This document shows, piece after piece, positions 1-64,000 of a stretch of DNA of 64,000 nt (the first letter of the stretch is position 1; the number at the start of each line of letters is the position of its first letter). The notes under the pieces were generated by a model. It did not search any database. It had not been told where the DNA came from and saw only the letters and a list, made by a program, of their open reading frames with translations. This DNA is from Janthinobacterium lividum (GTDB taxonomy: Bacteria > Pseudomonadota > Gammaproteobacteria > Burkholderiales > Burkholderiaceae_D). Location of the stretch: the NCBI RefSeq assembly GCF_034424625.1, contig NZ_CP139976.1, positions 2,790,001 to 2,854,000 on the forward strand. The letters are read 5' to 3'. The translations under genes and the position numbers were made by a program.

Positions 1-54
1 CGCTGCTGCAAGCATATTATTCGCCTATACTCGAGTATCTACCGGAGGTGTGCC

Positions 55-543
55 ATGCGTCCATTCCTGCTGTCGCTCTTGCTGTTGCCCACAGCCGCCG
101 TGCTGGCGCAACCCATTGCCGCCCTGCAACCGATGGCTTTCCTGGCCGGGCATTGCTGGAAGGGCGAGTTCCCTGGCGGGAAGCAAACGGATGAGCACTG
201 TTTCCAGTGGCTGTATGGCGGCCAGATGCTGCGCGACGTCCACACGGTGCGCAGCCCCGGCAAGCCCGACTACGTGGGCGAAACCACGTATTACCACGAT
301 CCCGCCGCAGGCAAGGTAGCCTTCCTGTATGTGGAAAACAGCGGCGGCCATAGCCGCGGCACGATGCTGCCGGCGGACGGCGGCCTCGACTTTCCCGCCA
401 CGCAATACGTGGGGGCGAATGGCAAGACGCTGACCTATCGCGTGCGCTGGACGCCGTCGGGCGATGCGTATGAGGCGGCCAGCGAGATGCTGGTGGACGG
501 GCGCTGGGTGCCGCAATTCAAGCTGCTGCTGAAGAAGCAGTGA
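55..543 (+). CDS. Small secreted protein, DUF1579-like, function unknown
   Basis: The 162-residue product begins with a clear Sec signal peptide (MRPFLLSLLLLPTAAVLAQ, likely cleaved after Ala-Gln near residue 19), so it is probably periplasmic or exported. The mature part (FLAGHCWKGEFPGG, then DEHCFQWLYGGQMLRD) resembles the small lipocalin-like proteins annotated as DUF1579 or hypothetical in betaproteobacteria; two cysteines near residues 35 and 48 could form a disulfide. The start is fixed by a GGAGGTG Shine-Dalgarno sequence about six bases upstream of the ATG. A terminator follows the stop directly, so it is a single-gene unit at least at its 3' end. I cannot assign a reaction. Confidence 0.75.
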   Translation: MRPFLLSLLLLPTAAVLAQPIAALQPMAFLAGHCWKGEFPGGKQTDEHCFQWLYGGQMLRDVHTVRSPGKPDYVGETTYYHDPAAGKVAFLYVENSGGHSRGTMLPADGGLDFPATQYVGANGKTLTYRVRWTPSGDAYEAASEMLVDGRWVPQFKLLLKKQ

Positions 544-556
544 TGTGTGGAGGCAT

Positions 557-586
557 AAAAAAACCGGGACATGTCCCGGTTTTTTG
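557..586. terminator. Bidirectional rho-independent terminator
   Basis: A perfect stem AACCGGGACATGTCCCGGTT is flanked by A and T runs on both sides. It lies between the convergent ends of the small secreted protein gene and the sulfate-binding protein gene and can serve both. Confidence 0.85.
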
Positions 587-601
587 TTGATGCGGCGAAG
601 A

Positions 602-1657
602 TTACTTCTGATAAATCTTGTCGAACTCGCCACCATCGTCAAAGTGTTTCTTTTGTGCCTGTTTCCAGCCGCCAAAGACGTCGTCGATGGTGAACAGGGT
701 GATCGGCTTGAAGCTGGCCGCGTATTTCTTGGCGACGGCCGCCGAACGGGGGCGCAGGTAGTGCTTGGCGACCAGTTCCTGGCCTGGTTCCGAGTACAGG
801 TATTGCAGGTAGGCCGTGGCTTCCTTGCGGATGCCGCGGCGGTCGACGACCTTGTCGACGACGGCCACCGGCGATTCGGCCAGGATGGAGATGCTTGGAT
901 ACACGACTTCGAAGTTGTCGCCGAATTCGGCGCGCACCAGTTGCACTTCATTTTCAAACGTCACCAGCACATCGCCGATTTCGCGCTGCGTGAAGGTGGT
1001 GGTGGCGCCGCGGCCGCCGCCGTCCAGCACGGGCACGTTCTTGAACAGTTTGGTGACGAGGTCGCGCGCCTGCGCTTCGCTGCCGCCTTTTTTCACGGCA
1101 TAGCCCCAGGCCGCCAGGTAGGTGTAGCGGCCATTGCCCGAGGTTTTCGGATTCGGCACGATGACCTTGATGCCGGGCTTGGCCAGATCGTCCCAATCCT
1201 TGATGTGTTTCGGGTTACCTTTGCGCACCAGGTACACCATGGTCGAGTAAAACGGCGCCGCATTGTTCGGGAATTTCTTGGCCCAGTCGGCCACCACGAG
1301 GCCGCGGTCGACGAGGATGTCGATGTCATTGGCCTGGTTCATGGTCACGACGGATGCTTCCAGGCCATCGGCGACGGAGCGCGCCTGCTTGCTGGAGCCG
1401 CCGTGCGACTGCTTGATGGTGATGGTTTCGCCCGTTTTGGCTTTCCAATCAGCAATAAATGCGGGATTCACGTCCTTGAACAATTCGCGCATCACGTCGT
1501 AGGACGCGTTCAGCAAGACCACCGGTTCGGCGGCGCTGGCGGCCATCGGCAGGCTCATGGCGGCGGCGGAAGCAGCCAGGGCGCTGGCCAGGAACCAGCG
1601 GCGCGAGCGTTGGGTGAGCGTTGCTGCGGCAGTCGTTACGGCGTTGGAATGGGTCAT
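602..1657 (-). CDS. sbp: Sulfate ABC transporter periplasmic substrate-binding protein
   Basis: The 351-residue protein matches the Sbp/CysP family: VVLLNASYDVMRELFKDVNP at the mature N terminus, the anion-loop region IKQSHGGSSKQARSV, and NNAAPFYSTMVYLVRKGNPK further on. The leader (about 43 residues) carries SRRWFLAS ahead of a hydrophobic stretch and an ASA-A cleavage site, so export may be Sec or Tat dependent. It delivers sulfate or thiosulfate to a CysTWA permease for cysteine synthesis. No cysT, cysW or cysA gene is next to it, so it is an orphan binding protein, as often seen for sbp. Transcription would be expected under CysB; the upstream stretch holds a 12-base palindrome TTCCGGCCGGAA at 1699-1710, but I cannot assign it to CysB. 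Confidence 0.93.
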   Translation of the reverse strand: MTHSNAVTTAAATLTQRSRRWFLASALAASAAAMSLPMAASAAEPVVLLNASYDVMRELFKDVNPAFIADWKAKTGETITIKQSHGGSSKQARSVADGLEASVVTMNQANDIDILVDRGLVVADWAKKFPNNAAPFYSTMVYLVRKGNPKHIKDWDDLAKPGIKVIVPNPKTSGNGRYTYLAAWGYAVKKGGSEAQARDLVTKLFKNVPVLDGGGRGATTTFTQREIGDVLVTFENEVQLVRAEFGDNFEVVYPSISILAESPVAVVDKVVDRRGIRKEATAYLQYLYSEPGQELVAKHYLRPRSAAVAKKYAASFKPITLFTIDDVFGGWKQAQKKHFDDGGEFDKIYQK

Positions 1658-2119
1658 ATTGAACTCTTGTTGTGAGAATAGATAGACATAGTCTAAAATT
1701 CCGGCCGGAAAAGAAACGAATTTTTCGTAATATGCTTAGAGCCTATCCCAGCAGATGAATACATCCCCTGCTGGCGCCCCTCAGAAGCGGGGACTGCGTT
1801 GCTCGTCGTCGCGTGGCTCGCCACGCGTCCTCCTCACGCCTTGTCCGCGCTCCTGATGCGCTGCCAGCAGAAGACGCTCCCTGCGGGGATAGGCTCTTAG
1901 ATTCGATTCCCGTTTGCGCTAAAAAACATATATCGATTTCTGGAAACATTCGTGGGCAAGATGCGCATCAGCACTTAGTCTGCAGGCATAGCGCCATAGG
2001 CAAAACCGGCCCGTGGCGTGCGGCAAAAAACCCGAAAGCGCCGCTTGGTGTATAGTCGAATCGCACGATACAGGGGGAAAACCGTCCGCATCGGCAACTG
2101 GAATATTTTGTGAGCGTAC
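1658..2119. other. Intergenic region between divergent sbp and GNAT genes
   Basis: This 462-base gap has no convincing gene. It holds the palindrome TTCCGGCCGGAA (1699-1710), the inverted-repeat element at 1735-1900, and about 220 bases of leader before the acetyltransferase gene with no recognised RNA motif. The short reading frames in it show no family resemblance and cross the repeat. Confidence 0.6.
1735..1900. repeat. MITE-like element with 20-base terminal inverted repeats
   Basis: The left end CTTAGAGCCTATCCCAGCAG (1735-1754) matches the reverse complement of the right end CTGCGGGGATAGGCTCTTAG (1881-1900) at 18 of 20 positions. Inside, CTGCTGGC (1768-1775) pairs with GCCAGCAG (1863-1870), so the element can fold into one long cruciform. 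It has no coding capacity. The size and structure suggest a non-autonomous transposon remnant or dispersed repeat. I see no clear target-site duplication and no second copy in this window. Confidence 0.55.
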
Positions 2120-2650
2120 ATGAGTCTTGAAATTCGTATTGCAACATCGACCGACGCTTTCGAGGCGTGCAACGTATTACGACGCTCCATCGTCGAATGC
2201 TGCAGCCTCGATCACCGGGACGATCCGGCCATCCTGGAAGCCTGGCTGGGCAATAAAACACCGCAGATGGTGGCGTGCTGGTTTGCGTCGCCGACTAATT
2301 TTTCGCTGGTCGCAGTCGAGGCGGGCGCCGTTGTCGGCGTCGGCTTGCTGACGCGCGCCGGCAAGCTGGCCCTGTGCTACCTGCTGCCCGAGGCGCAAGG
2401 CCGCGGCGCCGGCAAGGCGCTGGTGGAGCAGCTGGAAGCGCAGGCGCGCGAGTGGGGCATCAAGGCCCTGCAACTGCACAGCACGGCCAGCAGCCAGGCC
2501 TTTTTCGTCAAGCAGGGTTATGTCGAGGCGGGCAATGTGCGTTCGCCATATGGCGTGGAAACGATTTTTTGCTGGAAACAGATTGATCCCACGGGCATCG
2601 CTAGCGGCGACCCCAAGCGCAAGCGCTTTTGCAACTGCAATTCGGCCTGA
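2120..2650 (+). CDS. GNAT family N-acetyltransferase
   Basis: The 176-residue protein has the GNAT fold signatures: a beta4 strand KLALCYLLPEAQGRGAGKAL carrying the acetyl-CoA pyrophosphate loop (QGRGAG, about residue 95), then ALVEQLEAQAREWGIKALQL and the C-terminal FFVKQGYVEAG. It is expected to acetylate an amine with acetyl-CoA in the cytoplasm; the substrate cannot be read from the sequence. The C terminus has a basic tail (DPKRKRFCNCNSA) beyond the normal domain end. It stands alone, divergent from sbp and convergent with the amidotransferase gene. Confidence 0.85.
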   Translation: MSLEIRIATSTDAFEACNVLRRSIVECCSLDHRDDPAILEAWLGNKTPQMVACWFASPTNFSLVAVEAGAVVGVGLLTRAGKLALCYLLPEAQGRGAGKALVEQLEAQAREWGIKALQLHSTASSQAFFVKQGYVEAGNVRSPYGVETIFCWKQIDPTGIASGDPKRKRFCNCNSA

Positions 2651-2715
2651 CGCCCCGCCATTCCCTCAGCCCGCCCATCCGGCGGCGGGCCATTTCTTCC
2701 CGTTCAATAATTCCC

Positions 2716-3528
2716 TCAGTAACTGATCTGGATATACACGCCTTGTGGCGCGGCATCATCCGCCGGCAGCAAGGTGCCGCCCGTAAACAGTTTCAGTTCG
2801 CCGGGAGCGAACGCCAGCCAATCCTCGTTTTGCGTCAGCGGATGCGTGGCGATGACGGCGATCCTGTCGTCCAGGTGGTTGTGCTGGCGAAAGTCGATGC
2901 TGCGCTCGCAGTCGATCAGTTGCGCCACGGAAAACGGGTATTCGCGTATCACATAGTGCAAGTGCGTGGAACAGTGGGCAAACAGCAGTTCGCCGTCCGA
3001 CAGGATGAAATTGAAGGTGCCGTGCGCCGCAATGTCCTTGGCGACCTCGGCGATGGCGGCGCGCAAGTCGGCGCGCGTGGGTTCACCGAGGGGAAACTGC
3101 GTGCGCAAGGTGGCCAGCAGGTGGCAGAAGGCTTGTTCGCTGTCCGTGTCGCCGCTGGCGCGGTAGTGCGCATTGGCGGGCGCACGCCACGTTTTCAAGT
3201 CCCCATTGTGGGCGAAGGACCAGGTCTTGCCCCACAGGTCGCGGGCGAACGGGTGGGTATTTTCCTGGGCGATGCGGCCTTGCGTGGCCTTGCGGATGTG
3301 CGCGACGATGTTTTTCGCCTTCACGGGATGCTGCTGCACCTGGGCCGCCAGCGGCGAATCGATGGCCGCCAGGTGATCCGTCAGCAGGGTGCAGCCGCTG
3401 CTGGAATGATAGGCGATGCCCCAGCCGTCGCGGTGCTCGTCCGTGCGTCCGCCCCGTTCGGCAAAGCCGGCAAAGGAAAATCCCAGCGCCGCAGGCTTGC
3501 TGCTGTTCATTGCGAGTAACTGGCACAT
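2716..3528 (-). CDS. Class II glutamine amidotransferase, YafJ-like
   Basis: The 270-residue product starts MCQLLAMN, so removal of the first Met exposes the Cys2 nucleophile of the Ntn-hydrolase fold. Further family motifs are RDGWGIAY (about residue 35), HIRKATQG, ENTHPF and FAHNGDL. These are the glutaminase residues of the GATase class II (YafJ/DUF3700-type) group. The partner synthase and ammonia acceptor are unknown; stand-alone members of this group act as amidohydrolases in peptide or cofactor metabolism. Upstream lies a 230-base divergent spacer shared with the EAL protein gene. Confidence 0.88.
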   Translation of the reverse strand: MCQLLAMNSSKPAALGFSFAGFAERGGRTDEHRDGWGIAYHSSSGCTLLTDHLAAIDSPLAAQVQQHPVKAKNIVAHIRKATQGRIAQENTHPFARDLWGKTWSFAHNGDLKTWRAPANAHYRASGDTDSEQAFCHLLATLRTQFPLGEPTRADLRAAIAEVAKDIAAHGTFNFILSDGELLFAHCSTHLHYVIREYPFSVAQLIDCERSIDFRQHNHLDDRIAVIATHPLTQNEDWLAFAPGELKLFTGGTLLPADDAAPQGVYIQISY

Positions 3529-3762
3529 GGCGGCCCTTCCTGATGGTATCGGTACATGCCCACAGTAAAGGCTGGACCAGGGGGCGGGAAGGAATGTTTC
3601 CGACTATGGTTATGCGCTGTCCGTTGTTGCGTCCATATTTGCTTGGTGCATATCAAATGGCGAAACCATTCGTTCTCCTTTGGTTTGCGCTGCCTTACTC
3701 TGCACACTTTGGCGCCGTCTTCCCCATGAGGGCAGCTGGCGCAGCCTTACGAAGGAGCACGT

Positions 3763-4599
3763 ATGCCATTTCCCGTCCTGAAAAATTACCTGGCCCGCCT
3801 GTCGCATCAAACCCAGGCCGGCACCAGCGTCTGGCTCGACGGGGAGGGCCGGGCGCTGGGGCGCTTTTTCAATTGCACCATGACCAGCGCCTTCCAGCCG
3901 CTGCGCGAACTGGAAAGCGGCAAGCTGGTGGCGTTCGAAGGACTGGCGCGCAGCGTATCGAAGGCGGACGAGGGCTTGTCGCTGTGGCGCTTGCTCGATC
4001 ACGCGGCCAGCGACGATGAATCCGTGGAGCTGGACCGGCTGTGCCGCATGCTGCATGCCATTAATTTTTTCCGGCAGGCGGAAGCGGAGCAGGCCGACCT
4101 GTACCTGAATGTGCATGACCGCCTGCTGAGCGCCGTCAGCAGCAATCACGGCCACGCTTTCCAGCGCATCCTCGACGCGCTGGGCTTGCCCATCGAGCGC
4201 ATCGTGCTGCAATTGCCGACGGTCACGCCGAACCAGGGCTGGCTGCTCAACTACGTGGCCGACAATTACCGCCGCAACGGTTTCCGCCTGGCCATCAACG
4301 TGGCCAACGTGCATGAGGCAACGGGCATGCTGGAGCGCTTGCACCCGCATGCGTTCAAGCTCGACGCGGGCAACCTCAGCGACGAGCAAGCCGTCGCCAG
4401 CTTCGTCACTGTGTGCCATGCGGCGAAAATCCGCGTCATTTTCAAGCGCCTCGACACGCCGGCCGCGCTGGCCGCGCTGCAACGCGTCGCCGCCATCACG
4501 GGCTTGCCCATCGTGGCCCAGGGTTATCTGCTCGACAAGCCATTGACGGCGCTGGCGCAGGCGAAAGGCGCCGGCGCCTCCGTCGCGGCTGCCGCCTGA
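3763..4599 (+). CDS. Degenerate EAL-domain protein, probably non-catalytic
   Basis: The 278-residue protein has an EAL fold with most catalytic positions altered. The EAL signature reads FEGLAR. The NLS segment reads YLNVHD, the usual DDFG position reads AINVAN, the lysine region reads FKLDAGNLS, and the EGVET segment is replaced by FKRLDTPAAL. Only the terminal QGYLLDKPL loop looks normal. With the metal-binding DDFG aspartates gone, phosphodiesterase activity is unlikely; such proteins usually bind c-di-GMP or a protein partner (compare YdiV). The start follows an AAGGAG Shine-Dalgarno sequence. It is a single gene between divergent and codirectional neighbours. Its position about 7 kb from a flagellar locus is suggestive only. 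Confidence 0.8.
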   Translation: MPFPVLKNYLARLSHQTQAGTSVWLDGEGRALGRFFNCTMTSAFQPLRELESGKLVAFEGLARSVSKADEGLSLWRLLDHAASDDESVELDRLCRMLHAINFFRQAEAEQADLYLNVHDRLLSAVSSNHGHAFQRILDALGLPIERIVLQLPTVTPNQGWLLNYVADNYRRNGFRLAINVANVHEATGMLERLHPHAFKLDAGNLSDEQAVASFVTVCHAAKIRVIFKRLDTPAALAALQRVAAITGLPIVAQGYLLDKPLTALAQAKGAGASVAAAA

Positions 4600-4698
4600 C
4601 GCAAAATGCCTTGAAATGAGGGTGACACGATAGGCATTGAGGGTTTTTCTTCGCGGCACAATACGCTATAGTATTCCCATCGTTAAATTGGACTGACT

Positions 4699-5448
4699 AT
4701 GGCATCGCGCAGAAATTTTCTACACCACGGTATGGGCCTGGCCGCGCTGGGCCTGGTTGCCACTCCTCTCATCGGCTGCGCCTCGCGCACGGCCGCTCCC
4801 GCCTCGGCTTCGGCCAGCGCCAAGCCGCGCGCGCCGCGCACGGCCGTGCCGCCGCAGCCGACGCAACTGGCCAGCATCGACCGCTCGATCACGTCGCAGT
4901 CGCGCCAGGCCATCACCGAGATGGAACCGCCACCCGACATTTTCGATGCGCAGGCGCTGGACCTGGAATTCTGGCTCAAGCCCCGCACCCTGGAAGTGGT
5001 GCGCCCGGCCAGCAATGAAAAGGCCAAGCTGCTGTACTGGAAAGATGGCGAAGTCATCGATTCGGCCTACCAGGAACTGTGTCACTTGCTGCGCGACGTG
5101 AACGGCAAGAAGACGGCGCCCATCGATCCGAAACTGCTGGAAACCCTGTGGGGCACGCAAGCGTTCGTGGCCCGCTACGGCATCGAGCAGCCGCTGGAGA
5201 TTTTGTCGGGCTACCGCACGGCCGAGTCGAACAGCAGGCTGCGCGAAGCGGGCGTGCCGGCCGCGCGCCAGTCGCTGCACATCTCGGGCCGCGCCGCCGA
5301 CATCCGCGTGGCGAATCTGAACGCGGAAGTGCTCGGTTCGCTGGTGCGCAGCTTCAAGCAGGGCGGCGTGGGCTTCTATTACCGCAACGGCCCGCGTGGT
5401 GGCTGGATACATGCGGATACCGGACTCCAGCGCACCTGGAAAGGCTAA
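4699..5448 (+). CDS. DUF882/YcbK-like M15 peptidase lipoprotein
   Basis: The 249-residue protein starts with a Tat-like motif (ASRRNFLHHG) and a hydrophobic segment ending in LIGC, a lipobox, so it is probably exported folded and anchored as a lipoprotein. A Pro/Ala-rich linker (about residues 30-65) leads to the DUF882 (peptidase M15-like) domain: SGYRTAESNSRLR, then SLHISGRAADIRV and GGWIHADTG. The His and Asp residues of these motifs are the expected zinc ligands of the D,D-carboxypeptidase-like fold, as in E. coli MepK/YcbK, which cleaves peptidoglycan cross-links. A TATAGT -10-like box lies 27 bases upstream of the ATG. It converges on the DUF3460 gene with six bases between the stops. 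Confidence 0.88.
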   Translation: MASRRNFLHHGMGLAALGLVATPLIGCASRTAAPASASASAKPRAPRTAVPPQPTQLASIDRSITSQSRQAITEMEPPPDIFDAQALDLEFWLKPRTLEVVRPASNEKAKLLYWKDGEVIDSAYQELCHLLRDVNGKKTAPIDPKLLETLWGTQAFVARYGIEQPLEILSGYRTAESNSRLREAGVPAARQSLHISGRAADIRVANLNAEVLGSLVRSFKQGGVGFYYRNGPRGGWIHADTGLQRTWKG

Positions 5449-5454
5449 GGCTTT

Positions 5455-5658
5455 TTAGTCGTAGTGGTAGGGCGGCTCCGGCACGCTATCGCGTTCGGCG
5501 CGCCGCCATTCCTCGAAATTCACGGGGCGTTCCCAGTAAATGCGCCAGCCCAGGCGCTGGCTGGTTTGCGCTTCGGGATGGTCGCGCAGATAGCCGTCGA
5601 TAAAGCGCGTGAATTCCGAGACATAGCCGCCGCAGCGGTAGGGAAGTGGATGAGTCAT
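5455..5658 (-). CDS. DUF3460 family small protein
   Basis: This 67-residue reading frame starts at an ATG preceded by an AGGAGGAG Shine-Dalgarno sequence, giving MTHPLPYRCGGYVSEFTRFI and later GWRIYWERPVNFEEWRRA. The pattern YVSEFTRFIDGYLRDHP matches the short DUF3460 proteins found in betaproteobacteria; their function is unknown. The long open frame continuing upstream is only GC-driven and has no better start. The gene lies between the convergent DUF882 gene and the divergent LysR gene. Confidence 0.82.
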   Translation of the reverse strand: MTHPLPYRCGGYVSEFTRFIDGYLRDHPEAQTSQRLGWRIYWERPVNFEEWRRAERDSVPEPPYHYD

Positions 5659-5745
5659 GGCTCCTCCTGCAGTCGAGATTTCTTTCATTCTATCGCCAGC
5701 GGCGGCAAAGTGCCGCCCGTTTCGAGCTTCCCTTTTTCCATTTCC

Positions 5746-6627
5746 ATGAAACTTTCCAGCCATAACATCGAACTGTTCCTGGCCGTCGTCGACGGCGGCT
5801 CGTTCTCGGCTGCCGCGCGCGCCTTGCGGCGGGCGCCGTCGGCCGTCAGCATGGCGATGGCCAATATCGAGGCGGAACTGGGCATCACCCTGTTCGACCG
5901 CGGCGCGCGCGAAGCGGTGCCCACCCCGGCCGCGCTGGCCCTGATACCGCACGCGCGCCTGATCGCCGAGCAGTTGAAACAGTTGCACCTGCACGTGCAG
6001 GAATTGTCGCAGGGACTGGAAAGCCGCATTTCGCTGGGCATCGCGGCCGAGCTCGACCATACTCCCTTCCTGGCCGCCGTGCGCGCGCTGTCGCAGCGCC
6101 ATCCCTTGCTCGATATCGAGGTGCTGACGGCGCCGCAGGACGATGTGCTCGACATGCTGCACCGGGGCCGCATCAGCGCCTGCATGGCTTTCGCAGGCGG
6201 GCGCATCAATCACGAGGAGCAGTTCCAGCTGGTCGGCAGCGATGCCTTGCTGGCGATTATTTCCACCCAGCATCCGCCCAGCGCGGCGGGCCAGCCCTTG
6301 TATATCGAGGAATTGGTGAACTTGCGCCAGATCATCGTGGCCAGCCGCGAACTCGACCTGGCCGATGCGCGCCCCGTGGTGGGGCTGTCCTATTGGCGCA
6401 CGGACAGTTTGCCGATGGCGCTGGCCATGGTGGAAGCGGGACTGGGCTGGGGCAACTTTGCCGCCTCGGCCATCCAGCATTCTCTGGCGGCGGGGCGGGT
6501 GCGCTGCGTGGCGTTCAAGAATACGGGCAATGGCCTGGTCGTGCCCATCCACCTGGTGTGGATGAAGGACCGGCCGCTGGGCATGGCGGCGCGGTCTTTT
6601 CTTCAGTTGCTCAGCGAAGCAGCCTGA
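5746..6627 (+). CDS. LysR family transcriptional regulator
   Basis: From the ATG at 5746 the protein is 293 residues, the usual LysR length. The N-terminal winged HTH is clear: NIELFLAVVDGGSFSAAARA, then APSAVSMAMANIEAELGITL and FDRGAREAVPTPAAL. The C-terminal effector domain follows (ISLGIAAELDHTPFLAAVRA and onward). Its target is unknown; it is divergent from the DUF3460 gene, and its 3' end overlaps the end of the convergent PACE gene by 25 bases. The frame is open upstream of 5746, but those residues do not resemble LysR proteins. Confidence 0.9.
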   Translation: MKLSSHNIELFLAVVDGGSFSAAARALRRAPSAVSMAMANIEAELGITLFDRGAREAVPTPAALALIPHARLIAEQLKQLHLHVQELSQGLESRISLGIAAELDHTPFLAAVRALSQRHPLLDIEVLTAPQDDVLDMLHRGRISACMAFAGGRINHEEQFQLVGSDALLAIISTQHPPSAAGQPLYIEELVNLRQIIVASRELDLADARPVVGLSYWRTDSLPMALAMVEAGLGWGNFAASAIQHSLAAGRVRCVAFKNTGNGLVVPIHLVWMKDRPLGMAARSFLQLLSEAA

Positions 6628-7070
6628 ACGTCAGTGGCTTCTTCCTTCGGCTGCTGCGCCGACAGGGGCACGCCGAACAGGCCGTCGAAGAAATAGTTAA
6701 AAATGAAGCTGTAGCACGGGATGATCAGCATCAGCGCGAAATCGAGCACGAAGGCTTGCCACAGGCTGATGTTCAGCCACCAGGCGATCAGCGGGATCAG
6801 GTAGATGACCAGCGTGATCTGGAAGCCGATCGCATGCAGGATGCGGCGCCAGACCGTGCGCGTGCGCGACACTTGCCGGATTTCCCAGTATTCGAATGCG
6901 GTGTTGTAGAGCAGGTTCCAGATCACGGCGATGGTGGTGATCATGATGGCCAGCGGCCCCGTGCTGGTGGGCGATTCGCCCGAAAGCAGGGTCAGCCAGA
7001 GCGTGGAAATGGCCATGCCGATGATTTCAAAAGCGGTGACGTAGACGATTTTGCGTTTAATGCCTTGCAT
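6603..7070 (-). CDS. PACE family multidrug efflux transporter
   Basis: From the ATG at 7070 the product is 155 residues (MQGIKRKIVYVTAFEIIGMA) with four hydrophobic segments arranged as two repeats of the bacterial transmembrane pair domain, each with the pattern W..L.N.(A/F)F(E/D). The motifs IWNLLYNTAFEYWE and RILHAIGFQITLVIYLIPLI are typical of AceI-like proton-coupled exporters of chlorhexidine and other biocides; the conserved first-helix glutamate is probably FEIIG. The frame extends 15 codons upstream to 7115, but homologues begin near the KRK basic stretch. Its 3' end overlaps the convergent LysR gene. Confidence 0.88.
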   Translation of the reverse strand: MQGIKRKIVYVTAFEIIGMAISTLWLTLLSGESPTSTGPLAIMITTIAVIWNLLYNTAFEYWEIRQVSRTRTVWRRILHAIGFQITLVIYLIPLIAWWLNISLWQAFVLDFALMLIIPCYSFIFNYFFDGLFGVPLSAQQPKEEATDVQAASLSN

Positions 7071-7252
7071 GTAAAGCCTGTAAAGAAGAGATGGCGCGTA
7101 TTTTAAGTCAGGCATGCTGATCTTTAAAGTCGATAGCTGTCAGTTTTTCTGATTGATTCGGCGTGGGAATACCATGCTTGCCCTGAACGGTGGATAATGG
7201 CGGCTGGCAGGCAACCGGTCCCGCCGCATCACCGCAGAAAAGGTCAACGAGC

Positions 7253-7705
7253 ATGCAAGGCGCAGCAGACAGCAACATCCCCGAGGTTCCTGACACCCCC
7301 GCCAGTGCGGACGAACGTCCCCGTTTTCGCCCCCGTCCGTGGGAGCACCTGGAAACGCCATACGACGTGGAAGTGTGGATCGAAGAACATAACCGCAGCA
7401 TGCAGGACAATATTCGCGCCACGGAAACGGGCGTGGGCATCTGCTTTACTTTGGCCGAAGGCGGCGATATCTATATGCAGACCAGCGCCGACGGCGCCGT
7501 CGTGCTCGACGTGACGCCGGACGCGGCCTGGGTGTCTCCCCTGATCAGCGCGGCCACGGGCTGCGAGACGCCGGACTCGTCGCTGTGGATCTTGCCTGAT
7601 GATAAATTGATCCAGCTGATCGTGGGGCTATCGAGCCTGGTAGCGAGCACCTTGCTGGTGGTGGGCCATGATTTCGGCTTGCGCCGCAGCCGCATGGGAC
7701 GCTGA
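7253..7705 (+). CDS. Hypothetical protein with C-terminal hydrophobic segment
   Basis: The 150-residue product is not a family I recognise. The first 40 residues are Pro- and Arg-rich and look disordered (RPRFRPRPWEHLETPYDVEV). The middle has an acidic region with NRSMQDNIRATETGVGICF and a short beta-like stretch DIYMQTSADGAVVLDV. A hydrophobic segment near the end (LIQLIVGLSSLVASTLLVVG) could be a membrane helix or a packed helix. I chose the ATG at 7253, after AGGTC and in-line with the coding bias, over an upstream start at 7190. It stands alone ahead of the GGDEF-EAL gene. Confidence 0.6.
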   Translation: MQGAADSNIPEVPDTPASADERPRFRPRPWEHLETPYDVEVWIEEHNRSMQDNIRATETGVGICFTLAEGGDIYMQTSADGAVVLDVTPDAAWVSPLISAATGCETPDSSLWILPDDKLIQLIVGLSSLVASTLLVVGHDFGLRRSRMGR

Positions 7706-7822
7706 GCGGCCTTGTTGCAGAAGTGACATCCATGGCAGGCTTGGCTCGACACTGCGCGTGGCGCATGCTAGTCTTGCAACTGCACCCACCTGGTTGCCAG
7801 GGCGGCGGTGCAAAGGATAGCC

Positions 7823-9988
7823 ATGGACATACCACCGCTCGCGGTACCTGATCCGGATTCCTCCCAGCACAGCCATGACGGCGTGTTGGGGCATGCCGCG
7901 CCCCTGCTTGACGATGGCGTCTTCAGTCCGGAACGGATGAAGGCCGAACGCGAGCAAGCCTATTTCAACGATTTATACCTGCTGGCGCCTGTCGCCTATT
8001 TCGTGCTCGGCCTCGATGGCGCGATCGTGCAGGTCAACCTGGTGGCGGCCGAATTGTTCGGCCTGGTGCGCGAGCGCCTTGGCCACGTGCTGTTCCGTTC
8101 GTATGTCCACGAGGCGTTCCGCCACGATTTCGAGCAGTTCGTGCAGCGCGTGCTCAATAGCAGCGAGCCCGAGCGCATCCAGCTGCAGGTACGGCTGCGC
8201 CTTGGCGCGCGCGAGGCGGGCTTGCCCGTCAGCCTGCTGGGCAGCGCAGATCCGAACGGCCAGGCGCTGCGCCTGGTGCTGGAGCAGGCCGAGGGCAAGC
8301 TGGCTGCGCTCGAACGCAGCGAAGAGCGCTTCCGGCGCATCGTGCACGGCGCCGAGGAGGGTATCTGGGAAATCGATGCGCAGGCGCTGACCAGCTTTGT
8401 CAATCCGAAGATGGCGCACATGCTCGGTTGCCAGATCGAGGACATGCTGGGCCAGCCGCTGGCCGCCTTCATGGATGACGAAGGGCGCGCCATCCTGGAG
8501 CGCAACATTGCGCGGCGCCAGGATGGCATCGCCGAGCGCCACGAATTCAAGTTCCTGCGGCGTGACGGCAGCACCTTGTGGGCCACCCTGGCCACCAATC
8601 CCATCTTCGATTCCAGCGGCACCTACCTGGGCGCGCTGGCGCTCGTCAGCGACATCACGGCCCAGCGCGCCGCGTCCGAGCGCATCTGGCGGCAAGCCAA
8701 TTTCGATCCCTTGACGGGCTTGCCGAACCGCCACATGTTCCTCGACCGCTTGCAGCACGAGGCGCGCCACGCCAGCCGCGAAGGCGGTTGCCTGGCCCTG
8801 CTGTTCATCGACCTCGACCATTTCAAGCAGGTAAATGACCGCCTCGGCCACGAGAAGGGCGACATGCTGCTGCGCCAGGCGGCGCTGCGCATCAGCGAGC
8901 GCGTGCGCGCCACCGACACGGTAGCGCGCCTGGGCGGCGACGAATTCACCGTCATCCTGGCCGGCGTGGGGCAGTTGGGCGGCATCGAACGCGTGCTGCA
9001 GGAATTGACGACGGCGCTGGCCCTGCCTTTCGTGCTCGACGGCGACACGGCGCAAGTGTCGGCCAGCGTGGGCGTGGCGCTGTATCCGGCCGACGCCGAG
9101 GCAACGGAAACCTTGCTGCGGCATGCCGACCAGGCCATGTATGCGGCCAAGAGTGCGGGACGCAACGGTTACAGCTATTTCACGCCGGCCTTGCAGCAGG
9201 CGGCCGACCTGCGCCGCGCCACAGTGCGCGAGATGCGCCTGGCGCTGGCGCAGGAGCAGTTCGAAGTGCATTACCAGCCCATCATCCGCCTGTGCGATGG
9301 CGCGATCGAGCGGGCCGAGGCGCTGCTGCGCTGGCGCCATCCGCTGCGCGGCTTGCTCGTGCCCGCCGATTTCATCGCCTTTGCCGAGGCAAACGGCTTG
9401 ATCATCGATATCGGCGAGTGGGTGTTTCAGCAGGTCGTGCGCCAGGCGCGCCAGTGGCAGGGCGAGCATGGCGGCCCGTTCCCGATCTGTATCAACAAGT
9501 CGCCCGCGGAATTTCGCTGCGATGCCGCGCTGTACCAGGACTGGGGCAATGCCCTGGCGCGGGCGGGCTTGGCGCCGGACGCCATCGTCATCGAAACAAC
9601 GGAAGCCGTGCTGCTCGACAAGGCGCGCCAGGTGGGCGACCGCCTGCGCCAGTTCCGCGCCATGGGCCTGGCGCTGGCGCTCGACGATTTCGGCAGCGGC
9701 CAGGTATCGCTGGGATGCATCAAGAAGGCCGATATCGACTTTCTCAAGATCGACCGTTCGCTGGTCGGCGAACTGGGACGCGACGATGCCGGGCTGGGCT
9801 TGTGCGAGGCGATCATTGCACTGGCGCAGCGGCTGGGAGTGAAAGTCGTGGCCGAAGGCGTGGAGACGGCGTCGCAGCGCGATTTGCTGCGCGCCGCCGG
9901 CTGCGACTATGCGCAAGGATATTTCTTTTCCCGCGCGCTGCTGGCAGGGCAGATGGATGGCTTGCTGGCGGCTCAGCCGGCGGCTTGA
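7823..9988 (+). CDS. PAS-PAS-GGDEF-EAL cyclic-di-GMP enzyme
   Basis: The 721-residue protein has no membrane segment. It holds a PAS domain near residues 45-115 (LLAPVAYFVLGLDGAIVQVN), a second PAS with PAC near 165-290 (FRRIVHGAEEGIWEIDAQAL), a GGDEF domain and a C-terminal EAL domain. The cyclase site RLGGDEF (about residue 371) is intact, with RATD five residues before it as a product-inhibition I-site. The EAL side keeps EALLRW, INKSP, ETTEAVLLD, LDDFGSG, KIDRSLV and AEGVET, so both halves look active. The ATG at 7823 follows AAAGGA; an ATG 15 bases upstream is possible. Its stop overlaps the convergent glycosyltransferase gene by 16 bases. Confidence 0.93.
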   Translation: MDIPPLAVPDPDSSQHSHDGVLGHAAPLLDDGVFSPERMKAEREQAYFNDLYLLAPVAYFVLGLDGAIVQVNLVAAELFGLVRERLGHVLFRSYVHEAFRHDFEQFVQRVLNSSEPERIQLQVRLRLGAREAGLPVSLLGSADPNGQALRLVLEQAEGKLAALERSEERFRRIVHGAEEGIWEIDAQALTSFVNPKMAHMLGCQIEDMLGQPLAAFMDDEGRAILERNIARRQDGIAERHEFKFLRRDGSTLWATLATNPIFDSSGTYLGALALVSDITAQRAASERIWRQANFDPLTGLPNRHMFLDRLQHEARHASREGGCLALLFIDLDHFKQVNDRLGHEKGDMLLRQAALRISERVRATDTVARLGGDEFTVILAGVGQLGGIERVLQELTTALALPFVLDGDTAQVSASVGVALYPADAEATETLLRHADQAMYAAKSAGRNGYSYFTPALQQAADLRRATVREMRLALAQEQFEVHYQPIIRLCDGAIERAEALLRWRHPLRGLLVPADFIAFAEANGLIIDIGEWVFQQVVRQARQWQGEHGGPFPICINKSPAEFRCDAALYQDWGNALARAGLAPDAIVIETTEAVLLDKARQVGDRLRQFRAMGLALALDDFGSGQVSLGCIKKADIDFLKIDRSLVGELGRDDAGLGLCEAIIALAQRLGVKVVAEGVETASQRDLLRAAGCDYAQGYFFSRALLAGQMDGLLAAQPAA

Positions 9989-11073
9989 AGCGTCGCTTGC
10001 GCCTGCCCATCGTCCTGCATCAACTGTTCCACGGCGGCCAGGGTCTCGGCGGCGCTGACCGTGGCCAGGGTCAGGCCGGGCGCCAGGATCACGCGGTAAT
10101 GGCGGCTGGCCGGATAGAACCAGCGGTAGTTGTCGGTGCGGATGTAGTAGCCGACGATTTTCCTGTCATACGCCGAGGCGATGTGGATCACCGACGTGTC
10201 GGGCGACAGCACCAGTTCGCAGCGGCGGATCAGGGCCGCCAGCTCCAGGATGTGGCCGGTGGGCGGCGCGGCCATCACGTTGGCATGGCCGGCGCCGCGC
10301 ACGATCTCGGCGGCGCGCGCCTCGCTGCCCGGCGCGGCGATCACCAGCAGCGCATGGCGCGGGTAGCGCGCCGCCAGGGCCGCGCAGCAGCGCTGGGCAT
10401 CGGCCACGCTGACCGTGCGTTGCGCATTGCTGCCCTGGAAATTCAGGCAAAACAAGCCTTCATGCGTGCGCAGCAGGGTATCGCAGGCGGCGTCGACCCG
10501 TGCCGCGTGCGCATCCACGCCGAACAGTTCATAGCGCATATCGATGTCGCGCAGCTCAAATTGCCCGAACGTGGCGAAATAGCTGTGCAGGATGTGGCGG
10601 CTGCGGTCGCAGGGCACCGTATGGTCGAACATGCCCAGATTCGCCGTCGAAGTGCCGTACTTGGGAATGGCAAAGCCCGTCAAATAGCGCGCACCCAGCC
10701 ATTTGATGCGCAGCAGCAAGGGAATCGAAAAGCGGTTGTAGGGGTTGAAGATGACGTCATAGCGGCGTCGGCGCAGCTCGGCGATGGTGGTGCGCAAGTC
10801 GCGCAGCAGCGGCTGCTTGTCCCAGATGAGGATTTCGCCGACATGCGGATTATCGGCGAGCACGGCCCGGTTGGCGCTGCTGGCGGCCACATCGATCTGC
10901 CAGTGCGGATAGTTTTTCTTCAGTTCGCGCAGCAGGGCCGTGGTGACGATCATGTCGCCGATCTTGTCGTTGCGCAAAATTAATACCTTGCGCACCTTGG
11001 CGAGATCGAGGGGGTGCTTGCCGGATTTGTCCAGCAGGGCGTAGCTGATCAGCCGGGCGGCGGTCTTTATCAA
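9973..11073 (-). CDS. Glycosyltransferase family 9 (heptosyltransferase-like)
   Basis: The protein of about 366 residues has the GT9 pattern: the N-terminal nucleotide-sugar domain begins VRKVLILRNDKIGDMIVTTA and continues LLRELKKNYPHWQIDVAASS, and the C-terminal donor site contains CELVLSPDTSVIHIASA. Family members transfer ADP-heptose to lipopolysaccharide core, or related sugars. I favour the TTG at 11071-11073 because CCGGAG lies five bases upstream; the frame stays open to a GTG at 11154, but that part has no Shine-Dalgarno sequence and no family match. It is separated from the flagellar cluster by the stem-loop at 11185-11215. Confidence 0.85.
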   Translation of the reverse strand: MIKTAARLISYALLDKSGKHPLDLAKVRKVLILRNDKIGDMIVTTALLRELKKNYPHWQIDVAASSANRAVLADNPHVGEILIWDKQPLLRDLRTTIAELRRRRYDVIFNPYNRFSIPLLLRIKWLGARYLTGFAIPKYGTSTANLGMFDHTVPCDRSRHILHSYFATFGQFELRDIDMRYELFGVDAHAARVDAACDTLLRTHEGLFCLNFQGSNAQRTVSVADAQRCCAALAARYPRHALLVIAAPGSEARAAEIVRGAGHANVMAAPPTGHILELAALIRRCELVLSPDTSVIHIASAYDRKIVGYYIRTDNYRWFYPASRHYRVILAPGLTLATVSAAETLAAVEQLMQDDGQAQATLQAAG

Positions 11074-11184
11074 GGGAACTCCGGAGGTGGATGACGGGAT
11101 GCGCTGGCGTATGGGACAAAGCGCCAGCGACAGCAGCATCTTACGGATTTCCACCGTCCTGAGCTAGGGGGTGTGCCCCATTAT

Positions 11185-11215
11185 TGCCGCGTGCGCCAAG
11201 TCAGCGCACGCGGCA
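11185..11215 (-). terminator. Strong stem-loop at the end of the flgB-flgL-lafW operon
   Basis: A perfect 12-base stem TGCCGCGTGCGC pairs with GCGCACGCGGCA around a 7-base loop. It lies six bases beyond the stop codon of the last flagellar gene. There is no T run after it, so it may work as a weak terminator or as an RNA 3'-end stabiliser. Confidence 0.5.
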
Positions 11216-11220
11216 GGGGG

Positions 11221-12267
11221 TTATTCCAGGCCCAGCAGCGCGACGACGCGCTCGCGGCTGATGCCGACCAGCGCCGAGCTGATCGCCAGCAGTGATTCAT
11301 AGCCGGGCTGGCTGGCTTTTTCCGTGAAGTTTTCCGCCAAGGTATCCATGCTGACGTTGACTTGCTGCACCGGTTGCGCGCGGGCGACCCGCCCCGTCGC
11401 TTGCGCCAGGGCCAGGCTGACGGAGCTGCGCGCCGCCTGCAACTGCGCCAGCGCCTGCACCACTTGCTGCAAGGTGGCGCGCAGGGCTTCCACGTCGCCG
11501 GTACTCCATTCTTCCGGGGCGATGGCGGCCGGTTCCGCATCCGTGCGCACGCGGCTCATCTGGCCGGTCGGGTAGCGGATGCCGCTGCCGCGCACGGACA
11601 GGCTGTCGCGCACGCTGGCCCAGGCCGCTTCCGACGTGCTGAACACCAGTTCGCCATTCTCGCCCAGCTTGACGCCTATGCCTGACGGCATCAGTGCGCG
11701 GTCGAAGCGGGAGACGATTTCGTTCTCGCTCAGGCCAGGTTCGATATTCACCGAACGCAAGGCCTGGCTCGCGCCGCCGACGGAAAAGGCCAGCACTTCC
11801 TGCGGGCCTTCCTGCAGGCTGGCCATGGTCAGGCCGCGGATGCTGAAGTTCTGCTGTGCCGCCTGCGGGCTGGTATAGCCGAGCTGTGCATCGAGCGTGC
11901 CGCCCGAGGCGCTGGCGCGCTGGCGCCAGGTATTGCTGAACTGGCGTACTCTGGCTTCGACTTGCCCTTCGCGTCCCTGGCGCGCGGCCAGCTTGGCCGC
12001 CAGTTCGCTTTTCAGCGCTTGCAACTGGCTGCTGCTGCGTTCCAGGTAGTCGAGGGTTTGTTGTGCGTTAGAAATTTCCCCCTGCAGCTGGTGATCCCAG
12101 TTGCTCAGGCCACGCTGCAGGCTCGCCGTCGAACTCCTCGCTGCCGGCGCCTCGCTGCGCGCGCTGGCACTGCTTTTGACTGCGGCGGACGCGTCATCGA
12201 CGACGCGGGCTGTGCCGGCGCCTTTGGCATTGACGCCGGAAGAGGAGGAAGTCTGAACGATTTGCAT
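11221..12267 (-). CDS. Flagellin/hook-associated-like protein in the LafW position
   Basis: The 348-residue protein follows flgL by five bases and is probably translationally coupled to it. The first 60 residues are Ser/Ala-rich. Residues about 60-110 form a heptad-like helix (EISNAQQTLDYLERSSSQLQ), and the last 100 residues form another helical region ending MDTLAENFTEKASQP...LLGLE, like the terminal coiled-coil pair of flagellins and FlgL. The middle (EVLAFSVGGASQALRSVNIE, then GIGVKLGENGELVFST) resembles the flagellin hook IN motif seen in FliD and flagellins. In Flag-2 loci the gene after lfgL is lafW, a hook-associated protein, so I propose the same role here. The homology itself is inferred, not proven. 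Confidence 0.6.
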   Translation of the reverse strand: MQIVQTSSSSGVNAKGAGTARVVDDASAAVKSSASARSEAPAARSSTASLQRGLSNWDHQLQGEISNAQQTLDYLERSSSQLQALKSELAAKLAARQGREGQVEARVRQFSNTWRQRASASGGTLDAQLGYTSPQAAQQNFSIRGLTMASLQEGPQEVLAFSVGGASQALRSVNIEPGLSENEIVSRFDRALMPSGIGVKLGENGELVFSTSEAAWASVRDSLSVRGSGIRYPTGQMSRVRTDAEPAAIAPEEWSTGDVEALRATLQQVVQALAQLQAARSSVSLALAQATGRVARAQPVQQVNVSMDTLAENFTEKASQPGYESLLAISSALVGISRERVVALLGLE

Positions 12268-12272
12268 GATGG

Positions 12273-13184
12273 TCAGAGAAGATCAAACAGGGAAATAGTG
12301 CCAACCTTGGTGTAGGCTTTATAGGTTGCCTGCAAGGCCGTCTGGTAGCCGGTCAGTTCAATCGCCGCCGCGCCCATGTCGGTCTTTTTCAGGTCCAGCA
12401 GGGCCGAATTGTTCGACAGCGACACATTGGCCAGGTTGCCGGACAGCGTGGTGAGGATGTTTTGCGCGCCGCCGAAGATGGCGATCTTGCCAGAAAGCAA
12501 ATCCATGCCATCATCGGTGCCGCCCAGGCCGTCGTTGACGATAGCGCGCACTGCCGGGTCGTTGGGGTTGACGCCTGGCGTGCCGAGCGTGGTGATGACC
12601 TGGTCGATCTTGTTGAGCCACACTTCCAGGTTCTTCACGTCGACGTTGGCCGCCTGCGTCACGCCATTGCCCACTACCACGGTCTGCGTGTCGGTGTTGC
12701 CGATGTAGCTGTAGCGCGAGCCGGCGGCTGCCGTCGGGTCGTACTTGATTGCGGGCTGGTCGGTCGCTGTGCCGGAAAACATGTAGCGGCCTTCCTGGTC
12801 TTTCAGGTTGGCCGTGTACAGCACGCTGTCGCGCATGGCCGTCAGCGATTGCGTCATCGCATTCAGGTCGCCCGGGGTATTGCTGCCGTCGGCGGCCCAT
12901 ACCAGCAAGTCGCGCGCCTGGCCCATGTCGGTGACCATGCTCGACAGGTAGTTTTCATTCTTCAGCAGGCGCACTTTCACTGTGGCGATATTGTCCTGGT
13001 ACTGCGTGACCATGGCTTGCTCGCGCGTCAGGCGCGAAATGCGCACGTTGCCGATCGGATCGTCCGATGGCAGCTGGATGCGCAAGCCGGAAGACATTTG
13101 CTGCGTCAGGAAGTTGATGCGTTCCTGATTTTGCTGAAGCGAAATATTGATCAGCGATTGGTACTGGCTACTGGCGACACGCAT
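12273..13184 (-). CDS. flgL: Flagellar hook-filament junction protein FlgL
   Basis: The 303-residue protein has the FlgL/flagellin-type N terminus MRVASSQYQSLINISLQQNQ with the segment QQMSSGLRIQLPSDDPIGNV, and a C-terminal helix GAAAIELTGYQTALQATYKA. FlgL (HAP3) joins the hook-associated FlgK ring to the filament outside the cell and is secreted by the flagellar type III apparatus. An AAGGAGAAG Shine-Dalgarno sequence precedes the ATG. It lies 10 bases after flgK and five bases before the LafW-like gene, so all three share a transcript. Confidence 0.93.
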   Translation of the reverse strand: MRVASSQYQSLINISLQQNQERINFLTQQMSSGLRIQLPSDDPIGNVRISRLTREQAMVTQYQDNIATVKVRLLKNENYLSSMVTDMGQARDLLVWAADGSNTPGDLNAMTQSLTAMRDSVLYTANLKDQEGRYMFSGTATDQPAIKYDPTAAAGSRYSYIGNTDTQTVVVGNGVTQAANVDVKNLEVWLNKIDQVITTLGTPGVNPNDPAVRAIVNDGLGGTDDGMDLLSGKIAIFGGAQNILTTLSGNLANVSLSNNSALLDLKKTDMGAAAIELTGYQTALQATYKAYTKVGTISLFDLL

Positions 13185-13194
13185 GATCTTCTCC

Positions 13195-14556
13195 TTAACC
13201 CATCATTTGCAAAGTGGCGTCAAACAAGCTATTCGCCACAGAAATGACTTTCATGTTTGCTTGATACATATTCTGGAATTCGACCAGGCTCATCGCTTCT
13301 TCATCCTTGTTCACGCCGCTGGTGGACTTCCAGTCGTCGATCGCTTGGGCGCGCACCGTGTTGGCCGTCTTCAGCAAGGCCTGGTTCTGCTGGCTGTAAA
13401 TGCCCAGCTTGCCGACCAGCTGCGTATCCGCGTCGCTCATGAGGACAGAACCGACCCAGCTGACGGTGATCGGCTGATTCTTGATCTCGATTAATTTCTG
13501 CAAGTTGCCGCTGTCGCCGGCCTGGCCCGTCAGCGACAGGGCCAGGTCCTTGGCGTTGAAGCCGGGGGTAATGCTCAGCTTGCCATTTGCGTAGGCAAGC
13601 AGGGGACCACCTGGGGTCCCGGCCATGGTCTTGCCCAGTGCCAGCTGTGCGTTGACCTTGTTGGTCAACTGGGTGGCCATGTCTTGCAGCGACTGCTGCA
13701 GCGGTTTCAGGGTATTTTGCTCGAACTCGCCCAGGCCGCCCATCTGCCCGCCGATAGCGACCGGGTCGAGCTTGTACGAGGACTTGGCGAAATCAAGGCT
13801 CAGCGTCTGTTCGCCGGTGTTCGTCATGTTGCTGCTCATGGTGCCGGCCAGGCTGCCGATCACCAGCGGCTGGCCCGACTTCAGCGCGATATTGCGCGAA
13901 CCGTCCGGCTGGTCGAGGACCTCGATGCCCATTTGCGAGGCCAGGCCGTCGATCAGCTGGTCGCGCGCATCCATCAGCGACGACACATTCGTGCCGGCGG
14001 CGGTGGAGGTGCTGATGCGCTGGTTCAGCGCGGCGATATTGGCCAGGGTGGTATTGACTTGCGGCACGATCGCTGCGCGTTGCTGCTGCACCGACAGCAA
14101 CTGGTTGCCCATGACGGTGCTGATGCTGTTGAAGCGCTGCGCCATGGCGTCGGCGGAGGTGACGATCTGCTGGCGCAGGGGCGTCGAGGTCGGGTCGACG
14201 GCCGAGGCGTTGAGGGCGGCGAAAAAGCCGTCGATGCCGTTGCTGATGCTGGAAGCATCGTCGCCCATCACGCGCTCGAGCTGCGTCAGGTAAGGCTGGG
14301 TCTGCGAACGGGCGCCCTGGTCGGACGCTGCGCGCCACATTTGCTGGCTTTTATAAGCATCGGCAAAGCGCAGCAGGGCGGACACTTCCACCCCATTGCC
14401 GGCCGAGCGCACGCCCGCGCCGGCACCAAGCGAGGACAACAGCACGCCCTGGCGCGTATAGCCCGCCGTTTGCAGGTTGGCGATGTTCTGGCTGGCCGCA
14501 TTGAGTGCGGCCTGGGCGGCGATGCTGCCTGACAATGCATTGCTGATGATGCTCAT
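13195..14556 (-). CDS. flgK: Flagellar hook-associated protein 1 FlgK
   Basis: The 453-residue product begins like a rod/hook protein (ALSGSIAAQAALNAASQNIA, then NLQTAGYTRQGVLLSSLG) and ends with the FlgK C-terminal motif MSLVEFQNMYQANMKVISVA. It is shorter than many primary FlgK proteins (about 540-650 residues), lacking much of the variable outer domain. It forms the hook end of the hook-filament junction. A sigma-28-like promoter candidate sits about 70 bases upstream, partly inside the end of flgJ, so flgK and flgL may be transcribed late and apart from the hook-basal-body genes. Confidence 0.93.
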   Translation of the reverse strand: MSIISNALSGSIAAQAALNAASQNIANLQTAGYTRQGVLLSSLGAGAGVRSAGNGVEVSALLRFADAYKSQQMWRAASDQGARSQTQPYLTQLERVMGDDASSISNGIDGFFAALNASAVDPTSTPLRQQIVTSADAMAQRFNSISTVMGNQLLSVQQQRAAIVPQVNTTLANIAALNQRISTSTAAGTNVSSLMDARDQLIDGLASQMGIEVLDQPDGSRNIALKSGQPLVIGSLAGTMSSNMTNTGEQTLSLDFAKSSYKLDPVAIGGQMGGLGEFEQNTLKPLQQSLQDMATQLTNKVNAQLALGKTMAGTPGGPLLAYANGKLSITPGFNAKDLALSLTGQAGDSGNLQKLIEIKNQPITVSWVGSVLMSDADTQLVGKLGIYSQQNQALLKTANTVRAQAIDDWKSTSGVNKDEEAMSLVEFQNMYQANMKVISVANSLFDATLQMMG

Positions 14557-14626
14557 TGGGCAAGTTTCTTTCGTGAAGAGAGTGGCGCGTGCGGGTGGGC
14601 AGGCATTGAATCGTTGTTACCTTGTA

Positions 14627-14653
14627 CAGGCGACGCTTCAGACGGATTTATTA
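14627..14653 (-). promoter_or_regulatory. Sigma-28-like promoter candidate for flgK
   Basis: On the minus strand TAAT (14653-14650) is followed after exactly 15 bases by GTCGCCTG (14634-14627). The same arrangement, TAA(T/C)-N15-GTCG(C/T)CT, precedes all three flagellin genes, and a weaker version precedes fliD. The spacing equals that of the sigma-28 consensus TAAA-N15-GCCGATAA. The -35 part lies in the last codons of flgJ. Confidence 0.6.
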
Positions 14654-15033
14654 AGCGGCGCTGCAATATTGTCGGTCTTGACAGTGCTTTTGGCTGCCAC
14701 CGGGGTGCTGGCCGCCGGCAGCAGCTGGCGCAGGATGGCGTCGGCGATGCCGAAGGCGCGCTGGCCGGCCATCTTGTCGGCCACCAGGTTGTCGGCCATT
14801 TCCAGCATGTCGTTGTTGATGGGATCCTTGAAGACGCTGTCTTCGCCCGCCATCTCGCGCGTGCCCGAACGCATCTGGCGCAGCATGTGCGAGATGAAGA
14901 ACGCTTCGAACTTGACGGCCGCCTCGGTGGCCTTGGCCGCGTAGCGCGGATCAGCCGGCGTGGCGGCGGCAGGGGAGCGGTCGTCGAGCGCCGAGGGCAG
15001 GGCGCTGCTGCTGTCGTTTACATTCATTTCCAT
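14638..15033 (-). CDS. flgJ: Rod-binding protein FlgJ, N-terminal domain only
   Basis: The 131-residue protein is a single rod-binding domain: KATEAAVKFEAFFISHMLRQ, then MRSGTREMAGEDSVFKDPIN and the helix AFGIADAILRQLL. The C-terminal peptidoglycan hydrolase domain of enteric FlgJ is absent here and is encoded separately at 22104-22856. FlgJ caps the growing rod in the periplasm. It lies after flgI in the flgBCDEFGHIJ series, with the REP-like repeat in the 108-base gap between them. Confidence 0.9.
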   Translation of the reverse strand: MEMNVNDSSSALPSALDDRSPAAATPADPRYAAKATEAAVKFEAFFISHMLRQMRSGTREMAGEDSVFKDPINNDMLEMADNLVADKMAGQRAFGIADAILRQLLPAASTPVAAKSTVKTDNIAAPLNKSV

Positions 15034-15049
15034 TCAGCTTTCAGTGTTC

Positions 15050-15134
15050 GTCAAAATGTTCAGGGCAAGGCGCATTGCCGAAGGCAGTACGAATGTACGA
15101 CGAGGCAGTGCAACGCAGTCCTGGGCTTTTTGAC
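15050..15134. repeat. REP-like imperfect palindrome between flgI and flgJ
   Basis: The ends GTCAAAATGTTCAGG and CCTGGGCTTTTTGAC are inverted repeats matching at 12 of 15 positions. Nested inside are GCGCATTGCC against GGCAGTGCAACGC, and a central GTACGAATGTAC palindrome. The 85-base element fills most of the flgI-flgJ gap and has no coding potential. It looks like one of the dispersed intergenic repeats of Burkholderiales, but no second copy is in this window. As RNA it would form a long hairpin inside the flagellar operon message. Confidence 0.55.
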
Positions 15135-15141
15135 GGGCACG

Positions 15142-16254
15142 TTAGATCACCACCAGTTCGCCTTCGATGGCTCCCGCCTGGTCGAGGGCTTGCAGAATTG
15201 CCATGATGTCATCGGGCGAGGCGCCCAGGCTGTTGACCACGTCGATGATCGATTGCAGCTTGGCGCCGGCAGGCCATTTGAACATATTGCCGTTGCCCTG
15301 GTCGACGGACACTTTGGATTGCGGCGTGACGGTGGTCTGGCCGCGGCCGAACGGTGCCGGCTGGCTGACGGCCGAGCTTTCGGAAATGACGACCTTGAGC
15401 GAGCCATGCGTGACGGCGGCCGCTTTCACGCGCAAGCCTTCCGCGATGACCACGGTGCCCGTGCGCGAATTGAAGACCACCTTCGGCGTATCGACGCCGA
15501 CATCGACGCTCAAGGCTTCGAGCTTGGCCATGAAGGCCACGCGCTGGGTCGGGTTTTCCGGCGCCAGCACTTCCACGCTGGTGGCGTCGCTGGTGGTGGC
15601 GACGGCGCCAAAGCGGCGGTTGACGGCTTCGACGATATTGATGGCCGTCTCGAAATGCGGGTGGCGCAGATTCAGGGTGACGGTCGGCTTGGTCGAGAAA
15701 TCGCTGAGGATTTCGCGCTCGATGTTGCCGCCGTTGGGAATGCGGCCCGAGGTGGGCGTGTTGACGGTGACGGACGAACCGCTCTTGCCGGTGGCGTTCA
15801 AGCCGCCGACGACGACGTTGCCTTGCGCCAGCGCATACGTTTCATTGTCGGCCGCGCGCAATTGCGTCAGCAGCAAGGTGCCGCCGCGCAAGCTTTTCGC
15901 ATCGCCCAAGGACGATACGGTCACGTCGATGGCCTGGCCACGGCGGTATCCCGGAGGAAACACGGCGCTGACCATGACGGTGGCGACGTTCTTGCTTTTC
16001 GATTCGGCGCCGTCCGGCATTTTCACGCCGAACTGCTTGAGCATGTTGACCACGGACTGGCTGGAAAACTTCACCTGCGTGGTGTCGCCGCTGCCGTTCA
16101 GGCCCACGACGAGGCCGTAGCCGACCAGCGGGTTGTCGCGCACGCCCTCGATGCTGACCAGGTTGCGCAGCACTTGCGCGGCGCTGGCAGGCAGGGCAAA
16201 GCCGGACAGCGCAGCGAGCATGGCTGCCAGGGGCAGGGCGGAACGAAATTTCAT
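15142..16254 (-). CDS. flgI: Flagellar P-ring protein FlgI
   Basis: The 370-residue product has a Sec signal peptide ([20 protein letters not shown], cleaved after ASA) and the FlgI core: [20 protein letters not shown], then [20 protein letters not shown] and the C-terminal [20 protein letters not shown]. FlgI monomers assemble with help from the FlgA chaperone into the P ring around the rod in the peptidoglycan layer. It follows flgH by nine bases. Length is normal for the family. Confidence 0.96.
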
Positions 16255-16263
16255 GAGGTCACC

Positions 16264-16941
16264 TTAAAACGGCATCCATGGGCCGACGAAGAAACGCGTC
16301 AGCCAGCCTGGTTTGTTGGCTTCGGCCAGGGTGCCCTGGCCGGAATAGGCGATCTGCGCATTGGCGATGCGCAACGATGACACCTGGTTGTTGGAATCGA
16401 TATCGGCCGCGCGCAGGTAGCCGCGCAGGCGCACGAATTCCTCGCCCTGGTTCAGGGTCAGGGTTTTTTCGCCCTGCACGCGCAGCAAGCCGTTCGGCAG
16501 CACTTCCTGCACGATTACCGTGATGGCGCCGGACAGCGCGTTTTGCTGCGTGCTGGTCGAGTCGCCGGCGAAGTTGCGGTCGGCAGACAGGTCGATGCCC
16601 GTCTTGGGGAAGGTCTTGCCGAGGATATTGGCCGCCTGCACGCCGACGGACGAACCCTTGTTGAACGAGGTGCCCGCCTTCTTGCTCGCCTGCGTGGTTT
16701 CCTGCAGGGCCACCGTGACGACGTCGCCGACGCGGAAAGCGCGGCTGTCGGAAGTCAGGGCCAGGCCCGCATCGGGATTGAAGACGCCGCCGGCCACGCC
16801 GCCGCGCGCAGCGCTGCGCGGCGCCACGGGCAGCGGCGTATCGGAAAAGCTGGGCGCCAGAGGGGCCACCGGCTGGCTGGCGCAACCGGCCGCCAGGATC
16901 AGCAGCAGGGCCGCTCCGGCTTTCAGTGCGGCCTTCATCAA
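16264..16941 (-). CDS. flgH: Flagellar L-ring lipoprotein FlgH
   Basis: The 225-residue protein has a lipoprotein signal ending LILAAGC (lipidated Cys about residue 20). The mature part shows ALTSDSRAFRVGDVVTVALQ, TSFNKGSSVGVQAANILGKT and RNFAGDSTSTQQNALSGAIT, followed by LRVQGEKTLTLNQGEEFVRL, the usual FlgH pattern. It forms the outer-membrane L ring. Its start overlaps the flgG stop by four bases (ATGA), which implies coupled translation. Confidence 0.96.
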   Translation of the reverse strand: MMKAALKAGAALLLILAAGCASQPVAPLAPSFSDTPLPVAPRSAARGGVAGGVFNPDAGLALTSDSRAFRVGDVVTVALQETTQASKKAGTSFNKGSSVGVQAANILGKTFPKTGIDLSADRNFAGDSTSTQQNALSGAITVIVQEVLPNGLLRVQGEKTLTLNQGEEFVRLRGYLRAADIDSNNQVSSLRIANAQIAYSGQGTLAEANKPGWLTRFFVGPWMPF

Positions 16942-17726
16942 CGTGCCGCTTGCGCCAGGTATTGCAGCATATTGTCGGCGGCCGACAGCACCTTGGTATT
17001 CATTTCATAGGTGCGCTGGGCAGCGATCATGTCGACCATCTCTTCGACCACTTGCACGTTCGAGCCTTCCAGCGCGAATTGCTTCAATTTGCCCAGGGCG
17101 CCTTCGCCGGGACGGCCTTCCGTCGGCGTGCCGCTCGATGCCGTTTCCTGGAACAGGTTTTCACCGAGTGCCAGCAGGCCGGTCGGGTTGACGAAGCTGG
17201 AGAGGTTCAGCTGGCCCAGTTCGGTACCGGCGACATTGCCCGGCACGGTGGCCGTGACCATGCCGTTTTCACCGATGGTGATGGCCGTGGCGTTGTTCGG
17301 CACGGTGATCTGCGGCACCAGGGGCAAGCCCTGGGCGTTGACCATCACGCCATTTTCATTGATGCCCAGCTGGCCGGCGCGCGTGTAGGCCGCTTCGCCG
17401 TTCGGGCGCAGCACTTGCAGGAAACCGTTGCCGGTGATGGCGACGTCGAATTCGCGGCTGGTCGTTTGCAGGCTGCCGGTGGTAAACACCTTTTGCGTGC
17501 CGACCATGTGCGTACCGTTACCCAGCTGTACGCCCGATGGCGAGAGGGTGTTGTCGGCGCGTTGCGTGCCCGGCTGCTGCTCGACCTGGTAAAACAGGTC
17601 TTCGAAGACGACGCGGTCGCGCTTGAAGCCGACCGTATTGACGTTGGCCAGGTTATTCGCGATGGCTTGCAGTTTGGCATCTTGTGCCTGCACGCCGGTC
17701 TTGCTGATCCACATTGCTGGATTCAT
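16938..17726 (-). CDS. flgG: Flagellar distal rod protein FlgG
   Basis: The 262-residue protein starts MNPAMWISKTGVQAQDAKLQ and contains AIANNLANVNTVGFKRDRVV, the rod/hook N-terminal motif, and ends with SNVQVVEEMVDMIAAQRTYE and the amphipathic helix MLQYLAQAAR. FlgG forms the distal rod joining the proximal rod to the hook. It follows flgF by 32 bases with an AGGAGC Shine-Dalgarno sequence before the ATG. Length and both terminal helices are standard. Confidence 0.96.
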   Translation of the reverse strand: MNPAMWISKTGVQAQDAKLQAIANNLANVNTVGFKRDRVVFEDLFYQVEQQPGTQRADNTLSPSGVQLGNGTHMVGTQKVFTTGSLQTTSREFDVAITGNGFLQVLRPNGEAAYTRAGQLGINENGVMVNAQGLPLVPQITVPNNATAITIGENGMVTATVPGNVAGTELGQLNLSSFVNPTGLLALGENLFQETASSGTPTEGRPGEGALGKLKQFALEGSNVQVVEEMVDMIAAQRTYEMNTKVLSAADNMLQYLAQAAR

Positions 17727-17758
17727 GTATTGCTCCTAATAATAGATTGGCGTTGGGC

Positions 17759-18487
17759 TTAAGCGCCCAGCAGGCGGTTGCCCGATTCCGTCATGGAATC
17801 GCTGGCCTTGAAAACTTTCATCTGCATCTCGAAACTGCGGTTCAGGCTCATGGTGGCGACCATTTCCTCGACGGCCGAGACGTTGCTGCCTTCCAGATGG
17901 CGGTCGCGGATGCGTACCGTCGGATCAGCTTGCAGGTCTTCGCCGCCGCGCGCCACGATGAGGCCCGCTTCGTTCTTGGTCAGCTCGCCCGCTTCGGCGT
18001 TGACCAGCTTGAGCTTGTCGACCGTCTGCATTTGCGCAGTGCCCGGCACCTGGATGGAAATCGTGCCATCGCCGCCGATCGACAGGCTGGTGTGCTCGGG
18101 AATCGTGATCGGACCGCCTTCGCCCAGCACCGGCCGGCCGTTGATGGTCAGCGCGCCCGTTTCATCGAGGTCCATGGCGCCGGCGCGCGTGTAGGCTTCG
18201 CCGTTTTGCCACTGTACCGCGAGAAAGCCGGGGCCCGTGACTGCCACGTCGAGTTCGCGTCCCGTTTCCTTGATGGCGCCCGTGCGCGTGCCGATGGCGC
18301 TCGACTGCGTCTGCGTCATGTGGCGGTCGTCGTAGCCATAGCCGTTTTGCAACGGCTGGGCAGTGGACACTTCCAGGTTGGCGCGGAAGCCGCCCGTTTC
18401 GATGTTGGCCAGGTTGTTGGCGTGTACCTGCTGTGCCCGCAGGGCACGGTCGGCCCCGCTCATGGCGGTATAAATCAGCGCATCCAT
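17759..18487 (-). CDS. flgF: Flagellar proximal rod protein FlgF
   Basis: The 242-residue protein begins MDALIYTAMSGADRALRAQQ and contains VHANNLANIETGGFRANLEV, then GPGFLAVQWQNGEAYTRAGA, and ends SNVSAVEEMVATMSLNRSFE. This is the FlgF pattern; it builds the proximal rod in the periplasm and is secreted without a cleaved signal. An AGAGC stretch precedes the ATG. It lies between flgE and flgG in the usual order. Confidence 0.95.
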   Translation of the reverse strand: MDALIYTAMSGADRALRAQQVHANNLANIETGGFRANLEVSTAQPLQNGYGYDDRHMTQTQSSAIGTRTGAIKETGRELDVAVTGPGFLAVQWQNGEAYTRAGAMDLDETGALTINGRPVLGEGGPITIPEHTSLSIGGDGTISIQVPGTAQMQTVDKLKLVNAEAGELTKNEAGLIVARGGEDLQADPTVRIRDRHLEGSNVSAVEEMVATMSLNRSFEMQMKVFKASDSMTESGNRLLGA

Positions 18488-18513
18488 TGCTCTTTACCTT
18501 TGCGTATCGTGGA

Positions 18514-19692
18514 TTACAGCGCTTGCATCAGCGATTGCAGCATGGCGTTCTCGGTCGAGATGACCTTCGAGTTGGCCTGGTAGTTACGCTGCGACGTCAT
18601 CAGCCCCACCAGTTCGGAGGTGATGTCGACGTTCGACTGTTCCAGCGAGCTCGTCACCAGTTTGCCGGCCATGCCGACGCCCGGACGGTCATACATGGCG
18701 GTGCCGGAGGTGGTCGAGGCGACCCAGCTGGTATCGTTGACGGCCGTCAATGCGCCTTCATCAGGGAAGGTAGCCAGGGCGATCACGCCGATGCTCTGTT
18801 TTTGGCCGTTCGTGTATTTCGCCACGACGGAGCCGTCATCGGCCAGTTCCACGCCCGTGTAGGTGCCCGAGGCATAGCCGTCGGCGCGGTCGGTCGAGGT
18901 GGTGGCTTCGCCGGCGAACTGGGTGGTGCCCGTGTAGTCGATGACGACCGACAGCGGCGCCGCGCCAGGCGGCGTCGGCAGCACTGGCGTGGCGCCCGTG
19001 CCGGTCACCAGCTTGCCGTTCGTGTCGAAGGTCATGCTCGTCACCGGCGTCACATCGGCGTTGTCGAAGGTGTAGTGCACGTCCACGCCCGTTGCCGTCT
19101 TGACGAAATACTGGCCCAGCGAGTGCTTGGCACCCAGCGAATCGTAGACGATCGAGGACTTGGCGCTGTTGTAGCTCAGTTCGTTGGTCTTGTTGAACGG
19201 CGGCGTTTTCACGGTCCATTCGGACGACATATTGGCGGCATACGCCAGCTTGGTCGAGGCCACGGCGGGAATCTGGCCCGTTGGAATGAGCATGTCGCCC
19301 ATGGTGCCCAAGGTGGTGCTGCCCTTGACGGCGGCATAGCCCTGCACCAGGCGGCCATTCGCATCGATCAGCTTGCCTTCATTGCTGGCCGAAAAGATAC
19401 CGACGCGGCTGTAGGTCATGGTGTTCTGCGCATCGCGCGTGACGAAATAGCCGCGGCCATCGATGGCCGCGTCAAGCGCGCGGCCCGTGTTCAGCACGCC
19501 GCCATTGAGCGACATGCTTTGCGTCAGCGAGCCGATTTCCGTGCCCGTGGCGCGCGAACCGGCGTACATGGCCGAAAAGTTGGCGCGGCTGCTCTTGAAG
19601 CCGTAGGTGCCGGCGTTGGCGATATTGTTACTGGTGCTGTTCAACTGTTGGTTGATGGACTGGATACCGGACAGGGCGATGTCGAAACTCAT
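18514..19692 (-). CDS. flgE: Flagellar hook protein FlgE
   Basis: The 392-residue protein has the hook N terminus MSFDIALSGIQSINQQLNST with SNNIANAGTYGFKSSRANFS, a central FlgE D2-like part (STKLAYAANMSSEWTVKTPP onward), and the C terminus SNVDITSELVGLMTSQRNYQ followed by a terminal helix MLQSLMQAL. It forms the curved hook. The length is close to the primary enteric FlgE (about 400). Scaffold protein FlgD is encoded just upstream. Confidence 0.95.
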   Translation of the reverse strand: MSFDIALSGIQSINQQLNSTSNNIANAGTYGFKSSRANFSAMYAGSRATGTEIGSLTQSMSLNGGVLNTGRALDAAIDGRGYFVTRDAQNTMTYSRVGIFSASNEGKLIDANGRLVQGYAAVKGSTTLGTMGDMLIPTGQIPAVASTKLAYAANMSSEWTVKTPPFNKTNELSYNSAKSSIVYDSLGAKHSLGQYFVKTATGVDVHYTFDNADVTPVTSMTFDTNGKLVTGTGATPVLPTPPGAAPLSVVIDYTGTTQFAGEATTSTDRADGYASGTYTGVELADDGSVVAKYTNGQKQSIGVIALATFPDEGALTAVNDTSWVASTTSGTAMYDRPGVGMAGKLVTSSLEQSNVDITSELVGLMTSQRNYQANSKVISTENAMLQSLMQAL

Positions 19693-19750
19693 GTTGACTT
19701 CCTTTAGTGAAGGACGAGATTAGTGTTCAGGAAACGAAGGGAAGGGCGGA

Positions 19751-20404
19751 TCAGGCCGTCTTACCGTTAAAACCGGTGATCGCGCCAGGGTTGACTTCGC
19801 CCAGGTTCGACACGCTCAGAATCATGCTGCCGCCGGCCGACAGGCGCACGCTATTGAGCTTGCCTGCGATGTCGACCGTCGGTTTTTCGGTGCCACTGGT
19901 CGTCACCGCCATGGTATAGGTGCCAGCAGGCAAGCCCAGGGCCACGGGATCGATGGTAAACGGTACCGTGCCGGCACCTTTGGCGCCCAGTTCGATCTTG
20001 TATTCCTTGTCGTCGATGCCTTTCAGGGTCACCGTGGTCTTGGTGGTGCCGGCCGCGAGCGCGATGCTGCCGCTGACCTTGCTCTTGTCGAGCTGGACCG
20101 TTTCGCTGTTGACCATCACTTCGGAGCCCACTTGCGCGCCCAGGGCCAGCACTTGCATCGATTGCAGCACGCTGGCATTGGCGCTGGTCAGCGCCGACAG
20201 ATTTTGCATCGCTTCCGTCTGCGCCTGCTGCGTCAATTGATTGACGAACTGGCTCGGATCGGTCGGTGCGAGGGGATCCTGGTTCTTGATCTGGGCCACC
20301 AGCAATTTGGTGAACATATCCTGGGTAGCATTGCTTTGCGACTTGACGGCATTGCTGCCGCTGTTGCTGCCACTGGTGTTGTTTGTAAAGAGATTGGTTT
20401 CCAT
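19751..20404 (-). CDS. flgD: Flagellar hook capping protein FlgD
   Basis: The 217-residue product starts METNLFTNNTSGSNSGSNAV and then shows the FlgD core SNATQDMFTKLLVAQIKNQD followed by PLAPTDPSQFVNQLTQQAQT, and C-terminal beta-rich tudor/FnIII-like segments. FlgD caps the growing hook and is needed for FlgE polymerisation. It follows flgC by three bases, so the two are tightly coupled. Confidence 0.95.
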   Translation of the reverse strand: METNLFTNNTSGSNSGSNAVKSQSNATQDMFTKLLVAQIKNQDPLAPTDPSQFVNQLTQQAQTEAMQNLSALTSANASVLQSMQVLALGAQVGSEVMVNSETVQLDKSKVSGSIALAAGTTKTTVTLKGIDDKEYKIELGAKGAGTVPFTIDPVALGLPAGTYTMAVTTSGTEKPTVDIAGKLNSVRLSAGGSMILSVSNLGEVNPGAITGFNGKTA

Positions 20405-20407
20405 GGA

Positions 20408-20824
20408 TTATGCTTCACCTAATTTGAGGAGCGATTGCTGCATCGACTTGATGCGGCCCAGAACTTCGACATTGGTTTCAAACGCGCGCGACGCCGACAT
20501 CATGTCGGTCATTTCGGCCACCTGATTGACGTTGGGGTAGAACACCATGCCATCGGCATTGGCCATCGGGTGGCCCGGTTCATACACCTTGCGCAGTGGC
20601 TCGTCGCTTTGCACCACGTCGAGCACCTGCACTCTTCCACCGGCGCCGCTGGCACCGGGGCCATCCATCACGGCCGCAAATACGGGCTTGCGCGCGCGGT
20701 AGGTTTCGCCTTCGGAACCGGCCACGGAATCGGCATTGGCCAGGTTGCTGGCGATGGTATTGAGGCGCACGGTTTGCGCCGCCATCGCCGAACCGGCGAT
20801 CTTGGAAATATCCTGGAAGCTCAT
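20408..20824 (-). CDS. flgC: Flagellar proximal rod protein FlgC
   Basis: The 138-residue protein starts MSFQDISKIAGSAMAAQTVR and contains LNTIASNLANADSVAGSEGE, PGHPMANADGMVFYPNVNQV and the C-terminal MTDMMSASRAFETNVEVLGR. This is a standard FlgC, part of the proximal rod. It lies between flgB and flgD with eight bases to the flgB stop. Confidence 0.95.
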   Translation of the reverse strand: MSFQDISKIAGSAMAAQTVRLNTIASNLANADSVAGSEGETYRARKPVFAAVMDGPGASGAGGRVQVLDVVQSDEPLRKVYEPGHPMANADGMVFYPNVNQVAEMTDMMSASRAFETNVEVLGRIKSMQQSLLKLGEA

Positions 20825-20832
20825 GCTGATCC

Positions 20833-21195
20833 TTATTGTCCGGAAATGGCCTTGGACAGACCCTTCAGTTTCATGTTGACGAAAGTCAGGCTGGTCTGGA
20901 AGTCGGTGGCATTCTGCGAGAACGCCGCCTGCTCGACGCCGATTTCGACGGTATTGCCGTCGCGGCTGGGGTGATAGGGGACGCGGTACAGGGCGCTGGC
21001 ATCGTCATCGGTCGACAGCAGGCCGGCTTCGTTGTCCTGCAGCTGCTGCAGGGCGCTGCCGAAATCCATGTCCATGGCCTGGAAGCCGGGCGTGTTTTCA
21101 TTGGCGATGTTGGCGGCCAGTACGCGTGTGCGGTCGGCACGCAGCGCGAGCGCATCGGCGTGCACGCCCAGCGCATCCTTGAAATTAATCCCCAT
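20833..21195 (-). CDS. flgB: Flagellar proximal rod protein FlgB
   Basis: The protein (MGINFKDALGVHADALALRA, about 120 residues) carries RVLAANIANENTPGFQAMDM and the C-terminal NATDFQTSLTFVNMKLKGLS. I place the start at the ATG at 21195, six bases after AAAGG, rather than the ATG two codons upstream that lies against that sequence. FlgB begins the flgBCDEFGHIJ operon; the 140-base gap to divergent flgA must hold the promoters of both, but no sigma-54 or sigma-28 box is convincing there. Confidence 0.94.
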   Translation of the reverse strand: MGINFKDALGVHADALALRADRTRVLAANIANENTPGFQAMDMDFGSALQQLQDNEAGLLSTDDDASALYRVPYHPSRDGNTVEIGVEQAAFSQNATDFQTSLTFVNMKLKGLSKAISGQ

Positions 21196-21335
21196 GGTCA
21201 TCCTTTGTGTTGAATTCGTTCGTGCTTTTTGCGGTTCGGGCTAGAAAATAGGTGGTGCAGAGGTAAAATCCCAGCCTGGTCATGTTGACGCATGGTAAGG
21301 TCATGCCGCTTCAGTATCTTTGATTAAGGTTAGCA

Positions 21336-22097
21336 ATGATTTACTTTGAGAACTATTCCGTGATGTGGAACAAGGCGCAATGTCGTCACATACTGCTTCC
21401 GGGCCTCTTTTTACTGACCAGCCTATATAGTAGTGCAGGACGCGCAGAATTGCCAGCCGACAATATATTTTCGCGTGTGGAACAATTGGCGCGCGAGCAA
21501 TTGGCGCAGCAGGCAGCCTCGGCCGGATTGCTGGAACCGCAGTTTCAAGTCACCGTGGTAAAAAGCACGCGCCCCGTGCCGGCGTGCGCGGCGCCCGTTG
21601 CGCTGGAAACGGCGGACAGCCGCTCGGCGCAGCGCATGCGCTTTGTCGCAGTGTGTCCTGGGAGCAACGGTTGGCGTTATGAAATGCTGGCGCGCGGCAG
21701 CATCACGGCCCAGGTGGCCGTCACCAGCGTCCCCGTCACGGCCAATACGCCGTTGCAGGCGGGCGACGTGACCCTGGCGCGGCGCGACGTGACGATGGTG
21801 CCCGACAGTATTGCCTCCTTGCCCGGCGCCGTTGGCCTGTCGAGCCGGCGCAGTTTGCGTGCCGGCGAAGTGTTGCGTCAGGGACAACTGGCATCGCCCG
21901 TGCTGATCAAGCGGGGCAGTGCGGTGAATATCGTGGCGCGCAAGGAGCAGGTGGAAGTGAGCATGGCCGGCGAAGCGATGGACCCGGGCGCGCTGGGCGA
22001 GGTGATTCGCGTGCGCAACGCCACCAGCGGCACGGTGATACGTGCCAGGGTGGTCGATGCGGGCGTGGTGGAACCGGCCGAACTTCCCGGCCGTTAA
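21336..22097 (+). CDS. flgA: P-ring assembly chaperone FlgA
   Basis: The 253-residue protein has a signal peptide after a short N-terminal extension (HILLPGLFLLTSLYSSAGRA). The C-terminal SAF/FlgA domain is clear: VAVTSVPVTANTPLQAGDVT, SRRSLRAGEVLRQGQLASPV, IKRGSAVNIVARKEQVEVSM and GEVIRVRNATSGTVIRARVV. FlgA escorts FlgI in the periplasm. The ATG at 21336 has AAGG six bases upstream; an ATG at 21363 would remove nine residues and give a more typical leader. It is the only plus-strand gene in the left flagellar half, divergent from flgB and convergent with the glucosaminidase gene (six bases between stops). Confidence 0.93.
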   Translation: MIYFENYSVMWNKAQCRHILLPGLFLLTSLYSSAGRAELPADNIFSRVEQLAREQLAQQAASAGLLEPQFQVTVVKSTRPVPACAAPVALETADSRSAQRMRFVAVCPGSNGWRYEMLARGSITAQVAVTSVPVTANTPLQAGDVTLARRDVTMVPDSIASLPGAVGLSSRRSLRAGEVLRQGQLASPVLIKRGSAVNIVARKEQVEVSMAGEAMDPGALGEVIRVRNATSGTVIRARVVDAGVVEPAELPGR

Positions 22098-22103
22098 GGA
22101 AAA

Positions 22104-22856
22104 TCAGTCTGCGGCGGCCGTGCGCTGCAGACGCGTCGCCAGCTGCGTCAGCTTGGCGGCGTAATTCGGATCGGTGGCATAGCCGCCGCGCGCCAGGCCC
22201 TGCGCGAAGGCGCCCGCGTCGGCACCCGTGTTCAGGGCGGCGCGGTAGCGCGGATTGTCGAGCAAGACCTGCGCATAGTCGCGGAAAGCGCTGGCCTGGT
22301 CCGGGTAGCTGCGGAAACGTTCCGTTTTCTTCAGGGCCGTGCCGCTGCCCGCCTCGTATTCGGTGGTGACATTGCTGGCCACGTCGCCCTGCCATTTGCC
22401 GCCGGCCTTGATGCCGAACAGATTATTCGTGTCCGCCCCCGTGCCCTGGCGCAGCGGACGCTGGCCCCAGCCCGATTCCAGTGCCGCGTGGGCGGCGACG
22501 ATTTCCGGCGCCACGCCCAGGCGCGCGCCCGTTTCTTGCGTCCACGGCTTGATCGAGGCGAGAAATTGCTGCTGTACTTCGCCGATTTCTCCGCCCTGGT
22601 TGATGCTGCCCAGCACATTGACGGGCTGGCTCTGTTCCAGGTAGGCGCGGCCTTGCGGGTTCAGGCTGGTGGCATTGCCGCCGCCCTGTTCGATGAAGCG
22701 GGCCACTTCGCCCTGTACTTGCCGGAACACGCTGCTGAAGTTGCCGCTGGAACTGGTGGCGTCGGTGGCGCGCATATTGCTCTGCACGGCGGACGTGGCT
22801 GCCGTCGACGGCGTTGCCGCCGTGGCGCGGGTTGTCAGGAAATCAGCCTGGCGCAT
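22104..22856 (-). CDS. FlgJ C-terminal-type peptidoglycan glucosaminidase, separate gene
   Basis: The 250-residue protein has a Ser/Thr/Ala-rich N-terminal part followed, from about residue 95, by a glucosaminidase (LYZ2/GH73-type) domain: FLASIKPWTQETGARLGVAP, then EIVAAHAALESGWGQRPLRQ, with the probable catalytic Glu in ALESGWG, and NNLFGIKAG. The C-terminal stretch SAFRDYAQVLLDNPRYRAAL followed by GGYATDPNYAAKL is also typical of FlgJ hydrolase domains. No signal peptide is seen, as for FlgJ, so export through the flagellar apparatus is plausible. The ATG at 22856 follows GAGGAAG and overlaps the flgN end by 14 bases. With the 131-residue FlgJ at 14638 this makes a split FlgJ. Confidence 0.85.
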   Translation of the reverse strand: MRQADFLTTRATAATPSTAATSAVQSNMRATDATSSSGNFSSVFRQVQGEVARFIEQGGGNATSLNPQGRAYLEQSQPVNVLGSINQGGEIGEVQQQFLASIKPWTQETGARLGVAPEIVAAHAALESGWGQRPLRQGTGADTNNLFGIKAGGKWQGDVASNVTTEYEAGSGTALKKTERFRSYPDQASAFRDYAQVLLDNPRYRAALNTGADAGAFAQGLARGGYATDPNYAAKLTQLATRLQRTAAAD

Positions 22857-23283
22857 ACGTATCTTCCTCGCCATGCAGCACGCGCTGCATGATGCTGTAC
22901 TGCTCTGTTAATAAATCACTGTTGCGGGCGTTCAGGCGTTTGCATTCAAGCACCATCTGCTCGAGCGCGGCCCAGTCGCGTTCGGCGCTCGTACGCGCGT
23001 CTTCTTGCAACAGCGCAAACAATTGGGCCATGTCGCCTTGCGGGCCCAGCAGGGCCGTGACGAGGCTGACCCGCTGGCGGCGGCGCGCATCGAGCGGTTC
23101 GACGGCGGCGATGACCTGGTCGGCCAGCGCCGTCAGCTGCGCGCTGCGGTGGTGCAGGGTGGCCTGGAATTGCTCTTCCAATAAGGTTTGCAGGGCGGCA
23201 TAGCCGATACTGTCGTCTTTCATGCCTTGCAGCACGCGGCGCACGGCTTCCTGGCGCGTGATGCCCTTGCGCGCTGCGGTCAC
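22843..23283 (-). CDS. flgN: Flagellar export chaperone FlgN, lateral type
   Basis: The 146-residue, mostly helical protein begins at a GTG that overlaps the flgM stop (GTGA). The pattern RRVLQGMKDDSIGYAALQTL followed by LEEQFQ resembles the start of lateral LfgN chaperones, which supports the upstream GTG rather than the internal ATG at 23223. The C-terminal half (ERDWAALEQMVLECKRLNAR) fits the FlgN helical bundle. FlgN is the cytoplasmic chaperone for FlgK and FlgL. The assignment rests on length, helical pattern and position beside flgM. Confidence 0.8.
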   Translation of the reverse strand: MTAARKGITRQEAVRRVLQGMKDDSIGYAALQTLLEEQFQATLHHRSAQLTALADQVIAAVEPLDARRRQRVSLVTALLGPQGDMAQLFALLQEDARTSAERDWAALEQMVLECKRLNARNSDLLTEQYSIMQRVLHGEEDTYAPG

Positions 23284-23570
23284 GATTCACCGCCGTGGAA
23301 ACGCTGGATCAAGCCTGCCAGTTTTGACGGATCGAACGGCAATTCGCCCTTGGCCAGCGCATCGCGCAGCATGGCCACGCGCTCGTGGTCGATCTCGGGC
23401 ATGGCGCGCAGGGCGGCCATGGCCGGTTGCAGCACGGCCGATTGCAATTCCGTCCCGGCCGACGAGCCGCCCATGGCGCCGGCGGCGCCCGCGTTCTCGG
23501 CGATCGCCTCGGCCGGCGCGACGGCGCTGCTGCGCACGGCAGCACCGGTATTGCCGGAGGAGATTTTCAT
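23280..23570 (-). CDS. flgM: Anti-sigma-28 factor FlgM
   Basis: The 96-residue protein starts MKISSGNTGAAVRSSAVAPA after an AAGGG Shine-Dalgarno sequence. The first half is low-complexity, as in unstructured FlgM; the C-terminal half MPEIDHERVAMLRDALAKGE then PFDPSKLAGLIQRF is the sigma-binding helix pair. It should hold FliA until it is exported through the completed hook. Unusually it sits in the same gene run as its sigma factor, between motB and flgN. Confidence 0.88.
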   Translation of the reverse strand: MKISSGNTGAAVRSSAVAPAEAIAENAGAAGAMGGSSAGTELQSAVLQPAMAALRAMPEIDHERVAMLRDALAKGELPFDPSKLAGLIQRFHGGES

Positions 23571-23586
23571 ACGTTGTCCCTTGCCC

Positions 23587-24591
23587 TTAATTTGCATGCT
23601 CATCCCGCTCCTTCTTTGCGGGCAGGCCCAGTTTTTCGCGCAGGCGCTGCAAGGTGCCCGCATCCGGTTCACCCACTTGCAGTTCGTCGCCTTGCGGCTT
23701 TTGCCCGGCCATGCCGAACATGGCGGCGATGCTGTCTGCCTGGCCACGCGTCAATATTAACAGTTCGATGCGGCGGTTGATGCCGGCGCTGGCGTTTTTC
23801 ACGTCCAGCGGCGCGCGGTCGGCCATGCCCACCACTTGCAGCACGCTGTCCGGACTCATGCTGCCGATCAGCAATTGCGCTCGCGCCGACATGGCGCGGT
23901 TGGCCGACAGGGTCCAGTTCGAATAGCCTTCATAGCCGTTATTGGCGTATTGCAAGGAATCCGTGTGGCCGACGATCAGCATCTGGTTTTCCATTTGCGC
24001 AAACACGGGACCCATCTGGCGCAGCAGCTTGCGGAAGCGGTCGGTCGGCACGGCGCTGCCGCGCACGAACATGCCTTGCTTGTCCGTATCGTGCAGCATG
24101 ACGCGCAAGCCGTATGGCGTGATCACGGATTGCAGGTTGCTCTTGAGTCCCGCTTCGTCGCTGAGCTTGTCGAGCGCGCGCGACAATGCCATCAAGTCTT
24201 CCGGCGACTGGTAGCTGACCTTGGTCTGGTTTTGCGGCGCGGAGCCGGCTTTGCCGTCCTGCATCTGCTTGCCTTCCGTGCGCGTGTCGCCCGAGCCCTT
24301 GCGGGGCATGGGGAAGCGCTCGATCAGGCTGCCGCGCGGACCGCCACTCTGTTCCGGCATGACGCCCTGGCCTTCGCCCTGGCGGCTGCTGGCCGACGCA
24401 TCCATCATGATTTCCTTCATTGCCTGCTGCTCGCGCGCGGCCATCAGCCACAGCACGAGGAACAGCGACAGCAGGGCCAGGCAAAAGTCGGCGAATGCTA
24501 CTTTCCAGGCGCCGCCATGGCCATCGTCGTCATGCTTGCGGCCAGCACGCTTGATGATGGCCTGTTCATGTTTCTCATGCGGCTTTAGCAC
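23587..24591 (-). CDS. motB: Flagellar motor stator protein MotB, LafU type
   Basis: The 334-residue protein has one N-terminal membrane helix preceded by a basic stretch (IIKRAGRKHDDDGHGGAWKV) and the proton-binding Asp in AFADFCLALLSLFLVLWLM. The OmpA-like peptidoglycan-binding domain has QMLIVGHTDSLQYANNGYEG, SNWTLSANRAMSARAQLL and AGINRRIELLIL. I place the start at the GTG at 24591 after GGGAGG, overlapping the motA end by 17 bases; an in-frame ATG at 24636 would increase the overlap. Position after motA and fliA matches lafU in lateral systems. Confidence 0.92.
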   Translation of the reverse strand: MLKPHEKHEQAIIKRAGRKHDDDGHGGAWKVAFADFCLALLSLFLVLWLMAAREQQAMKEIMMDASASSRQGEGQGVMPEQSGGPRGSLIERFPMPRKGSGDTRTEGKQMQDGKAGSAPQNQTKVSYQSPEDLMALSRALDKLSDEAGLKSNLQSVITPYGLRVMLHDTDKQGMFVRGSAVPTDRFRKLLRQMGPVFAQMENQMLIVGHTDSLQYANNGYEGYSNWTLSANRAMSARAQLLIGSMSPDSVLQVVGMADRAPLDVKNASAGINRRIELLILTRGQADSIAAMFGMAGQKPQGDELQVGEPDAGTLQRLREKLGLPAKKERDEHAN

Positions 24592-25489
24592 GGCGGCCTC
24601 CCCGGCCTTGGCCCTGCTCTTGTTCTGCGCCGCCATCTTCCAGCGCATTGATCCAGCTTTCCAGCTGGGCGAAGCTCGGCTTGATGTTCAGCTGCACCAG
24701 GCGGCGGCCCGCATCGATCGCCAGCAGGGGCGGCTTGCCCGCCACGTGCGTGACCAGCACGACCTTCACGCACTCCATGGTCGAGCCTTCCTCGCCCACC
24801 AATTGCTTCATCATGTTGCACATCGGATCGAGCACGCCGTAGCAAAAGAAGATGCCGATGAAGGTACCGACCATGGCGGCACCCACTTTTTCCGAAATTT
24901 CCGCCGCATCGGCGCCGTCGGCCACGGAATTCATGGCCATCACGATGCCCAGAACGGCAGCCAGGATACCGAAACCTGGCATGGCTTCGGCGATCTTGTG
25001 CAGGGACTTCGACGGTTGCAGCAACTCGTCGTGGATGGCTTCCAGTTCCTGCTCCAGCACGCCTTCGAGCTCATGCGCGTTGATCTTGCCCATCGCCATC
25101 AAACGGAAGTTGTCGACGATGAAGGCCAGCAGCTTCGGCTCTTCCAGCACCAGCGGATAGCGCTGGAACAGGGCGCTTTCGCGCGGTGCCTCGACGTGGG
25201 CATCGAGCGCCTTAAGGCCGCCGGCGGCCGTTTGCAGCAGTTCATACATCAGCAGCAGCAACTGGCGCTGGAATTCCGAGCCTTGCTTCTTGTGCGTGAC
25301 GATCTTGCGCATCTGGTGCAGCATTTCACCGAGTACATGCTTGGGATTGCCCAGCACCAGGGCGCCAACGGCGGCGCCGATGATGATGATCAACTCGACC
25401 GGTTGCCAGATCGCGTGGACGGTGCCGCCCATCAGGGCGAAGCCTCCGAATACACACCCCATCACGATTAAGATACCGATAATTACCAT
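24575..25489 (-). CDS. motA: Flagellar motor stator protein MotA, LafT type
   Basis: The 304-residue protein has four membrane segments, beginning MVIIGILIVMGCVFGGFALM and including PVELIIIIGAAVGALVLGNP, GFGILAAVLGIVMAMNSVAD and AMVGTFIGIFFCYGVLDPMC. The cytoplasmic loop carries the charged residues that act on FliG. This is the proton-type MotA. It lies 56 bases after fliA, and the next gene is motB, the lafS-lafT-lafU order. Confidence 0.94.
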   Translation of the reverse strand: MVIIGILIVMGCVFGGFALMGGTVHAIWQPVELIIIIGAAVGALVLGNPKHVLGEMLHQMRKIVTHKKQGSEFQRQLLLLMYELLQTAAGGLKALDAHVEAPRESALFQRYPLVLEEPKLLAFIVDNFRLMAMGKINAHELEGVLEQELEAIHDELLQPSKSLHKIAEAMPGFGILAAVLGIVMAMNSVADGADAAEISEKVGAAMVGTFIGIFFCYGVLDPMCNMMKQLVGEEGSTMECVKVVLVTHVAGKPPLLAIDAGRRLVQLNIKPSFAQLESWINALEDGGAEQEQGQGRGGRRAKAA

Positions 25490-25545
25490 GTCAACTGCCT
25501 TTCTGCGTCATTGTGCTGCGTCAATTTGATGGATCTTGCTTACTC

Positions 25546-26289
25546 TTATGCGTCTTGCAGCATGGCTTTCATCTTGCCCAGCGCCGTTTTGTTGAGCTGG
25601 CAGACACGGGCGTCGCTCAGGTCCAGCACGGCGGCAATTTCTTTATAGCTCAGTTCGAATTCGTAATACATCTGCACCACGCGCTGTTCCCGTTCGTCCA
25701 GCGTGCGCAGCGCCTGTTCCAGGCTGCGCCGCACCATCAATTGCTCTTCCGGGCTCGGTGCGCTGTCGGCTTGCCCCAGGCTTTCCTGCAGCACTTCGTC
25801 GAAACTGGCGATCAGCTCGGCGTTTTCCGCCAATTGATATTCCTGGAAGGCTTCCGGCGTCAGTTTCAGGGCCGCCATGATTTCCGCTTCCAGCGGCTCG
25901 CGCCCCAGGCGCCGGGTCAGGGCGCGCACGCTGTCGCGCAGGCGGTGGCTTTCCTGGCGCACGGCGCGCGGGCGCCAGTCCTGGCGCCGCAGTTCATCGA
26001 GGATGGCACCACGGATGCGCAGGCTGGCATAGCTGCCGAAAGACTGGTCCGGCACGCCGTAGCGGCGCAGGGCTTCCAGCAGGCCCATCAGGCCAATCTG
26101 TTCCATGTCGTCGCGGTCGATGGCGCCCGACACCTGCGAATTGAGCTGGCGCACGATGCGTTTCACCAAAGGGGAGTACGCTACCAGATGTTGTTGCTCT
26201 TCAGCAACGCTGAGCACGGCCGCGCAAGCGCTGGCGGCCGCATATTCGCCGGCGCCATACGCTTCCTGGTATTGCTCTACATAGGCCAA
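25546..26289 (-). CDS. fliA: RNA polymerase sigma-28 factor FliA, LafS-like
   Basis: The protein of about 247 residues has all sigma-28 regions: AYSPLVKRIVRQLNSQVSGA and DRDDMEQIGLMGLLEALRRY (region 2), FGSYASLRIRGAILDELRRQ then DWRPRAVR, and the region 4 helix ELSYKEIAAVLDLSDARVCQ. It should direct transcription of late genes (flagellins, flgK, fliD). I favour the TTG at 26287-26289, five bases after GGGAG; the frame can also start at a GTG four codons upstream. Its own sites may be the TAAT-N15-GTCG(C/T)CT boxes described here. Confidence 0.92.
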   Translation of the reverse strand: MAYVEQYQEAYGAGEYAAASACAAVLSVAEEQQHLVAYSPLVKRIVRQLNSQVSGAIDRDDMEQIGLMGLLEALRRYGVPDQSFGSYASLRIRGAILDELRRQDWRPRAVRQESHRLRDSVRALTRRLGREPLEAEIMAALKLTPEAFQEYQLAENAELIASFDEVLQESLGQADSAPSPEEQLMVRRSLEQALRTLDEREQRVVQMYYEFELSYKEIAAVLDLSDARVCQLNKTALGKMKAMLQDA

Positions 26290-26322
26290 GGGATCTCCCA
26301 CTAGGTCGGCTGGCGTGTTGGC

Positions 26323-26799
26323 TTATTCAATGATCAGCTTGCCGACCATGACTTCGGTGAAGGGTTTTTCCATCTGCTCGCGTTCATAGCTGACATTGAA
26401 GGCCTTGTTGATCTGTTCGGCATACTGCTCCACCGTCATGGTCTGTGCCTTTTCCATCGGAAAGCTCGACAGGGTGCTGACGGCGATCGAGCGCATCAAC
26501 GGCAAGTGGTCCTTGGTCAGCTTTTCCTTTTCCTCGGTGGTGGCGATCACCAGGTCGGCCGACAGGTAATGCGTTTCACCGTCGCCGGGGCCGCGGCGCA
26601 GCATCACGATGACCTTGTCCAGGGTAATGAACTTGCGTGCCTTCTTGCCCGTGGCGGGCGGTGGCGGGGCTTTCGCTTCGGTGGCATCGGCATGGCCGGC
26701 AACCGGCTTGGCCAGGTACCACATGGCGCCGCCAGCCGCGCCGGCGGCCAGCACTGCCACGGCGACAAAGCCGCCGATCAGTTTCATTTTCATATTCAT
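26323..26799 (-). CDS. fliL: Flagellar basal body-associated protein FliL, LafF-like
   Basis: The 158-residue protein has one N-terminal membrane helix (KLIGGFVAVAVLAAGAAGGA) and a periplasmic domain with KFITLDKVIVMLRRGPGDGE, LSADLVIATTEEKEKLTKDH and LPLMRSIAVSTLSSFPMEKA. FliL surrounds the stators and supports motor torque. It is coupled to fliK (stop and start share one base, TGATG) and lies before fliA, which is the lafF position in Flag-2 loci. An ATG two codons in (26793) is an alternative start. Confidence 0.85.
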   Translation of the reverse strand: MNMKMKLIGGFVAVAVLAAGAAGGAMWYLAKPVAGHADATEAKAPPPPATGKKARKFITLDKVIVMLRRGPGDGETHYLSADLVIATTEEKEKLTKDHLPLMRSIAVSTLSSFPMEKAQTMTVEQYAEQINKAFNVSYEREQMEKPFTEVMVGKLIIE

Positions 26800-27944
26800 C
26801 AGGCGCTCTCTCGCTCGTGCATGGCGTAAGTGGTACTGGCAGTGCTGCCGTCGGACAGGGCGCGGCCCGGTTCGGCATCATCCTGCTGGCGGCCCGGTTG
26901 ACGCTGGCCACGCGCATCGCCTTCGGCAAACGCCTGGGCGGCCGGGCTGCGCGGGGTGGCGCTGATATTCACGGCCACCTCGGTGTACTGGCGCTGTGCC
27001 AGGTCGCTGCGCATGTTTTCGCCGATGCCTTGCAGCTGGCGTAACACTTCCGAGTTCGACGCCGTGACGTTTACCTGCAGCGCGCCGGCCGTGTGGCGGA
27101 TGGAAATTTCAATGCGGCCCAGCATGGGGGGATCGAGGCGGATCGTCGCGTGTTCGCTGTTGCGGCCGATCTGCGTCTGCAGGCGTTCGCCCAGCGCTTC
27201 GCGCAGCGGTTCCTGCCATTGCTGGGCAGGGCCATTGAGCTTGATGGTATCGCCGGCCGGGGCCGCCGTAGCCGTATTGCCGATGGCGCCCGTCAAGCCC
27301 AGGTTGGGCGCGGCTGGCGCGGGCGTTGCGGCGCTGCGTTCGCCATCGCGCGCGGCAGGGGCGACGACGGCGCTTGCCGGAGCGGTTTGCTGCAGCAGCG
27401 ATTCGAACGGCTGTGCGGGCGCGCTGCCCTTGGCGGCGCTCGCCGGGATGGCTGCTGCCAGCGGTTCGCGCGTATCGCGGCCTGCCGGCTGTGCCGTTCC
27501 CTGTGCGGTGAGGGTGATTGCCGCCGGATGCAGGCTGATGTTGAGTGCCGGGTTGGCTTGTGCCACATTCGCCTGCGCTGGTGTCTGTGCCTGCGCGGCG
27601 GCGCGCGCCTCGGCTGTGGCCGGGTCCGTTGGCGGCAGCATCGTCACCGGCAGGCCGATGACGGGCGCTGCCATGGCAGGCAAGCCGCTGTCGGCCTGGC
27701 TGTCGCTGTCGCCATCCTTGACGGGGGTGGGCGCGGGCGTGCCGGCATCGGCCGACTCCCCGCCTGTCACATCGAGCACCTGCGCAAACAGGGGCAGGGC
27801 GGAGGGCGCGGCGCCGTTGCTGCCATAGCCTGGCGTGCCAGGCAAGGTGGCCGTCTGTGCCGGCGCTGGCGCCGAGGCTGGTGTCGGTGCCGCATTGGCC
27901 GCCGCTGCCGGAGCGGCCGGCGCCTTGTTGAAGTTCATGATCAT
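26799..27944 (-). CDS. fliK: Hook-length control protein FliK, LafE-like
   Basis: The 381-residue protein is Ala/Pro/Thr-rich and low-complexity for about 240 residues, as expected for a secreted molecular ruler. The C-terminal Flg_hook domain is clear: WQEPLREALGERLQTQIGRN, ATIRLDPPMLGRIEISIRHT, AGALQVNVTASNSEVLRQLQ and MRSDLAQRQYTEVAVNIS. This domain interacts with FlhB to switch export specificity. Its ATG overlaps the fliT stop by four bases. Confidence 0.9.
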   Translation of the reverse strand: MIMNFNKAPAAPAAAANAAPTPASAPAPAQTATLPGTPGYGSNGAAPSALPLFAQVLDVTGGESADAGTPAPTPVKDGDSDSQADSGLPAMAAPVIGLPVTMLPPTDPATAEARAAAQAQTPAQANVAQANPALNISLHPAAITLTAQGTAQPAGRDTREPLAAAIPASAAKGSAPAQPFESLLQQTAPASAVVAPAARDGERSAATPAPAAPNLGLTGAIGNTATAAPAGDTIKLNGPAQQWQEPLREALGERLQTQIGRNSEHATIRLDPPMLGRIEISIRHTAGALQVNVTASNSEVLRQLQGIGENMRSDLAQRQYTEVAVNISATPRSPAAQAFAEGDARGQRQPGRQQDDAEPGRALSDGSTASTTYAMHERESA

Positions 27945-28258
27945 GCTTGATACCCTTCAGAGTCGTATTCGCCGAGCGCGGCGTAGGCGACCCAACCTTC
28001 CTTATTTGCCTGTAATGCACCCAGGTGTTGACCCAGGCGTTCTTTTTCCGCAGAGCAAATTTTAACCGCTTGCGCGTGAATTTTGCGCAATTGCAACAAT
28101 TCTGTTTGTTCCAGCGCATTCCATGCGCCACGTTCGGCCAGCAGCGGAATGTTTTTCGCCAGGCTGGCCGAGAGTTTTTCCATCGCCTCCCAGTCCGCCT
28201 GGGCGACAGCCGCGCTCAAATGCCGGCTCAGCTGCTGCAGCGCAGCGCGCCTAGGCAT
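27941..28258 (-). CDS. fliT: Putative flagellar chaperone FliT, LafD-like
   Basis: The 105-residue, mostly helical protein starts MPRRAALQQLSRHLSAAVAQ at an ATG overlapping the fliS end by eight bases. Its sequence (DWEAMEKLSASLAKNIPLLA, then QTELLQLRKIHAQAVKICSA) fits the short helical FliT chaperones, which bind FliD, but sequence conservation in this family is weak. The assignment relies mainly on the order fliD-fliS-fliT, equal to lafB-lafC-lafD. The frame is open 27 bases further upstream without a good start. Confidence 0.75.
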   Translation of the reverse strand: MPRRAALQQLSRHLSAAVAQADWEAMEKLSASLAKNIPLLAERGAWNALEQTELLQLRKIHAQAVKICSAEKERLGQHLGALQANKEGWVAYAALGEYDSEGYQA

Positions 28259-28640
28259 TATTGGCCTGGACGCCCACCCAGCCACGCTTGATGGTGGTCA
28301 TCAAGGTAGTCACTTCATCGATCAGCGTCGGGTCGAGCTTGATGCCGGCCGTGTACAGGCGCGCCACGCAATAGTCGTACAGGCGCGCCAGGTTGACCAC
28401 CACTTCGCCGCCATTGTCGAAATCGAGCGAGCTCGACAGACCGTTGATGATCTGCGTGCATTTATCCAGGCTGATGGCCTTTTGCTCGTAGCGCTTGCCC
28501 ACGATGTGCCCGCGCGCGCGCGCCAGTTCTTCCAGCAGGCCGTCCGTCAGCACCAGTACCAGTTCGACCGGTGTGGCGCGGGCGGTCTGGGAATCCAGGT
28601 TGACGGCATGGTAGCTGCCGTAAGCTTCATTGTTCAACAT
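28251..28640 (-). CDS. fliS: Flagellin export chaperone FliS, LafC-like
   Basis: The 129-residue protein starts MLNNEAYGSYHAVNLDSQTA and has the FliS four-helix pattern: ATPVELVLVLTDGLLEELAR, KCTQIINGLSSSLDFDNGGE and VVVNLARLYDYCVARLYTAG. FliS binds the C terminus of flagellin in the cytoplasm and prevents early polymerisation. It lies 50 bases after fliD and overlaps fliT. Confidence 0.92.
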   Translation of the reverse strand: MLNNEAYGSYHAVNLDSQTARATPVELVLVLTDGLLEELARARGHIVGKRYEQKAISLDKCTQIINGLSSSLDFDNGGEVVVNLARLYDYCVARLYTAGIKLDPTLIDEVTTLMTTIKRGWVGVQANNA

Positions 28641-28690
28641 TATTCTCTTCTCGCTATGTTAACTGTGGCGGCGCGGCAGGCACGTCCGCC

Positions 28691-30103
28691 TTAGGATTTA
28701 TCGTTACTAAACATGGCATCGAACATGTCCGAATTCCGGGTCATTTGCTCCTGCAATACTTGCAGGCGGGAATATTGGTCCAGGAAACGGGTGTAAGCAG
28801 TGTTGTACTGGTTGGTCAGGCGCTCGGCGCTCTTGGCCAGGCTTTTCTGCAACTTGTCCGTCGCTGCCATGCGCTGGGTGATCTGGCCTTTGGTGACATT
28901 GCTCCACTGTCCCAGCACCTTGTCCAGGCCGCCGAGCACGCCGGCTGGGGCCGACAGGCTGTTATTGCCGAACAGTTTGTCCAGGCCGCCAGGATTGTCC
29001 GCCAGTTTGGCCGTCAGCTTGGCCGTATTCAGGCTGATCGTGCCGTCGCGCTGGGCCGTAATGCCATACGCTACCAGCGATACGCCATCGACGTTCAGGC
29101 GCAGGGCATCGCCCATGCTGGTGCGCAGGGCGTTCAGGCCGGAGTCGTGGGCAAAGATGCCGGCAGCGATATTTTTTTCCGGATTGCCGGGGCTGGCCAG
29201 GCCATCCATTACGCTTTTCAGCTTGTTGTAGGCATCGACGAAGGCTTGCACATTGGCAATGGTGCCGGCGCTGTCGGTGCCGACGGTCACGGTAACCGGG
29301 CTCTCGCCTGCCGTCATGGCCTTGGTGAACGTCATTTTCACGTCAGGCACGTTGGTGAAGGTATTCGATGCCTGGGTGATCTTGGTGCCGGAACCCTGCG
29401 CGCCCAGCCAGACGATGGCGTCCTTGGGCGCCGCGATGGCTTTTATGTCGCTCTGCAGCGCTGACTTCAGGCCCGCATCCGTCACGCTGTTGGTATCGAT
29501 CGAGACGGCATTGGCCACGCCGGTGAGATTCGACGTCAGCACCAGTTGCGCCTGGTTGCCGATATTGATGACGGAAGCGGTGACACGCGCATTATTCTTG
29601 CTGTTGCCATTGATGGCGGCGGCGATTTCCTGCGGCGTCAGGTAGGCGTCGCCATCCTTGTTGGCGGCGGCCAGGTCGATGTCGAAGGCGTTGTCGGCGG
29701 TGACGGCAGCCAGCGGATCGCCGAGGCGGATGGTCATGTTGCCGCCGTTGGCAGGCGTGGTGCTGCTCAAGCCGCCATACGAGGTCTGGCTGGCCGTGGC
29801 CAGTTGTTCGACAAAGAACGCGTAGCTGCCAGGCGCCGCCTTGATGCCGGCCGTGCCCGTGCCATACGCGGTATTGCTGAAGGTGGCGGACTGGCTCAGC
29901 ACCGATTTGCTGGACGTCATGGTCGTCATCGCCAGCTGGAATGCCGAGATGGCCGATTTCAGGTTGCCCAGCGCGCTGCTGGTGTTGTTGGCCAGCGTGG
30001 TCTGATTCGCCAGGGCTGCCTTTTGCGCCGCCACCGATTTGGTAGCCAATTGTTCTGCTGTGACGATCGGATCGTATCGTGGTGCGGTAATTACGTTTGC
30101 CAT
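28691..30103 (-). CDS. fliD: Filament cap protein FliD (HAP2), LafB-like
   Basis: The 470-residue protein starts MANVITAPRYDPIVTAEQLA, with an N-terminal helix QKAALANQTTLANNTSSALG and the C-terminal helices MAATDKLQKSLAKSAERLTN and RFLDQYSRLQVLQEQMTRNS typical of FliD. The last residues MFDAMFSNDKS end the family pattern. It caps the filament and lets flagellin polymerise. A sigma-28-like site precedes it, so it may begin the late transcript fliD-fliS-fliT-fliK-fliL-fliA-motAB-flgMN. Confidence 0.94.
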   Translation of the reverse strand: MANVITAPRYDPIVTAEQLATKSVAAQKAALANQTTLANNTSSALGNLKSAISAFQLAMTTMTSSKSVLSQSATFSNTAYGTGTAGIKAAPGSYAFFVEQLATASQTSYGGLSSTTPANGGNMTIRLGDPLAAVTADNAFDIDLAAANKDGDAYLTPQEIAAAINGNSKNNARVTASVINIGNQAQLVLTSNLTGVANAVSIDTNSVTDAGLKSALQSDIKAIAAPKDAIVWLGAQGSGTKITQASNTFTNVPDVKMTFTKAMTAGESPVTVTVGTDSAGTIANVQAFVDAYNKLKSVMDGLASPGNPEKNIAAGIFAHDSGLNALRTSMGDALRLNVDGVSLVAYGITAQRDGTISLNTAKLTAKLADNPGGLDKLFGNNSLSAPAGVLGGLDKVLGQWSNVTKGQITQRMAATDKLQKSLAKSAERLTNQYNTAYTRFLDQYSRLQVLQEQMTRNSDMFDAMFSNDKS

Positions 30104-30136
30104 GCCAGACTCCTGAATAAAGGGATATACCGGTAC

Positions 30137-30163
30137 AAGGCGACCCCCATTCCCGTTTCGTGA
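30137..30163 (-). promoter_or_regulatory. Sigma-28-like promoter candidate for fliD
   Basis: On the minus strand GTCGCCTT (30144-30137) lies 15 bases after TCAC (30163-30160). The -10 half matches the boxes before flgK and the flagellins, including the following GTAC, but the -35 half is weaker than TAAT. It is about 34 bases upstream of the fliD ATG. Confidence 0.45.
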
Positions 30164-30192
30164 AGTTTTCCTGAAAGAAACTTACACAAACC

Positions 30193-30630
30193 TCATTTTA
30201 CCTGCCCGCGGAACCAGAATTGCGTCGCCAGCTCGTCTTGCCGCTTGGCATCAACTCGGTGTTGCTCATTTGCAACATGCTTTTGCTTTTGCGTCAGCAC
30301 CTGGTCCAGCACTTCGCGCTTGGCCCAGGCCGTATTCAGCGCGCGTTGCGAGACGGCCATGTTGGCTTCGTGCAGGTGCAGGTCGGTACGGTGCTGGTCG
30401 GCCATCTGCATCACGGCTTGCTTGAAGTTGCCGCAGTTGACGGACAGGGCCAGGGGCAGGGCGCCGCTGGGGCCGCTATCCGTGTACAGGCCCGTCAGGC
30501 GCTCCAGGTTTTTCTGGTAGCGCTCGCGCACGGCCGTCTGCGCCGCCATTTCGCCTTGCAGGCGTTCCACTTCGGTGCTGCGCAGGCCGACCAGGGTGGT
30601 CAGGTTGCGGATGGTATGCGCGTCGCTCAC
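30193..30630 (-). CDS. fliJ: Flagellar export protein FliJ
   Basis: The 145-residue protein is almost entirely coiled coil (TIRNLTTLVGLRSTEVERLQ, AQTAVRERYQKNLERL, HEANMAVSQRALNTAWAKRE, VLDQVLTQKQKHVANEQHRV), as expected of FliJ, the gamma-like stalk of the FliI ATPase. It starts at a GTG with AGGAG five bases upstream, eight bases after the fliI stop. Position after fliI supports the call since FliJ sequences vary. Confidence 0.88.
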   Translation of the reverse strand: MSDAHTIRNLTTLVGLRSTEVERLQGEMAAQTAVRERYQKNLERLTGLYTDSGPSGALPLALSVNCGNFKQAVMQMADQHRTDLHLHEANMAVSQRALNTAWAKREVLDQVLTQKQKHVANEQHRVDAKRQDELATQFWFRGQVK

Positions 30631-30638
30631 GTATGCTC

Positions 30639-31949
30639 CTAGGCCATGATCTGTTCAAGTTGTTCGATGCACGGTCCCATCGGCGCCTCTTCCTTGGTGC
30701 CCTGGCACAGGAAGGCTTCGATGGGCGCGTGCAGCTGGACGGCGCGGTCGGTGATCGGGTCGGCGCCGGGCACGTAGGCGCCCAGCGGGATCAGGTCGCG
30801 CACGCGCGCATGGCGCGCCATCGACGCTTTCAGCGCGCGCGACGCCTGCATGTGGCTGGGCGTGATCACCTGCGCCATGCAGCGGCTGATCGAGGCGGCG
30901 ATGTCGATGGCGGGGTAGTGGCCCCGCTCGGCCAGTTCGCGCGTGAGCACGATGTGGCCGTCGAGAATCGCGCGCGCCGTGTCGACCACGGGGTCCTGCT
31001 GGTCGTCGCCTTCGGCCAGCACCGTGTAGATGGCGCTCATGCTGCCTTCCGGGTGGGCGCCATTGCCGGCGCTTTCCACCAGTTGCGGCAAGTTCGAGAA
31101 GACGGACGGCGGGTAGCCGCGCGTGGCCGGCGGCTCGCCCAGGGCCAGCGCCACTTCGCGCAAGGCCATGGCATAGCGCGTCAGCGAATCGACCAGCAGC
31201 AGCACGTGCTTGCCCTGGTCGCGGTAATGGGCGGCGATCGAATGGCACAGCTCTGTGGCCATGATGCGCATCAGGGGCGACTCATCGGCCGGTGCGATCA
31301 CCAGCACGGCCTTTTTCAAGCCTTCGGCGCCGAGCGACTTTTCCACGAATTCGCGCACTTCGCGGCCCCGCTCGCCGATCAGGCCGACGACGACGACATC
31401 GGCCACCGTCTGGCGCGTGATCAGGCCCAGCAGCACGCTCTTGCCCACGCCGGAACCGGCCATCAGGCCCACGCGCTGCCCCTTGCCCAGGGTCAGCATG
31501 CTGTTGATCGCCCGCACGCCCACGTCCAGCGGTTCGACCACCGGTTGTTTCTTCAGGGGATTGATCTTCGGTGGCGTGACTTCCAGGATGTGTTCGCCAC
31601 CGAGGCGGCCCAGGTCATCGATCGGCTCGCCGAGGCCATTTACCATGCGGCCCAGCCACGAGGGGCCGATCTGCAGGCTGGCCTTGTCGGGCAACGGGAG
31701 AACTCTGGCGCCGGTGGTCAGTCCTGTCGCCTTCTTGAACGGCATCAGGTAAGACAGTTTTTCGCGAAAACCGACGACTTGCGCATCGAGCCACTCGCCG
31801 CTCACAGTTTCAATTTGACAACGCTGGCCCGTGTGCAGGCGGCAGCCGGCGCTTTCCAGCAGCAGGCCGGACGCGCCGACCAGGCGGCCGGTCGGTGTCG
31901 CGACCGGGATATCGCCGATCTCGAAACTGCGCAGCGTGTCGGCGATCAT
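30639..31949 (-). CDS. fliI: Flagellum-specific export ATPase FliI
   Basis: The 436-residue protein has the F1-ATPase beta-like fold with Walker A GSGVGKS (about residues 165-171), LIGERGREVREFVEKSLGAE, Walker B HVLLLVDSLTRYAMALREVA and the SVFSNLPQLVESAGNG loop. FliI energises unloading of export substrates at the cytoplasmic face with FliH and FliJ. Its ATG overlaps the fliH stop by four bases. Length and motifs are normal. Confidence 0.96.
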   Translation of the reverse strand: MIADTLRSFEIGDIPVATPTGRLVGASGLLLESAGCRLHTGQRCQIETVSGEWLDAQVVGFREKLSYLMPFKKATGLTTGARVLPLPDKASLQIGPSWLGRMVNGLGEPIDDLGRLGGEHILEVTPPKINPLKKQPVVEPLDVGVRAINSMLTLGKGQRVGLMAGSGVGKSVLLGLITRQTVADVVVVGLIGERGREVREFVEKSLGAEGLKKAVLVIAPADESPLMRIMATELCHSIAAHYRDQGKHVLLLVDSLTRYAMALREVALALGEPPATRGYPPSVFSNLPQLVESAGNGAHPEGSMSAIYTVLAEGDDQQDPVVDTARAILDGHIVLTRELAERGHYPAIDIAASISRCMAQVITPSHMQASRALKASMARHARVRDLIPLGAYVPGADPITDRAVQLHAPIEAFLCQGTKEEAPMGPCIEQLEQIMA

Positions 31950-32635
31950 GCAGGCGCGCCCTGGTCCGCGTGTTCGGCGGCCAGCGCCAGGTGGCTGCTG
32001 ACCTGTTCCATGCAGGCCGACAGGCGCTGATGGCAGCCCGCGTCGACTTCATTGTCGCCCGCCTTGATGCGGCATTCGCCCGCGTCGAGGCGCGCGTCGG
32101 CGATCAGGTTCCAGCGCTTGGCGCGCTTCGGATCGAGTTCGCTGATGCGTTTCAATTCTTCCGGATTGAGGAAGACGTCGATTTCCTCGCGCGTGGGCGG
32201 CATCGAGGCCAGGGTCTCGTCGACCAGGGCCAGCAATTGCACCGGCTGCAGCGCCAGTTCCGCGCGGATCACCTGGCGCGCCACCTTGGCTACCAGGTCG
32301 ACCACTTCCTTGCGCTGCGCTTCGCGGTAATCGGCGCGCACTTTCTTCAGGTCGCGCAGGATGGCGTCGACGGGGCGGGCCAGACGGTCCAGCGCCACCA
32401 GGGTTTCATTGCGGCCTTCTTCGCGGCCCTGCGCCATGCCATCGTTGCGTCCGGTGTCGTAGCCGTCCTGCTGGCCTTGCACCAGGCCCACTTCGTAGCC
32501 GTCGCGCTGGCCCTGCTCGAAGCCTTCCGAGACGGACGCCTGCCACTGGCCATCCGTGTCCTCGTTGGAGGCGCGCTGGCCGGCGGCGATGAATTGCGAC
32601 AGGGGCGGGAAACGATACGAGCGGAAGTGTTTCAT
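31946..32635 (-). CDS. fliH: Flagellar assembly protein FliH
   Basis: The 229-residue protein starts MKHFRSYRFPPLSQFIAAGQ at an ATG overlapping the fliG stop by four bases. Residues about 38-75 form a run of GxxxG repeats (GFEQGQRDGYEVGLVQGQQD and onward), the known FliH helix-helix motif. The C-terminal half (VVDLVAKVARQVIRAELALQ, then RWNLIADARLDAGECRIKAG) matches the FliH/YscL domain, which inhibits and positions FliI. The longer open frame upstream is inside fliG and is not used. Confidence 0.92.
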   Translation of the reverse strand: MKHFRSYRFPPLSQFIAAGQRASNEDTDGQWQASVSEGFEQGQRDGYEVGLVQGQQDGYDTGRNDGMAQGREEGRNETLVALDRLARPVDAILRDLKKVRADYREAQRKEVVDLVAKVARQVIRAELALQPVQLLALVDETLASMPPTREEIDVFLNPEELKRISELDPKRAKRWNLIADARLDAGECRIKAGDNEVDAGCHQRLSACMEQVSSHLALAAEHADQGAPA

Positions 32636-33672
32636 TCGATCACCGCTTCGGCAAACAGTTGCACTTCGATCTCGCCCGCATCGGCGAGGCCCTTGACGGT
32701 GGCCATGATTTCCTGGCGCGTCTGTTCGATGCGCGACAGCGGCACGGGGCCGGAACGGCGCATCATGTCTTCGAAGCTCTGCGCCTGGCGGCGCGGCATG
32801 GTTTTCAGCACGGCGTCGCGGATCGACGGTTCCGCGCCCTTGAGGGCGATGGCCCACTGTTCCATCGGCACGTCTTCCAGGATGCGCGTGAGCGTGACAT
32901 CGCTCTGCGTGGCCAGGATCAGGAAGTCGTACATGCTCAGCTCGATTTCCGACACCACTTCCGGGTCGTGCGCGCGCAGCAGTTCGACCAGCGCGGCGCG
33001 GTTGCCCGGCATGCGGTTGAGAATCTCGGCCGCCTGGCGGATGCCTTCCACGCTGGTGCTTTGCGTGTCGAGCGTGCCCAGGCAGCGGCCCACCAGTTCG
33101 TCGAGCTCGACCAGCAGGTCGCGGTCGATCTCGTCCAGGCGTGCCAGGTTCAGCAAGACCAGGTCGCGGCCTTCGACGGGCAGGGCGTCGAGGATCTGGC
33201 CGGCCAGCGCGGGCGGCAGGAAGGCCAGGAACACGGCTTGCATCTGCACGTGCTCGTTGACGATGTATTCGGCCAGCCATTTCGGCGAAGCCCACTGCAG
33301 GCGCGCCATCTTGGGGCGGATCGCGTCGCCGTAAATATTGTTCAGCACGCTATTTGCGATATCGCTGCCCAGCGCCATGTCCAGCGAGCGCTTCAGGTAG
33401 CTGCGCGAGGCGCCGTGCACGCCGCTTTGCTGGCGGTAGTCGTCGAAGAAGGTCTGCATGGCCGTTTTCACGGATTCGACCTTGATGCCGCTCATGCGCG
33501 ACATCACTTGCGTGACTTCCAGCAATTCTTCACGCGACAGGCAGCGCAGCACATTGGCGGCCTGTTCTTCGCCGATGCTCAGCAGCACGATGGCCGCCTG
33601 TTCCACGGGGTTCAGGCTGACGCTTTCGTATTCTGCGCCGTCGGAGGGATTATTGTTGTTGAGTTCGGCCAT
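32632..33672 (-). CDS. fliG: Flagellar motor switch protein FliG
   Basis: The protein of about 346 residues has LNPVEQAAIVLLSIGEEQAA near the start, the middle-domain sequence HVQMQAVFLAFLPPALAGQI, and a C-terminal torque domain with DFLILATQSDVTLTRILEDV, MEQWAIALKGAEPSIRDAVL and RRQAQSFEDMM. It forms the rotor ring that contacts MotA. I use the ATG at 33672 (MAELNNNNP), which overlaps the fliF end by 23 bases; the frame extends 12 codons further inside fliF without support. Confidence 0.95.
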   Translation of the reverse strand: MAELNNNNPSDGAEYESVSLNPVEQAAIVLLSIGEEQAANVLRCLSREELLEVTQVMSRMSGIKVESVKTAMQTFFDDYRQQSGVHGASRSYLKRSLDMALGSDIANSVLNNIYGDAIRPKMARLQWASPKWLAEYIVNEHVQMQAVFLAFLPPALAGQILDALPVEGRDLVLLNLARLDEIDRDLLVELDELVGRCLGTLDTQSTSVEGIRQAAEILNRMPGNRAALVELLRAHDPEVVSEIELSMYDFLILATQSDVTLTRILEDVPMEQWAIALKGAEPSIRDAVLKTMPRRQAQSFEDMMRRSGPVPLSRIEQTRQEIMATVKGLADAGEIEVQLFAEAVIE

Positions 33673-35380
33673 TTTTCTGCATCCATTGTTTGACGACTTC
33701 GGCGACACGCTCGGGTTCTTTTTCAGCCAGCACTTTCAAGTGGTCGACCATCACGTCGACCGCCGAGCCAGGTGGCGGCAAGTCATAGTTTTCCAGCAGC
33801 GGCACGACCGGCATGTTGCCGGCGGCGGCCTCGCCTTCGAGCGCCAGCGGGCTGCCATTCACGCCCAGGGCTGGCGCGCCGGCGGCGGCCACGCCATTCG
33901 CGCCGGCGGCGCTGGCGCCGCCCAGTGCCAGGGCGGGATCGAGCTGTTTCAGTGGCGGCGGCGCCAGGCGCGTGGTCAGCAGGCGCAGCAGCGGACGCAG
34001 GATCAGGAAGTAGCCGAGGATGGCGCCCAGGGCGTACAGCAGCCAGCTGCTGAAATCGACGACGGTATCGCGCTCTTCCCACCACTGCGCCACGGGCGGC
34101 TTGGCCGGGAAGGCCAGCGCCGTCAGGCTCAGGCTGTCGCCGCGCTGGGCGTTGATGCCCAGGCCGCTGCTCAGCATTTTTTCAATATTGCCCAGTTCGG
34201 CAGGGGTCCAGCCGGTTTTCGGATTCGGTGCGGCGGCGCTGTTGAGGACGACGGCGACGCTGAGTTTTTCCAGGCGGCCACGGCTGCGCTTGATCTGCGT
34301 GATGCTGCGGTCGTAGGCGTACTGGCGCGTGGTGGCGTTCTTGCGGGCCGTGCCATCGTCGGATGGCTTCGGCGCACCATCGGCGGGGGCGGCGCCGGCG
34401 GCGTCGGCCGGTGCCGGCACGGCGGCCGCTGGCGGACGGTTCGACAGGCTGCCGGGAATGCCGGCCACGGTGCGGTTGCGTTCCTGCTCTTCGCGCATCG
34501 CTTCGCTCGTCACTTTCGGGGCTTCGCCGTATTTTTCCAGCGTTTCGTCCACGCGGTCGTTGTTCACGGCGGCCGTTACGCTGAGCTTGAAGTTGTCTTC
34601 GCCGATGACCGGGCCCAGCAAGCCCGTGACGTTGCGGCGGATTTCATCCTGGAAGCGTTTCGCGCCTTCGTTGCCGGCGGCCGAGGCATCGAAGCCGTCC
34701 GTCAGGTCGATGTGCGAGGACAGCAGGTTGCCGCTCTGGTCGACCAGGCTCACGCGCGTGGGCGCCAGGCTGGCAACACTGCCGGCCACCATGTTGATGA
34801 CGGCGGCGATCTGTTCCTGCGCCAGGGTGCGGCCCGGTTTCAGCGCCACCACGACGGAAGCGGACGATTTGTCGCCGTCGCTGGCGACAAACGAAGTCGA
34901 TTTGGCAATCGACAGATGGACGCGCGCCGAAGCGATCGCGTCCATCGTCATGATGCTTTGCGCCAGTTCGCCTTCCAGGCCGCGGCGGAAGCGCACGTCC
35001 TGCACGAATTGGGAGACGCCCAGCGGGTCGTTCTTGTCCATCAGCTCCAGGCCGGCCGGCAGCTGCGCCGTCACGCCTTTCGAGGCGAGCAGCATGCGCA
35101 CCTTGCCCAGCATGGCGTCGGGCACCAGCACCTGGCCGCTGTCCGGATGCAGGCGGTAAGGGATGTGTTCCGCGTCCAGGGTGGCCATCATGTCCGTCAC
35201 GGCCACTTTTTCGCGTGCGCCAAACACCGGCTTGTAGTTGGCCTGGTCGCGCCAGGCATACATGGTCACCATGGCGGTGATGCCGATGGCCAGCACGACG
35301 ATGGGAACCAGGTTTTTCAGCAGGGCTGGCGGAATGGCGGGCTGGGCGCCAAGGCGCCAGCGCGCAAATGCGGACTTCAT
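33650..35380 (-). CDS. fliF: Flagellar MS-ring protein FliF
   Basis: The 576-residue protein has an N-terminal membrane helix (LLKNLVPIVVLAIGITAMVT), the ring-building motifs PIPYRLHPDSGQVLV-like region, RFRRGLEGELAQSIMTMDAI and ASARVHLSIAKSTSFV, and a second membrane segment near residues 430-450 (WLLYALGAILGYFLILRPLL). The C-terminal tail (MVDHLKVLAEKEPERVAEVV then KQWMQ) is the FliG-binding region. FliF forms the MS ring in the inner membrane. No clear Shine-Dalgarno sequence precedes the ATG at 35380; a GTG four codons upstream is possible. Confidence 0.95.
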   Translation of the reverse strand: MKSAFARWRLGAQPAIPPALLKNLVPIVVLAIGITAMVTMYAWRDQANYKPVFGAREKVAVTDMMATLDAEHIPYRLHPDSGQVLVPDAMLGKVRMLLASKGVTAQLPAGLELMDKNDPLGVSQFVQDVRFRRGLEGELAQSIMTMDAIASARVHLSIAKSTSFVASDGDKSSASVVVALKPGRTLAQEQIAAVINMVAGSVASLAPTRVSLVDQSGNLLSSHIDLTDGFDASAAGNEGAKRFQDEIRRNVTGLLGPVIGEDNFKLSVTAAVNNDRVDETLEKYGEAPKVTSEAMREEQERNRTVAGIPGSLSNRPPAAAVPAPADAAGAAPADGAPKPSDDGTARKNATTRQYAYDRSITQIKRSRGRLEKLSVAVVLNSAAAPNPKTGWTPAELGNIEKMLSSGLGINAQRGDSLSLTALAFPAKPPVAQWWEERDTVVDFSSWLLYALGAILGYFLILRPLLRLLTTRLAPPPLKQLDPALALGGASAAGANGVAAAGAPALGVNGSPLALEGEAAAGNMPVVPLLENYDLPPPGSAVDVMVDHLKVLAEKEPERVAEVVKQWMQKNGRTQQQ

Positions 35381-35440
35381 GGGGGTAATCACTTGGGGTA
35401 ACTTTCGCTGGGAGGCTGGGCGTGGATCAGGACGTGAAGA

Positions 35441-35779
35441 TTACAGAGGCAGTTTGATGAGTTCGTCGACGGCGCCCATGACCTTGTTGCGCACTTGCAT
35501 CAACATGGAGAAGGACAGGCTCGCTTCCTGGCTGGCCAGCATGGCGCCGACCATGTCGTCGCTCTTGCCGCTGTCGACGTCGCTCATTTTTTGCGCGGCC
35601 ATGCGGTCATCGCCGTTGACCTTGCCGATGGCGTCTTTCATGCTTTGCGCAAAGGAGAAACCGGATTGTTCCGGCGCGCCGAACTGGGCGGCAGGCGCGA
35701 TGCTGGCGCCCAGGGCGCGCGCGTCATTGCTCAGTGCTGCCAGATCGGCCTTGATCAGACCTGCGAGTTCGTTGCTCAT
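35441..35779 (-). CDS. fliE: Flagellar hook-basal body complex protein FliE
   Basis: The 112-residue protein starts MSNELAGLIKADLAALSNDA four bases after an AGAGGG Shine-Dalgarno sequence. The C terminus has the FliE signature MVGAMLASQEASLSFSMLMQ followed by VRNKVMGAVDELIKLPL. FliE links the MS ring to the rod. It is the first gene of the fliEFGHIJ run, divergent from fliM across a 540-base spacer. Confidence 0.94.
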   Translation of the reverse strand: MSNELAGLIKADLAALSNDARALGASIAPAAQFGAPEQSGFSFAQSMKDAIGKVNGDDRMAAQKMSDVDSGKSDDMVGAMLASQEASLSFSMLMQVRNKVMGAVDELIKLPL

Positions 35780-36318
35780 CTTGCCCTCTACTTTCAATAT
35801 GCGGTGACGTATCAATCAGAAATTACTGGTGTTGCCATTCCGGCAGGCATTACATCCAATGCCATCTTGCCCGGCCCGATTTCAGGACCCATCAGTTTTA
35901 TCAGTTGCCACACCATCCGCTCAAGCAGACTCAAACAAACCCAGCAAACCCACGCCAACATGATTTACATGGCCATGACAACTAATATTTATCTGATAAA
36001 AGTTTCTGCTGGTGGCAATAAGAAGGACTGGAAACTGCCATAAAAACCGGAATCAGGTAAGCGGAATGGCGCACTGCAAATCACTATTTTGTCGCTATAA
36101 GCTTACCTCGGGGCAACTATAAAGTAAAGAGAGGATTGCCTCAAGGAATATTGATACATGGCAATATTTAGCATTTTCATGTATTGTTCAGCACCGTAGT
36201 CATCTAGCATGCGATACGATGCGCAATCGTTTGCTTGCGGATCGGTTTGCAAGGTCAAGATGATGCTGTATTTAATTTCGGGTGATCCGTATAATTTGTT
36301 CTGCCACCGCAATACGAC
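35780..36318. other. AT-rich divergent spacer between fliE and fliM operons
   Basis: This gap of about 540 bases is visibly richer in A and T than the flanking genes and separates the divergent fliE and fliM gene runs. It should carry the early flagellar promoters. I see no confident sigma-54 site (TGGCAATATTTAGC at about 36159 has GG and GC one base too close) and no sigma-28 site of the kind found at the late genes. Part of it (36103 onward) contains the small minus-strand frame listed separately. In Flag-2 loci the lafK regulator gene occupies this junction; none is present here. Confidence 0.6.
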
Positions 36319-36363
36319 ATGACCCTCATGATAACCACTAAGACAGATCAAACTGTGCGCCAT
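36103..36363 (-). CDS. Possible small protein antisense to the fliM start
   Basis: An 86-codon frame starts MAHSLICLSGYHEGHVVLRW at an ATG five bases after GAGG. The middle (YGSPEIKYSIILTLQTDPQA) and end (GAEQYMKMLNIAMYQYSLRQ) have a natural amino-acid mix, unlike the Arg/Ala-rich shadow frames elsewhere. It overlaps the proposed fliM start by 45 bases head to head, which counts against both being translated as drawn. I recognise no family. It may be a real small gene in the slot usually held by a lateral flagellar regulator, or chance coding in AT-richer DNA. Confidence 0.3.
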   Translation of the reverse strand: MAHSLICLSGYHEGHVVLRWQNKLYGSPEIKYSIILTLQTDPQANDCASYRMLDDYGAEQYMKMLNIAMYQYSLRQSSLYFIVAPR

Positions 36364-37203
36364 CAAGTCCTCGATTCTTGTCTGCTTGGACGTCCTGTCC
36401 ATTTGCTGCATGTATTCGGCGCCCAGCTGCGCGACGACCTGGCCGTGGCCCTGCGCCAGCCGATGAGCCGTCGCTACTGGGGCAACTTCCAGATCGATGG
36501 CGTGAGCTTGTCGCGCGTGGAAAACGAGGACAGCGTGAACCGCTGGCTGAGTTTTTCCACGGCGGCCAGCCAGACGGGCTTTGCCCTTGAACGGCAGATA
36601 CTCTTGAGCGTGCTGAACTATCGCTATGGTAGTGCCGGCGCCAAGGGCGCGCTGCCCGATCCGGCGCAGGTGCGCGTGACGGCCACGGAGGAGCGCCTCG
36701 CTGTGGTGCTGGGACAACAGTTGGTGAACAGCTTGTTTTCCCGCGTCCACAAGAACCTGCAAACCCTGGGCAAGAGCAGCGACATCGACACCAGTGCCGA
36801 GGTCGCCGTACAGTCTGGCGTGCATCCGGCGCGCGGCAGCTGGATCGTCACCGTGGCGCTCAGCGACGTCGAGGCGGGGCAGAGCGGCCAGTTCTGGTTC
36901 TCGCTGGACAAGCGCCTGATGGCCGACGTGCTGCGCGGCCTGCTGCCCGAGCGCGCGCAAGCGAAGAAAGCCTTGCGTGGCAGCGTGCGCCCGCTCGCTT
37001 CGCGCCTGCAAGTGACCCTGGAAGGCCGGCTCGTCAGCAAACAGGTGCAACTGGGCGCCTTGTTCGACCTGCGCGTGGGCGACGTGATTCCCGTCAGCCT
37101 GAGCCGTACCGACGTCATGCTCGACGACTCCCGTTTATTTACAGCTGCTGTCTCCGAACACAAGGGCAAGCTCTGTTTAACCTCATTTGAAGATGTCGAA
37201 TAA
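36319..37203 (+). CDS. fliM: Flagellar motor switch protein FliM, lateral type without CheY site
   Basis: The 294-residue protein has the FliM middle-domain pattern (LGRPVHLLHVFGAQLRDDLA, then MSRRYWGNFQIDGVSL) and a C-terminal SpoA domain (PLASRLQVTLEGRLVSKQVQ, LFDLRVGDVIPVSL, FTAAVSEHKGKLCLTS). It is shorter than primary FliM (about 330) and its N terminus MTLMITTKTDQTV has no EIDxLL CheY-P-binding motif, as in lateral flagellar FliM. It builds the C ring with FliN. No strong Shine-Dalgarno sequence supports the ATG at 36319; a GTG at 36355 is another option. Confidence 0.85.
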   Translation: MTLMITTKTDQTVRHQVLDSCLLGRPVHLLHVFGAQLRDDLAVALRQPMSRRYWGNFQIDGVSLSRVENEDSVNRWLSFSTAASQTGFALERQILLSVLNYRYGSAGAKGALPDPAQVRVTATEERLAVVLGQQLVNSLFSRVHKNLQTLGKSSDIDTSAEVAVQSGVHPARGSWIVTVALSDVEAGQSGQFWFSLDKRLMADVLRGLLPERAQAKKALRGSVRPLASRLQVTLEGRLVSKQVQLGALFDLRVGDVIPVSLSRTDVMLDDSRLFTAAVSEHKGKLCLTSFEDVE

Positions 37204-37570
37204 TATGAATCTGAACGATACCAACCAGAGCGAAACCCTGCTGGAAGACCTGGGCGATGACATGATCATCGACCAGGGCGATGTGTCCGACGTGGCCAGC
37301 GGCCGCGCGCGGCGCGACATTCCGCAGATGATGCGCAAGATTCCCGTGACCCTGACCCTGGAAGTGGGCTCGGCCCGCATCTCGCTCGAAGAGCTGATGG
37401 CCATCGGCCCTGAAAGCGTGATCGAACTCGACATGCTGGCCGGCGAACCGCTGGTGATCAAGGTCAATGGCACGCCGATCGGCCGCGCCGAAGTGGTGGT
37501 GGCCGGCGAGAACTATGGCCTGAAAGTCATCGACCTCGACGGCCTCAATCTCGACCTGATGACAGCATGA
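37193..37570 (+). CDS. fliN: Flagellar motor switch protein FliN
   Basis: The protein of about 125 residues has an acidic N-terminal part (SETLLEDLGDDMIIDQGDVS) and a SpoA domain: MMRKIPVTLTLEVGSARISL, ELMAIGPESVIELDMLAGEP, LVIKVNGTPIGRAEVVVAGE and NYGLKVIDL. It completes the C ring and docks FliH. The ATG at 37193 overlaps the fliM end by 11 bases; the ATG at 37205 is also possible. FliP begins within its last codons. Confidence 0.94.
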   Translation: MSNNMNLNDTNQSETLLEDLGDDMIIDQGDVSDVASGRARRDIPQMMRKIPVTLTLEVGSARISLEELMAIGPESVIELDMLAGEPLVIKVNGTPIGRAEVVVAGENYGLKVIDLDGLNLDLMTA

Positions 37571-38337
37571 AGCTGGCGGTACCCGGTTTGAGCCGGCGCC
37601 GCGGCGCGCTGGCTGCCGCGCTGGCTGTTCCCGTTCTGATGCTGTGCTGCGCCGCCGCCGGGGCGCAGGATTTATTGTCCGGCGTGGTGCCGGGCGCAAA
37701 GACCGACCTGTCGGTCAAGATGCAGATCCTGGTCGTCATGACCCTGCTCGGGCTGCTGCCCGTGATGGTCATGATGATGACCAGCTTTACCCGCTTCGTC
37801 ATCGTGCTGTCCCTGCTGCGCCAGGCCCTGGGCCTGCAGCAGGGCTTGCCCAACCGCATCGTCACCGGCATCGCGCTGATTCTCACCCTGCTGGTCATGC
37901 GCCCCATCGGCGACCAGGTGTGGAAGGAAGCGTTCGTGCCGTACGACCGCGACCAGATCGGCATGCAGGAAGCCCTGAAGATCGCCGAAGTGCCGATTTC
38001 GCGCTTCATGCTGGCGCAGACGAGCAAGGCCGCGCTGGCGCAGATCGCGCATCTGGCCGGCGAACCGTCGAGCATGCGCCCGCAAGACCACAGTTTCACG
38101 GTCAAGCTGGCCGCGTTTGTGTTGTCCGAACTTAAGACGGCGTTCCAGATCGGCTGCATGCTGTTCATCCCGTTCCTCATCATCGATCTGGTGGTGGCGT
38201 CCGTGCTGATGGCGATGGGCATGATGATGCTGTCGCCGCTGGTCATTTCGCTGCCGTTCAAGCTGCTGCTGTTCGTCCTGGTCGATGGCTGGACCCTGAC
38301 CGTCAACACCTTAGTTACCAGCATACAGGGCTATTGA
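37567..38337 (+). CDS. fliP: Flagellar type III export gate protein FliP
   Basis: The 256-residue protein has a cleavable N-terminal signal (ALAAALAVPVLMLCCAAAGA) and FliP motifs: MQILVVMTLLGLLPVMVMMM, TSFTRFVIVLSLLRQALGLQ, and the C-terminal FQIGCMLFIPFLIIDLVVAS. It forms the core of the export gate with FliQ and FliR. It overlaps fliN by four bases; no fliO gene lies between them, a known feature of lateral systems. Confidence 0.96.
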   Translation: MKLAVPGLSRRRGALAAALAVPVLMLCCAAAGAQDLLSGVVPGAKTDLSVKMQILVVMTLLGLLPVMVMMMTSFTRFVIVLSLLRQALGLQQGLPNRIVTGIALILTLLVMRPIGDQVWKEAFVPYDRDQIGMQEALKIAEVPISRFMLAQTSKAALAQIAHLAGEPSSMRPQDHSFTVKLAAFVLSELKTAFQIGCMLFIPFLIIDLVVASVLMAMGMMMLSPLVISLPFKLLLFVLVDGWTLTVNTLVTSIQGY

Positions 38338-38340
38338 TCC

Positions 38341-38613
38341 ATGTTTACCCCTGAAGTCGCCGTCGACCTGATCATCGAAGCGCTGCATGTCGTCATGCTG
38401 CTGGTGGTGATCCTGGTCGTGCCGGGTTTGCTCATGGGCTTGCTGGTCGCGCTGGTGCAGGCGGCTACCTCGATCAATGAACAGACCATGAGTTTCCTGC
38501 CGCGCCTGCTGGTCACCTTGCTGGCCCTGATCCTGGCCGGACGCTGGATGGCCGGTTACCTGATGGATTATTGCGTGTCCATTTTTCAGCGCGCCGCCAC
38601 CCTGGTCGGATAG
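38341..38613 (+). CDS. fliQ: Flagellar type III export gate protein FliQ
   Basis: The 90-residue protein has two membrane segments (ALHVVMLLVVILVVPGLLMG and LPRLLVTLLALILAGRWMAG) joined by VALVQAATSINEQTMSF, the conserved FliQ loop. It is three bases after fliP and part of the membrane export gate. Confidence 0.95.
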   Translation: MFTPEVAVDLIIEALHVVMLLVVILVVPGLLMGLLVALVQAATSINEQTMSFLPRLLVTLLALILAGRWMAGYLMDYCVSIFQRAATLVG

Positions 38614-38624
38614 CGCCGCGCGCC

Positions 38625-39425
38625 ATGGATCAGATTTTCAATCAGGTGCTGCCGTTTCTGCTGGCCGTGTGGTGGCCGTTCTGCCGCATCCTGGCCATGC
38701 TCAGCGCCTCGCCCGTGATCGGCGACGCCATGGTGCCCGTCCCCGTGCGGGTGCTGCTGTCGCTGGTGCTGGCGATCCTGATGCTGCCCGTGATGCAGGC
38801 GTCGGGCGTGTCGCAGGACTTGCTGAAGATCGATCCGTTTTCCCTGCACGCCCTCGTCGCCACCCTGGAGCAGGCCATCATCGGCTTCGTCCTCGGTCTG
38901 GCCTTCCACTTCGCCATGTCCGTCATGTCGGTGCTCGGCTACCTGGTGTCGAGCCAGGTGGGTTTTTCCATGGCGGTGATGAACGATCCGCTCAACGGCA
39001 CTTCGTCGGACGTGATCACGGGTTTGCTCACCATCATGTGCATGATCGTGTTTTTCGCCATCGACGGCCACCTGGTGCTGACGGGCGTGATCGGCGCCAG
39101 TTTCACGGCCTGGCCCGTGGGGCAGGGCTATGGGCCGCTGCTGCTGCAGACGGTGGCGTATAACGTGGCGTGGATCTTCGCCGCCGCCATGCTGCTGGCC
39201 TTGCCCATCGTCTTTTCCACCATGGTGGTGCAACTGGGCTTTGGCTTCCTGAACCGGGTGGCGCCGTCGCTGAACCTGTTTTCGCTGGGTTTTTCCATGA
39301 TCACCATGTTCGGCCTGCTGATGCTGATACAGATCGTGCGCTTTATTCCTGAGCACTACATCGCCATGACCAACCGCGTGCTCGACATGATCCAGGAACA
39401 GATGCGGGTGGCCCATGGCGGATAG
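38625..39425 (+). CDS. fliR: Flagellar type III export gate protein FliR
   Basis: From the ATG at 38625 the protein is 266 residues (MDQIFNQVLPFLLAVWWPFC) with about six membrane segments, including ATLEQAIIGFVLGLAFHFAM, VGFSMAVMNDPLNGTSSDVI and AAAMLLALPIVFSTMVVQLG. This is FliR. The frame is open further upstream inside fliQ, but the family starts here. Its end overlaps flhB by 11 bases. Confidence 0.95.
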   Translation: MDQIFNQVLPFLLAVWWPFCRILAMLSASPVIGDAMVPVPVRVLLSLVLAILMLPVMQASGVSQDLLKIDPFSLHALVATLEQAIIGFVLGLAFHFAMSVMSVLGYLVSSQVGFSMAVMNDPLNGTSSDVITGLLTIMCMIVFFAIDGHLVLTGVIGASFTAWPVGQGYGPLLLQTVAYNVAWIFAAAMLLALPIVFSTMVVQLGFGFLNRVAPSLNLFSLGFSMITMFGLLMLIQIVRFIPEHYIAMTNRVLDMIQEQMRVAHGG

Positions 39426-40554
39426 CAGCACGGGCGACAAGACAGAAAAGGCGTCAGCGCAGAAGCTGAAGAAATCGCGCCAGGAAGGGCAGGTGGTGCG
39501 TTCGCGCGACCTGTCGACGGCGCTCGGCATCCTGATCAGCATGAAGGTCTTCATTTACCTGCTGCCGGGCTATCTGCTGAGCTTTCGCGAGCTGTTCGCC
39601 ATGGCTTTCATGCCGCTCGACAGCAAGGGCGCGCTGGAAAATGCCATGTCGATGGCGTTTACGACATCGGTAGGCTTGCTGATCAAGATGATCGTACCGC
39701 TGTTTTGCGTGCCCCTGTTTGTTGTGCTTGGCTCATTGATTCCTGGCGGCTGGGTCATCAGCACGAAGAACTGGATGCCGAAGATGGAACGCCTGAGCCC
39801 CGCCAAGAACCTGGGCCGTCTGTTTGCGCCCAAGCATGCTTTTGAATTCGGCTTGTCCATCGCCAAGGCCGTCGTGCTGGGCATGGTGCTGGTGCATGTG
39901 AGCCGCTCCAGCCTGACGCAGTACGTGGACTTGCAGCACCGGCCCTTGCAGCAGGCCATGCTCGATGGCTCCGCGCTGATGCTCGATGGCTTGATGGCGC
40001 TCATTTCCGTCTTCGTCCTGTTTGCCATCATCGACGTGCCGGCGCAGGCATTTTTCTTTGCCCGCAACCAGCGCATGAGCAAGCAGGATGTCAAGGAAGA
40101 GCATAAAAGCAGCGAAGGCCGCCCCGAAGTGCGCCAGCGCATCCGCCAGCTGCAGCAGCAGATCGGCCGGCGCAGCGTGCGCAAGACCGTGCCCGACGCC
40201 GACGTGGTGATCGTCAATCCCGAGCATTACGCTGTCGCGCTGAAGTATGACCAGGATCGCGCCGAGGCGCCGTTTGTCGTGGCCAAGGGCGTCGACGAGA
40301 TGGCGCTGTATATCCGGCAAGTGGCGAAGGAGCACCATATTGAAACGCTGGAGTTGCCGCCGCTGGCGCGCGCCATCTACAACACCAGCCAGGTGCAGCA
40401 GCAGATTCCCGTGCAGCTGTACCAGGCCGTGTCGCAGGTGCTGAACTACATCCTGCAATTGAAAGCATTCCGGTCCGGGCAGCGTGCTGCCCAGCCCGTA
40501 TTACCCACCGAGATGGCCGTGCCATCTCATCTGAGCGAGGTCGTACCGCCATGA
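39415..40554 (+). CDS. flhB: Flagellar export switch protein FlhB
   Basis: The 379-residue protein has the FlhB start DKTEKASAQKLKKSRQEGQV, four membrane segments, and the cytoplasmic domain QDVKEEHKSSEGRPEVRQRI then VVIVNPEHYAVALKYD. The self-cleavage motif, normally NPTH, reads NPEH near residues 267-270; the Asn and Pro needed for cleavage are kept. The C terminus carries an extended tail (LPTEMAVPSHLSEVVPP). FlhB switches export from hook to filament proteins in response to FliK. Its stop overlaps the flhA start by four bases. Confidence 0.95.
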   Translation: MADSSTGDKTEKASAQKLKKSRQEGQVVRSRDLSTALGILISMKVFIYLLPGYLLSFRELFAMAFMPLDSKGALENAMSMAFTTSVGLLIKMIVPLFCVPLFVVLGSLIPGGWVISTKNWMPKMERLSPAKNLGRLFAPKHAFEFGLSIAKAVVLGMVLVHVSRSSLTQYVDLQHRPLQQAMLDGSALMLDGLMALISVFVLFAIIDVPAQAFFFARNQRMSKQDVKEEHKSSEGRPEVRQRIRQLQQQIGRRSVRKTVPDADVVIVNPEHYAVALKYDQDRAEAPFVVAKGVDEMALYIRQVAKEHHIETLELPPLARAIYNTSQVQQQIPVQLYQAVSQVLNYILQLKAFRSGQRAAQPVLPTEMAVPSHLSEVVPP

Positions 40555-42638
40555 ATTTCCTGAACCGAGTGGTTGCTGAAATGCGCCGCCACAAGTTCGC
40601 CACGCCGCTGTTCCTGCTGGTGATCCTGGCAATGATCATCTTGCCGCTGCCGCCGGTGCTGCTCGATATCTTGTTCACTTTCAATATCGTGCTGGCACTG
40701 ATCGTCATCCTCGTCAGCGTGTCGGCCAAGCGGCCGCTCGATTTCTCCGTCTTCCCGACGGTGATCCTGGCGACCACCATGCTCAGGCTGACCTTGAATG
40801 TGGCGTCGACGCGCGTGGTGCTGCTGCACGGCCATACGGGCGCGGATGCGGCCGGTAAGGTGATCGAGGCATTTGGTAACGTCGTGATCGGCGGTAACTT
40901 CGTCGTCGGTATCGTGGTCTTCGTGATCTTGATGATCATCAACTTCGCCGTCGTCACCAAGGGCGCCGAGCGTATCTCCGAAGTGTCCGCGCGCTTTACC
41001 CTCGATGCCTTGCCCGGCAAGCAGATGGCCATCGACGCCGACCTGAACGCCGGCTTGATCAACCAGGAAAAAGCCCAGATCCGCCGCAAGGACGTGGCCG
41101 CCGAAGCGGATTTCTATGGCGCCATGGACGGCGCGTCGAAGTTCGTGCGCGGCGATGCCGTCGCCAGTATCCTGATCCTGATCATCAACATGGTGGGCGG
41201 CGTGGCCATCGGCTCGCTGATGCACGACCTGTCGTTTGGCGATGCCTTCCGTCAATACGCACTCTTGACCATCGGTGATGGCCTGGTGGCGCAGATTCCG
41301 GCGCTGCTGCTGTCGGCCGCGGCCGCCATCCTGGTGACCCGCATCAGTGATTCGGGCGACTTCGAACAGCAAGTGGCGGGCCAGGTGCTGACGTCGCCAA
41401 CGGTGATCTACAGCGCGGCCGGCATGATGGTGGCGCTGGCCCTGATTCCGGGCATGCCATGGTTCATGTTCATGACCTTTGCCGGCGTGCTGGCTTTTGT
41501 TGCCTGGCGCCTGACCAAGCGCGTGAAAGGACCCGACGCGGCCGGCATGGCCGCCATCGAGGCAGCCTTGCGCGACGAGCGTCCGGCCGAACTGGAGTGG
41601 CAGCAACTGCCTGCCGTGCAGCCCTTGATGGTGATGCTCGGCTACAAGCTGGTTGGCATGGTGGATAAAACGCAAGGCGAACCGCTGAACAAGCGCGTCA
41701 AGGGCGTGCGCCAGAGCCTGTCCGAGGCGATGGGCTTGCTGCTGCCGAATATCGGCGTGCGCGACGACCTGGCCCTGAAGCCGTCGCAATACGCCATCGT
41801 GCTGTCGGGCACCGTGGTGGCGCAGGCGGAAGTGCAGGCCGACCGCCTGATGGCGATCCCGTCGCCGAATGTGTATGGCCAACTGGACGGCATTCCCGGC
41901 ATCGAGCCGGCCTACGGCATGCCCGTCACGTGGATCGAACCGGGTGAGAAGGCGCATGCGCTGGGCCTCGGCTACCAGGTCATCGAGGCGCCCAGCGTGA
42001 TCGCCACGCACTTGTCGAAGATGGTGCGCGAATACCTGCCTGAACTGTTCCGCCACGAAGACGTCTCGAACATGATGGAGCGCCTGACGGCCCTGTCGCC
42101 GAAACTGGCTGGCGCGCTGGACAAGGCGCTGACGCACACGCAACTGCTGCGCGTGTTCCGCGTCTTGCTGGCGGAAAATGTATCGCTGAAAGATATCGTG
42201 CCCATCGCCACCACCTTGCTCGACAGCTCGGAAACGACCAAGGATCCGATCCTGCTGGCGGCCGAAGTGCGCTGCGCGCTGCGGCGCCAGATCGTCAGCG
42301 GGCTGTTTGGCCAGAAGATGGAAATGCAGGCGTTTAACCTGGGCGGCGAGCTGGAAAACATGCTGCTGGGCTCCCTGAACCAGGCGCGCCAGTCGGGCAA
42401 GGTGACCCTGGATAACTATCCGATCGACCCTCATCTGCTGTCGCAGCTGCAAGTGAACATGCCGGTGGCGCGCGAACAGATGAAGCAGCAGGCCACGCCG
42501 CCGCTGCTGTTGGTGCTGCCGCAGATCCGTCCGCTGCTGGCCCGCTATGCGCGCCTGTTCGCGCCTGGCCTGCATGTGCTGTCATACAACGAAATCCCGG
42601 AAAACCGCGAAGTGAGCATCATCGGCACGGTGGGATAG
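40551..42638 (+). CDS. flhA: Flagellar export protein FlhA
   Basis: The 695-residue protein has eight N-terminal membrane segments starting FATPLFLLVILAMIILPLPP, the FHIPEP-family motif ARFTLDALPGKQMAIDADLN with AGLINQEKAQIRRKDVAAEA, and a large cytoplasmic domain (IGVRDDLALKPSQYAIVLSG and onward). FlhA is the export-gate nonamer that docks chaperone-substrate complexes. It is the last gene of fliMNPQR-flhBA and ends ahead of a strong terminator. Confidence 0.96.
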   Translation: MNFLNRVVAEMRRHKFATPLFLLVILAMIILPLPPVLLDILFTFNIVLALIVILVSVSAKRPLDFSVFPTVILATTMLRLTLNVASTRVVLLHGHTGADAAGKVIEAFGNVVIGGNFVVGIVVFVILMIINFAVVTKGAERISEVSARFTLDALPGKQMAIDADLNAGLINQEKAQIRRKDVAAEADFYGAMDGASKFVRGDAVASILILIINMVGGVAIGSLMHDLSFGDAFRQYALLTIGDGLVAQIPALLLSAAAAILVTRISDSGDFEQQVAGQVLTSPTVIYSAAGMMVALALIPGMPWFMFMTFAGVLAFVAWRLTKRVKGPDAAGMAAIEAALRDERPAELEWQQLPAVQPLMVMLGYKLVGMVDKTQGEPLNKRVKGVRQSLSEAMGLLLPNIGVRDDLALKPSQYAIVLSGTVVAQAEVQADRLMAIPSPNVYGQLDGIPGIEPAYGMPVTWIEPGEKAHALGLGYQVIEAPSVIATHLSKMVREYLPELFRHEDVSNMMERLTALSPKLAGALDKALTHTQLLRVFRVLLAENVSLKDIVPIATTLLDSSETTKDPILLAAEVRCALRRQIVSGLFGQKMEMQAFNLGGELENMLLGSLNQARQSGKVTLDNYPIDPHLLSQLQVNMPVAREQMKQQATPPLLLVLPQIRPLLARYARLFAPGLHVLSYNEIPENREVSIIGTVG

Positions 42639-42653
42639 GACGGTGACATGAAA

Positions 42654-42686
42654 AGAAAAACGGCGCTTCGGGCGCCGTTTTTTTTG
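42654..42686. terminator. Bidirectional terminator after flhA
   Basis: The stem ACGGCGC-TTCG-GGCGCCGT is flanked by an A-rich run on the left and eight T on the right, between the convergent ends of flhA and the hypothetical gene on the minus strand. Confidence 0.85.
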
Positions 42687-42705
42687 CTGTATCAATTCTG
42701 TTGCG

Positions 42706-43812
42706 TCAATCCTGTTCGTCGATGGGCGGCAGCAGGTCGTGCTCCTGGCCGTCGGCCAGCAGCAGTACGGTGCCGCTTTGCGCCGTCTCTTCGTCGTCGC
42801 CATAGTCGTAACCGAGCGGCGCCGCCACTTCCTTCGAGACGGCGATGGTTTCCTCTTCGGCCGCCGCCGCGGCTTCGCTGGCAGCGGGCGCATCGGGATT
42901 GGCCGCCGCTTCCGCTTCCGGCTGCGTCAGCAGCAGCGCCACTTCGGCCATGGCGCGGAACAGTGCCAGCGACAGCGAGGCGGCGCCCGCCTGCATCGGG
43001 TAGTTGCCGTGCACGCGCTGGGCATGCAGTTGGCGGTTGAGGCGGCAGCGCACCACGCGCAGGCCCGCGCGCCGCACGGCGTCGGCGATCTCGGGCAGGG
43101 CCAGGCGCAAATGGCGCAATGCGGCTTCCTCGTCGGCGGCCAGTTCCAGCAGCACGCCGTCGCCGGCCGGCTCCATCTGGATCACGACCCGGCCGATGCC
43201 GATGATGATCAGTTCGACGCGCAGCGCCACCTTGCCGCGCCGCCTGGGCGTGGCATCTTCGTCTTCGTCGCTGGCCAGCACGCGCAGCAGCAGGCGCTGG
43301 CCGCCCCAGCCATATACGGCGAAGCGCCATGCTTCGCTGTCGACGCTCAAGGGCGGGCGGGCGCCTTCGCGCAGCAGGGCCGGTTGCTGCTCTGCCATGA
43401 ACAGGTTGCCCGGCACGTGCTGGCCGCGCGCCTGCTCCTGCAGGGCCGCATATTGCTCGCCATACGTCTTGACCATCACGCGCCACGAGGCGGCCAGCTG
43501 CGCCGCGTCGGGCGGTTGCCAGACCAGCTGGCGCGTGAAGAACAGTTGATTGACCTGCATGGCGCTGCTGTCGCGCGGCATGGCGCCGCCCGTGCCATCG
43601 GCATTCGGCTTGATGAGGGACGCCAGGCTGTCTTGCCCCTTCTGTTGCAGCTGGGCGGGCAGGGTGCCGGCGTCGGGCGCGGGCGCCATGTAGGGGCCGA
43701 TGGGCACCAGCGGCTGGACCACGCCCGGCACCATCGGCGTCGCGGGGCTGACGTCGAAGCGCTGGGTAATCAGGGGCACCGGGTTGCCCGATGAGATGCG
43801 GTCTATCGCCAT
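42706..43812 (-). CDS. Unknown flagellar-locus protein with FliK-like C-terminal pattern
   Basis: The 368-residue protein has no family I can name with certainty. The first 95 residues are Pro/Gln-rich, followed by QLFFTRQLVWQPPDAAQLAA and SWRVMVKTYGEQYAALQEQA. Residues about 195-270 (KVALRVELIIIGIGRVVIQM, LLELAADEEAALRHLRLALP, AVRRAGLRVVRCRLN) follow the FliK C-terminal pattern: a beta hairpin around an LGRV-type turn, a helix, then a short strand. The tail is acidic and Ala-rich. It lies between flhA and the flagellin genes, downstream of fliC3 by about 57 bases, so it is probably a flagellar accessory or a second hook-length-type protein. That role is inference. Confidence 0.6.
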   Translation of the reverse strand: MAIDRISSGNPVPLITQRFDVSPATPMVPGVVQPLVPIGPYMAPAPDAGTLPAQLQQKGQDSLASLIKPNADGTGGAMPRDSSAMQVNQLFFTRQLVWQPPDAAQLAASWRVMVKTYGEQYAALQEQARGQHVPGNLFMAEQQPALLREGARPPLSVDSEAWRFAVYGWGGQRLLLRVLASDEDEDATPRRRGKVALRVELIIIGIGRVVIQMEPAGDGVLLELAADEEAALRHLRLALPEIADAVRRAGLRVVRCRLNRQLHAQRVHGNYPMQAGAASLSLALFRAMAEVALLLTQPEAEAAANPDAPAASEAAAAAEEETIAVSKEVAAPLGYDYGDDEETAQSGTVLLLADGQEHDLLPPIDEQD

Positions 43813-43869
43813 ACCATTGCTTCCTGCTGATACATATTCATCCGATCCGCCATCGCGCCCTGCCAGTCA

Positions 43870-44745
43870 CTATTGTAGTAAAGAAAGAATCAACTTGCTC
43901 ATGCTCTGGCTTTGCTTGAGCATGGCCGTGCTCGCTTGCAGCAGCATTTGGGCCGAGGCCATGTTGGCGCTTTCGGCCGCGTAATCGACATCCATGATGC
44001 GGCCGATGGCGGCCCTGGTATTGGTGATCATGTTCGACAGGTTGTTGTAGACGTGTCCGAGCCGGTTCGCGGTGGCGCCCAGCGCCGAGCGCACGCTGCC
44101 GACCTTGTCGACGGCCGCCACCAGCATGTCGATCATGCCGTTGGCGCTGCTGTTGCTGGTAAATTCGCTGCCGGCTGTGGCGCCTGGCGCGAAATTGACG
44201 GAGATCGCCTGCAGGGCGGCATCCAGGCCGGCCATGTCGCCCGCCACGTTGAACTGCATGGTCTCGCTGCCGGTGGCGCCGATCTGGAATGTCATGGCTT
44301 GCGACAGGGTGCCCTTGCCGGCGCTGCCGTTGCCCAGCAATAAAGTGCCGCCGTAGCGGGTGTTTGTCATCACGTTGTACAGCTCGGCGCCCAGCGCATC
44401 GTATTCGCCCTGCATGGCCTCGCGGTCCTTCTGGTTCGACGAGGCGTCCGCCGCCTGGGTGGCCAGGTCCTTCATGCGCACCAGCATGCTGGTGACTTCG
44501 CCAAACGCGCCTTCGGCCGTCTGCAGCAGGGAAGTACTGTTTTGCGTGTTGCGCATGGCCACTGCCATGCCGCTGGTCTGGGCGCTCAGCCTGGTGGCGA
44601 TCTGCAAGCCTGCCGCATCGTCCATGGCCGAGTTGATGCGAAAACCGGTGGAGAGGCGCGTCATCGACGTCGACAGCATTTGCTGGGCCCAGCCCATGGC
44701 CCGCTGGGCTGACAGTGCGGCAGTATTGGTATGAATGCTCAGCAC
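43870..44745 (-). CDS. fliC: Flagellin, divergent paralogue (third copy)
   Basis: The 291-residue flagellin starts at a GTG (MLSIHTNTAALSAQRAMGWA) with GGAG seven bases upstream. The N-terminal D0/D1 (LSTGFRINSAMDDAAGLQIA) and C-terminal (ASAQMLLQASTAMLKQSQSM, SLLQ end) parts match the other two flagellins, but it differs throughout, for example QQMLSTSMTRLSTGF and a distinct central region. It is short, as for many lateral flagellins, and lacks large outer domains. It has its own sigma-28-like site. Confidence 0.92.
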   Translation of the reverse strand: MLSIHTNTAALSAQRAMGWAQQMLSTSMTRLSTGFRINSAMDDAAGLQIATRLSAQTSGMAVAMRNTQNSTSLLQTAEGAFGEVTSMLVRMKDLATQAADASSNQKDREAMQGEYDALGAELYNVMTNTRYGGTLLLGNGSAGKGTLSQAMTFQIGATGSETMQFNVAGDMAGLDAALQAISVNFAPGATAGSEFTSNSSANGMIDMLVAAVDKVGSVRSALGATANRLGHVYNNLSNMITNTRAAIGRIMDVDYAAESANMASAQMLLQASTAMLKQSQSMSKLILSLLQ

Positions 44746-44787
44746 GCGGCGGCTCCAGTAGGCGATTGTTCGGTGTTCTACCTTGTA

Positions 44788-44814
44788 TAGGCGACTATGC
44801 CGGCAACATCGTTA
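44788..44814 (-). promoter_or_regulatory. Sigma-28-like promoter candidate for the third flagellin gene
   Basis: On the minus strand TAAC (44814-44811) is followed after 15 bases by GTCGCCTA (44795-44788), the same arrangement as before flgK and the other flagellins. It lies about 43 bases upstream of the GTG start. Confidence 0.6.
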
Positions 44815-44865
44815 AACGTGATGGCAATTTAGTTCAATATGCGGGAAATGCCAGACACGGCAGGC

Positions 44866-44893
44866 GAAAAAAAAGCCAGACCGGAGTCTGGCT
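44866..44893 (-). terminator. Terminator after flagellin copy 2
   Basis: Stem AGCCAGAC-CGGA-GTCTGGCT followed on the minus strand by eight T. An almost identical terminator follows flagellin copy 1 (45982-46008). Confidence 0.88.
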
Positions 44894-44926
44894 TCGAGAG
44901 ACTGGCCGCGAGCGGCCAAGTCACTA

Positions 44927-45799
44927 TTATTGCAGCAGGGACATGACCATCGAGGACATGCTGTTGCTTTGTTTCAGCATCGCGGTGCCAGCTTGCAGCA
45001 GCATTTGCGACGACGTCATGTTCGAGCTTTCGGTAGCGAAGTCGGTGTCCATGATGCGGCCGGTAGCGGCTTTGGTGTTGGTGGCGATGTTCGACAAGTT
45101 GGTGTTGACGTGGTCCAGACGGTTGGCCGTCGCGCCCAGTGCCGAACGCACGGTGCTGACGCTGTCGATGGCGGTAGCCAGCAGGCCGATGGTGGCATTG
45201 GCGGAAGCGGTCAGTTCCGTGGAAGTCGTCGTGCCTGCCGACGAGAAGTTCGTGCTCAAGCCGCTCAGGGCGGTATTCAGCGCGCTCAGATTGGCGGAGA
45301 CGTCAAAGCTCATTTTTTCGGTCGAGCTGGCGCCGATCTGGAACGTCATCGAAGCCGACAGCGTGCCATTGCCGGCTGCGCCGTTGCCCAGCAGCTTGGT
45401 GCCGCCGAACGTGGTGTTGGTCATGACGTTGTACAGTTCCTGGCCCAATGCATTGTATTCAGCTTGCATGGCGGTCTTGTCGTTGGCGGTCGACGAGGCA
45501 TCGGCTGCCTGGGTTGCCAAGTCTTTCATGCGTACCAGCATGTTGGTCACTTCGGCGAACGCGCCTTCAGCCGTTTGCAGCAGCGAGGTGCTGTTTTGCG
45601 TGTTGTTCATTGCAACGGTCATGCCGCTGGTTTGTGCTTTCAGGCGGGTTGCGATCTGCAGGCCGGCAGCATCGTCCATTGCCGAGTTGATGCGGAAGCC
45701 GGTGCTCAGGCGCGTCATCGAAGTCGACAGTTTGGATTGGGTATTCGTGATCGAATTTTGTGCCGACAGGGAGGCAGCGTTGGTGTGAAGGCTCAGCAT
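44927..45799 (-). CDS. fliC: Flagellin, tandem copy 2
   Basis: The 290-residue flagellin begins MLSLHTNAASLSAQNSITNT with the D0/D1 sequence LSTSMTRLSTGFRINSAMDD, and ends SSQMLLQAGTAMLKQSNSMS then MVMSLLQ. It lacks the large D2/D3 outer domains of enteric flagellin. It is identical to copy 1 for roughly the first 137 and last 65 residues; residues about 137-225 differ (for example STNFSSAGTTTSTELTASAN here). It polymerises into the filament after FliS-assisted export. Ser/Thr-rich central residues are possible O-glycosylation sites for the neighbouring island. Confidence 0.95.
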   Translation of the reverse strand: MLSLHTNAASLSAQNSITNTQSKLSTSMTRLSTGFRINSAMDDAAGLQIATRLKAQTSGMTVAMNNTQNSTSLLQTAEGAFAEVTNMLVRMKDLATQAADASSTANDKTAMQAEYNALGQELYNVMTNTTFGGTKLLGNGAAGNGTLSASMTFQIGASSTEKMSFDVSANLSALNTALSGLSTNFSSAGTTTSTELTASANATIGLLATAIDSVSTVRSALGATANRLDHVNTNLSNIATNTKAATGRIMDTDFATESSNMTSSQMLLQAGTAMLKQSNSMSSMVMSLLQ

Positions 45800-45860
45800 G
45801 GTGTCATTCCTAATTGGGTGGTTGCGGTGAGGAGCGACTTTTAGCTGCTCCTATCAGTAC

Positions 45861-45887
45861 AAGACGACCGTGCCGCCACCTTAATTA
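45861..45887 (-). promoter_or_regulatory. Sigma-28-like promoter candidate for flagellin copy 2
   Basis: On the minus strand TAAT (45887-45884), 15 bases, then GTCGTCTT (45868-45861), followed by GTACTGATAGG. It lies about 62 bases upstream of the ATG and matches the copy 1 promoter. Confidence 0.65.
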
Positions 45888-45981
45888 AATGCTTTAAGGA
45901 AATTTTTTGAAATAAATGCCATTTCTTGCTCCGCCGGCCTGTTTGGCCCGTGTTGCGGCATGCTTGCGCCAGCTGCGCACG

Positions 45982-46008
45982 AAAAAAAAGCCAGACCGGA
46001 GTCTGGCT
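45982..46008 (-). terminator. Terminator after flagellin copy 1
   Basis: Stem AGCCAGAC-CGGA-GTCTGGCT with eight T following on the minus strand, a copy of the terminator at 44866-44893. Confidence 0.88.
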
Positions 46009-46041
46009 TCGAGAGACTGGCCGCCAGCGGCCAAGTCACTA

Positions 46042-46917
46042 TTATTGCAGCAGGGACATGACCATCGAGGACATGCTGTTGCTTTGTTTCAGCATCGCGG
46101 TGCCAGCTTGCAGCAGCATTTGCGACGACGTCATGTTCGAGCTTTCGGTAGCGAAGTCGGTGTCCATGATGCGGCCGGTAGCGGCTTTGGTGTTGGTGGC
46201 GATGTTCGACAAGTTGGTGTTGACGTGGTCCAGACGGTTAGCCGTCGCGCCCAGTGCCGAACGCACGGTGCTGACGCTGTCGATGGCGGCGGCCAGCTTG
46301 CCGATGGTGGCGTTGGCGGTGGCGGTCAGTTCCGTGGCGCCGGTCGATGCGGCAGCGGCGAAGTTGGTGCTCAGCCCCGTCAGAGCTGCGTTCAGCGAGG
46401 TCAGGTTGCCGGAAACGTCGAAGCTCATTTTTTCGGTCGAGCTGGCGCCGATCTGGAACGTCATCGATGCCGACAGCGTGCCAGCCGTAGCGGCCGAACC
46501 GTCGCCCAGCAGCTTGGTGCCGCCGAACGTGGTGTTGGTCATGACGTTGTACAGTTCCTGGCCCAATGCATTGTATTCAGCTTGCATGGCGGTCTTGTCG
46601 TTGGCGGTCGACGAGGCATCGGCTGCCTGGGTTGCCAAGTCTTTCATGCGTACCAGCATGTTGGTCACTTCGGCGAACGCGCCTTCAGCCGTTTGCAGCA
46701 GCGAGGTGCTGTTTTGCGTGTTGTTCATCGCAACGGTCATGCCGCTGGTTTGTGCTTTCAGGCGGGTTGCGATTTGCAGGCCGGCAGCATCGTCCATTGC
46801 CGAGTTGATGCGGAAGCCGGTGCTCAGGCGCGTCATCGAAGTCGACAGTTTGGATTGGGTATTCGTGATCGAATTTTGTGCCGACAGGGAGGCAGCGTTG
46901 GTGTGAAGGCTCAGCAT
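46042..46917 (-). CDS. fliC: Flagellin, tandem copy 1
   Basis: The 291-residue flagellin has the same ends as copy 2 (MLSLHTNAASLSAQNSITNT; AMLKQSNSMSSMVMSLLQ) but a different centre, for example LLGDGSAATAGTLSASMTFQ and STNFAAAASTGATELTATAN. It is one residue longer than copy 2. An AGGA Shine-Dalgarno sequence lies eight bases before the ATG. It is nearest to the glycosylation island and transcribed from its own promoter candidate. Confidence 0.95.
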   Translation of the reverse strand: MLSLHTNAASLSAQNSITNTQSKLSTSMTRLSTGFRINSAMDDAAGLQIATRLKAQTSGMTVAMNNTQNSTSLLQTAEGAFAEVTNMLVRMKDLATQAADASSTANDKTAMQAEYNALGQELYNVMTNTTFGGTKLLGDGSAATAGTLSASMTFQIGASSTEKMSFDVSGNLTSLNAALTGLSTNFAAAASTGATELTATANATIGKLAAAIDSVSTVRSALGATANRLDHVNTNLSNIATNTKAATGRIMDTDFATESSNMTSSQMLLQAGTAMLKQSNSMSSMVMSLLQ

Positions 46918-46978
46918 GGTGTCATTCCTAATTGGGTGGTTGCGGTGAGGAGCGACTTTTAGCTGCTCCTATCAGTAC

Positions 46979-47005
46979 AAGACGACCGGGCCGCGGAACT
47001 TATTA
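46979..47005 (-). promoter_or_regulatory. Sigma-28-like promoter candidate for flagellin copy 1
   Basis: On the minus strand TAAT (47005-47002), 15 bases, then GTCGTCTT (46986-46979). The spacer sequence differs from copy 2, whereas both boxes and the following GTACTGATAGGAGC are kept. Confidence 0.65.
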
Positions 47006-47055
47006 AATGCAATGAGGAAATATTTTTATTTTTTCCCCGCATATCGCCTGACTGC

Positions 47056-47820
47056 TCAAACCGCTGGTGCCGGTGCCGTGGGGCCGCGCGTGCAGAGCAG
47101 GAAAATACTCGAGCATAAATCCGGATATTGCTGGCCTAATTGATAACAGCCATCCAGGTAGGCGGGAGAAATGATGTCCGTCTGCAGCAAGCGATCCCAT
47201 TGGAAATTGGCCAGGGCCTTGAAGAAGATGCCGGAGCGGTGCACCACGTTCAGGCCGGCGGCGCGCGCATCGCGTTCCAGGGTATCGAGCGTGTAGGTGC
47301 AGCGGTGGCCATGTTCGGCCTCGGCCGGTGTGACGGCCGTATTGTGGCTGATCAAGCCCATTTTGACGGCGATCTGGCGCGACGGTGCGTTCGCGTTGGG
47401 GCAGACGAGGAAAAAACTGCCGCCGTCGGCCAGCCATTCGTCATTGATGCGCTTGAGCACCGCAACGGGATCATCGATATGTTCCAGCACGTGCGTGAGC
47501 ACGATATTGTCATATTTGCGCGGCAGGACGGCCTGTTCGAAGCGCGAGACGATGATCTGCGCCGCCGTGCCCAGTTTCGCGCGTGCCTCCGCGGCGGCCA
47601 CTTCGGACGCCTCGACGCAGGTGATGTCGTCGAAGTGGCTGGCCAGACGCCGCGTCAGGTCGCCTTTGAAGCTGCCCAGTTCGAGCAGGCTGCCAGGGCG
47701 GAAAAAAGGCTGGAACGACGTCAGCATATAGGGATGCATGACATCGAAATCGAAGCCGTAGGCATATTTCCTGGCCTGGCTGTCGATCATTTCTTGATTG
47801 TAATCACGTGTATTGGTCAT
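47056..47820 (-). CDS. Class I SAM-dependent methyltransferase
   Basis: The 254-residue protein has the Rossmann methyltransferase motifs: SLLELGSFKGDLTRRLASHF (motif I), an acidic end of strand 2 in DITCVEASEVAAAEARAKLG, and DNIVLTHVLEHIDDPVAVLK (motif III/post-III). This resembles Methyltransf_11/23 proteins in sugar and surface-glycan loci. It is the last gene of the island operon, 10 bases after the GNAT gene. Methylation of a glycan on flagellin is a reasonable guess from context only. Confidence 0.85.
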   Translation of the reverse strand: MTNTRDYNQEMIDSQARKYAYGFDFDVMHPYMLTSFQPFFRPGSLLELGSFKGDLTRRLASHFDDITCVEASEVAAAEARAKLGTAAQIIVSRFEQAVLPRKYDNIVLTHVLEHIDDPVAVLKRINDEWLADGGSFFLVCPNANAPSRQIAVKMGLISHNTAVTPAEAEHGHRCTYTLDTLERDARAAGLNVVHRSGIFFKALANFQWDRLLQTDIISPAYLDGCYQLGQQYPDLCSSIFLLCTRGPTAPAPAV

Positions 47821-47830
47821 GGCGGTCTCG

Positions 47831-48286
47831 CTATGGGTGAATTAGTTGTAGCTGCATGCGCAGCATCGTGCCTTCCGCCGGGCCGGCCGGCAGGAACCCC
47901 GCTGCGCCATACAGGGCAAGTGCGGCATGGTTGTCGCCGGCCACTTCCAGGGAGGCGTGCCGCATGCCATCGCGGCGCGCCTGTTCCAGGCACAGTTCCA
48001 GCAGGCGGCCCGCGATGCCCAGGCGCCAAAAGTCGCCGAGTACGCTGACATTGCTGATGTGGACGGTTGCCGACGCGTCGTGTTGGTAGGCAGCCAGCAA
48101 GCCCGCCAGGCGCGGACCCGACCACGCCTCGTAGCGCAGTGCCCGCGCATGCAGCTTGCTGACATAGGCGCCCAACTCCGTGCGCGCGCGCAAAGCGGCC
48201 AAAAAACCGGCATCGCAGGCCAGGAAGTGGGCCAGCAGCGCGTCTTCACCCGCTTGCCCGTGCCGGTAGTCGAGCACCGGCATCAT
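47831..48286 (-). CDS. GNAT family acetyltransferase of the glycosylation island
   Basis: From the ATG at 48286 the protein is 151 residues (MMPVLDYRHGQAGEDALLAH). GNAT motifs are TVHISNVSVLGDFWRLGIAG followed by RLLELCLEQARRDG and HAALALYGAAGFLPAG. The acetyl-CoA loop (WRLGIAG) is slightly unusual for the Q/RxxGxG/A pattern but keeps Gly and Ala. The start overlaps the preceding gene stop by four bases. It could N-acetylate the amino sugar made by the island aminotransferase; the substrate is inferred. Confidence 0.8.
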   Translation of the reverse strand: MMPVLDYRHGQAGEDALLAHFLACDAGFLAALRARTELGAYVSKLHARALRYEAWSGPRLAGLLAAYQHDASATVHISNVSVLGDFWRLGIAGRLLELCLEQARRDGMRHASLEVAGDNHAALALYGAAGFLPAGPAEGTMLRMQLQLIHP

Positions 48287-49254
48287 TGTTCCAGCACGGC
48301 CAGGCCGAAGCCGTGGCGGCCGAACTGGTTGCCGTTGTAGAGCAGGTAGACTGCGCCGTCGCATTCGAACACGTGCGGATAGCATTGCATGTCGCTATCC
48401 CATGCGCCATCAGTGCCGTGCAGCGCCGGTTGCTCGTCATCGCGCGTCCAGTTGACCAGGTCGTCGGACCAGGCATGGCCGATGCGGTAGCCGCGCCCGC
48501 TGTTGACACGGAAATCCGACGATTGGCGATAGCAGAAGAACATGTGGTGGCGTCCGTCGATCGTCACCACTGTGGGCAGGGCCTGGCTTTCGTCGGCGCC
48601 GAGCCGGTCGCTGATGATCTGGCGTGCCTCTTCCTTGGTCCAGTTGATGCCGTCGCTGGAGACGGCATGGCCGATCTTGTAGGTGCGGTCGGGCGCGCTG
48701 TCGGCGCTGTAGCGGCGCCAGCCCGTGCCGAAGATGTACCACATGTGGAACACGTCGCCGATGCGCTTGACGAAGCCATCGCCGACCAGGCAGGGTTCGT
48801 GCAGGGACGGGCCCAGTACGGGGCCTGGGCCGATGCGTTCGAACGTGAGGCCATCGTCATGGCTGATGGCCAGTCCGATGGCGGTATCCACGGACACGGA
48901 AACGCGCCGGTTCCAGCCGCAGGTGTAGCCATACACGGCGTCGCCATGGCGCATGACGCTCATGGGAAAAATGCCGTGTTCATCGAAGCATCCCAGGGCG
49001 CCCAGGGCGATGACGGGCTGCTGCGCCACTGCAATGACGGTACGCAAGTCCTTTTGCATATCGACGAAGGCGATATGGCTCAGGTACTTGCCGTTCACGG
49101 GGTCCACCGCGCGGGTCGAGAAATAGATGCGCACGAAGTCGTCGAAGACCAGCGCCTGCGGCGACTGGGCGAAGTGCTGGCAGCCATTTGGCAGGACGTG
49201 TCCGGCGGGATCGAAGATATGGCCCAGCTTTTTCCACTGCAGGGTCTTGCTCAT
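48283..49254 (-). CDS. Beta-propeller glycosidase-like protein, paralogue A
   Basis: The 323-residue protein repeats short propeller blades: LQWKKLGHIFDPAGHVLPNG, DFVRIYFSTRAVDPVNGKYL, GYTCGWNRRVSVSVDTAIGL, VFHMWYIFGTGWRRY and HHMFFCYRQSSDFRVNSGRG. The pattern (WKKLG, FDD.VRIYFS, MWY..G, IG.A.S.DG..W) belongs to the GH43/GH32-like five-bladed superfamily, including poorly characterised members in surface-glycan and flagellar loci. Acidic residues are plentiful but I cannot name the catalytic set. It is followed by the GNAT gene and preceded by a paralogue, both with four-base overlaps. No signal peptide, so a cytoplasmic role is likely. Confidence 0.75.
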   Translation of the reverse strand: MSKTLQWKKLGHIFDPAGHVLPNGCQHFAQSPQALVFDDFVRIYFSTRAVDPVNGKYLSHIAFVDMQKDLRTVIAVAQQPVIALGALGCFDEHGIFPMSVMRHGDAVYGYTCGWNRRVSVSVDTAIGLAISHDDGLTFERIGPGPVLGPSLHEPCLVGDGFVKRIGDVFHMWYIFGTGWRRYSADSAPDRTYKIGHAVSSDGINWTKEEARQIISDRLGADESQALPTVVTIDGRHHMFFCYRQSSDFRVNSGRGYRIGHAWSDDLVNWTRDDEQPALHGTDGAWDSDMQCYPHVFECDGAVYLLYNGNQFGRHGFGLAVLEQ

Positions 49255-50240
49255 GCGAGGTTTCCTTCCAATACGGCCAGGCCGAAACCGTGGCGGCCCA
49301 CCTGGTCGCCCAGGTAAGCCATGTAGATGCTGCCGTCGAGCTCGAAGACATGCGGATAGCTGATCATTTCAGCATCCCAGCCTTCCTCTGCCACGTCGAT
49401 GCCCGCCTTGCTGTCGTCGCGCACCCAGTCGAGCAGGTTGCTGCTGGATGCGTAGCCGATGCGGTAGCCAAATTCCTTGCCGCGGTAATTGCCGCTATAG
49501 CGATAGCAAAAGAACATGTGATACTTGCCATTCGCATAAAACACGTCGGGGCTGGCTTGCGCCTCGTCGGCCTCGACGCGGCTATCGATCAGGTCGCGGT
49601 TGACCTTGTTCCAGTGCAGCCCATCGTCGGAGGTGGCCATGCGGATCTTGTAGACAGGCTCGGCGCGGCCATCGACCATCTTCCAGTTGCTGCCTGCGAT
49701 ATACCATAGGTACCAGAGGTCGCCGAAACGGCGGATCTTCGGTCCGCTGAGGACGAATGGCTCGTCGGGCGTGTAGGGCAGCACGGGACCTTTGCCCAGC
49801 TTGCTGAAGGTGACGCCGTCGTCGTCGCTGACGGCGCCGCCGATAGCCACGTTGAAGGGCACGGATTCGCAGCGCGTCCAGCCCGCGTAATAGGCGCGCA
49901 CCTGGCCGCCGTCGCGGATCACGGAGACAGGATAGGTGCCGAATTCATCGAACTCGCCCAGGCCGCCCAGGGCGAGAATCGGCTGCTCGCTGACCCGGCG
50001 TATCTTGAACAGGTCGCTGCGTTCGAGATCGACAAAGGCTGAATAGCTGACGTACTGGCCCTGTGCGTCGGGGCCTGGGCGGCACGAGAAGTACACGCGC
50101 ACGTAGTCGTCGAACACGAGCGTGGCAGGCGCCTGGGCAAATTCCTTCAGCCAGGGCCGTCCTTCGACGGCCTGGGGCGTGAATACCTTGCCGAGTTTTT
50201 TCCAGCGGAAGGGTGCTTCGCGTGGGGAGGATTGAATCAT
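49251..50240 (-). CDS. Beta-propeller glycosidase-like protein, paralogue B
   Basis: The 329-residue protein matches paralogue A along its whole length: FRWKKLGKVFTPQAVEGRPW, DYVRVYFSCRPGPDAQGQYV, GGLGEFDEFGTYPVSVIRDG, DLWYLWYIAGSNWKMVDGRA and YHMFFCYRYSGNYRGKEFGY, ending GRHGFGLAVLEGNLA against GRHGFGLAVLEQ in A. The two arose by tandem duplication and overlap by four bases. No signal peptide is seen. Possible roles are trimming or transfer of a sugar intermediate in flagellin glycan synthesis. A 106-base gap separates it from the wbqC-like gene. Confidence 0.75.
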   Translation of the reverse strand: MIQSSPREAPFRWKKLGKVFTPQAVEGRPWLKEFAQAPATLVFDDYVRVYFSCRPGPDAQGQYVSYSAFVDLERSDLFKIRRVSEQPILALGGLGEFDEFGTYPVSVIRDGGQVRAYYAGWTRCESVPFNVAIGGAVSDDDGVTFSKLGKGPVLPYTPDEPFVLSGPKIRRFGDLWYLWYIAGSNWKMVDGRAEPVYKIRMATSDDGLHWNKVNRDLIDSRVEADEAQASPDVFYANGKYHMFFCYRYSGNYRGKEFGYRIGYASSSNLLDWVRDDSKAGIDVAEEGWDAEMISYPHVFELDGSIYMAYLGDQVGRHGFGLAVLEGNLA

Positions 50241-50346
50241 TGTTATTCCTTGCTTGCGCCGGGCGCGTCCACGGCTGGCATGGCGTGGATGCCTGCACGG
50301 GCATGGTTAGAGGTCGTCATGGGCTGATGCTTGCGCGCTGCCGCTG

Positions 50347-51057
50347 TCAGGCAGGCGGATGAATGACATCATACTGATTCTGGATGGCAAGTTGCAATGT
50401 TTGCGGGGCATTGAACATCATGGCATCAACGATCGACAGCCACGGCACGAATTCGCCGCCGAACTGCGCATAGCTCGCCGGGCGCGGCTGGATGAATTCC
50501 AGGGCGATGCCGCGGGCCTGGAAGGCCTCCGCCTGGTACAGCTCCTGTCCGCCGGATGCATTGATGTAGCGCTGCGCGCCCACCGCCTGGCACAGGGCGA
50601 GCACCTTGTCCTGGCTCTTGAGTCCATGATCGATGGCAATGCCGGACGAGCGCACCAGGGGCGTGTCGATGCCCAGTTGGCGGCAGGTCGCTTGCAGGCT
50701 GTGCAGCAGGAAGTCGAACAGGTTGGCGGCAGGGTGGCGCACCACCGCTTCGAGCAGCGGAAAGATGTCCTGGAAGTGCGGCGCGCGCGCATACGCCGCC
50801 TTCAGCTGGTTCAGCAGCTTTTCCCCGTCAAACTGGGCCGAGACCTCGCGCTCGCCGATGTGCAGCTGGTCCGAGCCATTTTTCAGCGGCACGCTGAAGG
50901 TCGCGTCTTGCCCGTTGAGCAGCATGCGGTTGCGGTTGATCCAGCCTTTCTTCGTGTACTTGATGTTGTCGTACACGATGAACAGGTCGGCCGCCGCGAT
51001 CAGCTGGTAATAGCCAATGTACGGCAGGAAATACGGCTGCATGATGGCCACTCTCAT
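50347..51057 (-). CDS. WbqC family protein
   Basis: The 236-residue protein starts MRVAIMQPYFLPYIGYYQLI and continues AAADLFIVYDNIKYTKKGWI, the WbqC (PF08889-type) signature; members occur in O-antigen and polysaccharide clusters and are thought to be involved in amino-sugar modification, without a settled reaction. Its ATG overlaps the aminotransferase stop by four bases. The upstream extension in frame is not supported. Confidence 0.88.
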   Translation of the reverse strand: MRVAIMQPYFLPYIGYYQLIAAADLFIVYDNIKYTKKGWINRNRMLLNGQDATFSVPLKNGSDQLHIGEREVSAQFDGEKLLNQLKAAYARAPHFQDIFPLLEAVVRHPAANLFDFLLHSLQATCRQLGIDTPLVRSSGIAIDHGLKSQDKVLALCQAVGAQRYINASGGQELYQAEAFQARGIALEFIQPRPASYAQFGGEFVPWLSIVDAMMFNAPQTLQLAIQNQYDVIHPPA

Positions 51058-52202
51058 GCTGTTTTCAGCAGCGCCGCTGGCGCCCCGTGCATGGCGATGA
51101 GGTCGCTGATGGCGTCGATCTGCGCCGTTTCCAGGGTCGGGTACAGGGGCAGGCAAATCACCTGTTCCGCCGCTCTGCGGGCCACGGGCAGGTTGGCGGG
51201 CGCCGCCGATGGCATGCCGCGGTACATGGGGAAGTCACTGATGAGCGGGTAGAAATAGCGCCGCGCATAGATATTGTTTTCGCGCAGTATGGCAAACAGC
51301 GCGTCGCGGCTCAGCGGAAATTCCGGCCGCACGAGGATGGGGAAGTACGCGTGATTGGTGGTGGCGTCCAGCGCCGGCTGCAGGCAGTCGATGCCATGCA
51401 CGGGCGCCAGGTTGCGCCGGTAGCGCGCATCGATTTCCTTGCGCTGCGCCAGTGCCGCATCGATATTTTTCAGCTGCAGCAGGCCGAAGGCGGCGTTGAT
51501 TTCGCTCATCTTGCCGTTGATGCCAGGCGCTACCACCGTGACTTCGTCGACGAAGCCGAAGTTTTTCAGGTGGTCGATGCGCTGCTTGGTCTTGGCGTCC
51601 GGCGAGATGATGGCGCCGCCTTCGAAGGTGTTGAAGACCTTCGTGGCGTGAAAACTGAGGACGGACAGGTCGCCATGGTTGAGCACACTACTTCCCTGGT
51701 GGCGCACGCCGAACGCGTGTGCCGCGTCATAGATCACCTTGAGGTTGTAGTTGTCGGCGATCTTTTCAATGGCGGCGACGTCGCATGGCCGGCCGTAGCA
51801 GTGCACCGGCATGATGGCCGTGGTTTGCGGCGTGATGGCGGCCTCGATCTTGGCCGGGTCGAGGTTCAGGCTGTCCGGATCGATATCGACGAACACGGGT
51901 TTGATGCTGTTCCACAGCAGCGAGTGCGCGGTGGCGACAAACGAATACGGCGTGGTGATGACTTCACCGTTGATGCGCAGCGCCTGCAGCGCCGTCATCA
52001 GCGCCAGGGTGCCATTGGCGAACAGACTGATGTATTTCACGCCCAGGTAGTCGCACAATGCCTGTTCGAGTTGCTGGTGGAACGGGCCGCCATTCGTCAG
52101 GATCTTGTTTTTCCAGATGGTTTCCAGATAGGGCAGGAAGTCCTGCAAGTCAGGCAGCAGCGGCTGCGTGACATACACGGGATTCTTGTTTTGCGTGCTC
52201 AT
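51054..52202 (-). CDS. VioA-type DegT/DnrJ/EryC1 sugar aminotransferase
   Basis: The 382-residue PLP enzyme begins NPVYVTQPLLPDLQDFLPYL then ETIWKNKILTNGGPFHQQLE, very like VioA/FdtB proteins that convert dTDP-4-keto-6-deoxyglucose to dTDP-4-amino-4,6-dideoxyglucose. Other landmarks are YISLFANGTLALMTALQALR, ITTPYSFVATAHSLLWNSIK, VIYDAAHAFGVR and the PLP lysine in LSFHATKVFNTFEGGAIISP. It is coupled by overlaps to both neighbours. A dTDP-viosamine-type sugar for flagellin, as in Pseudomonas syringae, is a fair inference. rmlA and rmlB are not in the window. Confidence 0.9.
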   Translation of the reverse strand: MSTQNKNPVYVTQPLLPDLQDFLPYLETIWKNKILTNGGPFHQQLEQALCDYLGVKYISLFANGTLALMTALQALRINGEVITTPYSFVATAHSLLWNSIKPVFVDIDPDSLNLDPAKIEAAITPQTTAIMPVHCYGRPCDVAAIEKIADNYNLKVIYDAAHAFGVRHQGSSVLNHGDLSVLSFHATKVFNTFEGGAIISPDAKTKQRIDHLKNFGFVDEVTVVAPGINGKMSEINAAFGLLQLKNIDAALAQRKEIDARYRRNLAPVHGIDCLQPALDATTNHAYFPILVRPEFPLSRDALFAILRENNIYARRYFYPLISDFPMYRGMPSAAPANLPVARRAAEQVICLPLYPTLETAQIDAISDLIAMHGAPAALLKTA

Positions 52203-55200
52203 GCGAGTCCAATCGGCGGGTTGGGGGCGGCCACGGGGGCCTCGAACGAGACGGGCGGCAAGCCTTCGCACCAGCGCTGCCACATGATGCGCAGGCTGTT
52301 TTCCAGGCCTTCCGTAATCAGCTTGGGGTTGCCCATGGCCGATTGTTCCAGGCGGTGGCGCATGCTGTAGCGGTAGGCGCCCAGCAGCATCGGGTTGGCC
52401 GCCATGGCCTGCGCCTTGCGCACATAGTCGTCGTCATCCTTGGCGATGAATTCTTCCAGTCCCACCTGCAGCAGGATCGACGTGCCGGCGCGGCTGGGCA
52501 TGGTGGCGCCAGCCGTCGTCAGGGTGGGCACGCCCATCCACAGCGCGTGGAAGGTCGTCGTGCCGCCACCGTACGGGAAAGTGTCGAGGCAGATATCGAC
52601 GCGATGGTGCATTGCCATGAACTGCGTCATGCCCGTGCGGCCCTCGAAGGTCAGGCGTTCCGGCGCGATGCCTTCTTCCTCGAACCAGTCCATGAGCAGC
52701 GGATACGGCGTGGAAGTGGGCATGGCCGCGATCAGCATGCGGGCATCCGGAATGGCGCGCAGCAGCATGGACCAGCGCGCGATGACCTGGCGGTTGATCT
52801 TGCTGAGGCGGTTGAAGCTGCCGAAGGTGAGGTAGCCATTCGCCAGCGCGGGAGCAGGGTGGATACCGGGTGCATATTCCGATGGCAGGAACGGCGAGCA
52901 GGCCGGCAGCAGGACCAGCTTTTCCGTGAATTGACTGTCGAGTATGCCGTCCGGCGCGAAATAGGGATCGGTCAGGTAATAATCCATGGCGCGCAGGCCC
53001 GTCGTCAGCGGATAGCCGATCCAGCTGGCCTGGATGGGGGCCGGCTTGCTGGCAAAGACCAGCAGGCGGTTCTTGCCCGTGTGGCCCGACAGGTCGATCA
53101 GGATGTCGATGCCGTCGTCGCGGATCTGCTGCGCCAGTTCGAGGTCGGTCATCTGCTCGACCTGGCGCCAGTGGGGGATGACTTCGCGCAAGCGCTGCGT
53201 GACGTGGTCATCCTGCGCATTGTTATGGTAGGCATGCAGCGACAGTCCCGCTTCGGCGCGGATATTCTCCAGCACCGGGATGATGAAATGTGGCACGGGA
53301 TGGTTGTGCAGGTCGCCCGAGACCAGGCCCACTTTCAGGGTGCGCAGCGGGTCGCGCGCATTGCCGTGCTCCTTGACACTTTTCGCCACATGCGTCTCGA
53401 ACGTATCGCTAAAGCGCAGATGCTCGGCAAACAGGCTGGCCGCATCGAGCTTGGCGCTGTGCGACAGCAGGAACAGGTAGTTGCTGAACAGGGTCTCCCA
53501 CAGCGGGCACACTTTCAGGCCGGCGCGGCAGGTTTCGATGGCTTCATCGATGCGGCCGAGATTGCTCAGGGTGGCGCTGATGTTGACATAGGCGTCGCGA
53601 AAGTCGGGATTCAGGGCCAGCGCCGCGCGGTAGCATTCCAGCGCCGCAGTTGGCGCATTGGTCAGCGCGTGGCAGTTGCCGAGCGCGAAGTGGGCGCGCT
53701 CGTACGTGGGGTCGAGCGCAACCGCCGCCTGGTAGTGTGTCTGCGCCTGCGCATAGTTTTTTTGCGCCTGGAACACGGAGCCCAGGTTGCACATGGCCGA
53801 GACGTTCTTCGGGTTGAGTTCCAGCGCGCGCAGATAGGCGGCATGGGCTTCGTCGTAGCGCTGCAGTGCCTGCAGCGCTACGCCGAGATTGTTGTGTATC
53901 TCGTCGTTGTCCGGTTCGCGCTCGGTCGCGCCGTGATAGGCTTCGACGGCCAAGGCATAGCGGCGGATGGTGTTGTAATAATCGCCCAGCTGGTTGTAGG
54001 CGAGGGCGCTGCCAGGCGCCAGGTCGATCGCGCGCTGGAAGTACAGCAGCGCATTGTCCTGCTCTTCGGCGGCGCCGTAGACGATGGCCAGCTGGCCGCA
54101 GGCCTGGGCATCGCCGGGTTGCAGAAGCTGCGCGCGCTGGCACAAGGCGATGGCCGACGCATAATTTTTTTCCTGGCATTGCAGCAATCCCAGGCTGCTC
54201 AGCGCCTGCACGAAGTTGCCATCGATGGCCAGTGCCTGTTCATAGGCGGCGATGGCATCGCTGACGTGGCCCTGCGATTGCAGCGCGCGGGCCAGGTTGT
54301 TGTACAGCATGGCTTCGTTCGGTGTTGCCTCGATGGCGCGCCGGTAGCTGGCCGCTGCGCCCGTGAAGTCGTCCGCTTCATGCAGCGCGCTGGCCAGGTT
54401 GGCATGCACGGCGGTGTTATGCGGCGCCAGCTGCAGCACGGCGCGGTAACTGAAAATGGCGGCTTGCCATTGTTTCAGGTCTTGCTGGGCGTTGCCGAGA
54501 TTGAGGTAGACTTCCGCGTCGCCGGGCAGCAGAGCCAGCGCCGCCTTGTAGCTGGCGATGGCGTCGTCATTGCGCTGCATGGCCTTTAACGTATTGCCAA
54601 GATTGAAGTGGGCCTTGGCATAATCGGGGCGCAGCGCCAGCGCCTGCCGGTAAGCCTGCTCGGCCTGCTCCAGTTGGCCCAGCGACTGCAAGGTCACGGC
54701 CAGGTTGCCATAAGCTTCGACAAAGTCCGGATTCAGCTGCAGCGCGCGCGTATAACTGGCGACGGCCTCCTCGTGCATGCCGCGCGCCTGGCAGGCGGTG
54801 CCCAGGTTGCCATGCGCTTCGGCGTCGTGCGGCGCCAGCTCCACGGTGCGTTGCCATGCCTGCAGCGCATCCTTGCCCTGCTGTTGCAGCGCGGTGCCCA
54901 GCACGCTCCAGGCAAAGTCGGAGAGCGGGTAGCGCTGCGTCAGGTCGCGGCTGGCCGCTTCCAGCTCGGCATGGCGGCCGGCCTGGTACAGGTCGATGAC
55001 GGCCTGGATTTCCTGTGCGCCCGGCGCGGCGGCAATCGCCGTTTCCACGCGCTTGCGCAGCGTTTGCGACTGTTCGTTGTCCAGCCCGCGGGTGATCGCT
55101 TCGTTGACGATTTCCAGCGCCTGCTCACGCTCGCCCGCTTTCAGCAAGCCGTCCGCGTAGGAGAGCCAGAACTGGCCTTCGTCCGGATTCACCGACAGCG

Positions 55201-55411
55201 CCTTGTGCAGGTATGGCAGGCCGGCCTTGAATTGGCCAACCTGTCCCGCCAGCAAGCCCATGTTGTGATTGGCGATGGCGTGATAAGGCTGGGCCTGCAA
55301 AATAGCCAGGTACAGCTCTTCTGCCTGCTCCAGCAGCCCCCCCTGGTGCGCCGCAAGCGCTGCTTGCAGGTCGTTGTCGAGAGGCATCTCAGTGGTGGCG
55401 CTATCGGTCAT
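52199..55411 (-). CDS. TPR-repeat GT41 (SPINDLY/OGT-type) O-glycosyltransferase
   Basis: The 1070-residue protein has about 600 residues of TPR repeats (for example EAYGNLAVTLQSLGQLEQAE, AKAHFNLGNTLKAMQRNDDA, EIHNNLGVALQALQRYDEAH) followed by a SPINDLY/OGT catalytic region from about residue 685: KVGLVSGDLHNHPVPHFIIP, GIDILIDLSGHTGKNRLLVF, APIQASWIGYPLTTGLRAMD, DICLDTFPYGGGTTTFHALW and MGVPTLTTAGATMPSRAGTS. Such proteins transfer sugars to Ser/Thr of flagellins in several bacteria. I use the ATG at 55411; its Shine-Dalgarno sequence is weak. It begins the island operon, and its stop overlaps the aminotransferase start. Confidence 0.92.
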   Translation of the reverse strand: MTDSATTEMPLDNDLQAALAAHQGGLLEQAEELYLAILQAQPYHAIANHNMGLLAGQVGQFKAGLPYLHKALSVNPDEGQFWLSYADGLLKAGEREQALEIVNEAITRGLDNEQSQTLRKRVETAIAAAPGAQEIQAVIDLYQAGRHAELEAASRDLTQRYPLSDFAWSVLGTALQQQGKDALQAWQRTVELAPHDAEAHGNLGTACQARGMHEEAVASYTRALQLNPDFVEAYGNLAVTLQSLGQLEQAEQAYRQALALRPDYAKAHFNLGNTLKAMQRNDDAIASYKAALALLPGDAEVYLNLGNAQQDLKQWQAAIFSYRAVLQLAPHNTAVHANLASALHEADDFTGAAASYRRAIEATPNEAMLYNNLARALQSQGHVSDAIAAYEQALAIDGNFVQALSSLGLLQCQEKNYASAIALCQRAQLLQPGDAQACGQLAIVYGAAEEQDNALLYFQRAIDLAPGSALAYNQLGDYYNTIRRYALAVEAYHGATEREPDNDEIHNNLGVALQALQRYDEAHAAYLRALELNPKNVSAMCNLGSVFQAQKNYAQAQTHYQAAVALDPTYERAHFALGNCHALTNAPTAALECYRAALALNPDFRDAYVNISATLSNLGRIDEAIETCRAGLKVCPLWETLFSNYLFLLSHSAKLDAASLFAEHLRFSDTFETHVAKSVKEHGNARDPLRTLKVGLVSGDLHNHPVPHFIIPVLENIRAEAGLSLHAYHNNAQDDHVTQRLREVIPHWRQVEQMTDLELAQQIRDDGIDILIDLSGHTGKNRLLVFASKPAPIQASWIGYPLTTGLRAMDYYLTDPYFAPDGILDSQFTEKLVLLPACSPFLPSEYAPGIHPAPALANGYLTFGSFNRLSKINRQVIARWSMLLRAIPDARMLIAAMPTSTPYPLLMDWFEEEGIAPERLTFEGRTGMTQFMAMHHRVDICLDTFPYGGGTTTFHALWMGVPTLTTAGATMPSRAGTSILLQVGLEEFIAKDDDDYVRKAQAMAANPMLLGAYRYSMRHRLEQSAMGNPKLITEGLENSLRIMWQRWCEGLPPVSFEAPVAAPNPPIGLA

Positions 55412-55437
55412 GGCAAGTGGGAAAAGTAAGGTCAGCT

Positions 55438-55493
55438 GGAATTGTAACTGTTGGGGAGGGGAATAGAAACTTTCCCATGGGAATTTTATTGCG
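55438..55493 (-). promoter_or_regulatory. Upstream element A of the GT41 gene
   Basis: Reading toward the gene: CGCAATAAAATTCCCATGGG, AAAG, then a C-rich stretch and CAGTTACAATTCC. The palindrome TTCCCATGGGAA is at 55472-55483, and TACAAT (55446-55441) is a good -10 box. The same layout precedes the hexapeptide transferase gene (56395-56450). Confidence 0.55.
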
Positions 55494-55583
55494 TGGCGAT
55501 GCGCCGCTGGCAGCGGCGTGCCCGCAAAGCCACAGCGCACCGGAAAATATTGTGCGAATGGCAGTGCCGCCCCGACGGCGGCT

Positions 55584-56312
55584 TCACACGGCGATGGCGC
55601 CGTGCTCCTGTTCCCATTGCTTGCGGCTGGTCTTCAGGATGTCGATGACCAGCAGCGCTTTTGCCTCATCCGTGGAAAGGTCTTCCATGAACATGGCATT
55701 GTTGGCGCGTATCCAGGCCAGCGGCATTTCCCACCAGGCCAGTTCCACCAGCCCGGCGCGCACCTTTTCGGAAAAGCGGTAGCGCAGCAGGCGCGCCGGC
55801 GAGCCCGCATATATTCCGTAGGGTTCGGAGCGGAAATTGGGTGGCAGCAGCGCCCGCGCGCCGATGACGCAGCCGTTTTCAATCACGCTGCCGCCCAACA
55901 TCATGACTTCATCGCCGATCCAGACATCGTTCTTGATAACGGTGTCGTCGTACTGCGGTGGCTCGGCCGATTTCAGGCCGCCGCCCAGCACGCCGAGCAT
56001 ATAGGTCGATATCGTGCGCATTTCATGCTGGCCATTCAGCACGAAGCGCAGGCGCGCGCCGCCGGCGACAAAGCGCCCCACGCACAGGCTTTGCTTGCCG
56101 CTGTCGTATTTCACTTGCGAACCGACGCCGAAACCGGAGCAGCGGCCGATGAAGAAATGGCCAAAGCCCGGCTCCTGGTCGAGCCAGTCGCGGAAAAACT
56201 GCGGCGGCAAGGTGCTGCTGGCGCCATCGGCATAGCCGAGCACGGTGAAGTGGGCGGAGAGGGGATGATCTTGCAGGGTGCCTGTGTAATTGGCTTCTGT
56301 TGTGATTTGCAC
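55584..56312 (-). CDS. Hexapeptide-repeat (Xat/CatB-type) acetyltransferase
   Basis: From a GTG at 56310-56312 (MQITTEANYTGTLQDHP) the protein is 242 residues. It has left-handed beta-helix features of the xenobiotic acetyltransferase family: FFIGRCSGFGVGSQVKYDSG, then RFVLNGQHEMRTISTY with the expected catalytic His, NDVWIGDEVMMLGGSVIENG and CVIGARALLPPNFRSEPYGI followed by YAGSPARLLRYRFSEKV. Such enzymes acetylate hydroxyls or amines of antibiotics or surface sugars; beside the island, a sugar substrate is likely. The frame stays open to a TTG at 56433, but the promoter-like element B would lie inside that longer form, so I prefer the GTG with AAAGAG seven bases upstream. Confidence 0.8.
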   Translation of the reverse strand: MQITTEANYTGTLQDHPLSAHFTVLGYADGASSTLPPQFFRDWLDQEPGFGHFFIGRCSGFGVGSQVKYDSGKQSLCVGRFVAGGARLRFVLNGQHEMRTISTYMLGVLGGGLKSAEPPQYDDTVIKNDVWIGDEVMMLGGSVIENGCVIGARALLPPNFRSEPYGIYAGSPARLLRYRFSEKVRAGLVELAWWEMPLAWIRANNAMFMEDLSTDEAKALLVIDILKTSRKQWEQEHGAIAV

Positions 56313-56394
56313 TACATTGCTCTTTGTGACGGTGAAGTTGCGGGAGGGTGATGCGATATGCGGCTGTCCGGCCAGGTCGGCCGCTGCCGTGGCG

Positions 56395-56450
56395 GGAATT
56401 GTAACTGGCGCGGGAAGCGATGGGAAAATTTCCAATAGGAAATTTATCGC
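56395..56450 (-). promoter_or_regulatory. Upstream element B of the hexapeptide transferase gene
   Basis: Reading toward the gene: CGCGATAAATTTCCTATTGG, AAATTTTCCC, and finally CAGTTACAATTCC. The inverted repeat TTTCC-N4-GGAAA is at 56429-56442 and TACAAT at 56403-56398. It aligns with element A over about 56 bases with one gap. Confidence 0.55.
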
Positions 56451-56457
56451 GGCCGTA

Positions 56458-56489
56458 TGAAAAACGCCCCGGCGAAGAAGCCGGGGCGT
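56458..56489 (-). terminator. Terminator after the ETF-QO gene
   Basis: Stem ACGCCCCGGC-TTCTTC-GCCGGGGCGT read on the minus strand, followed by five T, ten bases past the stop codon. Confidence 0.85.
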
Positions 56490-56498
56490 GCGGGAAAC

Positions 56499-58175
56499 TT
56501 ACATGTTCGGATAGTTCGGCCCGCCGCCGCCTTCCGGTGTCACCCACACGATGTTCTGCGTCGGGTCCTTGATGTCGCAGGTTTTACAGTGCACGCAGTT
56601 CTGCGCATTGATCTGCAGGCGTTCGGCACCGTCGTCGTTCTTCACGAACTCGTACACGCCGGCGGGACAGTAACGGGCTTCCGGACCCGCATACGTGGCC
56701 AGGTTGACGTCGACGGGCACGCTGGCGTTCTTCAGCGTCAGGTGGATCGGCTGGTCTTCCGCGTGGTTCGTGTTCGAGATGAACACGGACGACATCTTGT
56801 CGAAGGTCAGCTTGCCATCGGGTTTCGGATACACGATCTTTTTCGACTGGGCGGCCGGTTTCAGGCATTCGTGGTCGCCATGCGAGTGGTGCAGGGTCCA
56901 TGGCGCCTTGCCGCGGAAGATCAGCTGGTCGATGCCCGTCATCAGGCTGCCCAGGTACAGGCCTTTCGACAGCCATGGCTTGACGTTGCGCGCCACGTGC
57001 AGTTCTTCATGCAGCCACGATTGTTCAAAGGCGACAGGGTAGCTCGTCAGTTCGTCGTGCTGGCGCTGTTCGCCCAGCGCGCCGAAGGCCGCGTCCGCCG
57101 CCAGCATGCCGCTCTTGATGGCCGCGTGGCTGCCCTTGATGCGGCTCATGTTCAGGAAGCCCGCATCGCAGCCGATCAGCGCGCCGCCGGCAAACACCAG
57201 TTTCGGCAGCGATTGCAGGCCGCCGGCCGCAATCGCCCGCGCGCCGTACGAAATGCGCTTGCCGCCTTCGAAGAACTTGCGGATTTCCGGATGCGTCTTG
57301 TAGCGCTGGAATTCCTCGTACGGCGACAGGTACGGGTTTTCGTAGTTCAAGCCCACCACGTAGCCGACCATGACCTGGTTGTTTTCCAGGTGGTACAGGA
57401 AGGAGCCGCCGTAGGTTTTCGTGTCCAGCGGCCAGCCGCTCGAGTGGATCACCAGGCCCGGCTTGTGCTGGGCCGGGTCGATTTCCCACAATTCCTTGAT
57501 GCCGATGCCGTAGGATTGGGGATCCTTGCCGGCGTTCAAGTCATACTTGGCCATCAATTGCTTGCCCAGGTGGCCGCGCGCGCCTTCGGCGAACAGGGTG
57601 TACTTGGCGTGCAATTCCATGCCGAGCTGGAAGTCGGGGCCCGGCTCACCGTCGCGCTTGACGCCCATGTTGCCGGTCGCCACGCCTTTCACGGAGCCGT
57701 CGTCGTTGTAGAGGATTTCCGCGGCAGGGAAGCCGGGGAAGATTTCCACGCCCAGGTTTTCCGCCTGCTGGCCCATCCAGCGCACCACATTGCCCAGCGA
57801 GACAATGTAGTTGCCGTGGTTTTCAAAGCAGGCCGGCACGGCGAAGCCTGGCGTTTTATACGCTTTGGTTTCGGTCAGGAACAGGATGCGGTCTTCCGTC
57901 ACTTCCGTGTTCAGGGGCGCGCCCAGTTCTTTCCAGTTTGGAATCAGTTCCGTCAGCGCTTTCGGGTCCATGATGGCGCCCGACAGGATATGCGCGCCCA
58001 GTTCGCCGCCTTTTTCCAGCACGCAGACGGACACTTCCTGGCTCTTTTCAGCGGCCAGCTGCTTCAGGCGGATCGCCGCGGCCAAGCCTGCGGGGCCACC
58101 GCCGACGATCACCACGTCATACTCCATGGTTTCGCGCGGTCCGTACTGTTCAACTAAGTTATTAGGCTGTGTCAT
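56499..58175 (-). CDS. etfD: Electron transfer flavoprotein-ubiquinone oxidoreductase
   Basis: The 558-residue protein has the FAD motif YDVVIVGGGPAGLAAAIRLK near residue 20, the quinone and membrane-surface region LSGAIMDPKALTELIPNWKE, FAGGALIGCDAGFLNMSRIK, and a C-terminal 4Fe-4S site with Cys in YCPAGVYEF and INAQNCVHCKTCDIKDP. It passes electrons from ETF (fatty-acid and amino-acid dehydrogenases) to ubiquinone at the inner membrane. It is a single gene with its own terminator. Length is typical for bacterial ETF-QO. Confidence 0.96.
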   Translation of the reverse strand: MTQPNNLVEQYGPRETMEYDVVIVGGGPAGLAAAIRLKQLAAEKSQEVSVCVLEKGGELGAHILSGAIMDPKALTELIPNWKELGAPLNTEVTEDRILFLTETKAYKTPGFAVPACFENHGNYIVSLGNVVRWMGQQAENLGVEIFPGFPAAEILYNDDGSVKGVATGNMGVKRDGEPGPDFQLGMELHAKYTLFAEGARGHLGKQLMAKYDLNAGKDPQSYGIGIKELWEIDPAQHKPGLVIHSSGWPLDTKTYGGSFLYHLENNQVMVGYVVGLNYENPYLSPYEEFQRYKTHPEIRKFFEGGKRISYGARAIAAGGLQSLPKLVFAGGALIGCDAGFLNMSRIKGSHAAIKSGMLAADAAFGALGEQRQHDELTSYPVAFEQSWLHEELHVARNVKPWLSKGLYLGSLMTGIDQLIFRGKAPWTLHHSHGDHECLKPAAQSKKIVYPKPDGKLTFDKMSSVFISNTNHAEDQPIHLTLKNASVPVDVNLATYAGPEARYCPAGVYEFVKNDDGAERLQINAQNCVHCKTCDIKDPTQNIVWVTPEGGGGPNYPNM

Positions 58176-58439
58176 GGTCTCGATTTATAGTCACTCAATT
58201 AGGTAGCAAGGATAGGGAATAAAGCATCATCGGGGAAATTTAAGCACGAGTGTGCTTGTTTTTGGCGAGGATTGCAACTTTGGCGCCATTTTGCGTGACA
58301 TTGCCCCTCGCCGCAATCTAAATCCGGCCATTTTGTGTAATGATGGCGTTTACCTTTGCTCAAGTGCGATGCGGGGTATTTTGCCCCTGTGCCAGTGGCA
58401 CGGCGTAAAGTGTTGTCTAAAATAAAACAGGAGTAGCTC

Positions 58440-59216
58440 GTGGGCATAGAAGTCAATTTCGAGGGCAAGATTGCCCTGATTACCGGCGCATCGAGCGGCC
58501 TCGGCGCGCGCTTTGCGAAAGTGCTGGCCCAGGCTGGCGCACAGGTCGTGCTGGCGTCGCGCCGCACCGAACGCCTGAAGGAATTGCGCGCCGAGATCGA
58601 AGCGGACGGCGGCGCCGCGCACGTGGTGTCGCTCGACGTGACCGATTTCGCCAGCATCAAGTCGGCCATCGCGCATGCGGAAACGGAAGCGGGCCCCATC
58701 GATATCCTCGTCAACAATTCCGGTGTCTCCACCACGCAACGCCTGGTCGACGTCACGCCCGAAGATTACTCGTTCGTGATGGACACCAACCTGCGCGGAT
58801 CGTTCTTCGTGGCCCAGCAAACGGCCAAGCGCATGATCGCGCGCGCCAAGGGCGACCCGAAGAAACAGCACCGCATCATCAATATCGCCTCGATGGCAGG
58901 CTTGCAGGTGCTGCCGCAGATCGGCGTGTACTGCATGAGCAAGGCGGGCATGGTGCACATGACGCGCGCCATGGCGGTGGAGTGGGGCAAGTACGGCATC
59001 AACACGAACGCCATCTGCCCCGGCTATATTTCCACGGAAATCAATGAAGATTACTTTGCCACCGAGCAGGGCAAGAAATTGATCGAAATGCTGCCGAATA
59101 AACGTCCGGGCAAGCCGGAAGACCTCGACGGCCTGCTGCTGTTGCTGGCGGGCGAGGATTCGCATTTCATCAATGGCGCCATTATTTCTGCAGACGGTGG
59201 AATGAGTACCTTCTAA
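58440..59216 (+). CDS. Short-chain dehydrogenase/reductase
   Basis: The 258-residue SDR starts at a GTG after AGGAGTAGCTC. It has the dinucleotide motif ALITGASSGLGARFAKVLAQ, LDVTDF, ILVNNSGVS, the catalytic Ser in IINIASMAGL, and Tyr/Lys in VYCMSKAGMVH. The C-terminal GYISTEINEDYFATEQGKKL and the ending SADGGMSTF follow the classical NAD(P)-dependent type. The substrate is unknown; nearby CoA-transferase and ETF-QO genes suggest fatty-acid or ketone metabolism. The 260-base upstream spacer holds only weak palindromes. Confidence 0.9.
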   Translation: MGIEVNFEGKIALITGASSGLGARFAKVLAQAGAQVVLASRRTERLKELRAEIEADGGAAHVVSLDVTDFASIKSAIAHAETEAGPIDILVNNSGVSTTQRLVDVTPEDYSFVMDTNLRGSFFVAQQTAKRMIARAKGDPKKQHRIINIASMAGLQVLPQIGVYCMSKAGMVHMTRAMAVEWGKYGINTNAICPGYISTEINEDYFATEQGKKLIEMLPNKRPGKPEDLDGLLLLLAGEDSHFINGAIISADGGMSTF

Positions 59217-59238
59217 GGCACCGGCTTGCGCTGCAGCC

Positions 59239-59805
59239 CTAGCGCTGCAGTTGCAGTCCCACCAGCTTGTGCACCAGCTCCGACGAGGTGGAAGCGGCGA
59301 ACTTGCGCATCAGCTTGGCACGGTGCATTTCCACCGTGCGGGGGCTGAGGTCGATCTGGCGGGCGATGACCTTGCTGGTCTTGCCTTCGACCAGCAGGGC
59401 GGCGATTTCGCGCTCGCGCGGGGTCAGTTCCGCCGTCACGGGACGTTTCTCGCTGACATCCTCGAACGTCCAGATGCCCGGCCCCAGCGGCTGTGCGGCC
59501 AGCATGGCGTGGCCCGTGACGTGGCACCAGAACAATTCACCATTACTGCGGCGCATGATGCGCTCGTCCGAATAGCGGCCCTTGGCGTTCATGATGGGGA
59601 TGATGCGGTCACCCGTGCGCAGGAATTCATCGTGCGTGGGGTAGAGTACTTCGAACGACTGGTCGTCCAGCTGGGCGCGCGCATAGCCGAACATGGCTGC
59701 CAGCGCTTCGTTGCAGCTGCGCATGATGCGGTTTTCCGACATGCACATGCCCACGGGCGCGTGCAGGAAGATGCTTTCATAATCGATGGCTGACGCGGCG
59801 TTCAT
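59239..59805 (-). CDS. PAS-LuxR type transcriptional regulator
   Basis: The 188-residue protein has an N-terminal PAS domain (YESIFLHAPVGMCMSENRIM, ALAAMFGYARAQLDDQSFEV, ELFWCHVTGHAML) and a C-terminal LuxR HTH (ELTPREREIAALLVEGKTSK, VIARQIDLSPRTVEMHRAKL). There is no receiver domain, so it probably senses a ligand or redox state through PAS. It is divergent from the CoA-transferase genes across about 150 bases and may control them. Proteins of this short layout are common in Burkholderiales. Confidence 0.9.
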   Translation of the reverse strand: MNAASAIDYESIFLHAPVGMCMSENRIMRSCNEALAAMFGYARAQLDDQSFEVLYPTHDEFLRTGDRIIPIMNAKGRYSDERIMRRSNGELFWCHVTGHAMLAAQPLGPGIWTFEDVSEKRPVTAELTPREREIAALLVEGKTSKVIARQIDLSPRTVEMHRAKLMRKFAASTSSELVHKLVGLQLQR

Positions 59806-59952
59806 CTGATACGTATCACTCTCACAGGGGGATTGCCGGCACGGCGCCGGTAGTTCTACGGTATTGTACTTTCCACTCGCGTATTTTATGCTGAGTCGCT
59901 GCCTGAGTCATGGACTCAAGACCAAAGCTTAACAAAAGATAGAGGGACACCC

Positions 59953-60654
59953 ATGAATAAAGTTTATCCTGACGCCGCCTCGGCGCTGGCCGGTATCGTC
60001 CAAGATGGCCAGACCATCGCCGTCGGCGGCTTCGGCCTGTGCGGCATTCCCGAAGCCCTGATCGGCGCCTTGCGCGACTCGGGCGTGACGGGCCTGACGG
60101 CCATTTCGAATAACGCCGGCGTGGACGGCTTCGGCCTGGGCCAGCTGCTGACCACGCGCCAGATCAAGAAAATGATCGCCTCCTATGTGGGCGAAAACAA
60201 GGAATTCGCGCGCCAGTACCTGGCCGGCGAGCTGGAACTGGAATTCACGCCGCAAGGCACCCTGGCCGAGAAACTGCGTGCCGGCGGCGCCGGCATTCCC
60301 GCCTTCTTCACCAAGACGGGCGTGGGCACCATCGTTGCCGACGGCAAGGAGCTGCGCGAATTCGATGGCGAGCAATACGTGATGGAACGCAGCCTGGTGG
60401 CCGATGTGTCGCTGGTGAAAGCCTACATGGCCGACCGCGCGGGCAATTTGGTCTATCGCAAGACGGCGCGCAATTTCAACCCGAACGTGGCCATGGCCGG
60501 CAAGATCACCATCGTCGAAGTGGAAAAACTGGTCGAAGTGGGCGAGATCGACCCGGACCAGGTCCACACGCCGAGCATCTTCGTGCACCGCATCGTGGTC
60601 AACGCGAATCCGGAAAAACGCATCGAGCAGCGCACCGTGCGCACTGAAGCATAA
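59953..60654 (+). CDS. scoA: 3-oxoacid CoA-transferase subunit A
   Basis: The 233-residue protein shows the family start [20 protein letters not shown] and [20 protein letters not shown], then [20 protein letters not shown] and [20 protein letters not shown]. It forms the alpha subunit of succinyl-CoA:3-ketoacid (or acetoacetate) CoA-transferase. An AGAGGGAC Shine-Dalgarno sequence precedes the ATG. ScoB follows 20 bases downstream. Confidence 0.94.
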
Positions 60655-60674
60655 AAAAGAATACGGAGAACATC

Positions 60675-61325
60675 ATGGCTTGGACTAGAGACGAAATGGC
60701 CGCGCGCGCGGCGAAAGAATTGCAGGATGGCTTTTATGTGAACCTGGGCATCGGCTTGCCGACCCTGGTGGCGAACTATGTGCCGGAGAATATCGAAGTG
60801 TTTCTGCAGTCGGAAAACGGCTTGCTGGGCATCGGCCCGTTCCCCACGGACGATGAGGTCGATGCCGACCTGATCAACGCAGGCAAGCAGACGGTGACGG
60901 CCTTGCCCGGCGCCGCCTACTTCAGCTCGGCCGATTCGTTTGGCATGATTCGCGGCGGCAAGATCAACCTGGCCATCCTGGGCGCCATGCAGGTGTCGGA
61001 AAAGGGCGACCTGGCGAACTGGATGATTCCAGGCAAGATGGTCAAGGGCATGGGCGGCGCGATGGACCTCGTCGCCGGCGTCAAGCGCGTCGTCGTGCTG
61101 ATGGAGCACGTGGCCACGGCCAAGGATGGCACGACGTCGCACAAGTTGCTGAAACAGTGCGACTTGCCGTTGACGGGCGTGGGCGTGGTCGACGTCATCA
61201 TCAGCGACCTGGGCGTCATCGACGTGACGGAAAACGGCCTGAAGCTGGTGGAACTGGCGCCTGGCGTGACCAAGGAGCAAGTGCAAGAGGCCACGGGCGC
61301 TGAGCTGGATGTTTCGGCCGTATAA
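60675..61325 (+). CDS. scoB: 3-oxoacid CoA-transferase subunit B
   Basis: The 216-residue protein has the subunit B pattern [40 protein letters not shown] and the active-site Glu in [14 protein letters not shown], later [20 protein letters not shown] and [20 protein letters not shown]. With ScoA it moves CoA between succinyl-CoA and acetoacetate. A strong terminator follows the gene. Confidence 0.95.
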
Positions 61326-61343
61326 ATGGCTTGTTGTATGGAA

Positions 61344-61377
61344 TAAAAGGGCGGACAGCGATGTCCGCCCTTTTTTT
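61344..61377. terminator. Bidirectional terminator between scoB and doxX
   Basis: Stem AGGGCGGACA-GCGA-TGTCCGCCCT with A-rich left and seven T on the right. It lies between the convergent ends of scoB and the DoxX gene. Confidence 0.87.
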
Positions 61378-61786
61378 ATGCGCCGGCCTTGCCGCGCAGC
61401 CCGTCCAGGCTGTAGGCGCCCCCGCCCGCTGCCGCGAAATACAGGAAGGTGAAGCAGTACATCACGGCCATTTCGCCGCCGTTCAGGATCGGCAGGAAAC
61501 CGGCTGGCGCATGCGCCATGAAGTAGGCGGCCGCCATCTGGCCCGACAGGATGAAGGCGACGGGGCGCGTAAACAGGCCGACCAGCAGCAAGGTGCCGCC
61601 GACCAGCTCGATGACGCCGGCCGCCCCCATCACGGAAAACAGTTGCAGGCCGTCGAACATGGCCACATGCGGCGCGCCGAACAGTTTTGCCGTGCCGTGT
61701 TGCAGGAAGAGGAAACCGAGGATGATGCGCAGCACGCCCAGCAGGCGTGGACTCCAGGTGGCGTAGAAGGCGGGCGAGAGGGACAT
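61376..61786 (-). CDS. DoxX family membrane protein
   Basis: The 136-residue protein has four membrane segments: PRLLGVLRIILGFLFLQHGT, MGAAGVIELVGGTLLLVGLF, RPVAFILSGQMAAAYFMAHA and MAVMYCFTFLYFAAAGGGAY. HGTAKLFG after the first helix is typical of DoxX. The start at 61786 (MSLSPAFYATW) has GGAG six bases upstream; an ATG four codons earlier is the alternative. Function in this family is unsettled; some members act with quinone or thiosulfate redox. Confidence 0.9.
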   Translation of the reverse strand: MSLSPAFYATWSPRLLGVLRIILGFLFLQHGTAKLFGAPHVAMFDGLQLFSVMGAAGVIELVGGTLLLVGLFTRPVAFILSGQMAAAYFMAHAPAGFLPILNGGEMAVMYCFTFLYFAAAGGGAYSLDGLRGKAGA

Positions 61787-61970
61787 GACGTACTCCATTC
61801 AAAAGTGAGGATGGTTCGGTGTCAGGCTTGCATTAACGCAATGTCATTATGCGGGAGCTTGCGGGCGAACAGTATTGTAACTGTAATTGTTTTTGATTCA
61901 TTGATCATCCAGTGAAATATTGATGCATGATTTACTGTGGGTTGATGATGCGATAAGATGCGCGCGCCAT

Positions 61971-62006
61971 GAAAAAAGCCCCGCAGATCGCTCTACGGGG
62001 CTTTTC
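61971..62006 (-). terminator. Terminator after dctA
   Basis: Minus-strand stem GCCCCGTAGA-GCGA-TCTGCGGGGC with a near-complete stem and six T, about 15 bases beyond the dctA stop. Confidence 0.87.
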
Positions 62007-62021
62007 AATGAAGAGTACGGC

Positions 62022-63323
62022 TTACTTGACGATATTCACGGCCGGGGCGACATACGCGTCGTCGGTCGGGTGGGTGGGGTGGGCCAGCTCGCTGTGCAGC
62101 TTGTCCATGTCGAGTTCTTTTTCCCATTTCGACACGACGATGGTGGCCACGCCGTTGCCCACAAAATTCGTCAGCGCGCGGCATTCGCTCATGAAGCGGT
62201 CGATGCCCAGGATCAGCGCCATGCCGGCCACGGGGATGGTCGGCACCACGGCCAGGGTGGCGGCCAGGGTGATGAAGCCGGCGCCCGTGATGCCGGACGC
62301 GCCTTTCGAGGTCAGCATCGCCACGCCCAGGATGGTGAGCTCTTGCCAGATCGTCAGTTCCGTGTTGGTGGCTTGTGCCACGAACAGGGCCGCCATGGTC
62401 ATGTAGATGTTGGTGCCGTCCAGGTTGAACGAGTAGCCGGTAGGCACGACCAGGCCGACCACCGGTTTCGAGCAGCCAAGGCGCTCGAGTTTTTTCATCA
62501 GGGCCGGCAGGGCCGATTCCGACGAGCTGGTACCGAGCACGATCAGCAGTTCTTCCTTGATGTACAGCAAGAAGCGGCCGATGGAGAAGCCCGTGTACTT
62601 GGCGATCAGGCCCAGCACGACGAAGACGAACAGGAAGCAGGTCAGGTAGAACGAACCCATCAGTTTAGCCAGCGGGATCAGCGAAGCCAGGCCGTATTTG
62701 CCGATGGTAAATGCCATCGCGCCGAACGCGCCGACAGGGGCGACTTTCATGATGATGTTGACCATGCCGAAGATGGCGTGCGACAGCTCGTCGATCAGCT
62801 TGGTGACGGGACGGCCGCGCTCGCCCAGCAGGGACAGCGAGAAACCGAACAGGATGGCGATCAACAGCACTTGCAGGATGTCGCCCTTGGCGAACGCATC
62901 GACGAAAGTCTTCGGGATGATGTTCATCAGGAAATCGATGGTCGTCATGCCTTCGGCGTGCGTGTATTGCGCGATCGACTTGGCGTCCAGGTGGGCCGGA
63001 TCGGCGTTGAAGCCGGCGCCCGGTTTCAGGATGTTGGCAACCAGCAAACCGATGGCCAGCGCGAAGGTGGAGACCACTTCGAAGTAGATCAGGGCCTTGC
63101 CGCCCACGCGGCCGATCTTCTTGACGTCCTGCATGCCGGCGATGCCGGAGACGACGGTGCAGAAGATCACTGGGGCGATGATCATCTTGATCAGTTTGAT
63201 AAAGCCGTCGCCCAGCGGTTTCATGTCGACAGCGTTGGAAGGGTAGAACACGCCCAGCAGCACGCCGGCCACGATGGCGAACAGCACCTGCACGTACAGG
63301 ATTTTATAGAATGGTTTTTTCAC
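62022..63323 (-). CDS. dctA: C4-dicarboxylate transporter DctA
   Basis: The 433-residue carrier starts at a GTG ([20 protein letters not shown]) with GAGGAG seven bases upstream; the frame continues 28 codons further upstream without support. Family landmarks are [40 protein letters not shown] and [20 protein letters not shown], and there are eight to nine membrane segments. It imports succinate, fumarate and malate with protons or sodium. No dctBD two-component genes are adjacent. Confidence 0.95.
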
Positions 63324-63574
63324 GAGTGGTCTCCTCTTGCGGGTTGATGCTGCGATCATCCACTCATTGCCAGGCCGCCTCAATTGTGGATAACCGCAGA
63401 TATGCATTTTCGCTATATCGGGTATTGCGCCATGACTGGCGTGCTGCGGCGCAGCATTTCAGGCGTGCGCTTGGAGCATTGCCCGCGCTGCGCTACACTG
63501 CCGTAGCGTCGCGCGCGGGACACCCCATGGCAGGCAGGAAGCGGTGCTCTTTTTATATCGAATAAGGAATTGGC

Positions 63575-64000
63575 ATGATCGAAGCGAGCATCAAATCCGT
63601 CCAGTGCATCTCCCCCGCAGGCTTGCACACCATGTCGTACAAGGAGTGGGGCGCGGCGGACAACCCGAACGTGCTCGTCTGCGCCCATGGCGTGACGCGC
63701 GTGGCGGACGACTTCGACAACCTGGCGCGCGCCATGGCCAGCGATTACCGCGTGATCTGCCCCGATGTGGTGGGACGCGGGCGCTCGGGCTGGCTGGCCA
63801 ATCCCCAGTTCTACCGCGTGCCGCAATATGTGAGCGACATGGTGACCCTGCTGGCGCGCGTGCTGGCCAATGGCGAGCGCCAGACGGTGGACTGGTTCGG
63901 CACGTCGATGGGCGGCTTGATCGGTCTGGGCCTGGCATCGTTGCCGAACAGCCCGATCAGCAAGCTGGTGCTGAACGATATCGGCCCGACCCTGGCGCCG
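63575..64000 (+). CDS. Alpha/beta hydrolase, cut by the window end
   Basis: The frame starts MIEASIKSVQCISPAGLHTM after AAGGAAT and is open to the last base (142 codons). It has the alpha/beta hydrolase motifs VLVCAHGVTRVADDFDNLAR (oxyanion loop HGV), VICPDVVGRGRSGWLANPQF and the nucleophile elbow WFGTSMGGLIGLGLAS, with Ser as likely nucleophile. The Asp and His of the triad lie beyond the window. The substrate is unknown. Confidence 0.9.
   Translation, partial: MIEASIKSVQCISPAGLHTMSYKEWGAADNPNVLVCAHGVTRVADDFDNLARAMASDYRVICPDVVGRGRSGWLANPQFYRVPQYVSDMVTLLARVLANGERQTVDWFGTSMGGLIGLGLASLPNSPISKLVLNDIGPTLAP

Follow-up and report, generated by a model that had tools for sequence, protein, structure and literature searches.

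Genes and predicted promoters of the lateral cluster

The window, a stretch of 64,000 nucleotides of the Janthinobacterium lividum genome, holds a lateral-type flagellar cluster whose genes described here lie on the minus strand. The lateral flgK (13195..14556) scored 293.8 bits with TIGR02492, above the cut-off, fliD for the lateral filament cap (28691..30103) matched the FliD families under all of their cut-offs, and the flagellin genes 1 (43870..44745, GTG start), 2 (44927..45799) and 3 (46042..46917) matched PF00669 and PF00700 above cut-off. The gene of lateral FliA, a LafS-type sigma-28 and the proposed reader of five promoters, is located at 25546..26301 with an uncertain exact start codon; its product passed TIGR02479 (FliA/WhiG sigma factors) with 222.2 bits over the curated cut-off of 189.6, and its best-matching family was nonetheless NF009091 (PRK12427), where its score of 272 bits is under the curated cut-off of 339. 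Lateral FlgM, the anti-sigma-28, is encoded at 23280..23570 (PF04316, 28.2 bits, cut-off 25). The stator genes motA (24575..25489, above cut-off) and the LafU-like motB (23587..24648, under the family cut-offs) are downstream of fliA and are without the motif.

The five predicted promoters are also on the minus strand. The flgK site (14628..14653) reads TAAT-N15-GTCGCCT followed by GTACAAGG, the site of flagellin gene 1 (44789..44814) reads TAAC-N15-GTCGCCT followed by ATACAAGG, and those of gene 2 (45862..45887) and gene 3 (46980..47005) both read TAAT-N15-GTCGTCT followed by TGTAC; all four match the strict pattern and were recovered by the matrix as well. The fliD site (30133..30163) is TCAC-N15-GTCGCCTTGTAC, that is the TCAC-N15-GTCGCCT form, and is the third-best site of the window with a matrix from which the genus was left out. 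The first-pass annotation had proposed a shared motif before flgK and the three fliC genes and a weaker form before fliD, and both are found at the places it gave, its intervals for the strict matches being one base too long. Downstream of the motif, flagellin genes 2 and 3 have almost identical leader sequences.

The pattern TAAY-N15-GTCGYCT has four matches in the window, upstream of flgK and the three fliC genes, against 0.04 expected from shuffles, a contrast whose significance is overstated since the pattern was formulated post hoc from the sites themselves. An independent check was done with a matrix built from 72 distinct promoters of loci all outside Janthinobacterium, by which the five sites are the top five of the 64 kb on both strands (12.9 to 35.9 bits) and the sixth-ranked site, at 7.0 bits, falls within a predicted coding frame. 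A chance motif is ruled out by the rigid spacing over the flagellin regions, this genus-left-out matrix and the whole-genome contrast given below.

The genome-wide search for TAAN-N15-GTCGYCT that had been suggested recovered the cluster sites, and elsewhere in the genome the motif is no commoner than background: this loose form has 12 matches, 4 of them in the lateral cluster, against 24 for its backwards control, and the longer form with up to two mismatches has 16, 3 of them in the cluster, against 38. A wider regulon was rejected, as the 13 further long-form matches lie mostly inside predicted coding frames and are fewer than the control; one of two mismatches (C1:1854411) is about 130 bases upstream of a coding frame.

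Conservation of the motif among related genomes

The sites are conserved across relatives. Flagellin-like frames (111, from 66 of 81 sources) were reduced to 104 lateral flagellins by removal of seven, six not aligning from the N-terminus and one with too little upstream DNA; four of the seven have 1 to 26 upstream bases, one repeats the site of its neighbour and two, L066 and L087, are without a site and were excluded for failing the N-terminal alignment. The motif is present upstream of 102 of the 104. It is absent from the lateral flagellin of Paludibacterium (L126), and in that of Acidovorax (L124) TAAG-N15-ACCGCCTT is seen by eye, outside the motif count. A spacing of 15 between TAAY and GYCGY occurs in 100 pairs over the 104 upstream regions, the next best (42) in 11; in the same regions the information content reaches 2.25 bits per position in the boxes and is 0.03 to 0.16 in mid-spacer, and the conserved stretch extends beyond the -10 into GTAC and further. 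Counting distinct sequences only, 62 sources contributed 98 flagellin promoters.

The motif stands before the lateral flgK in all 26 lateral-bearing genomes and the same promoter class before the lateral fliD in 16 of them, the other 10 being without a site; across unrelated genes the motif is mostly 55-120 bases upstream of the start codon. Across whole genomes its occurrence is associated with lateral FliA: of the genomes with lateral FliA, 25 of 26 have TTAAY-N15-GTCGYCTTG, with 48 matches in all, and of those lacking this sigma 2 of 30 do, with 2 matches, the backwards control giving 1 and 4 matches respectively, and the contrast persists within the genera g11, g18 and g23. Of the 48 matches, 44 are no more than 200 bases from where a flagellin or lateral flgK match starts. 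When the class was searched for lateral FliA at E 1e-70, 2 of 369 genomes were found, the present genome being one of them.

Proposed promoter code of lateral and primary sites

The lateral boxes are TTTAAY at -35 and GTCGYCTTGTAC at -10, and the primary sigma-28 boxes are TMAA(G/C)TTT and NCCG(T/A)TA. In a set of 133 distinct lateral sites, 129 have T or C as the fourth -35 base and the remaining 4 have G. This base was partly fixed by the search patterns, so that the matrices, made from pattern-matching sites only, are biased there; searches with this base left free found neither TAAA nor TCAA upstream of the lateral flagellin, flgK or fliD genes. The base preceding the lateral -35 box is T in 133 of 133 sites, and primary sites are mostly preceded by C. 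The E. coli sigma-28 (FliA) consensus is given as TAAAGTTT-N11-GCCGATAA in the available text of PMC2859248. The lateral sites are like it in their TAA-type -35, in the 15 bases from TAAx to the -10 that are usual for sigma-28 promoters, in the third and fourth -10 bases (C and G) and in the late flagellar genes downstream. They are unlike it in the -35 TTTAAY without a subsequent GTTT, the window sites having TAAT, TAAC or TCAC and none TAAA, and in the -10 GTCGYCTTGTAC, where positions 2, 6, 7 and 8 are T, C, T and T in place of C, T, A and A; GTCGYCTT agrees with GCCGATAA only at G1, C3 and G4, and A is found at lateral -10 positions 5 to 8 in 0, 0, 1 and 11 of the 133 sites. The earlier statement that the spacing fits sigma-28 and the -10 half does not is thus correct on both points, and the normal -35 half that it implied is replaced by TTTAAY.

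The lateral and primary proximal promoters fall into two sets whose matrix scores do not overlap. With the genus left out, the primary matrix finds sites in this genome before the primary fliC, fliD, flgM and flgK, one extra site away from the flagellar late genes (5223004) and none before the flagellar genes of the window.

GTCGYCT had also been taken as a lateral-specific -10, and this did not hold. The related GTCG(T/C)(C/T)T is present in an upstream (distal) sigma-28-like site of the primary fliC in 20 of 60 loci, of which 4 belong to genomes that have no lateral FliA. By itself GTCGYCT therefore does not identify a lateral site, and it was discarded as the sole lateral hallmark. What the distal and the lateral sites have in common is GTCGTCTA.

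Lateral and primary FliA

The genome has two FliA genes, the one of the window and that at C1:5270016-5270687, whose products are 36% identical. Comparison of region 2.4 with the primary FliA, which had been suggested as a check, reveals fixed changes: I79, R89 and H98 are present in 26 of 26 lateral FliA and in no primary FliA of the family. The lateral FliA retains the equivalents of E. coli FliA D81, R84 and R91, which have a contact role. In region 4.2, A219, N225 and K226 are found in 26 of 26 lateral FliA and not all of them in V. campbellii. The lateral clade differs from primary FliA at many other residues too, and the link from residue to base is a correlation only. The idea of a lateral FliA with its own -10 box is therefore supported by two FliA genes, fixed region 2.4 changes and a promoter class that does not overlap the primary proximal one, and fails in so far as it has only the -10 differing.

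I79, R89 and H98 are common to the lateral FliA of E. coli Flag-2, V. campbellii and G419, and lateral FliA groups with those of E. coli Flag-2 and V. campbellii, apart from primary FliA, at 100/100 in a tree of 29 lateral and 26 primary rows whose bootstrap is not fully settled and whose two outgroups are long branches that meet. The gene neighbourhood is also comparable with E. coli Flag-2 (fliDS, fliA-motA-lafU, flgMN, flgKL). The promoter type is shared in part, with E. coli Flag-2 lafA and flgK and V. campbellii fliD: the lateral matrix was significant at 5 of 8 late-gene regions of other lateral systems, the three exceptions being V. campbellii lafA and two E. coli Flag-2 genes, fliD and flgM. 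The E. coli Flag-2 sites differ in having TTAAG and G(T/C)CG(T/C)TTTTA at 14 or 15 bases, and the likeness of E. coli flgM and V. campbellii lafA to the lateral class is by eye only.

Interpretation of the sites

We regard it as highly likely that the five sites are late-gene promoters of the lateral-type cluster, read by polymerase with the LafS-type FliA of the cluster, and the motif is very probably the promoter of LafS-type sigma-28. From sequence we infer recognition by lateral FliA, the extents of the operons and insulation from the primary FliA. The lateral sigma would keep the layout of sigma-28, namely the spacer of 15 bases, the C3 and G4 of the -10 and the D81/R84/R91 equivalents, but each box would be read in a code of its own (TTTAAY for the -35, GTCGYCTTGTAC for the -10), while the primary FliA of the same cell would read TMAA(G/C)TTT and NCCG(T/A)TA. 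Together with lateral FlgM, lateral FliA would make up an additional sigma/anti-sigma pair, in this genome controlling flgK(L), fliD(ST...) and the three fliC genes as its late regulon.

It is unlikely that these are ordinary loose sigma-28 promoters also read by the primary FliA, the two flagella being separated by other means. The spacing and the CG core are the same in both promoter classes, and the distal GTCG(T/C)(C/T)T of primary fliC loci, including those of genomes without lateral FliA, means that the primary sigma may accept GTCGTCTA. Against this, the distal sites retain a primary-type -35 (the search pattern required TMAA, and their -35 scores favour the primary class in all 44), the primary-trained matrix puts the five window sites below threshold, and TTAAY-N15-GTCGYCTTG is nearly missing from genomes with primary FliA only. 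The converse cross-talk, in which lateral FliA may read the distal primary fliC site, was also considered: distal GTCG(T/C)(C/T)T is commoner in loci of lateral-bearing genomes (16 of 30) than in those of lateral-lacking ones (4 of 30; Fisher p 0.002), a contrast confounded by kinship, but the -35 is of primary type and the lateral matrix has no significant match in the region of the distal fliC site of this genome (p 0.65), a result that also counts against a code shared with the primary FliA.

That the motif is an activator or repressor site of the lateral late genes, with starts elsewhere, is very improbable. The conservation past the -10 into GTAC is longer than a sigma box requires, and binding of RpoN (sigma-54) at the V. 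parahaemolyticus lafA promoter in a gel-shift assay, reported in the available text of PMC9817140, indicates that a lateral flagellin gene can be served by a different sigma; yet two boxes at a rigid 15-base spacing as in sigma-28, a freely drifting spacer, the position before the start codon of unrelated genes and a presence that follows the lateral sigma gene argue for a promoter. Other promoter types were searched for and rejected: TGGCAC-N5-TTGC with one mismatch has 10 matches against 10.3 expected, none immediately upstream of flagellin, flgK or fliD genes, and no sigma-70 site lies within 44600-47200 at the flagellins. Similarity by descent, in which duplicated flagellin genes took their leader along, would fit the near identity of the leaders of genes 2 and 3, and is extremely improbable given that spacers vary freely while boxes are constant, that the promoters are so many and distinct, and that flgK and fliD, genes other than fliC, carry the motif too; its presence at flgK in all 26 lateral-bearing genomes already contradicts this reading.

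More widely, and tentatively, LafS/Flag-2 may be an old sigma-28 branch with its own code TTAA(Y/G)-N15-GYCGYYTT in beta- and gammaproteobacteria, set by FliA 89 and 98 and by region 4.2 changes and giving two insulated regulons in cells with two flagella. On this reading the lateral holoenzyme, whose -10 has hardly any A behind its CG core, would melt the DNA at an element that differs from the ATAA of other sigma-28 promoters. RpoN at V. parahaemolyticus lafA lowers our confidence here.

Value of the findings

In the parts of the literature searched, no lateral sigma-28 consensus was found, and older papers on lateral flagella and sigma-28 may hold one; these parts have little on what separates two late-gene programmes at the DNA level. 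The available text of PMC5773237, on lateral flagella of Burkholderia dolosa and relatives, states that Janthinobacterium and Duganella have two fliA genes as well as homologs of lateral flagellins, and suggests regulators common to both flagella; the word "promoter" is absent from its main text.

Bacteria with two flagella need each to be built at different times, and a pair of sigma-28 factors with separable codes would explain the separation by DNA recognition. A separate late-gene signal probably lets the cell turn on the two flagella independently. With the paired codes, lateral late genes of this family could be recognised by a simple rule, and the natural series of paired sigma and promoter variants could serve to test on which FliA residues the choice of -10 and -35 bases depends.

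The lateral and primary flagellar gene sets

The genome carrying the window (C1:2790001-2854000; two contigs, 6.76 Mb) contains a lateral-type flagellar cluster at window 11221-46917. Family searches returned flgK, flgJ, flgN, flgM, motB, motA, fliA, fliL, fliS, fliD, fliJ, fliI, fliN, flhB, flhA and three flagellins, with flgJ, fliL, fliD and motB scoring under the NCBIfam cut-offs; the lateral flgL was picked up as a flagellin-like protein and the remaining hook, rod and export genes were named by sequence appearance. By lateral FlhB, the nearest named relatives belong to Janthinobacterium (99 to 91%, first 19 loci). Lateral flagella were previously recorded in this genus in PMC8929069 and PMC5773237, and the second paper further mentions two fliA genes in B. 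dolosa. The primary set (FliA, flagellin, fliD, flgK, flgM) is located near C1:5.23-5.28 Mb, and the primary FliA (C1:5270016-5270687) is 36% identical to the lateral one. Two cluster genes are without any Pfam match. One (window 11221-12267) lies directly after flgL, a position that in E. coli Flag-2 is taken by the gene of a hook-associated protein, and the other (window 42706-43812), between flhA and the flagellins, has 66 matching frames across 81 sources.

Motif sites in the window

The first-pass annotation had reported a shared motif upstream of lateral flgK and the three flagellin genes, and a weaker form before fliD. All four strict sites (TAAY-N15-GTCGYCT) were recovered on the minus strand at 14628-14653, 44789-44814, 45862-45887 and 46980-47005, with 0.04 expected in shuffles, and the fliD site (30133-30163) is present as TCAC-N15-GTCGCCTTGTAC. 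As the strict pattern was drawn from the sites themselves, an independent test was done with a lateral matrix built only on non-Janthinobacterium loci, which supplied 72 distinct promoters. The top five window scores of this genus-left-out matrix are the five sites (35.9, 34.6, 26.8, 13.7 and 12.9); the sixth (7.0) is inside a predicted coding frame, and the stator genes after fliA showed no motif of their own in the scan. Over 120 kb around the primary genes the lateral matrix gave nothing above 5.8. There the primary matrix, with Janthinobacterium left out, gave five sites above threshold, before primary fliC, fliD, flgM and flgK and, the weakest, at 5223004, away from these; in the window it gave two sites, none near a flagellar gene.

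Flagellin genes 2 and 3, the two covered by the scan, are each followed by a terminator-like hairpin and therefore look like single-gene units. The hairpins (window 44872-44895 and 45987-46010) are identical and the leaders of both genes are nearly the same, so that this looks like a recent duplication including promoter and terminator.

Conservation and association with lateral FliA

Across the window and 80 loci, 111 flagellin-like frames were present in 66 of 81 sources; of their upstream regions, 104 were retained, belonging to 64 sources. A distance of 15 between TAAY and GYCGY occurred in 100 pairs, the runner-up spacing of 42 in 11. Alignable regions numbered 102, of which 98 to 99 differ from one another according to the length compared, and gave the consensus ATTTAATGA-N13-GTCG(T/C)CTTGTACT, with up to 2.25 bits per position in the boxes and 0.03 to 0.16 in the mid-spacer. 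The two misses are Paludibacterium, where the motif is absent from the upstream region, and Acidovorax, which by eye has TAAG-N15-ACCGCCTT. Relatives differ in how many lateral flagellin genes they carry in tandem (loci L060-L139), and Massilia aquatica (L095) has six flagellin frames, each with its own promoter of the lateral class.

Lateral FliA (at least 67% identity) is carried by 26 of 145 genomes drawn from the family. TAAY-N15-GTCGC precedes lateral flgK in all 26, and TCA(C/T/G)-N15-GTCGC precedes lateral fliD in 16; in several genomes without the fliD site, fliD is only a few tens of bases behind the preceding gene. A whole-genome search of 56 genomes for TTAAY-N15-GTCGYCTTG with zero mismatches gave 48 matches in 25 of the 26 carriers, and one match apiece in 2 of 30 genomes without lateral FliA; the backwards control pattern gave 1 and 4 matches respectively. 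At least 44 of the 48 lie no more than 200 bases from where a flagellin or lateral flgK match begins; the other four among the matches listed are G000:C1:1445896, G106:C1:2827084, G120:C6:123 and G138:C72:5624. The first of these (G000:C1:1445896-1445924), the sole perfect match outside the cluster in the J. lividum genome, is within a long coding frame and is probably due to chance. Four members of genera g11 and g18 without lateral FliA had zero matches, and one of six such members of genus g23 had one.

Two promoter classes

The E. coli sigma-28 consensus comes from PMC2859248. In 60 primary fliC loci, searched with a pattern requiring TMAA, 51 proximal sites of the form T(A/C)AA(C/G)TTT-N11-(A/C/T)CCG(T/A)(T/A)A were found about 120 bases before the start. 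The lateral minus primary matrix score separates both classes with zero overlap (lateral at least +29.7, primary proximal at most -44.7), a margin made optimistic by the included training sites, of which the genus-left-out scan is the fair version. A distal candidate site, T(A/C)AAG(T/A)T-N12-G(T/C)CG followed by T/A/C with position 8 mostly A, occurs in 44 of the 60 loci, whether or not the genome has lateral FliA. It usually lies some 86 bases farther up, in some loci 83 to 103. In J. lividum, primary fliC has a pair of sigma-28-like sites in tandem, separated by about 86 bases (G000:C1:5232196-5232308; L016:2196-2308), and the putative distal one, TCAA-N15-GTCGTCTA, is half lateral-class-like.

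By matrix, the distal sites fall between the two classes in the -10, with 61% leaning lateral, and never in the -35. The -35 and the last -10 bases are therefore the cleaner lateral mark, a correction to the earlier proposal, which placed the difference in the -10 half. Distal GTCG(T/C)(C/T)T is likewise seen in 4 of the 30 loci taken from genomes without lateral FliA, so it cannot need a lateral sigma there.

The lateral sigma factor and other lateral systems

The first-pass annotation had proposed a FliA comparison, and 26 lateral and 25 primary sequences (E. coli numbering) show fixed differences near D81, R84 and R91, which we take to be -10 contact residues of E. coli FliA and whose equivalents are identical in all FliA compared. 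Lateral FliA has I79 and S97 where primary FliA has M, R89 in place of L/M and H98 in place of R, as well as R85 and, in region 4.2, A219, N225 and K226. I79, R89 and H98 are also found in lateral FliA of E. coli Flag-2, V. campbellii and genome G419; V. campbellii has P219 and retains H225. A tree set 29 lateral rows apart from 26 primary ones (100/100, bootstrap not settled, the two gammaproteobacterial rows being long branches that meet); by this split the lateral sigma is a member of the LafS lineage and not a recent copy of primary FliA. It scores 272 bits against the lateral equivalog model, below the curated cut-off of 339.

In these other systems (spacing 14 to 16 bases, 300 shuffles per region), five of eight late-gene upstream regions reached p 0.007 or lower with the lateral matrix. 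In E. coli Flag-2 these were lafA, at 14-base spacing, and flgK; in V. campbellii fliD, with the site some 218 bases up and AAAT at -35; and in G419 fliD and flgK. Significance was reached neither by E. coli Flag-2 fliD or flgM, nor by V. campbellii lafA, nor by the two control regions, E. coli Flag-2 fliA and motA; the primary matrix gave p above 0.05 in all ten (lowest 0.073). By eye only, a resemblance to the lateral class is seen in ACCGCTTTACC at E. coli flgM and in TAAT-N15-ACCGCCTC at V. campbellii lafA. RpoN binding to the V. parahaemolyticus lafA promoter in gel shift, reported in PMC9817140, counts against a lateral-class promoter in Vibrio. The 834-kb E. coli 'plasmid' pBone7_3 (L164, CP054241.1) bears gpt, crl, phoE and proB besides Flag-2 genes and is therefore probably a piece of chromosome; the 2.06-Mb V. 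campbellii 'plasmid' (L165, NZ_CP050465.1) is probably chromosome II.

For Plesiomonas, PMC11242183 discusses flgMN, flgKL and fliDS-fliA-lafTU clusters alongside a FliAL mutant and reports no promoter found to bind FliA or FliAL. The word 'promoter' is absent from the main text of PMC6993521. A limited literature search turned up no lateral sigma-28 consensus; one may be in print.

Meaning for the lateral system

In sigma-28 systems in general, FlgM holds the sigma until the hook is finished. Lateral FlgM would likewise hold lateral FliA back until hook completion, after which lateral FliA would direct RNA polymerase to the three flagellin genes as well as flgKL and fliDST, and insulation from the primary sigma would rest on both boxes. 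Judged from sequence comparison, the motif of the five sites is genuine and conserved and very probably marks a promoter class, one linked to an already known type of sigma, and a separation of the lateral from the primary sigma regulon is plausible.
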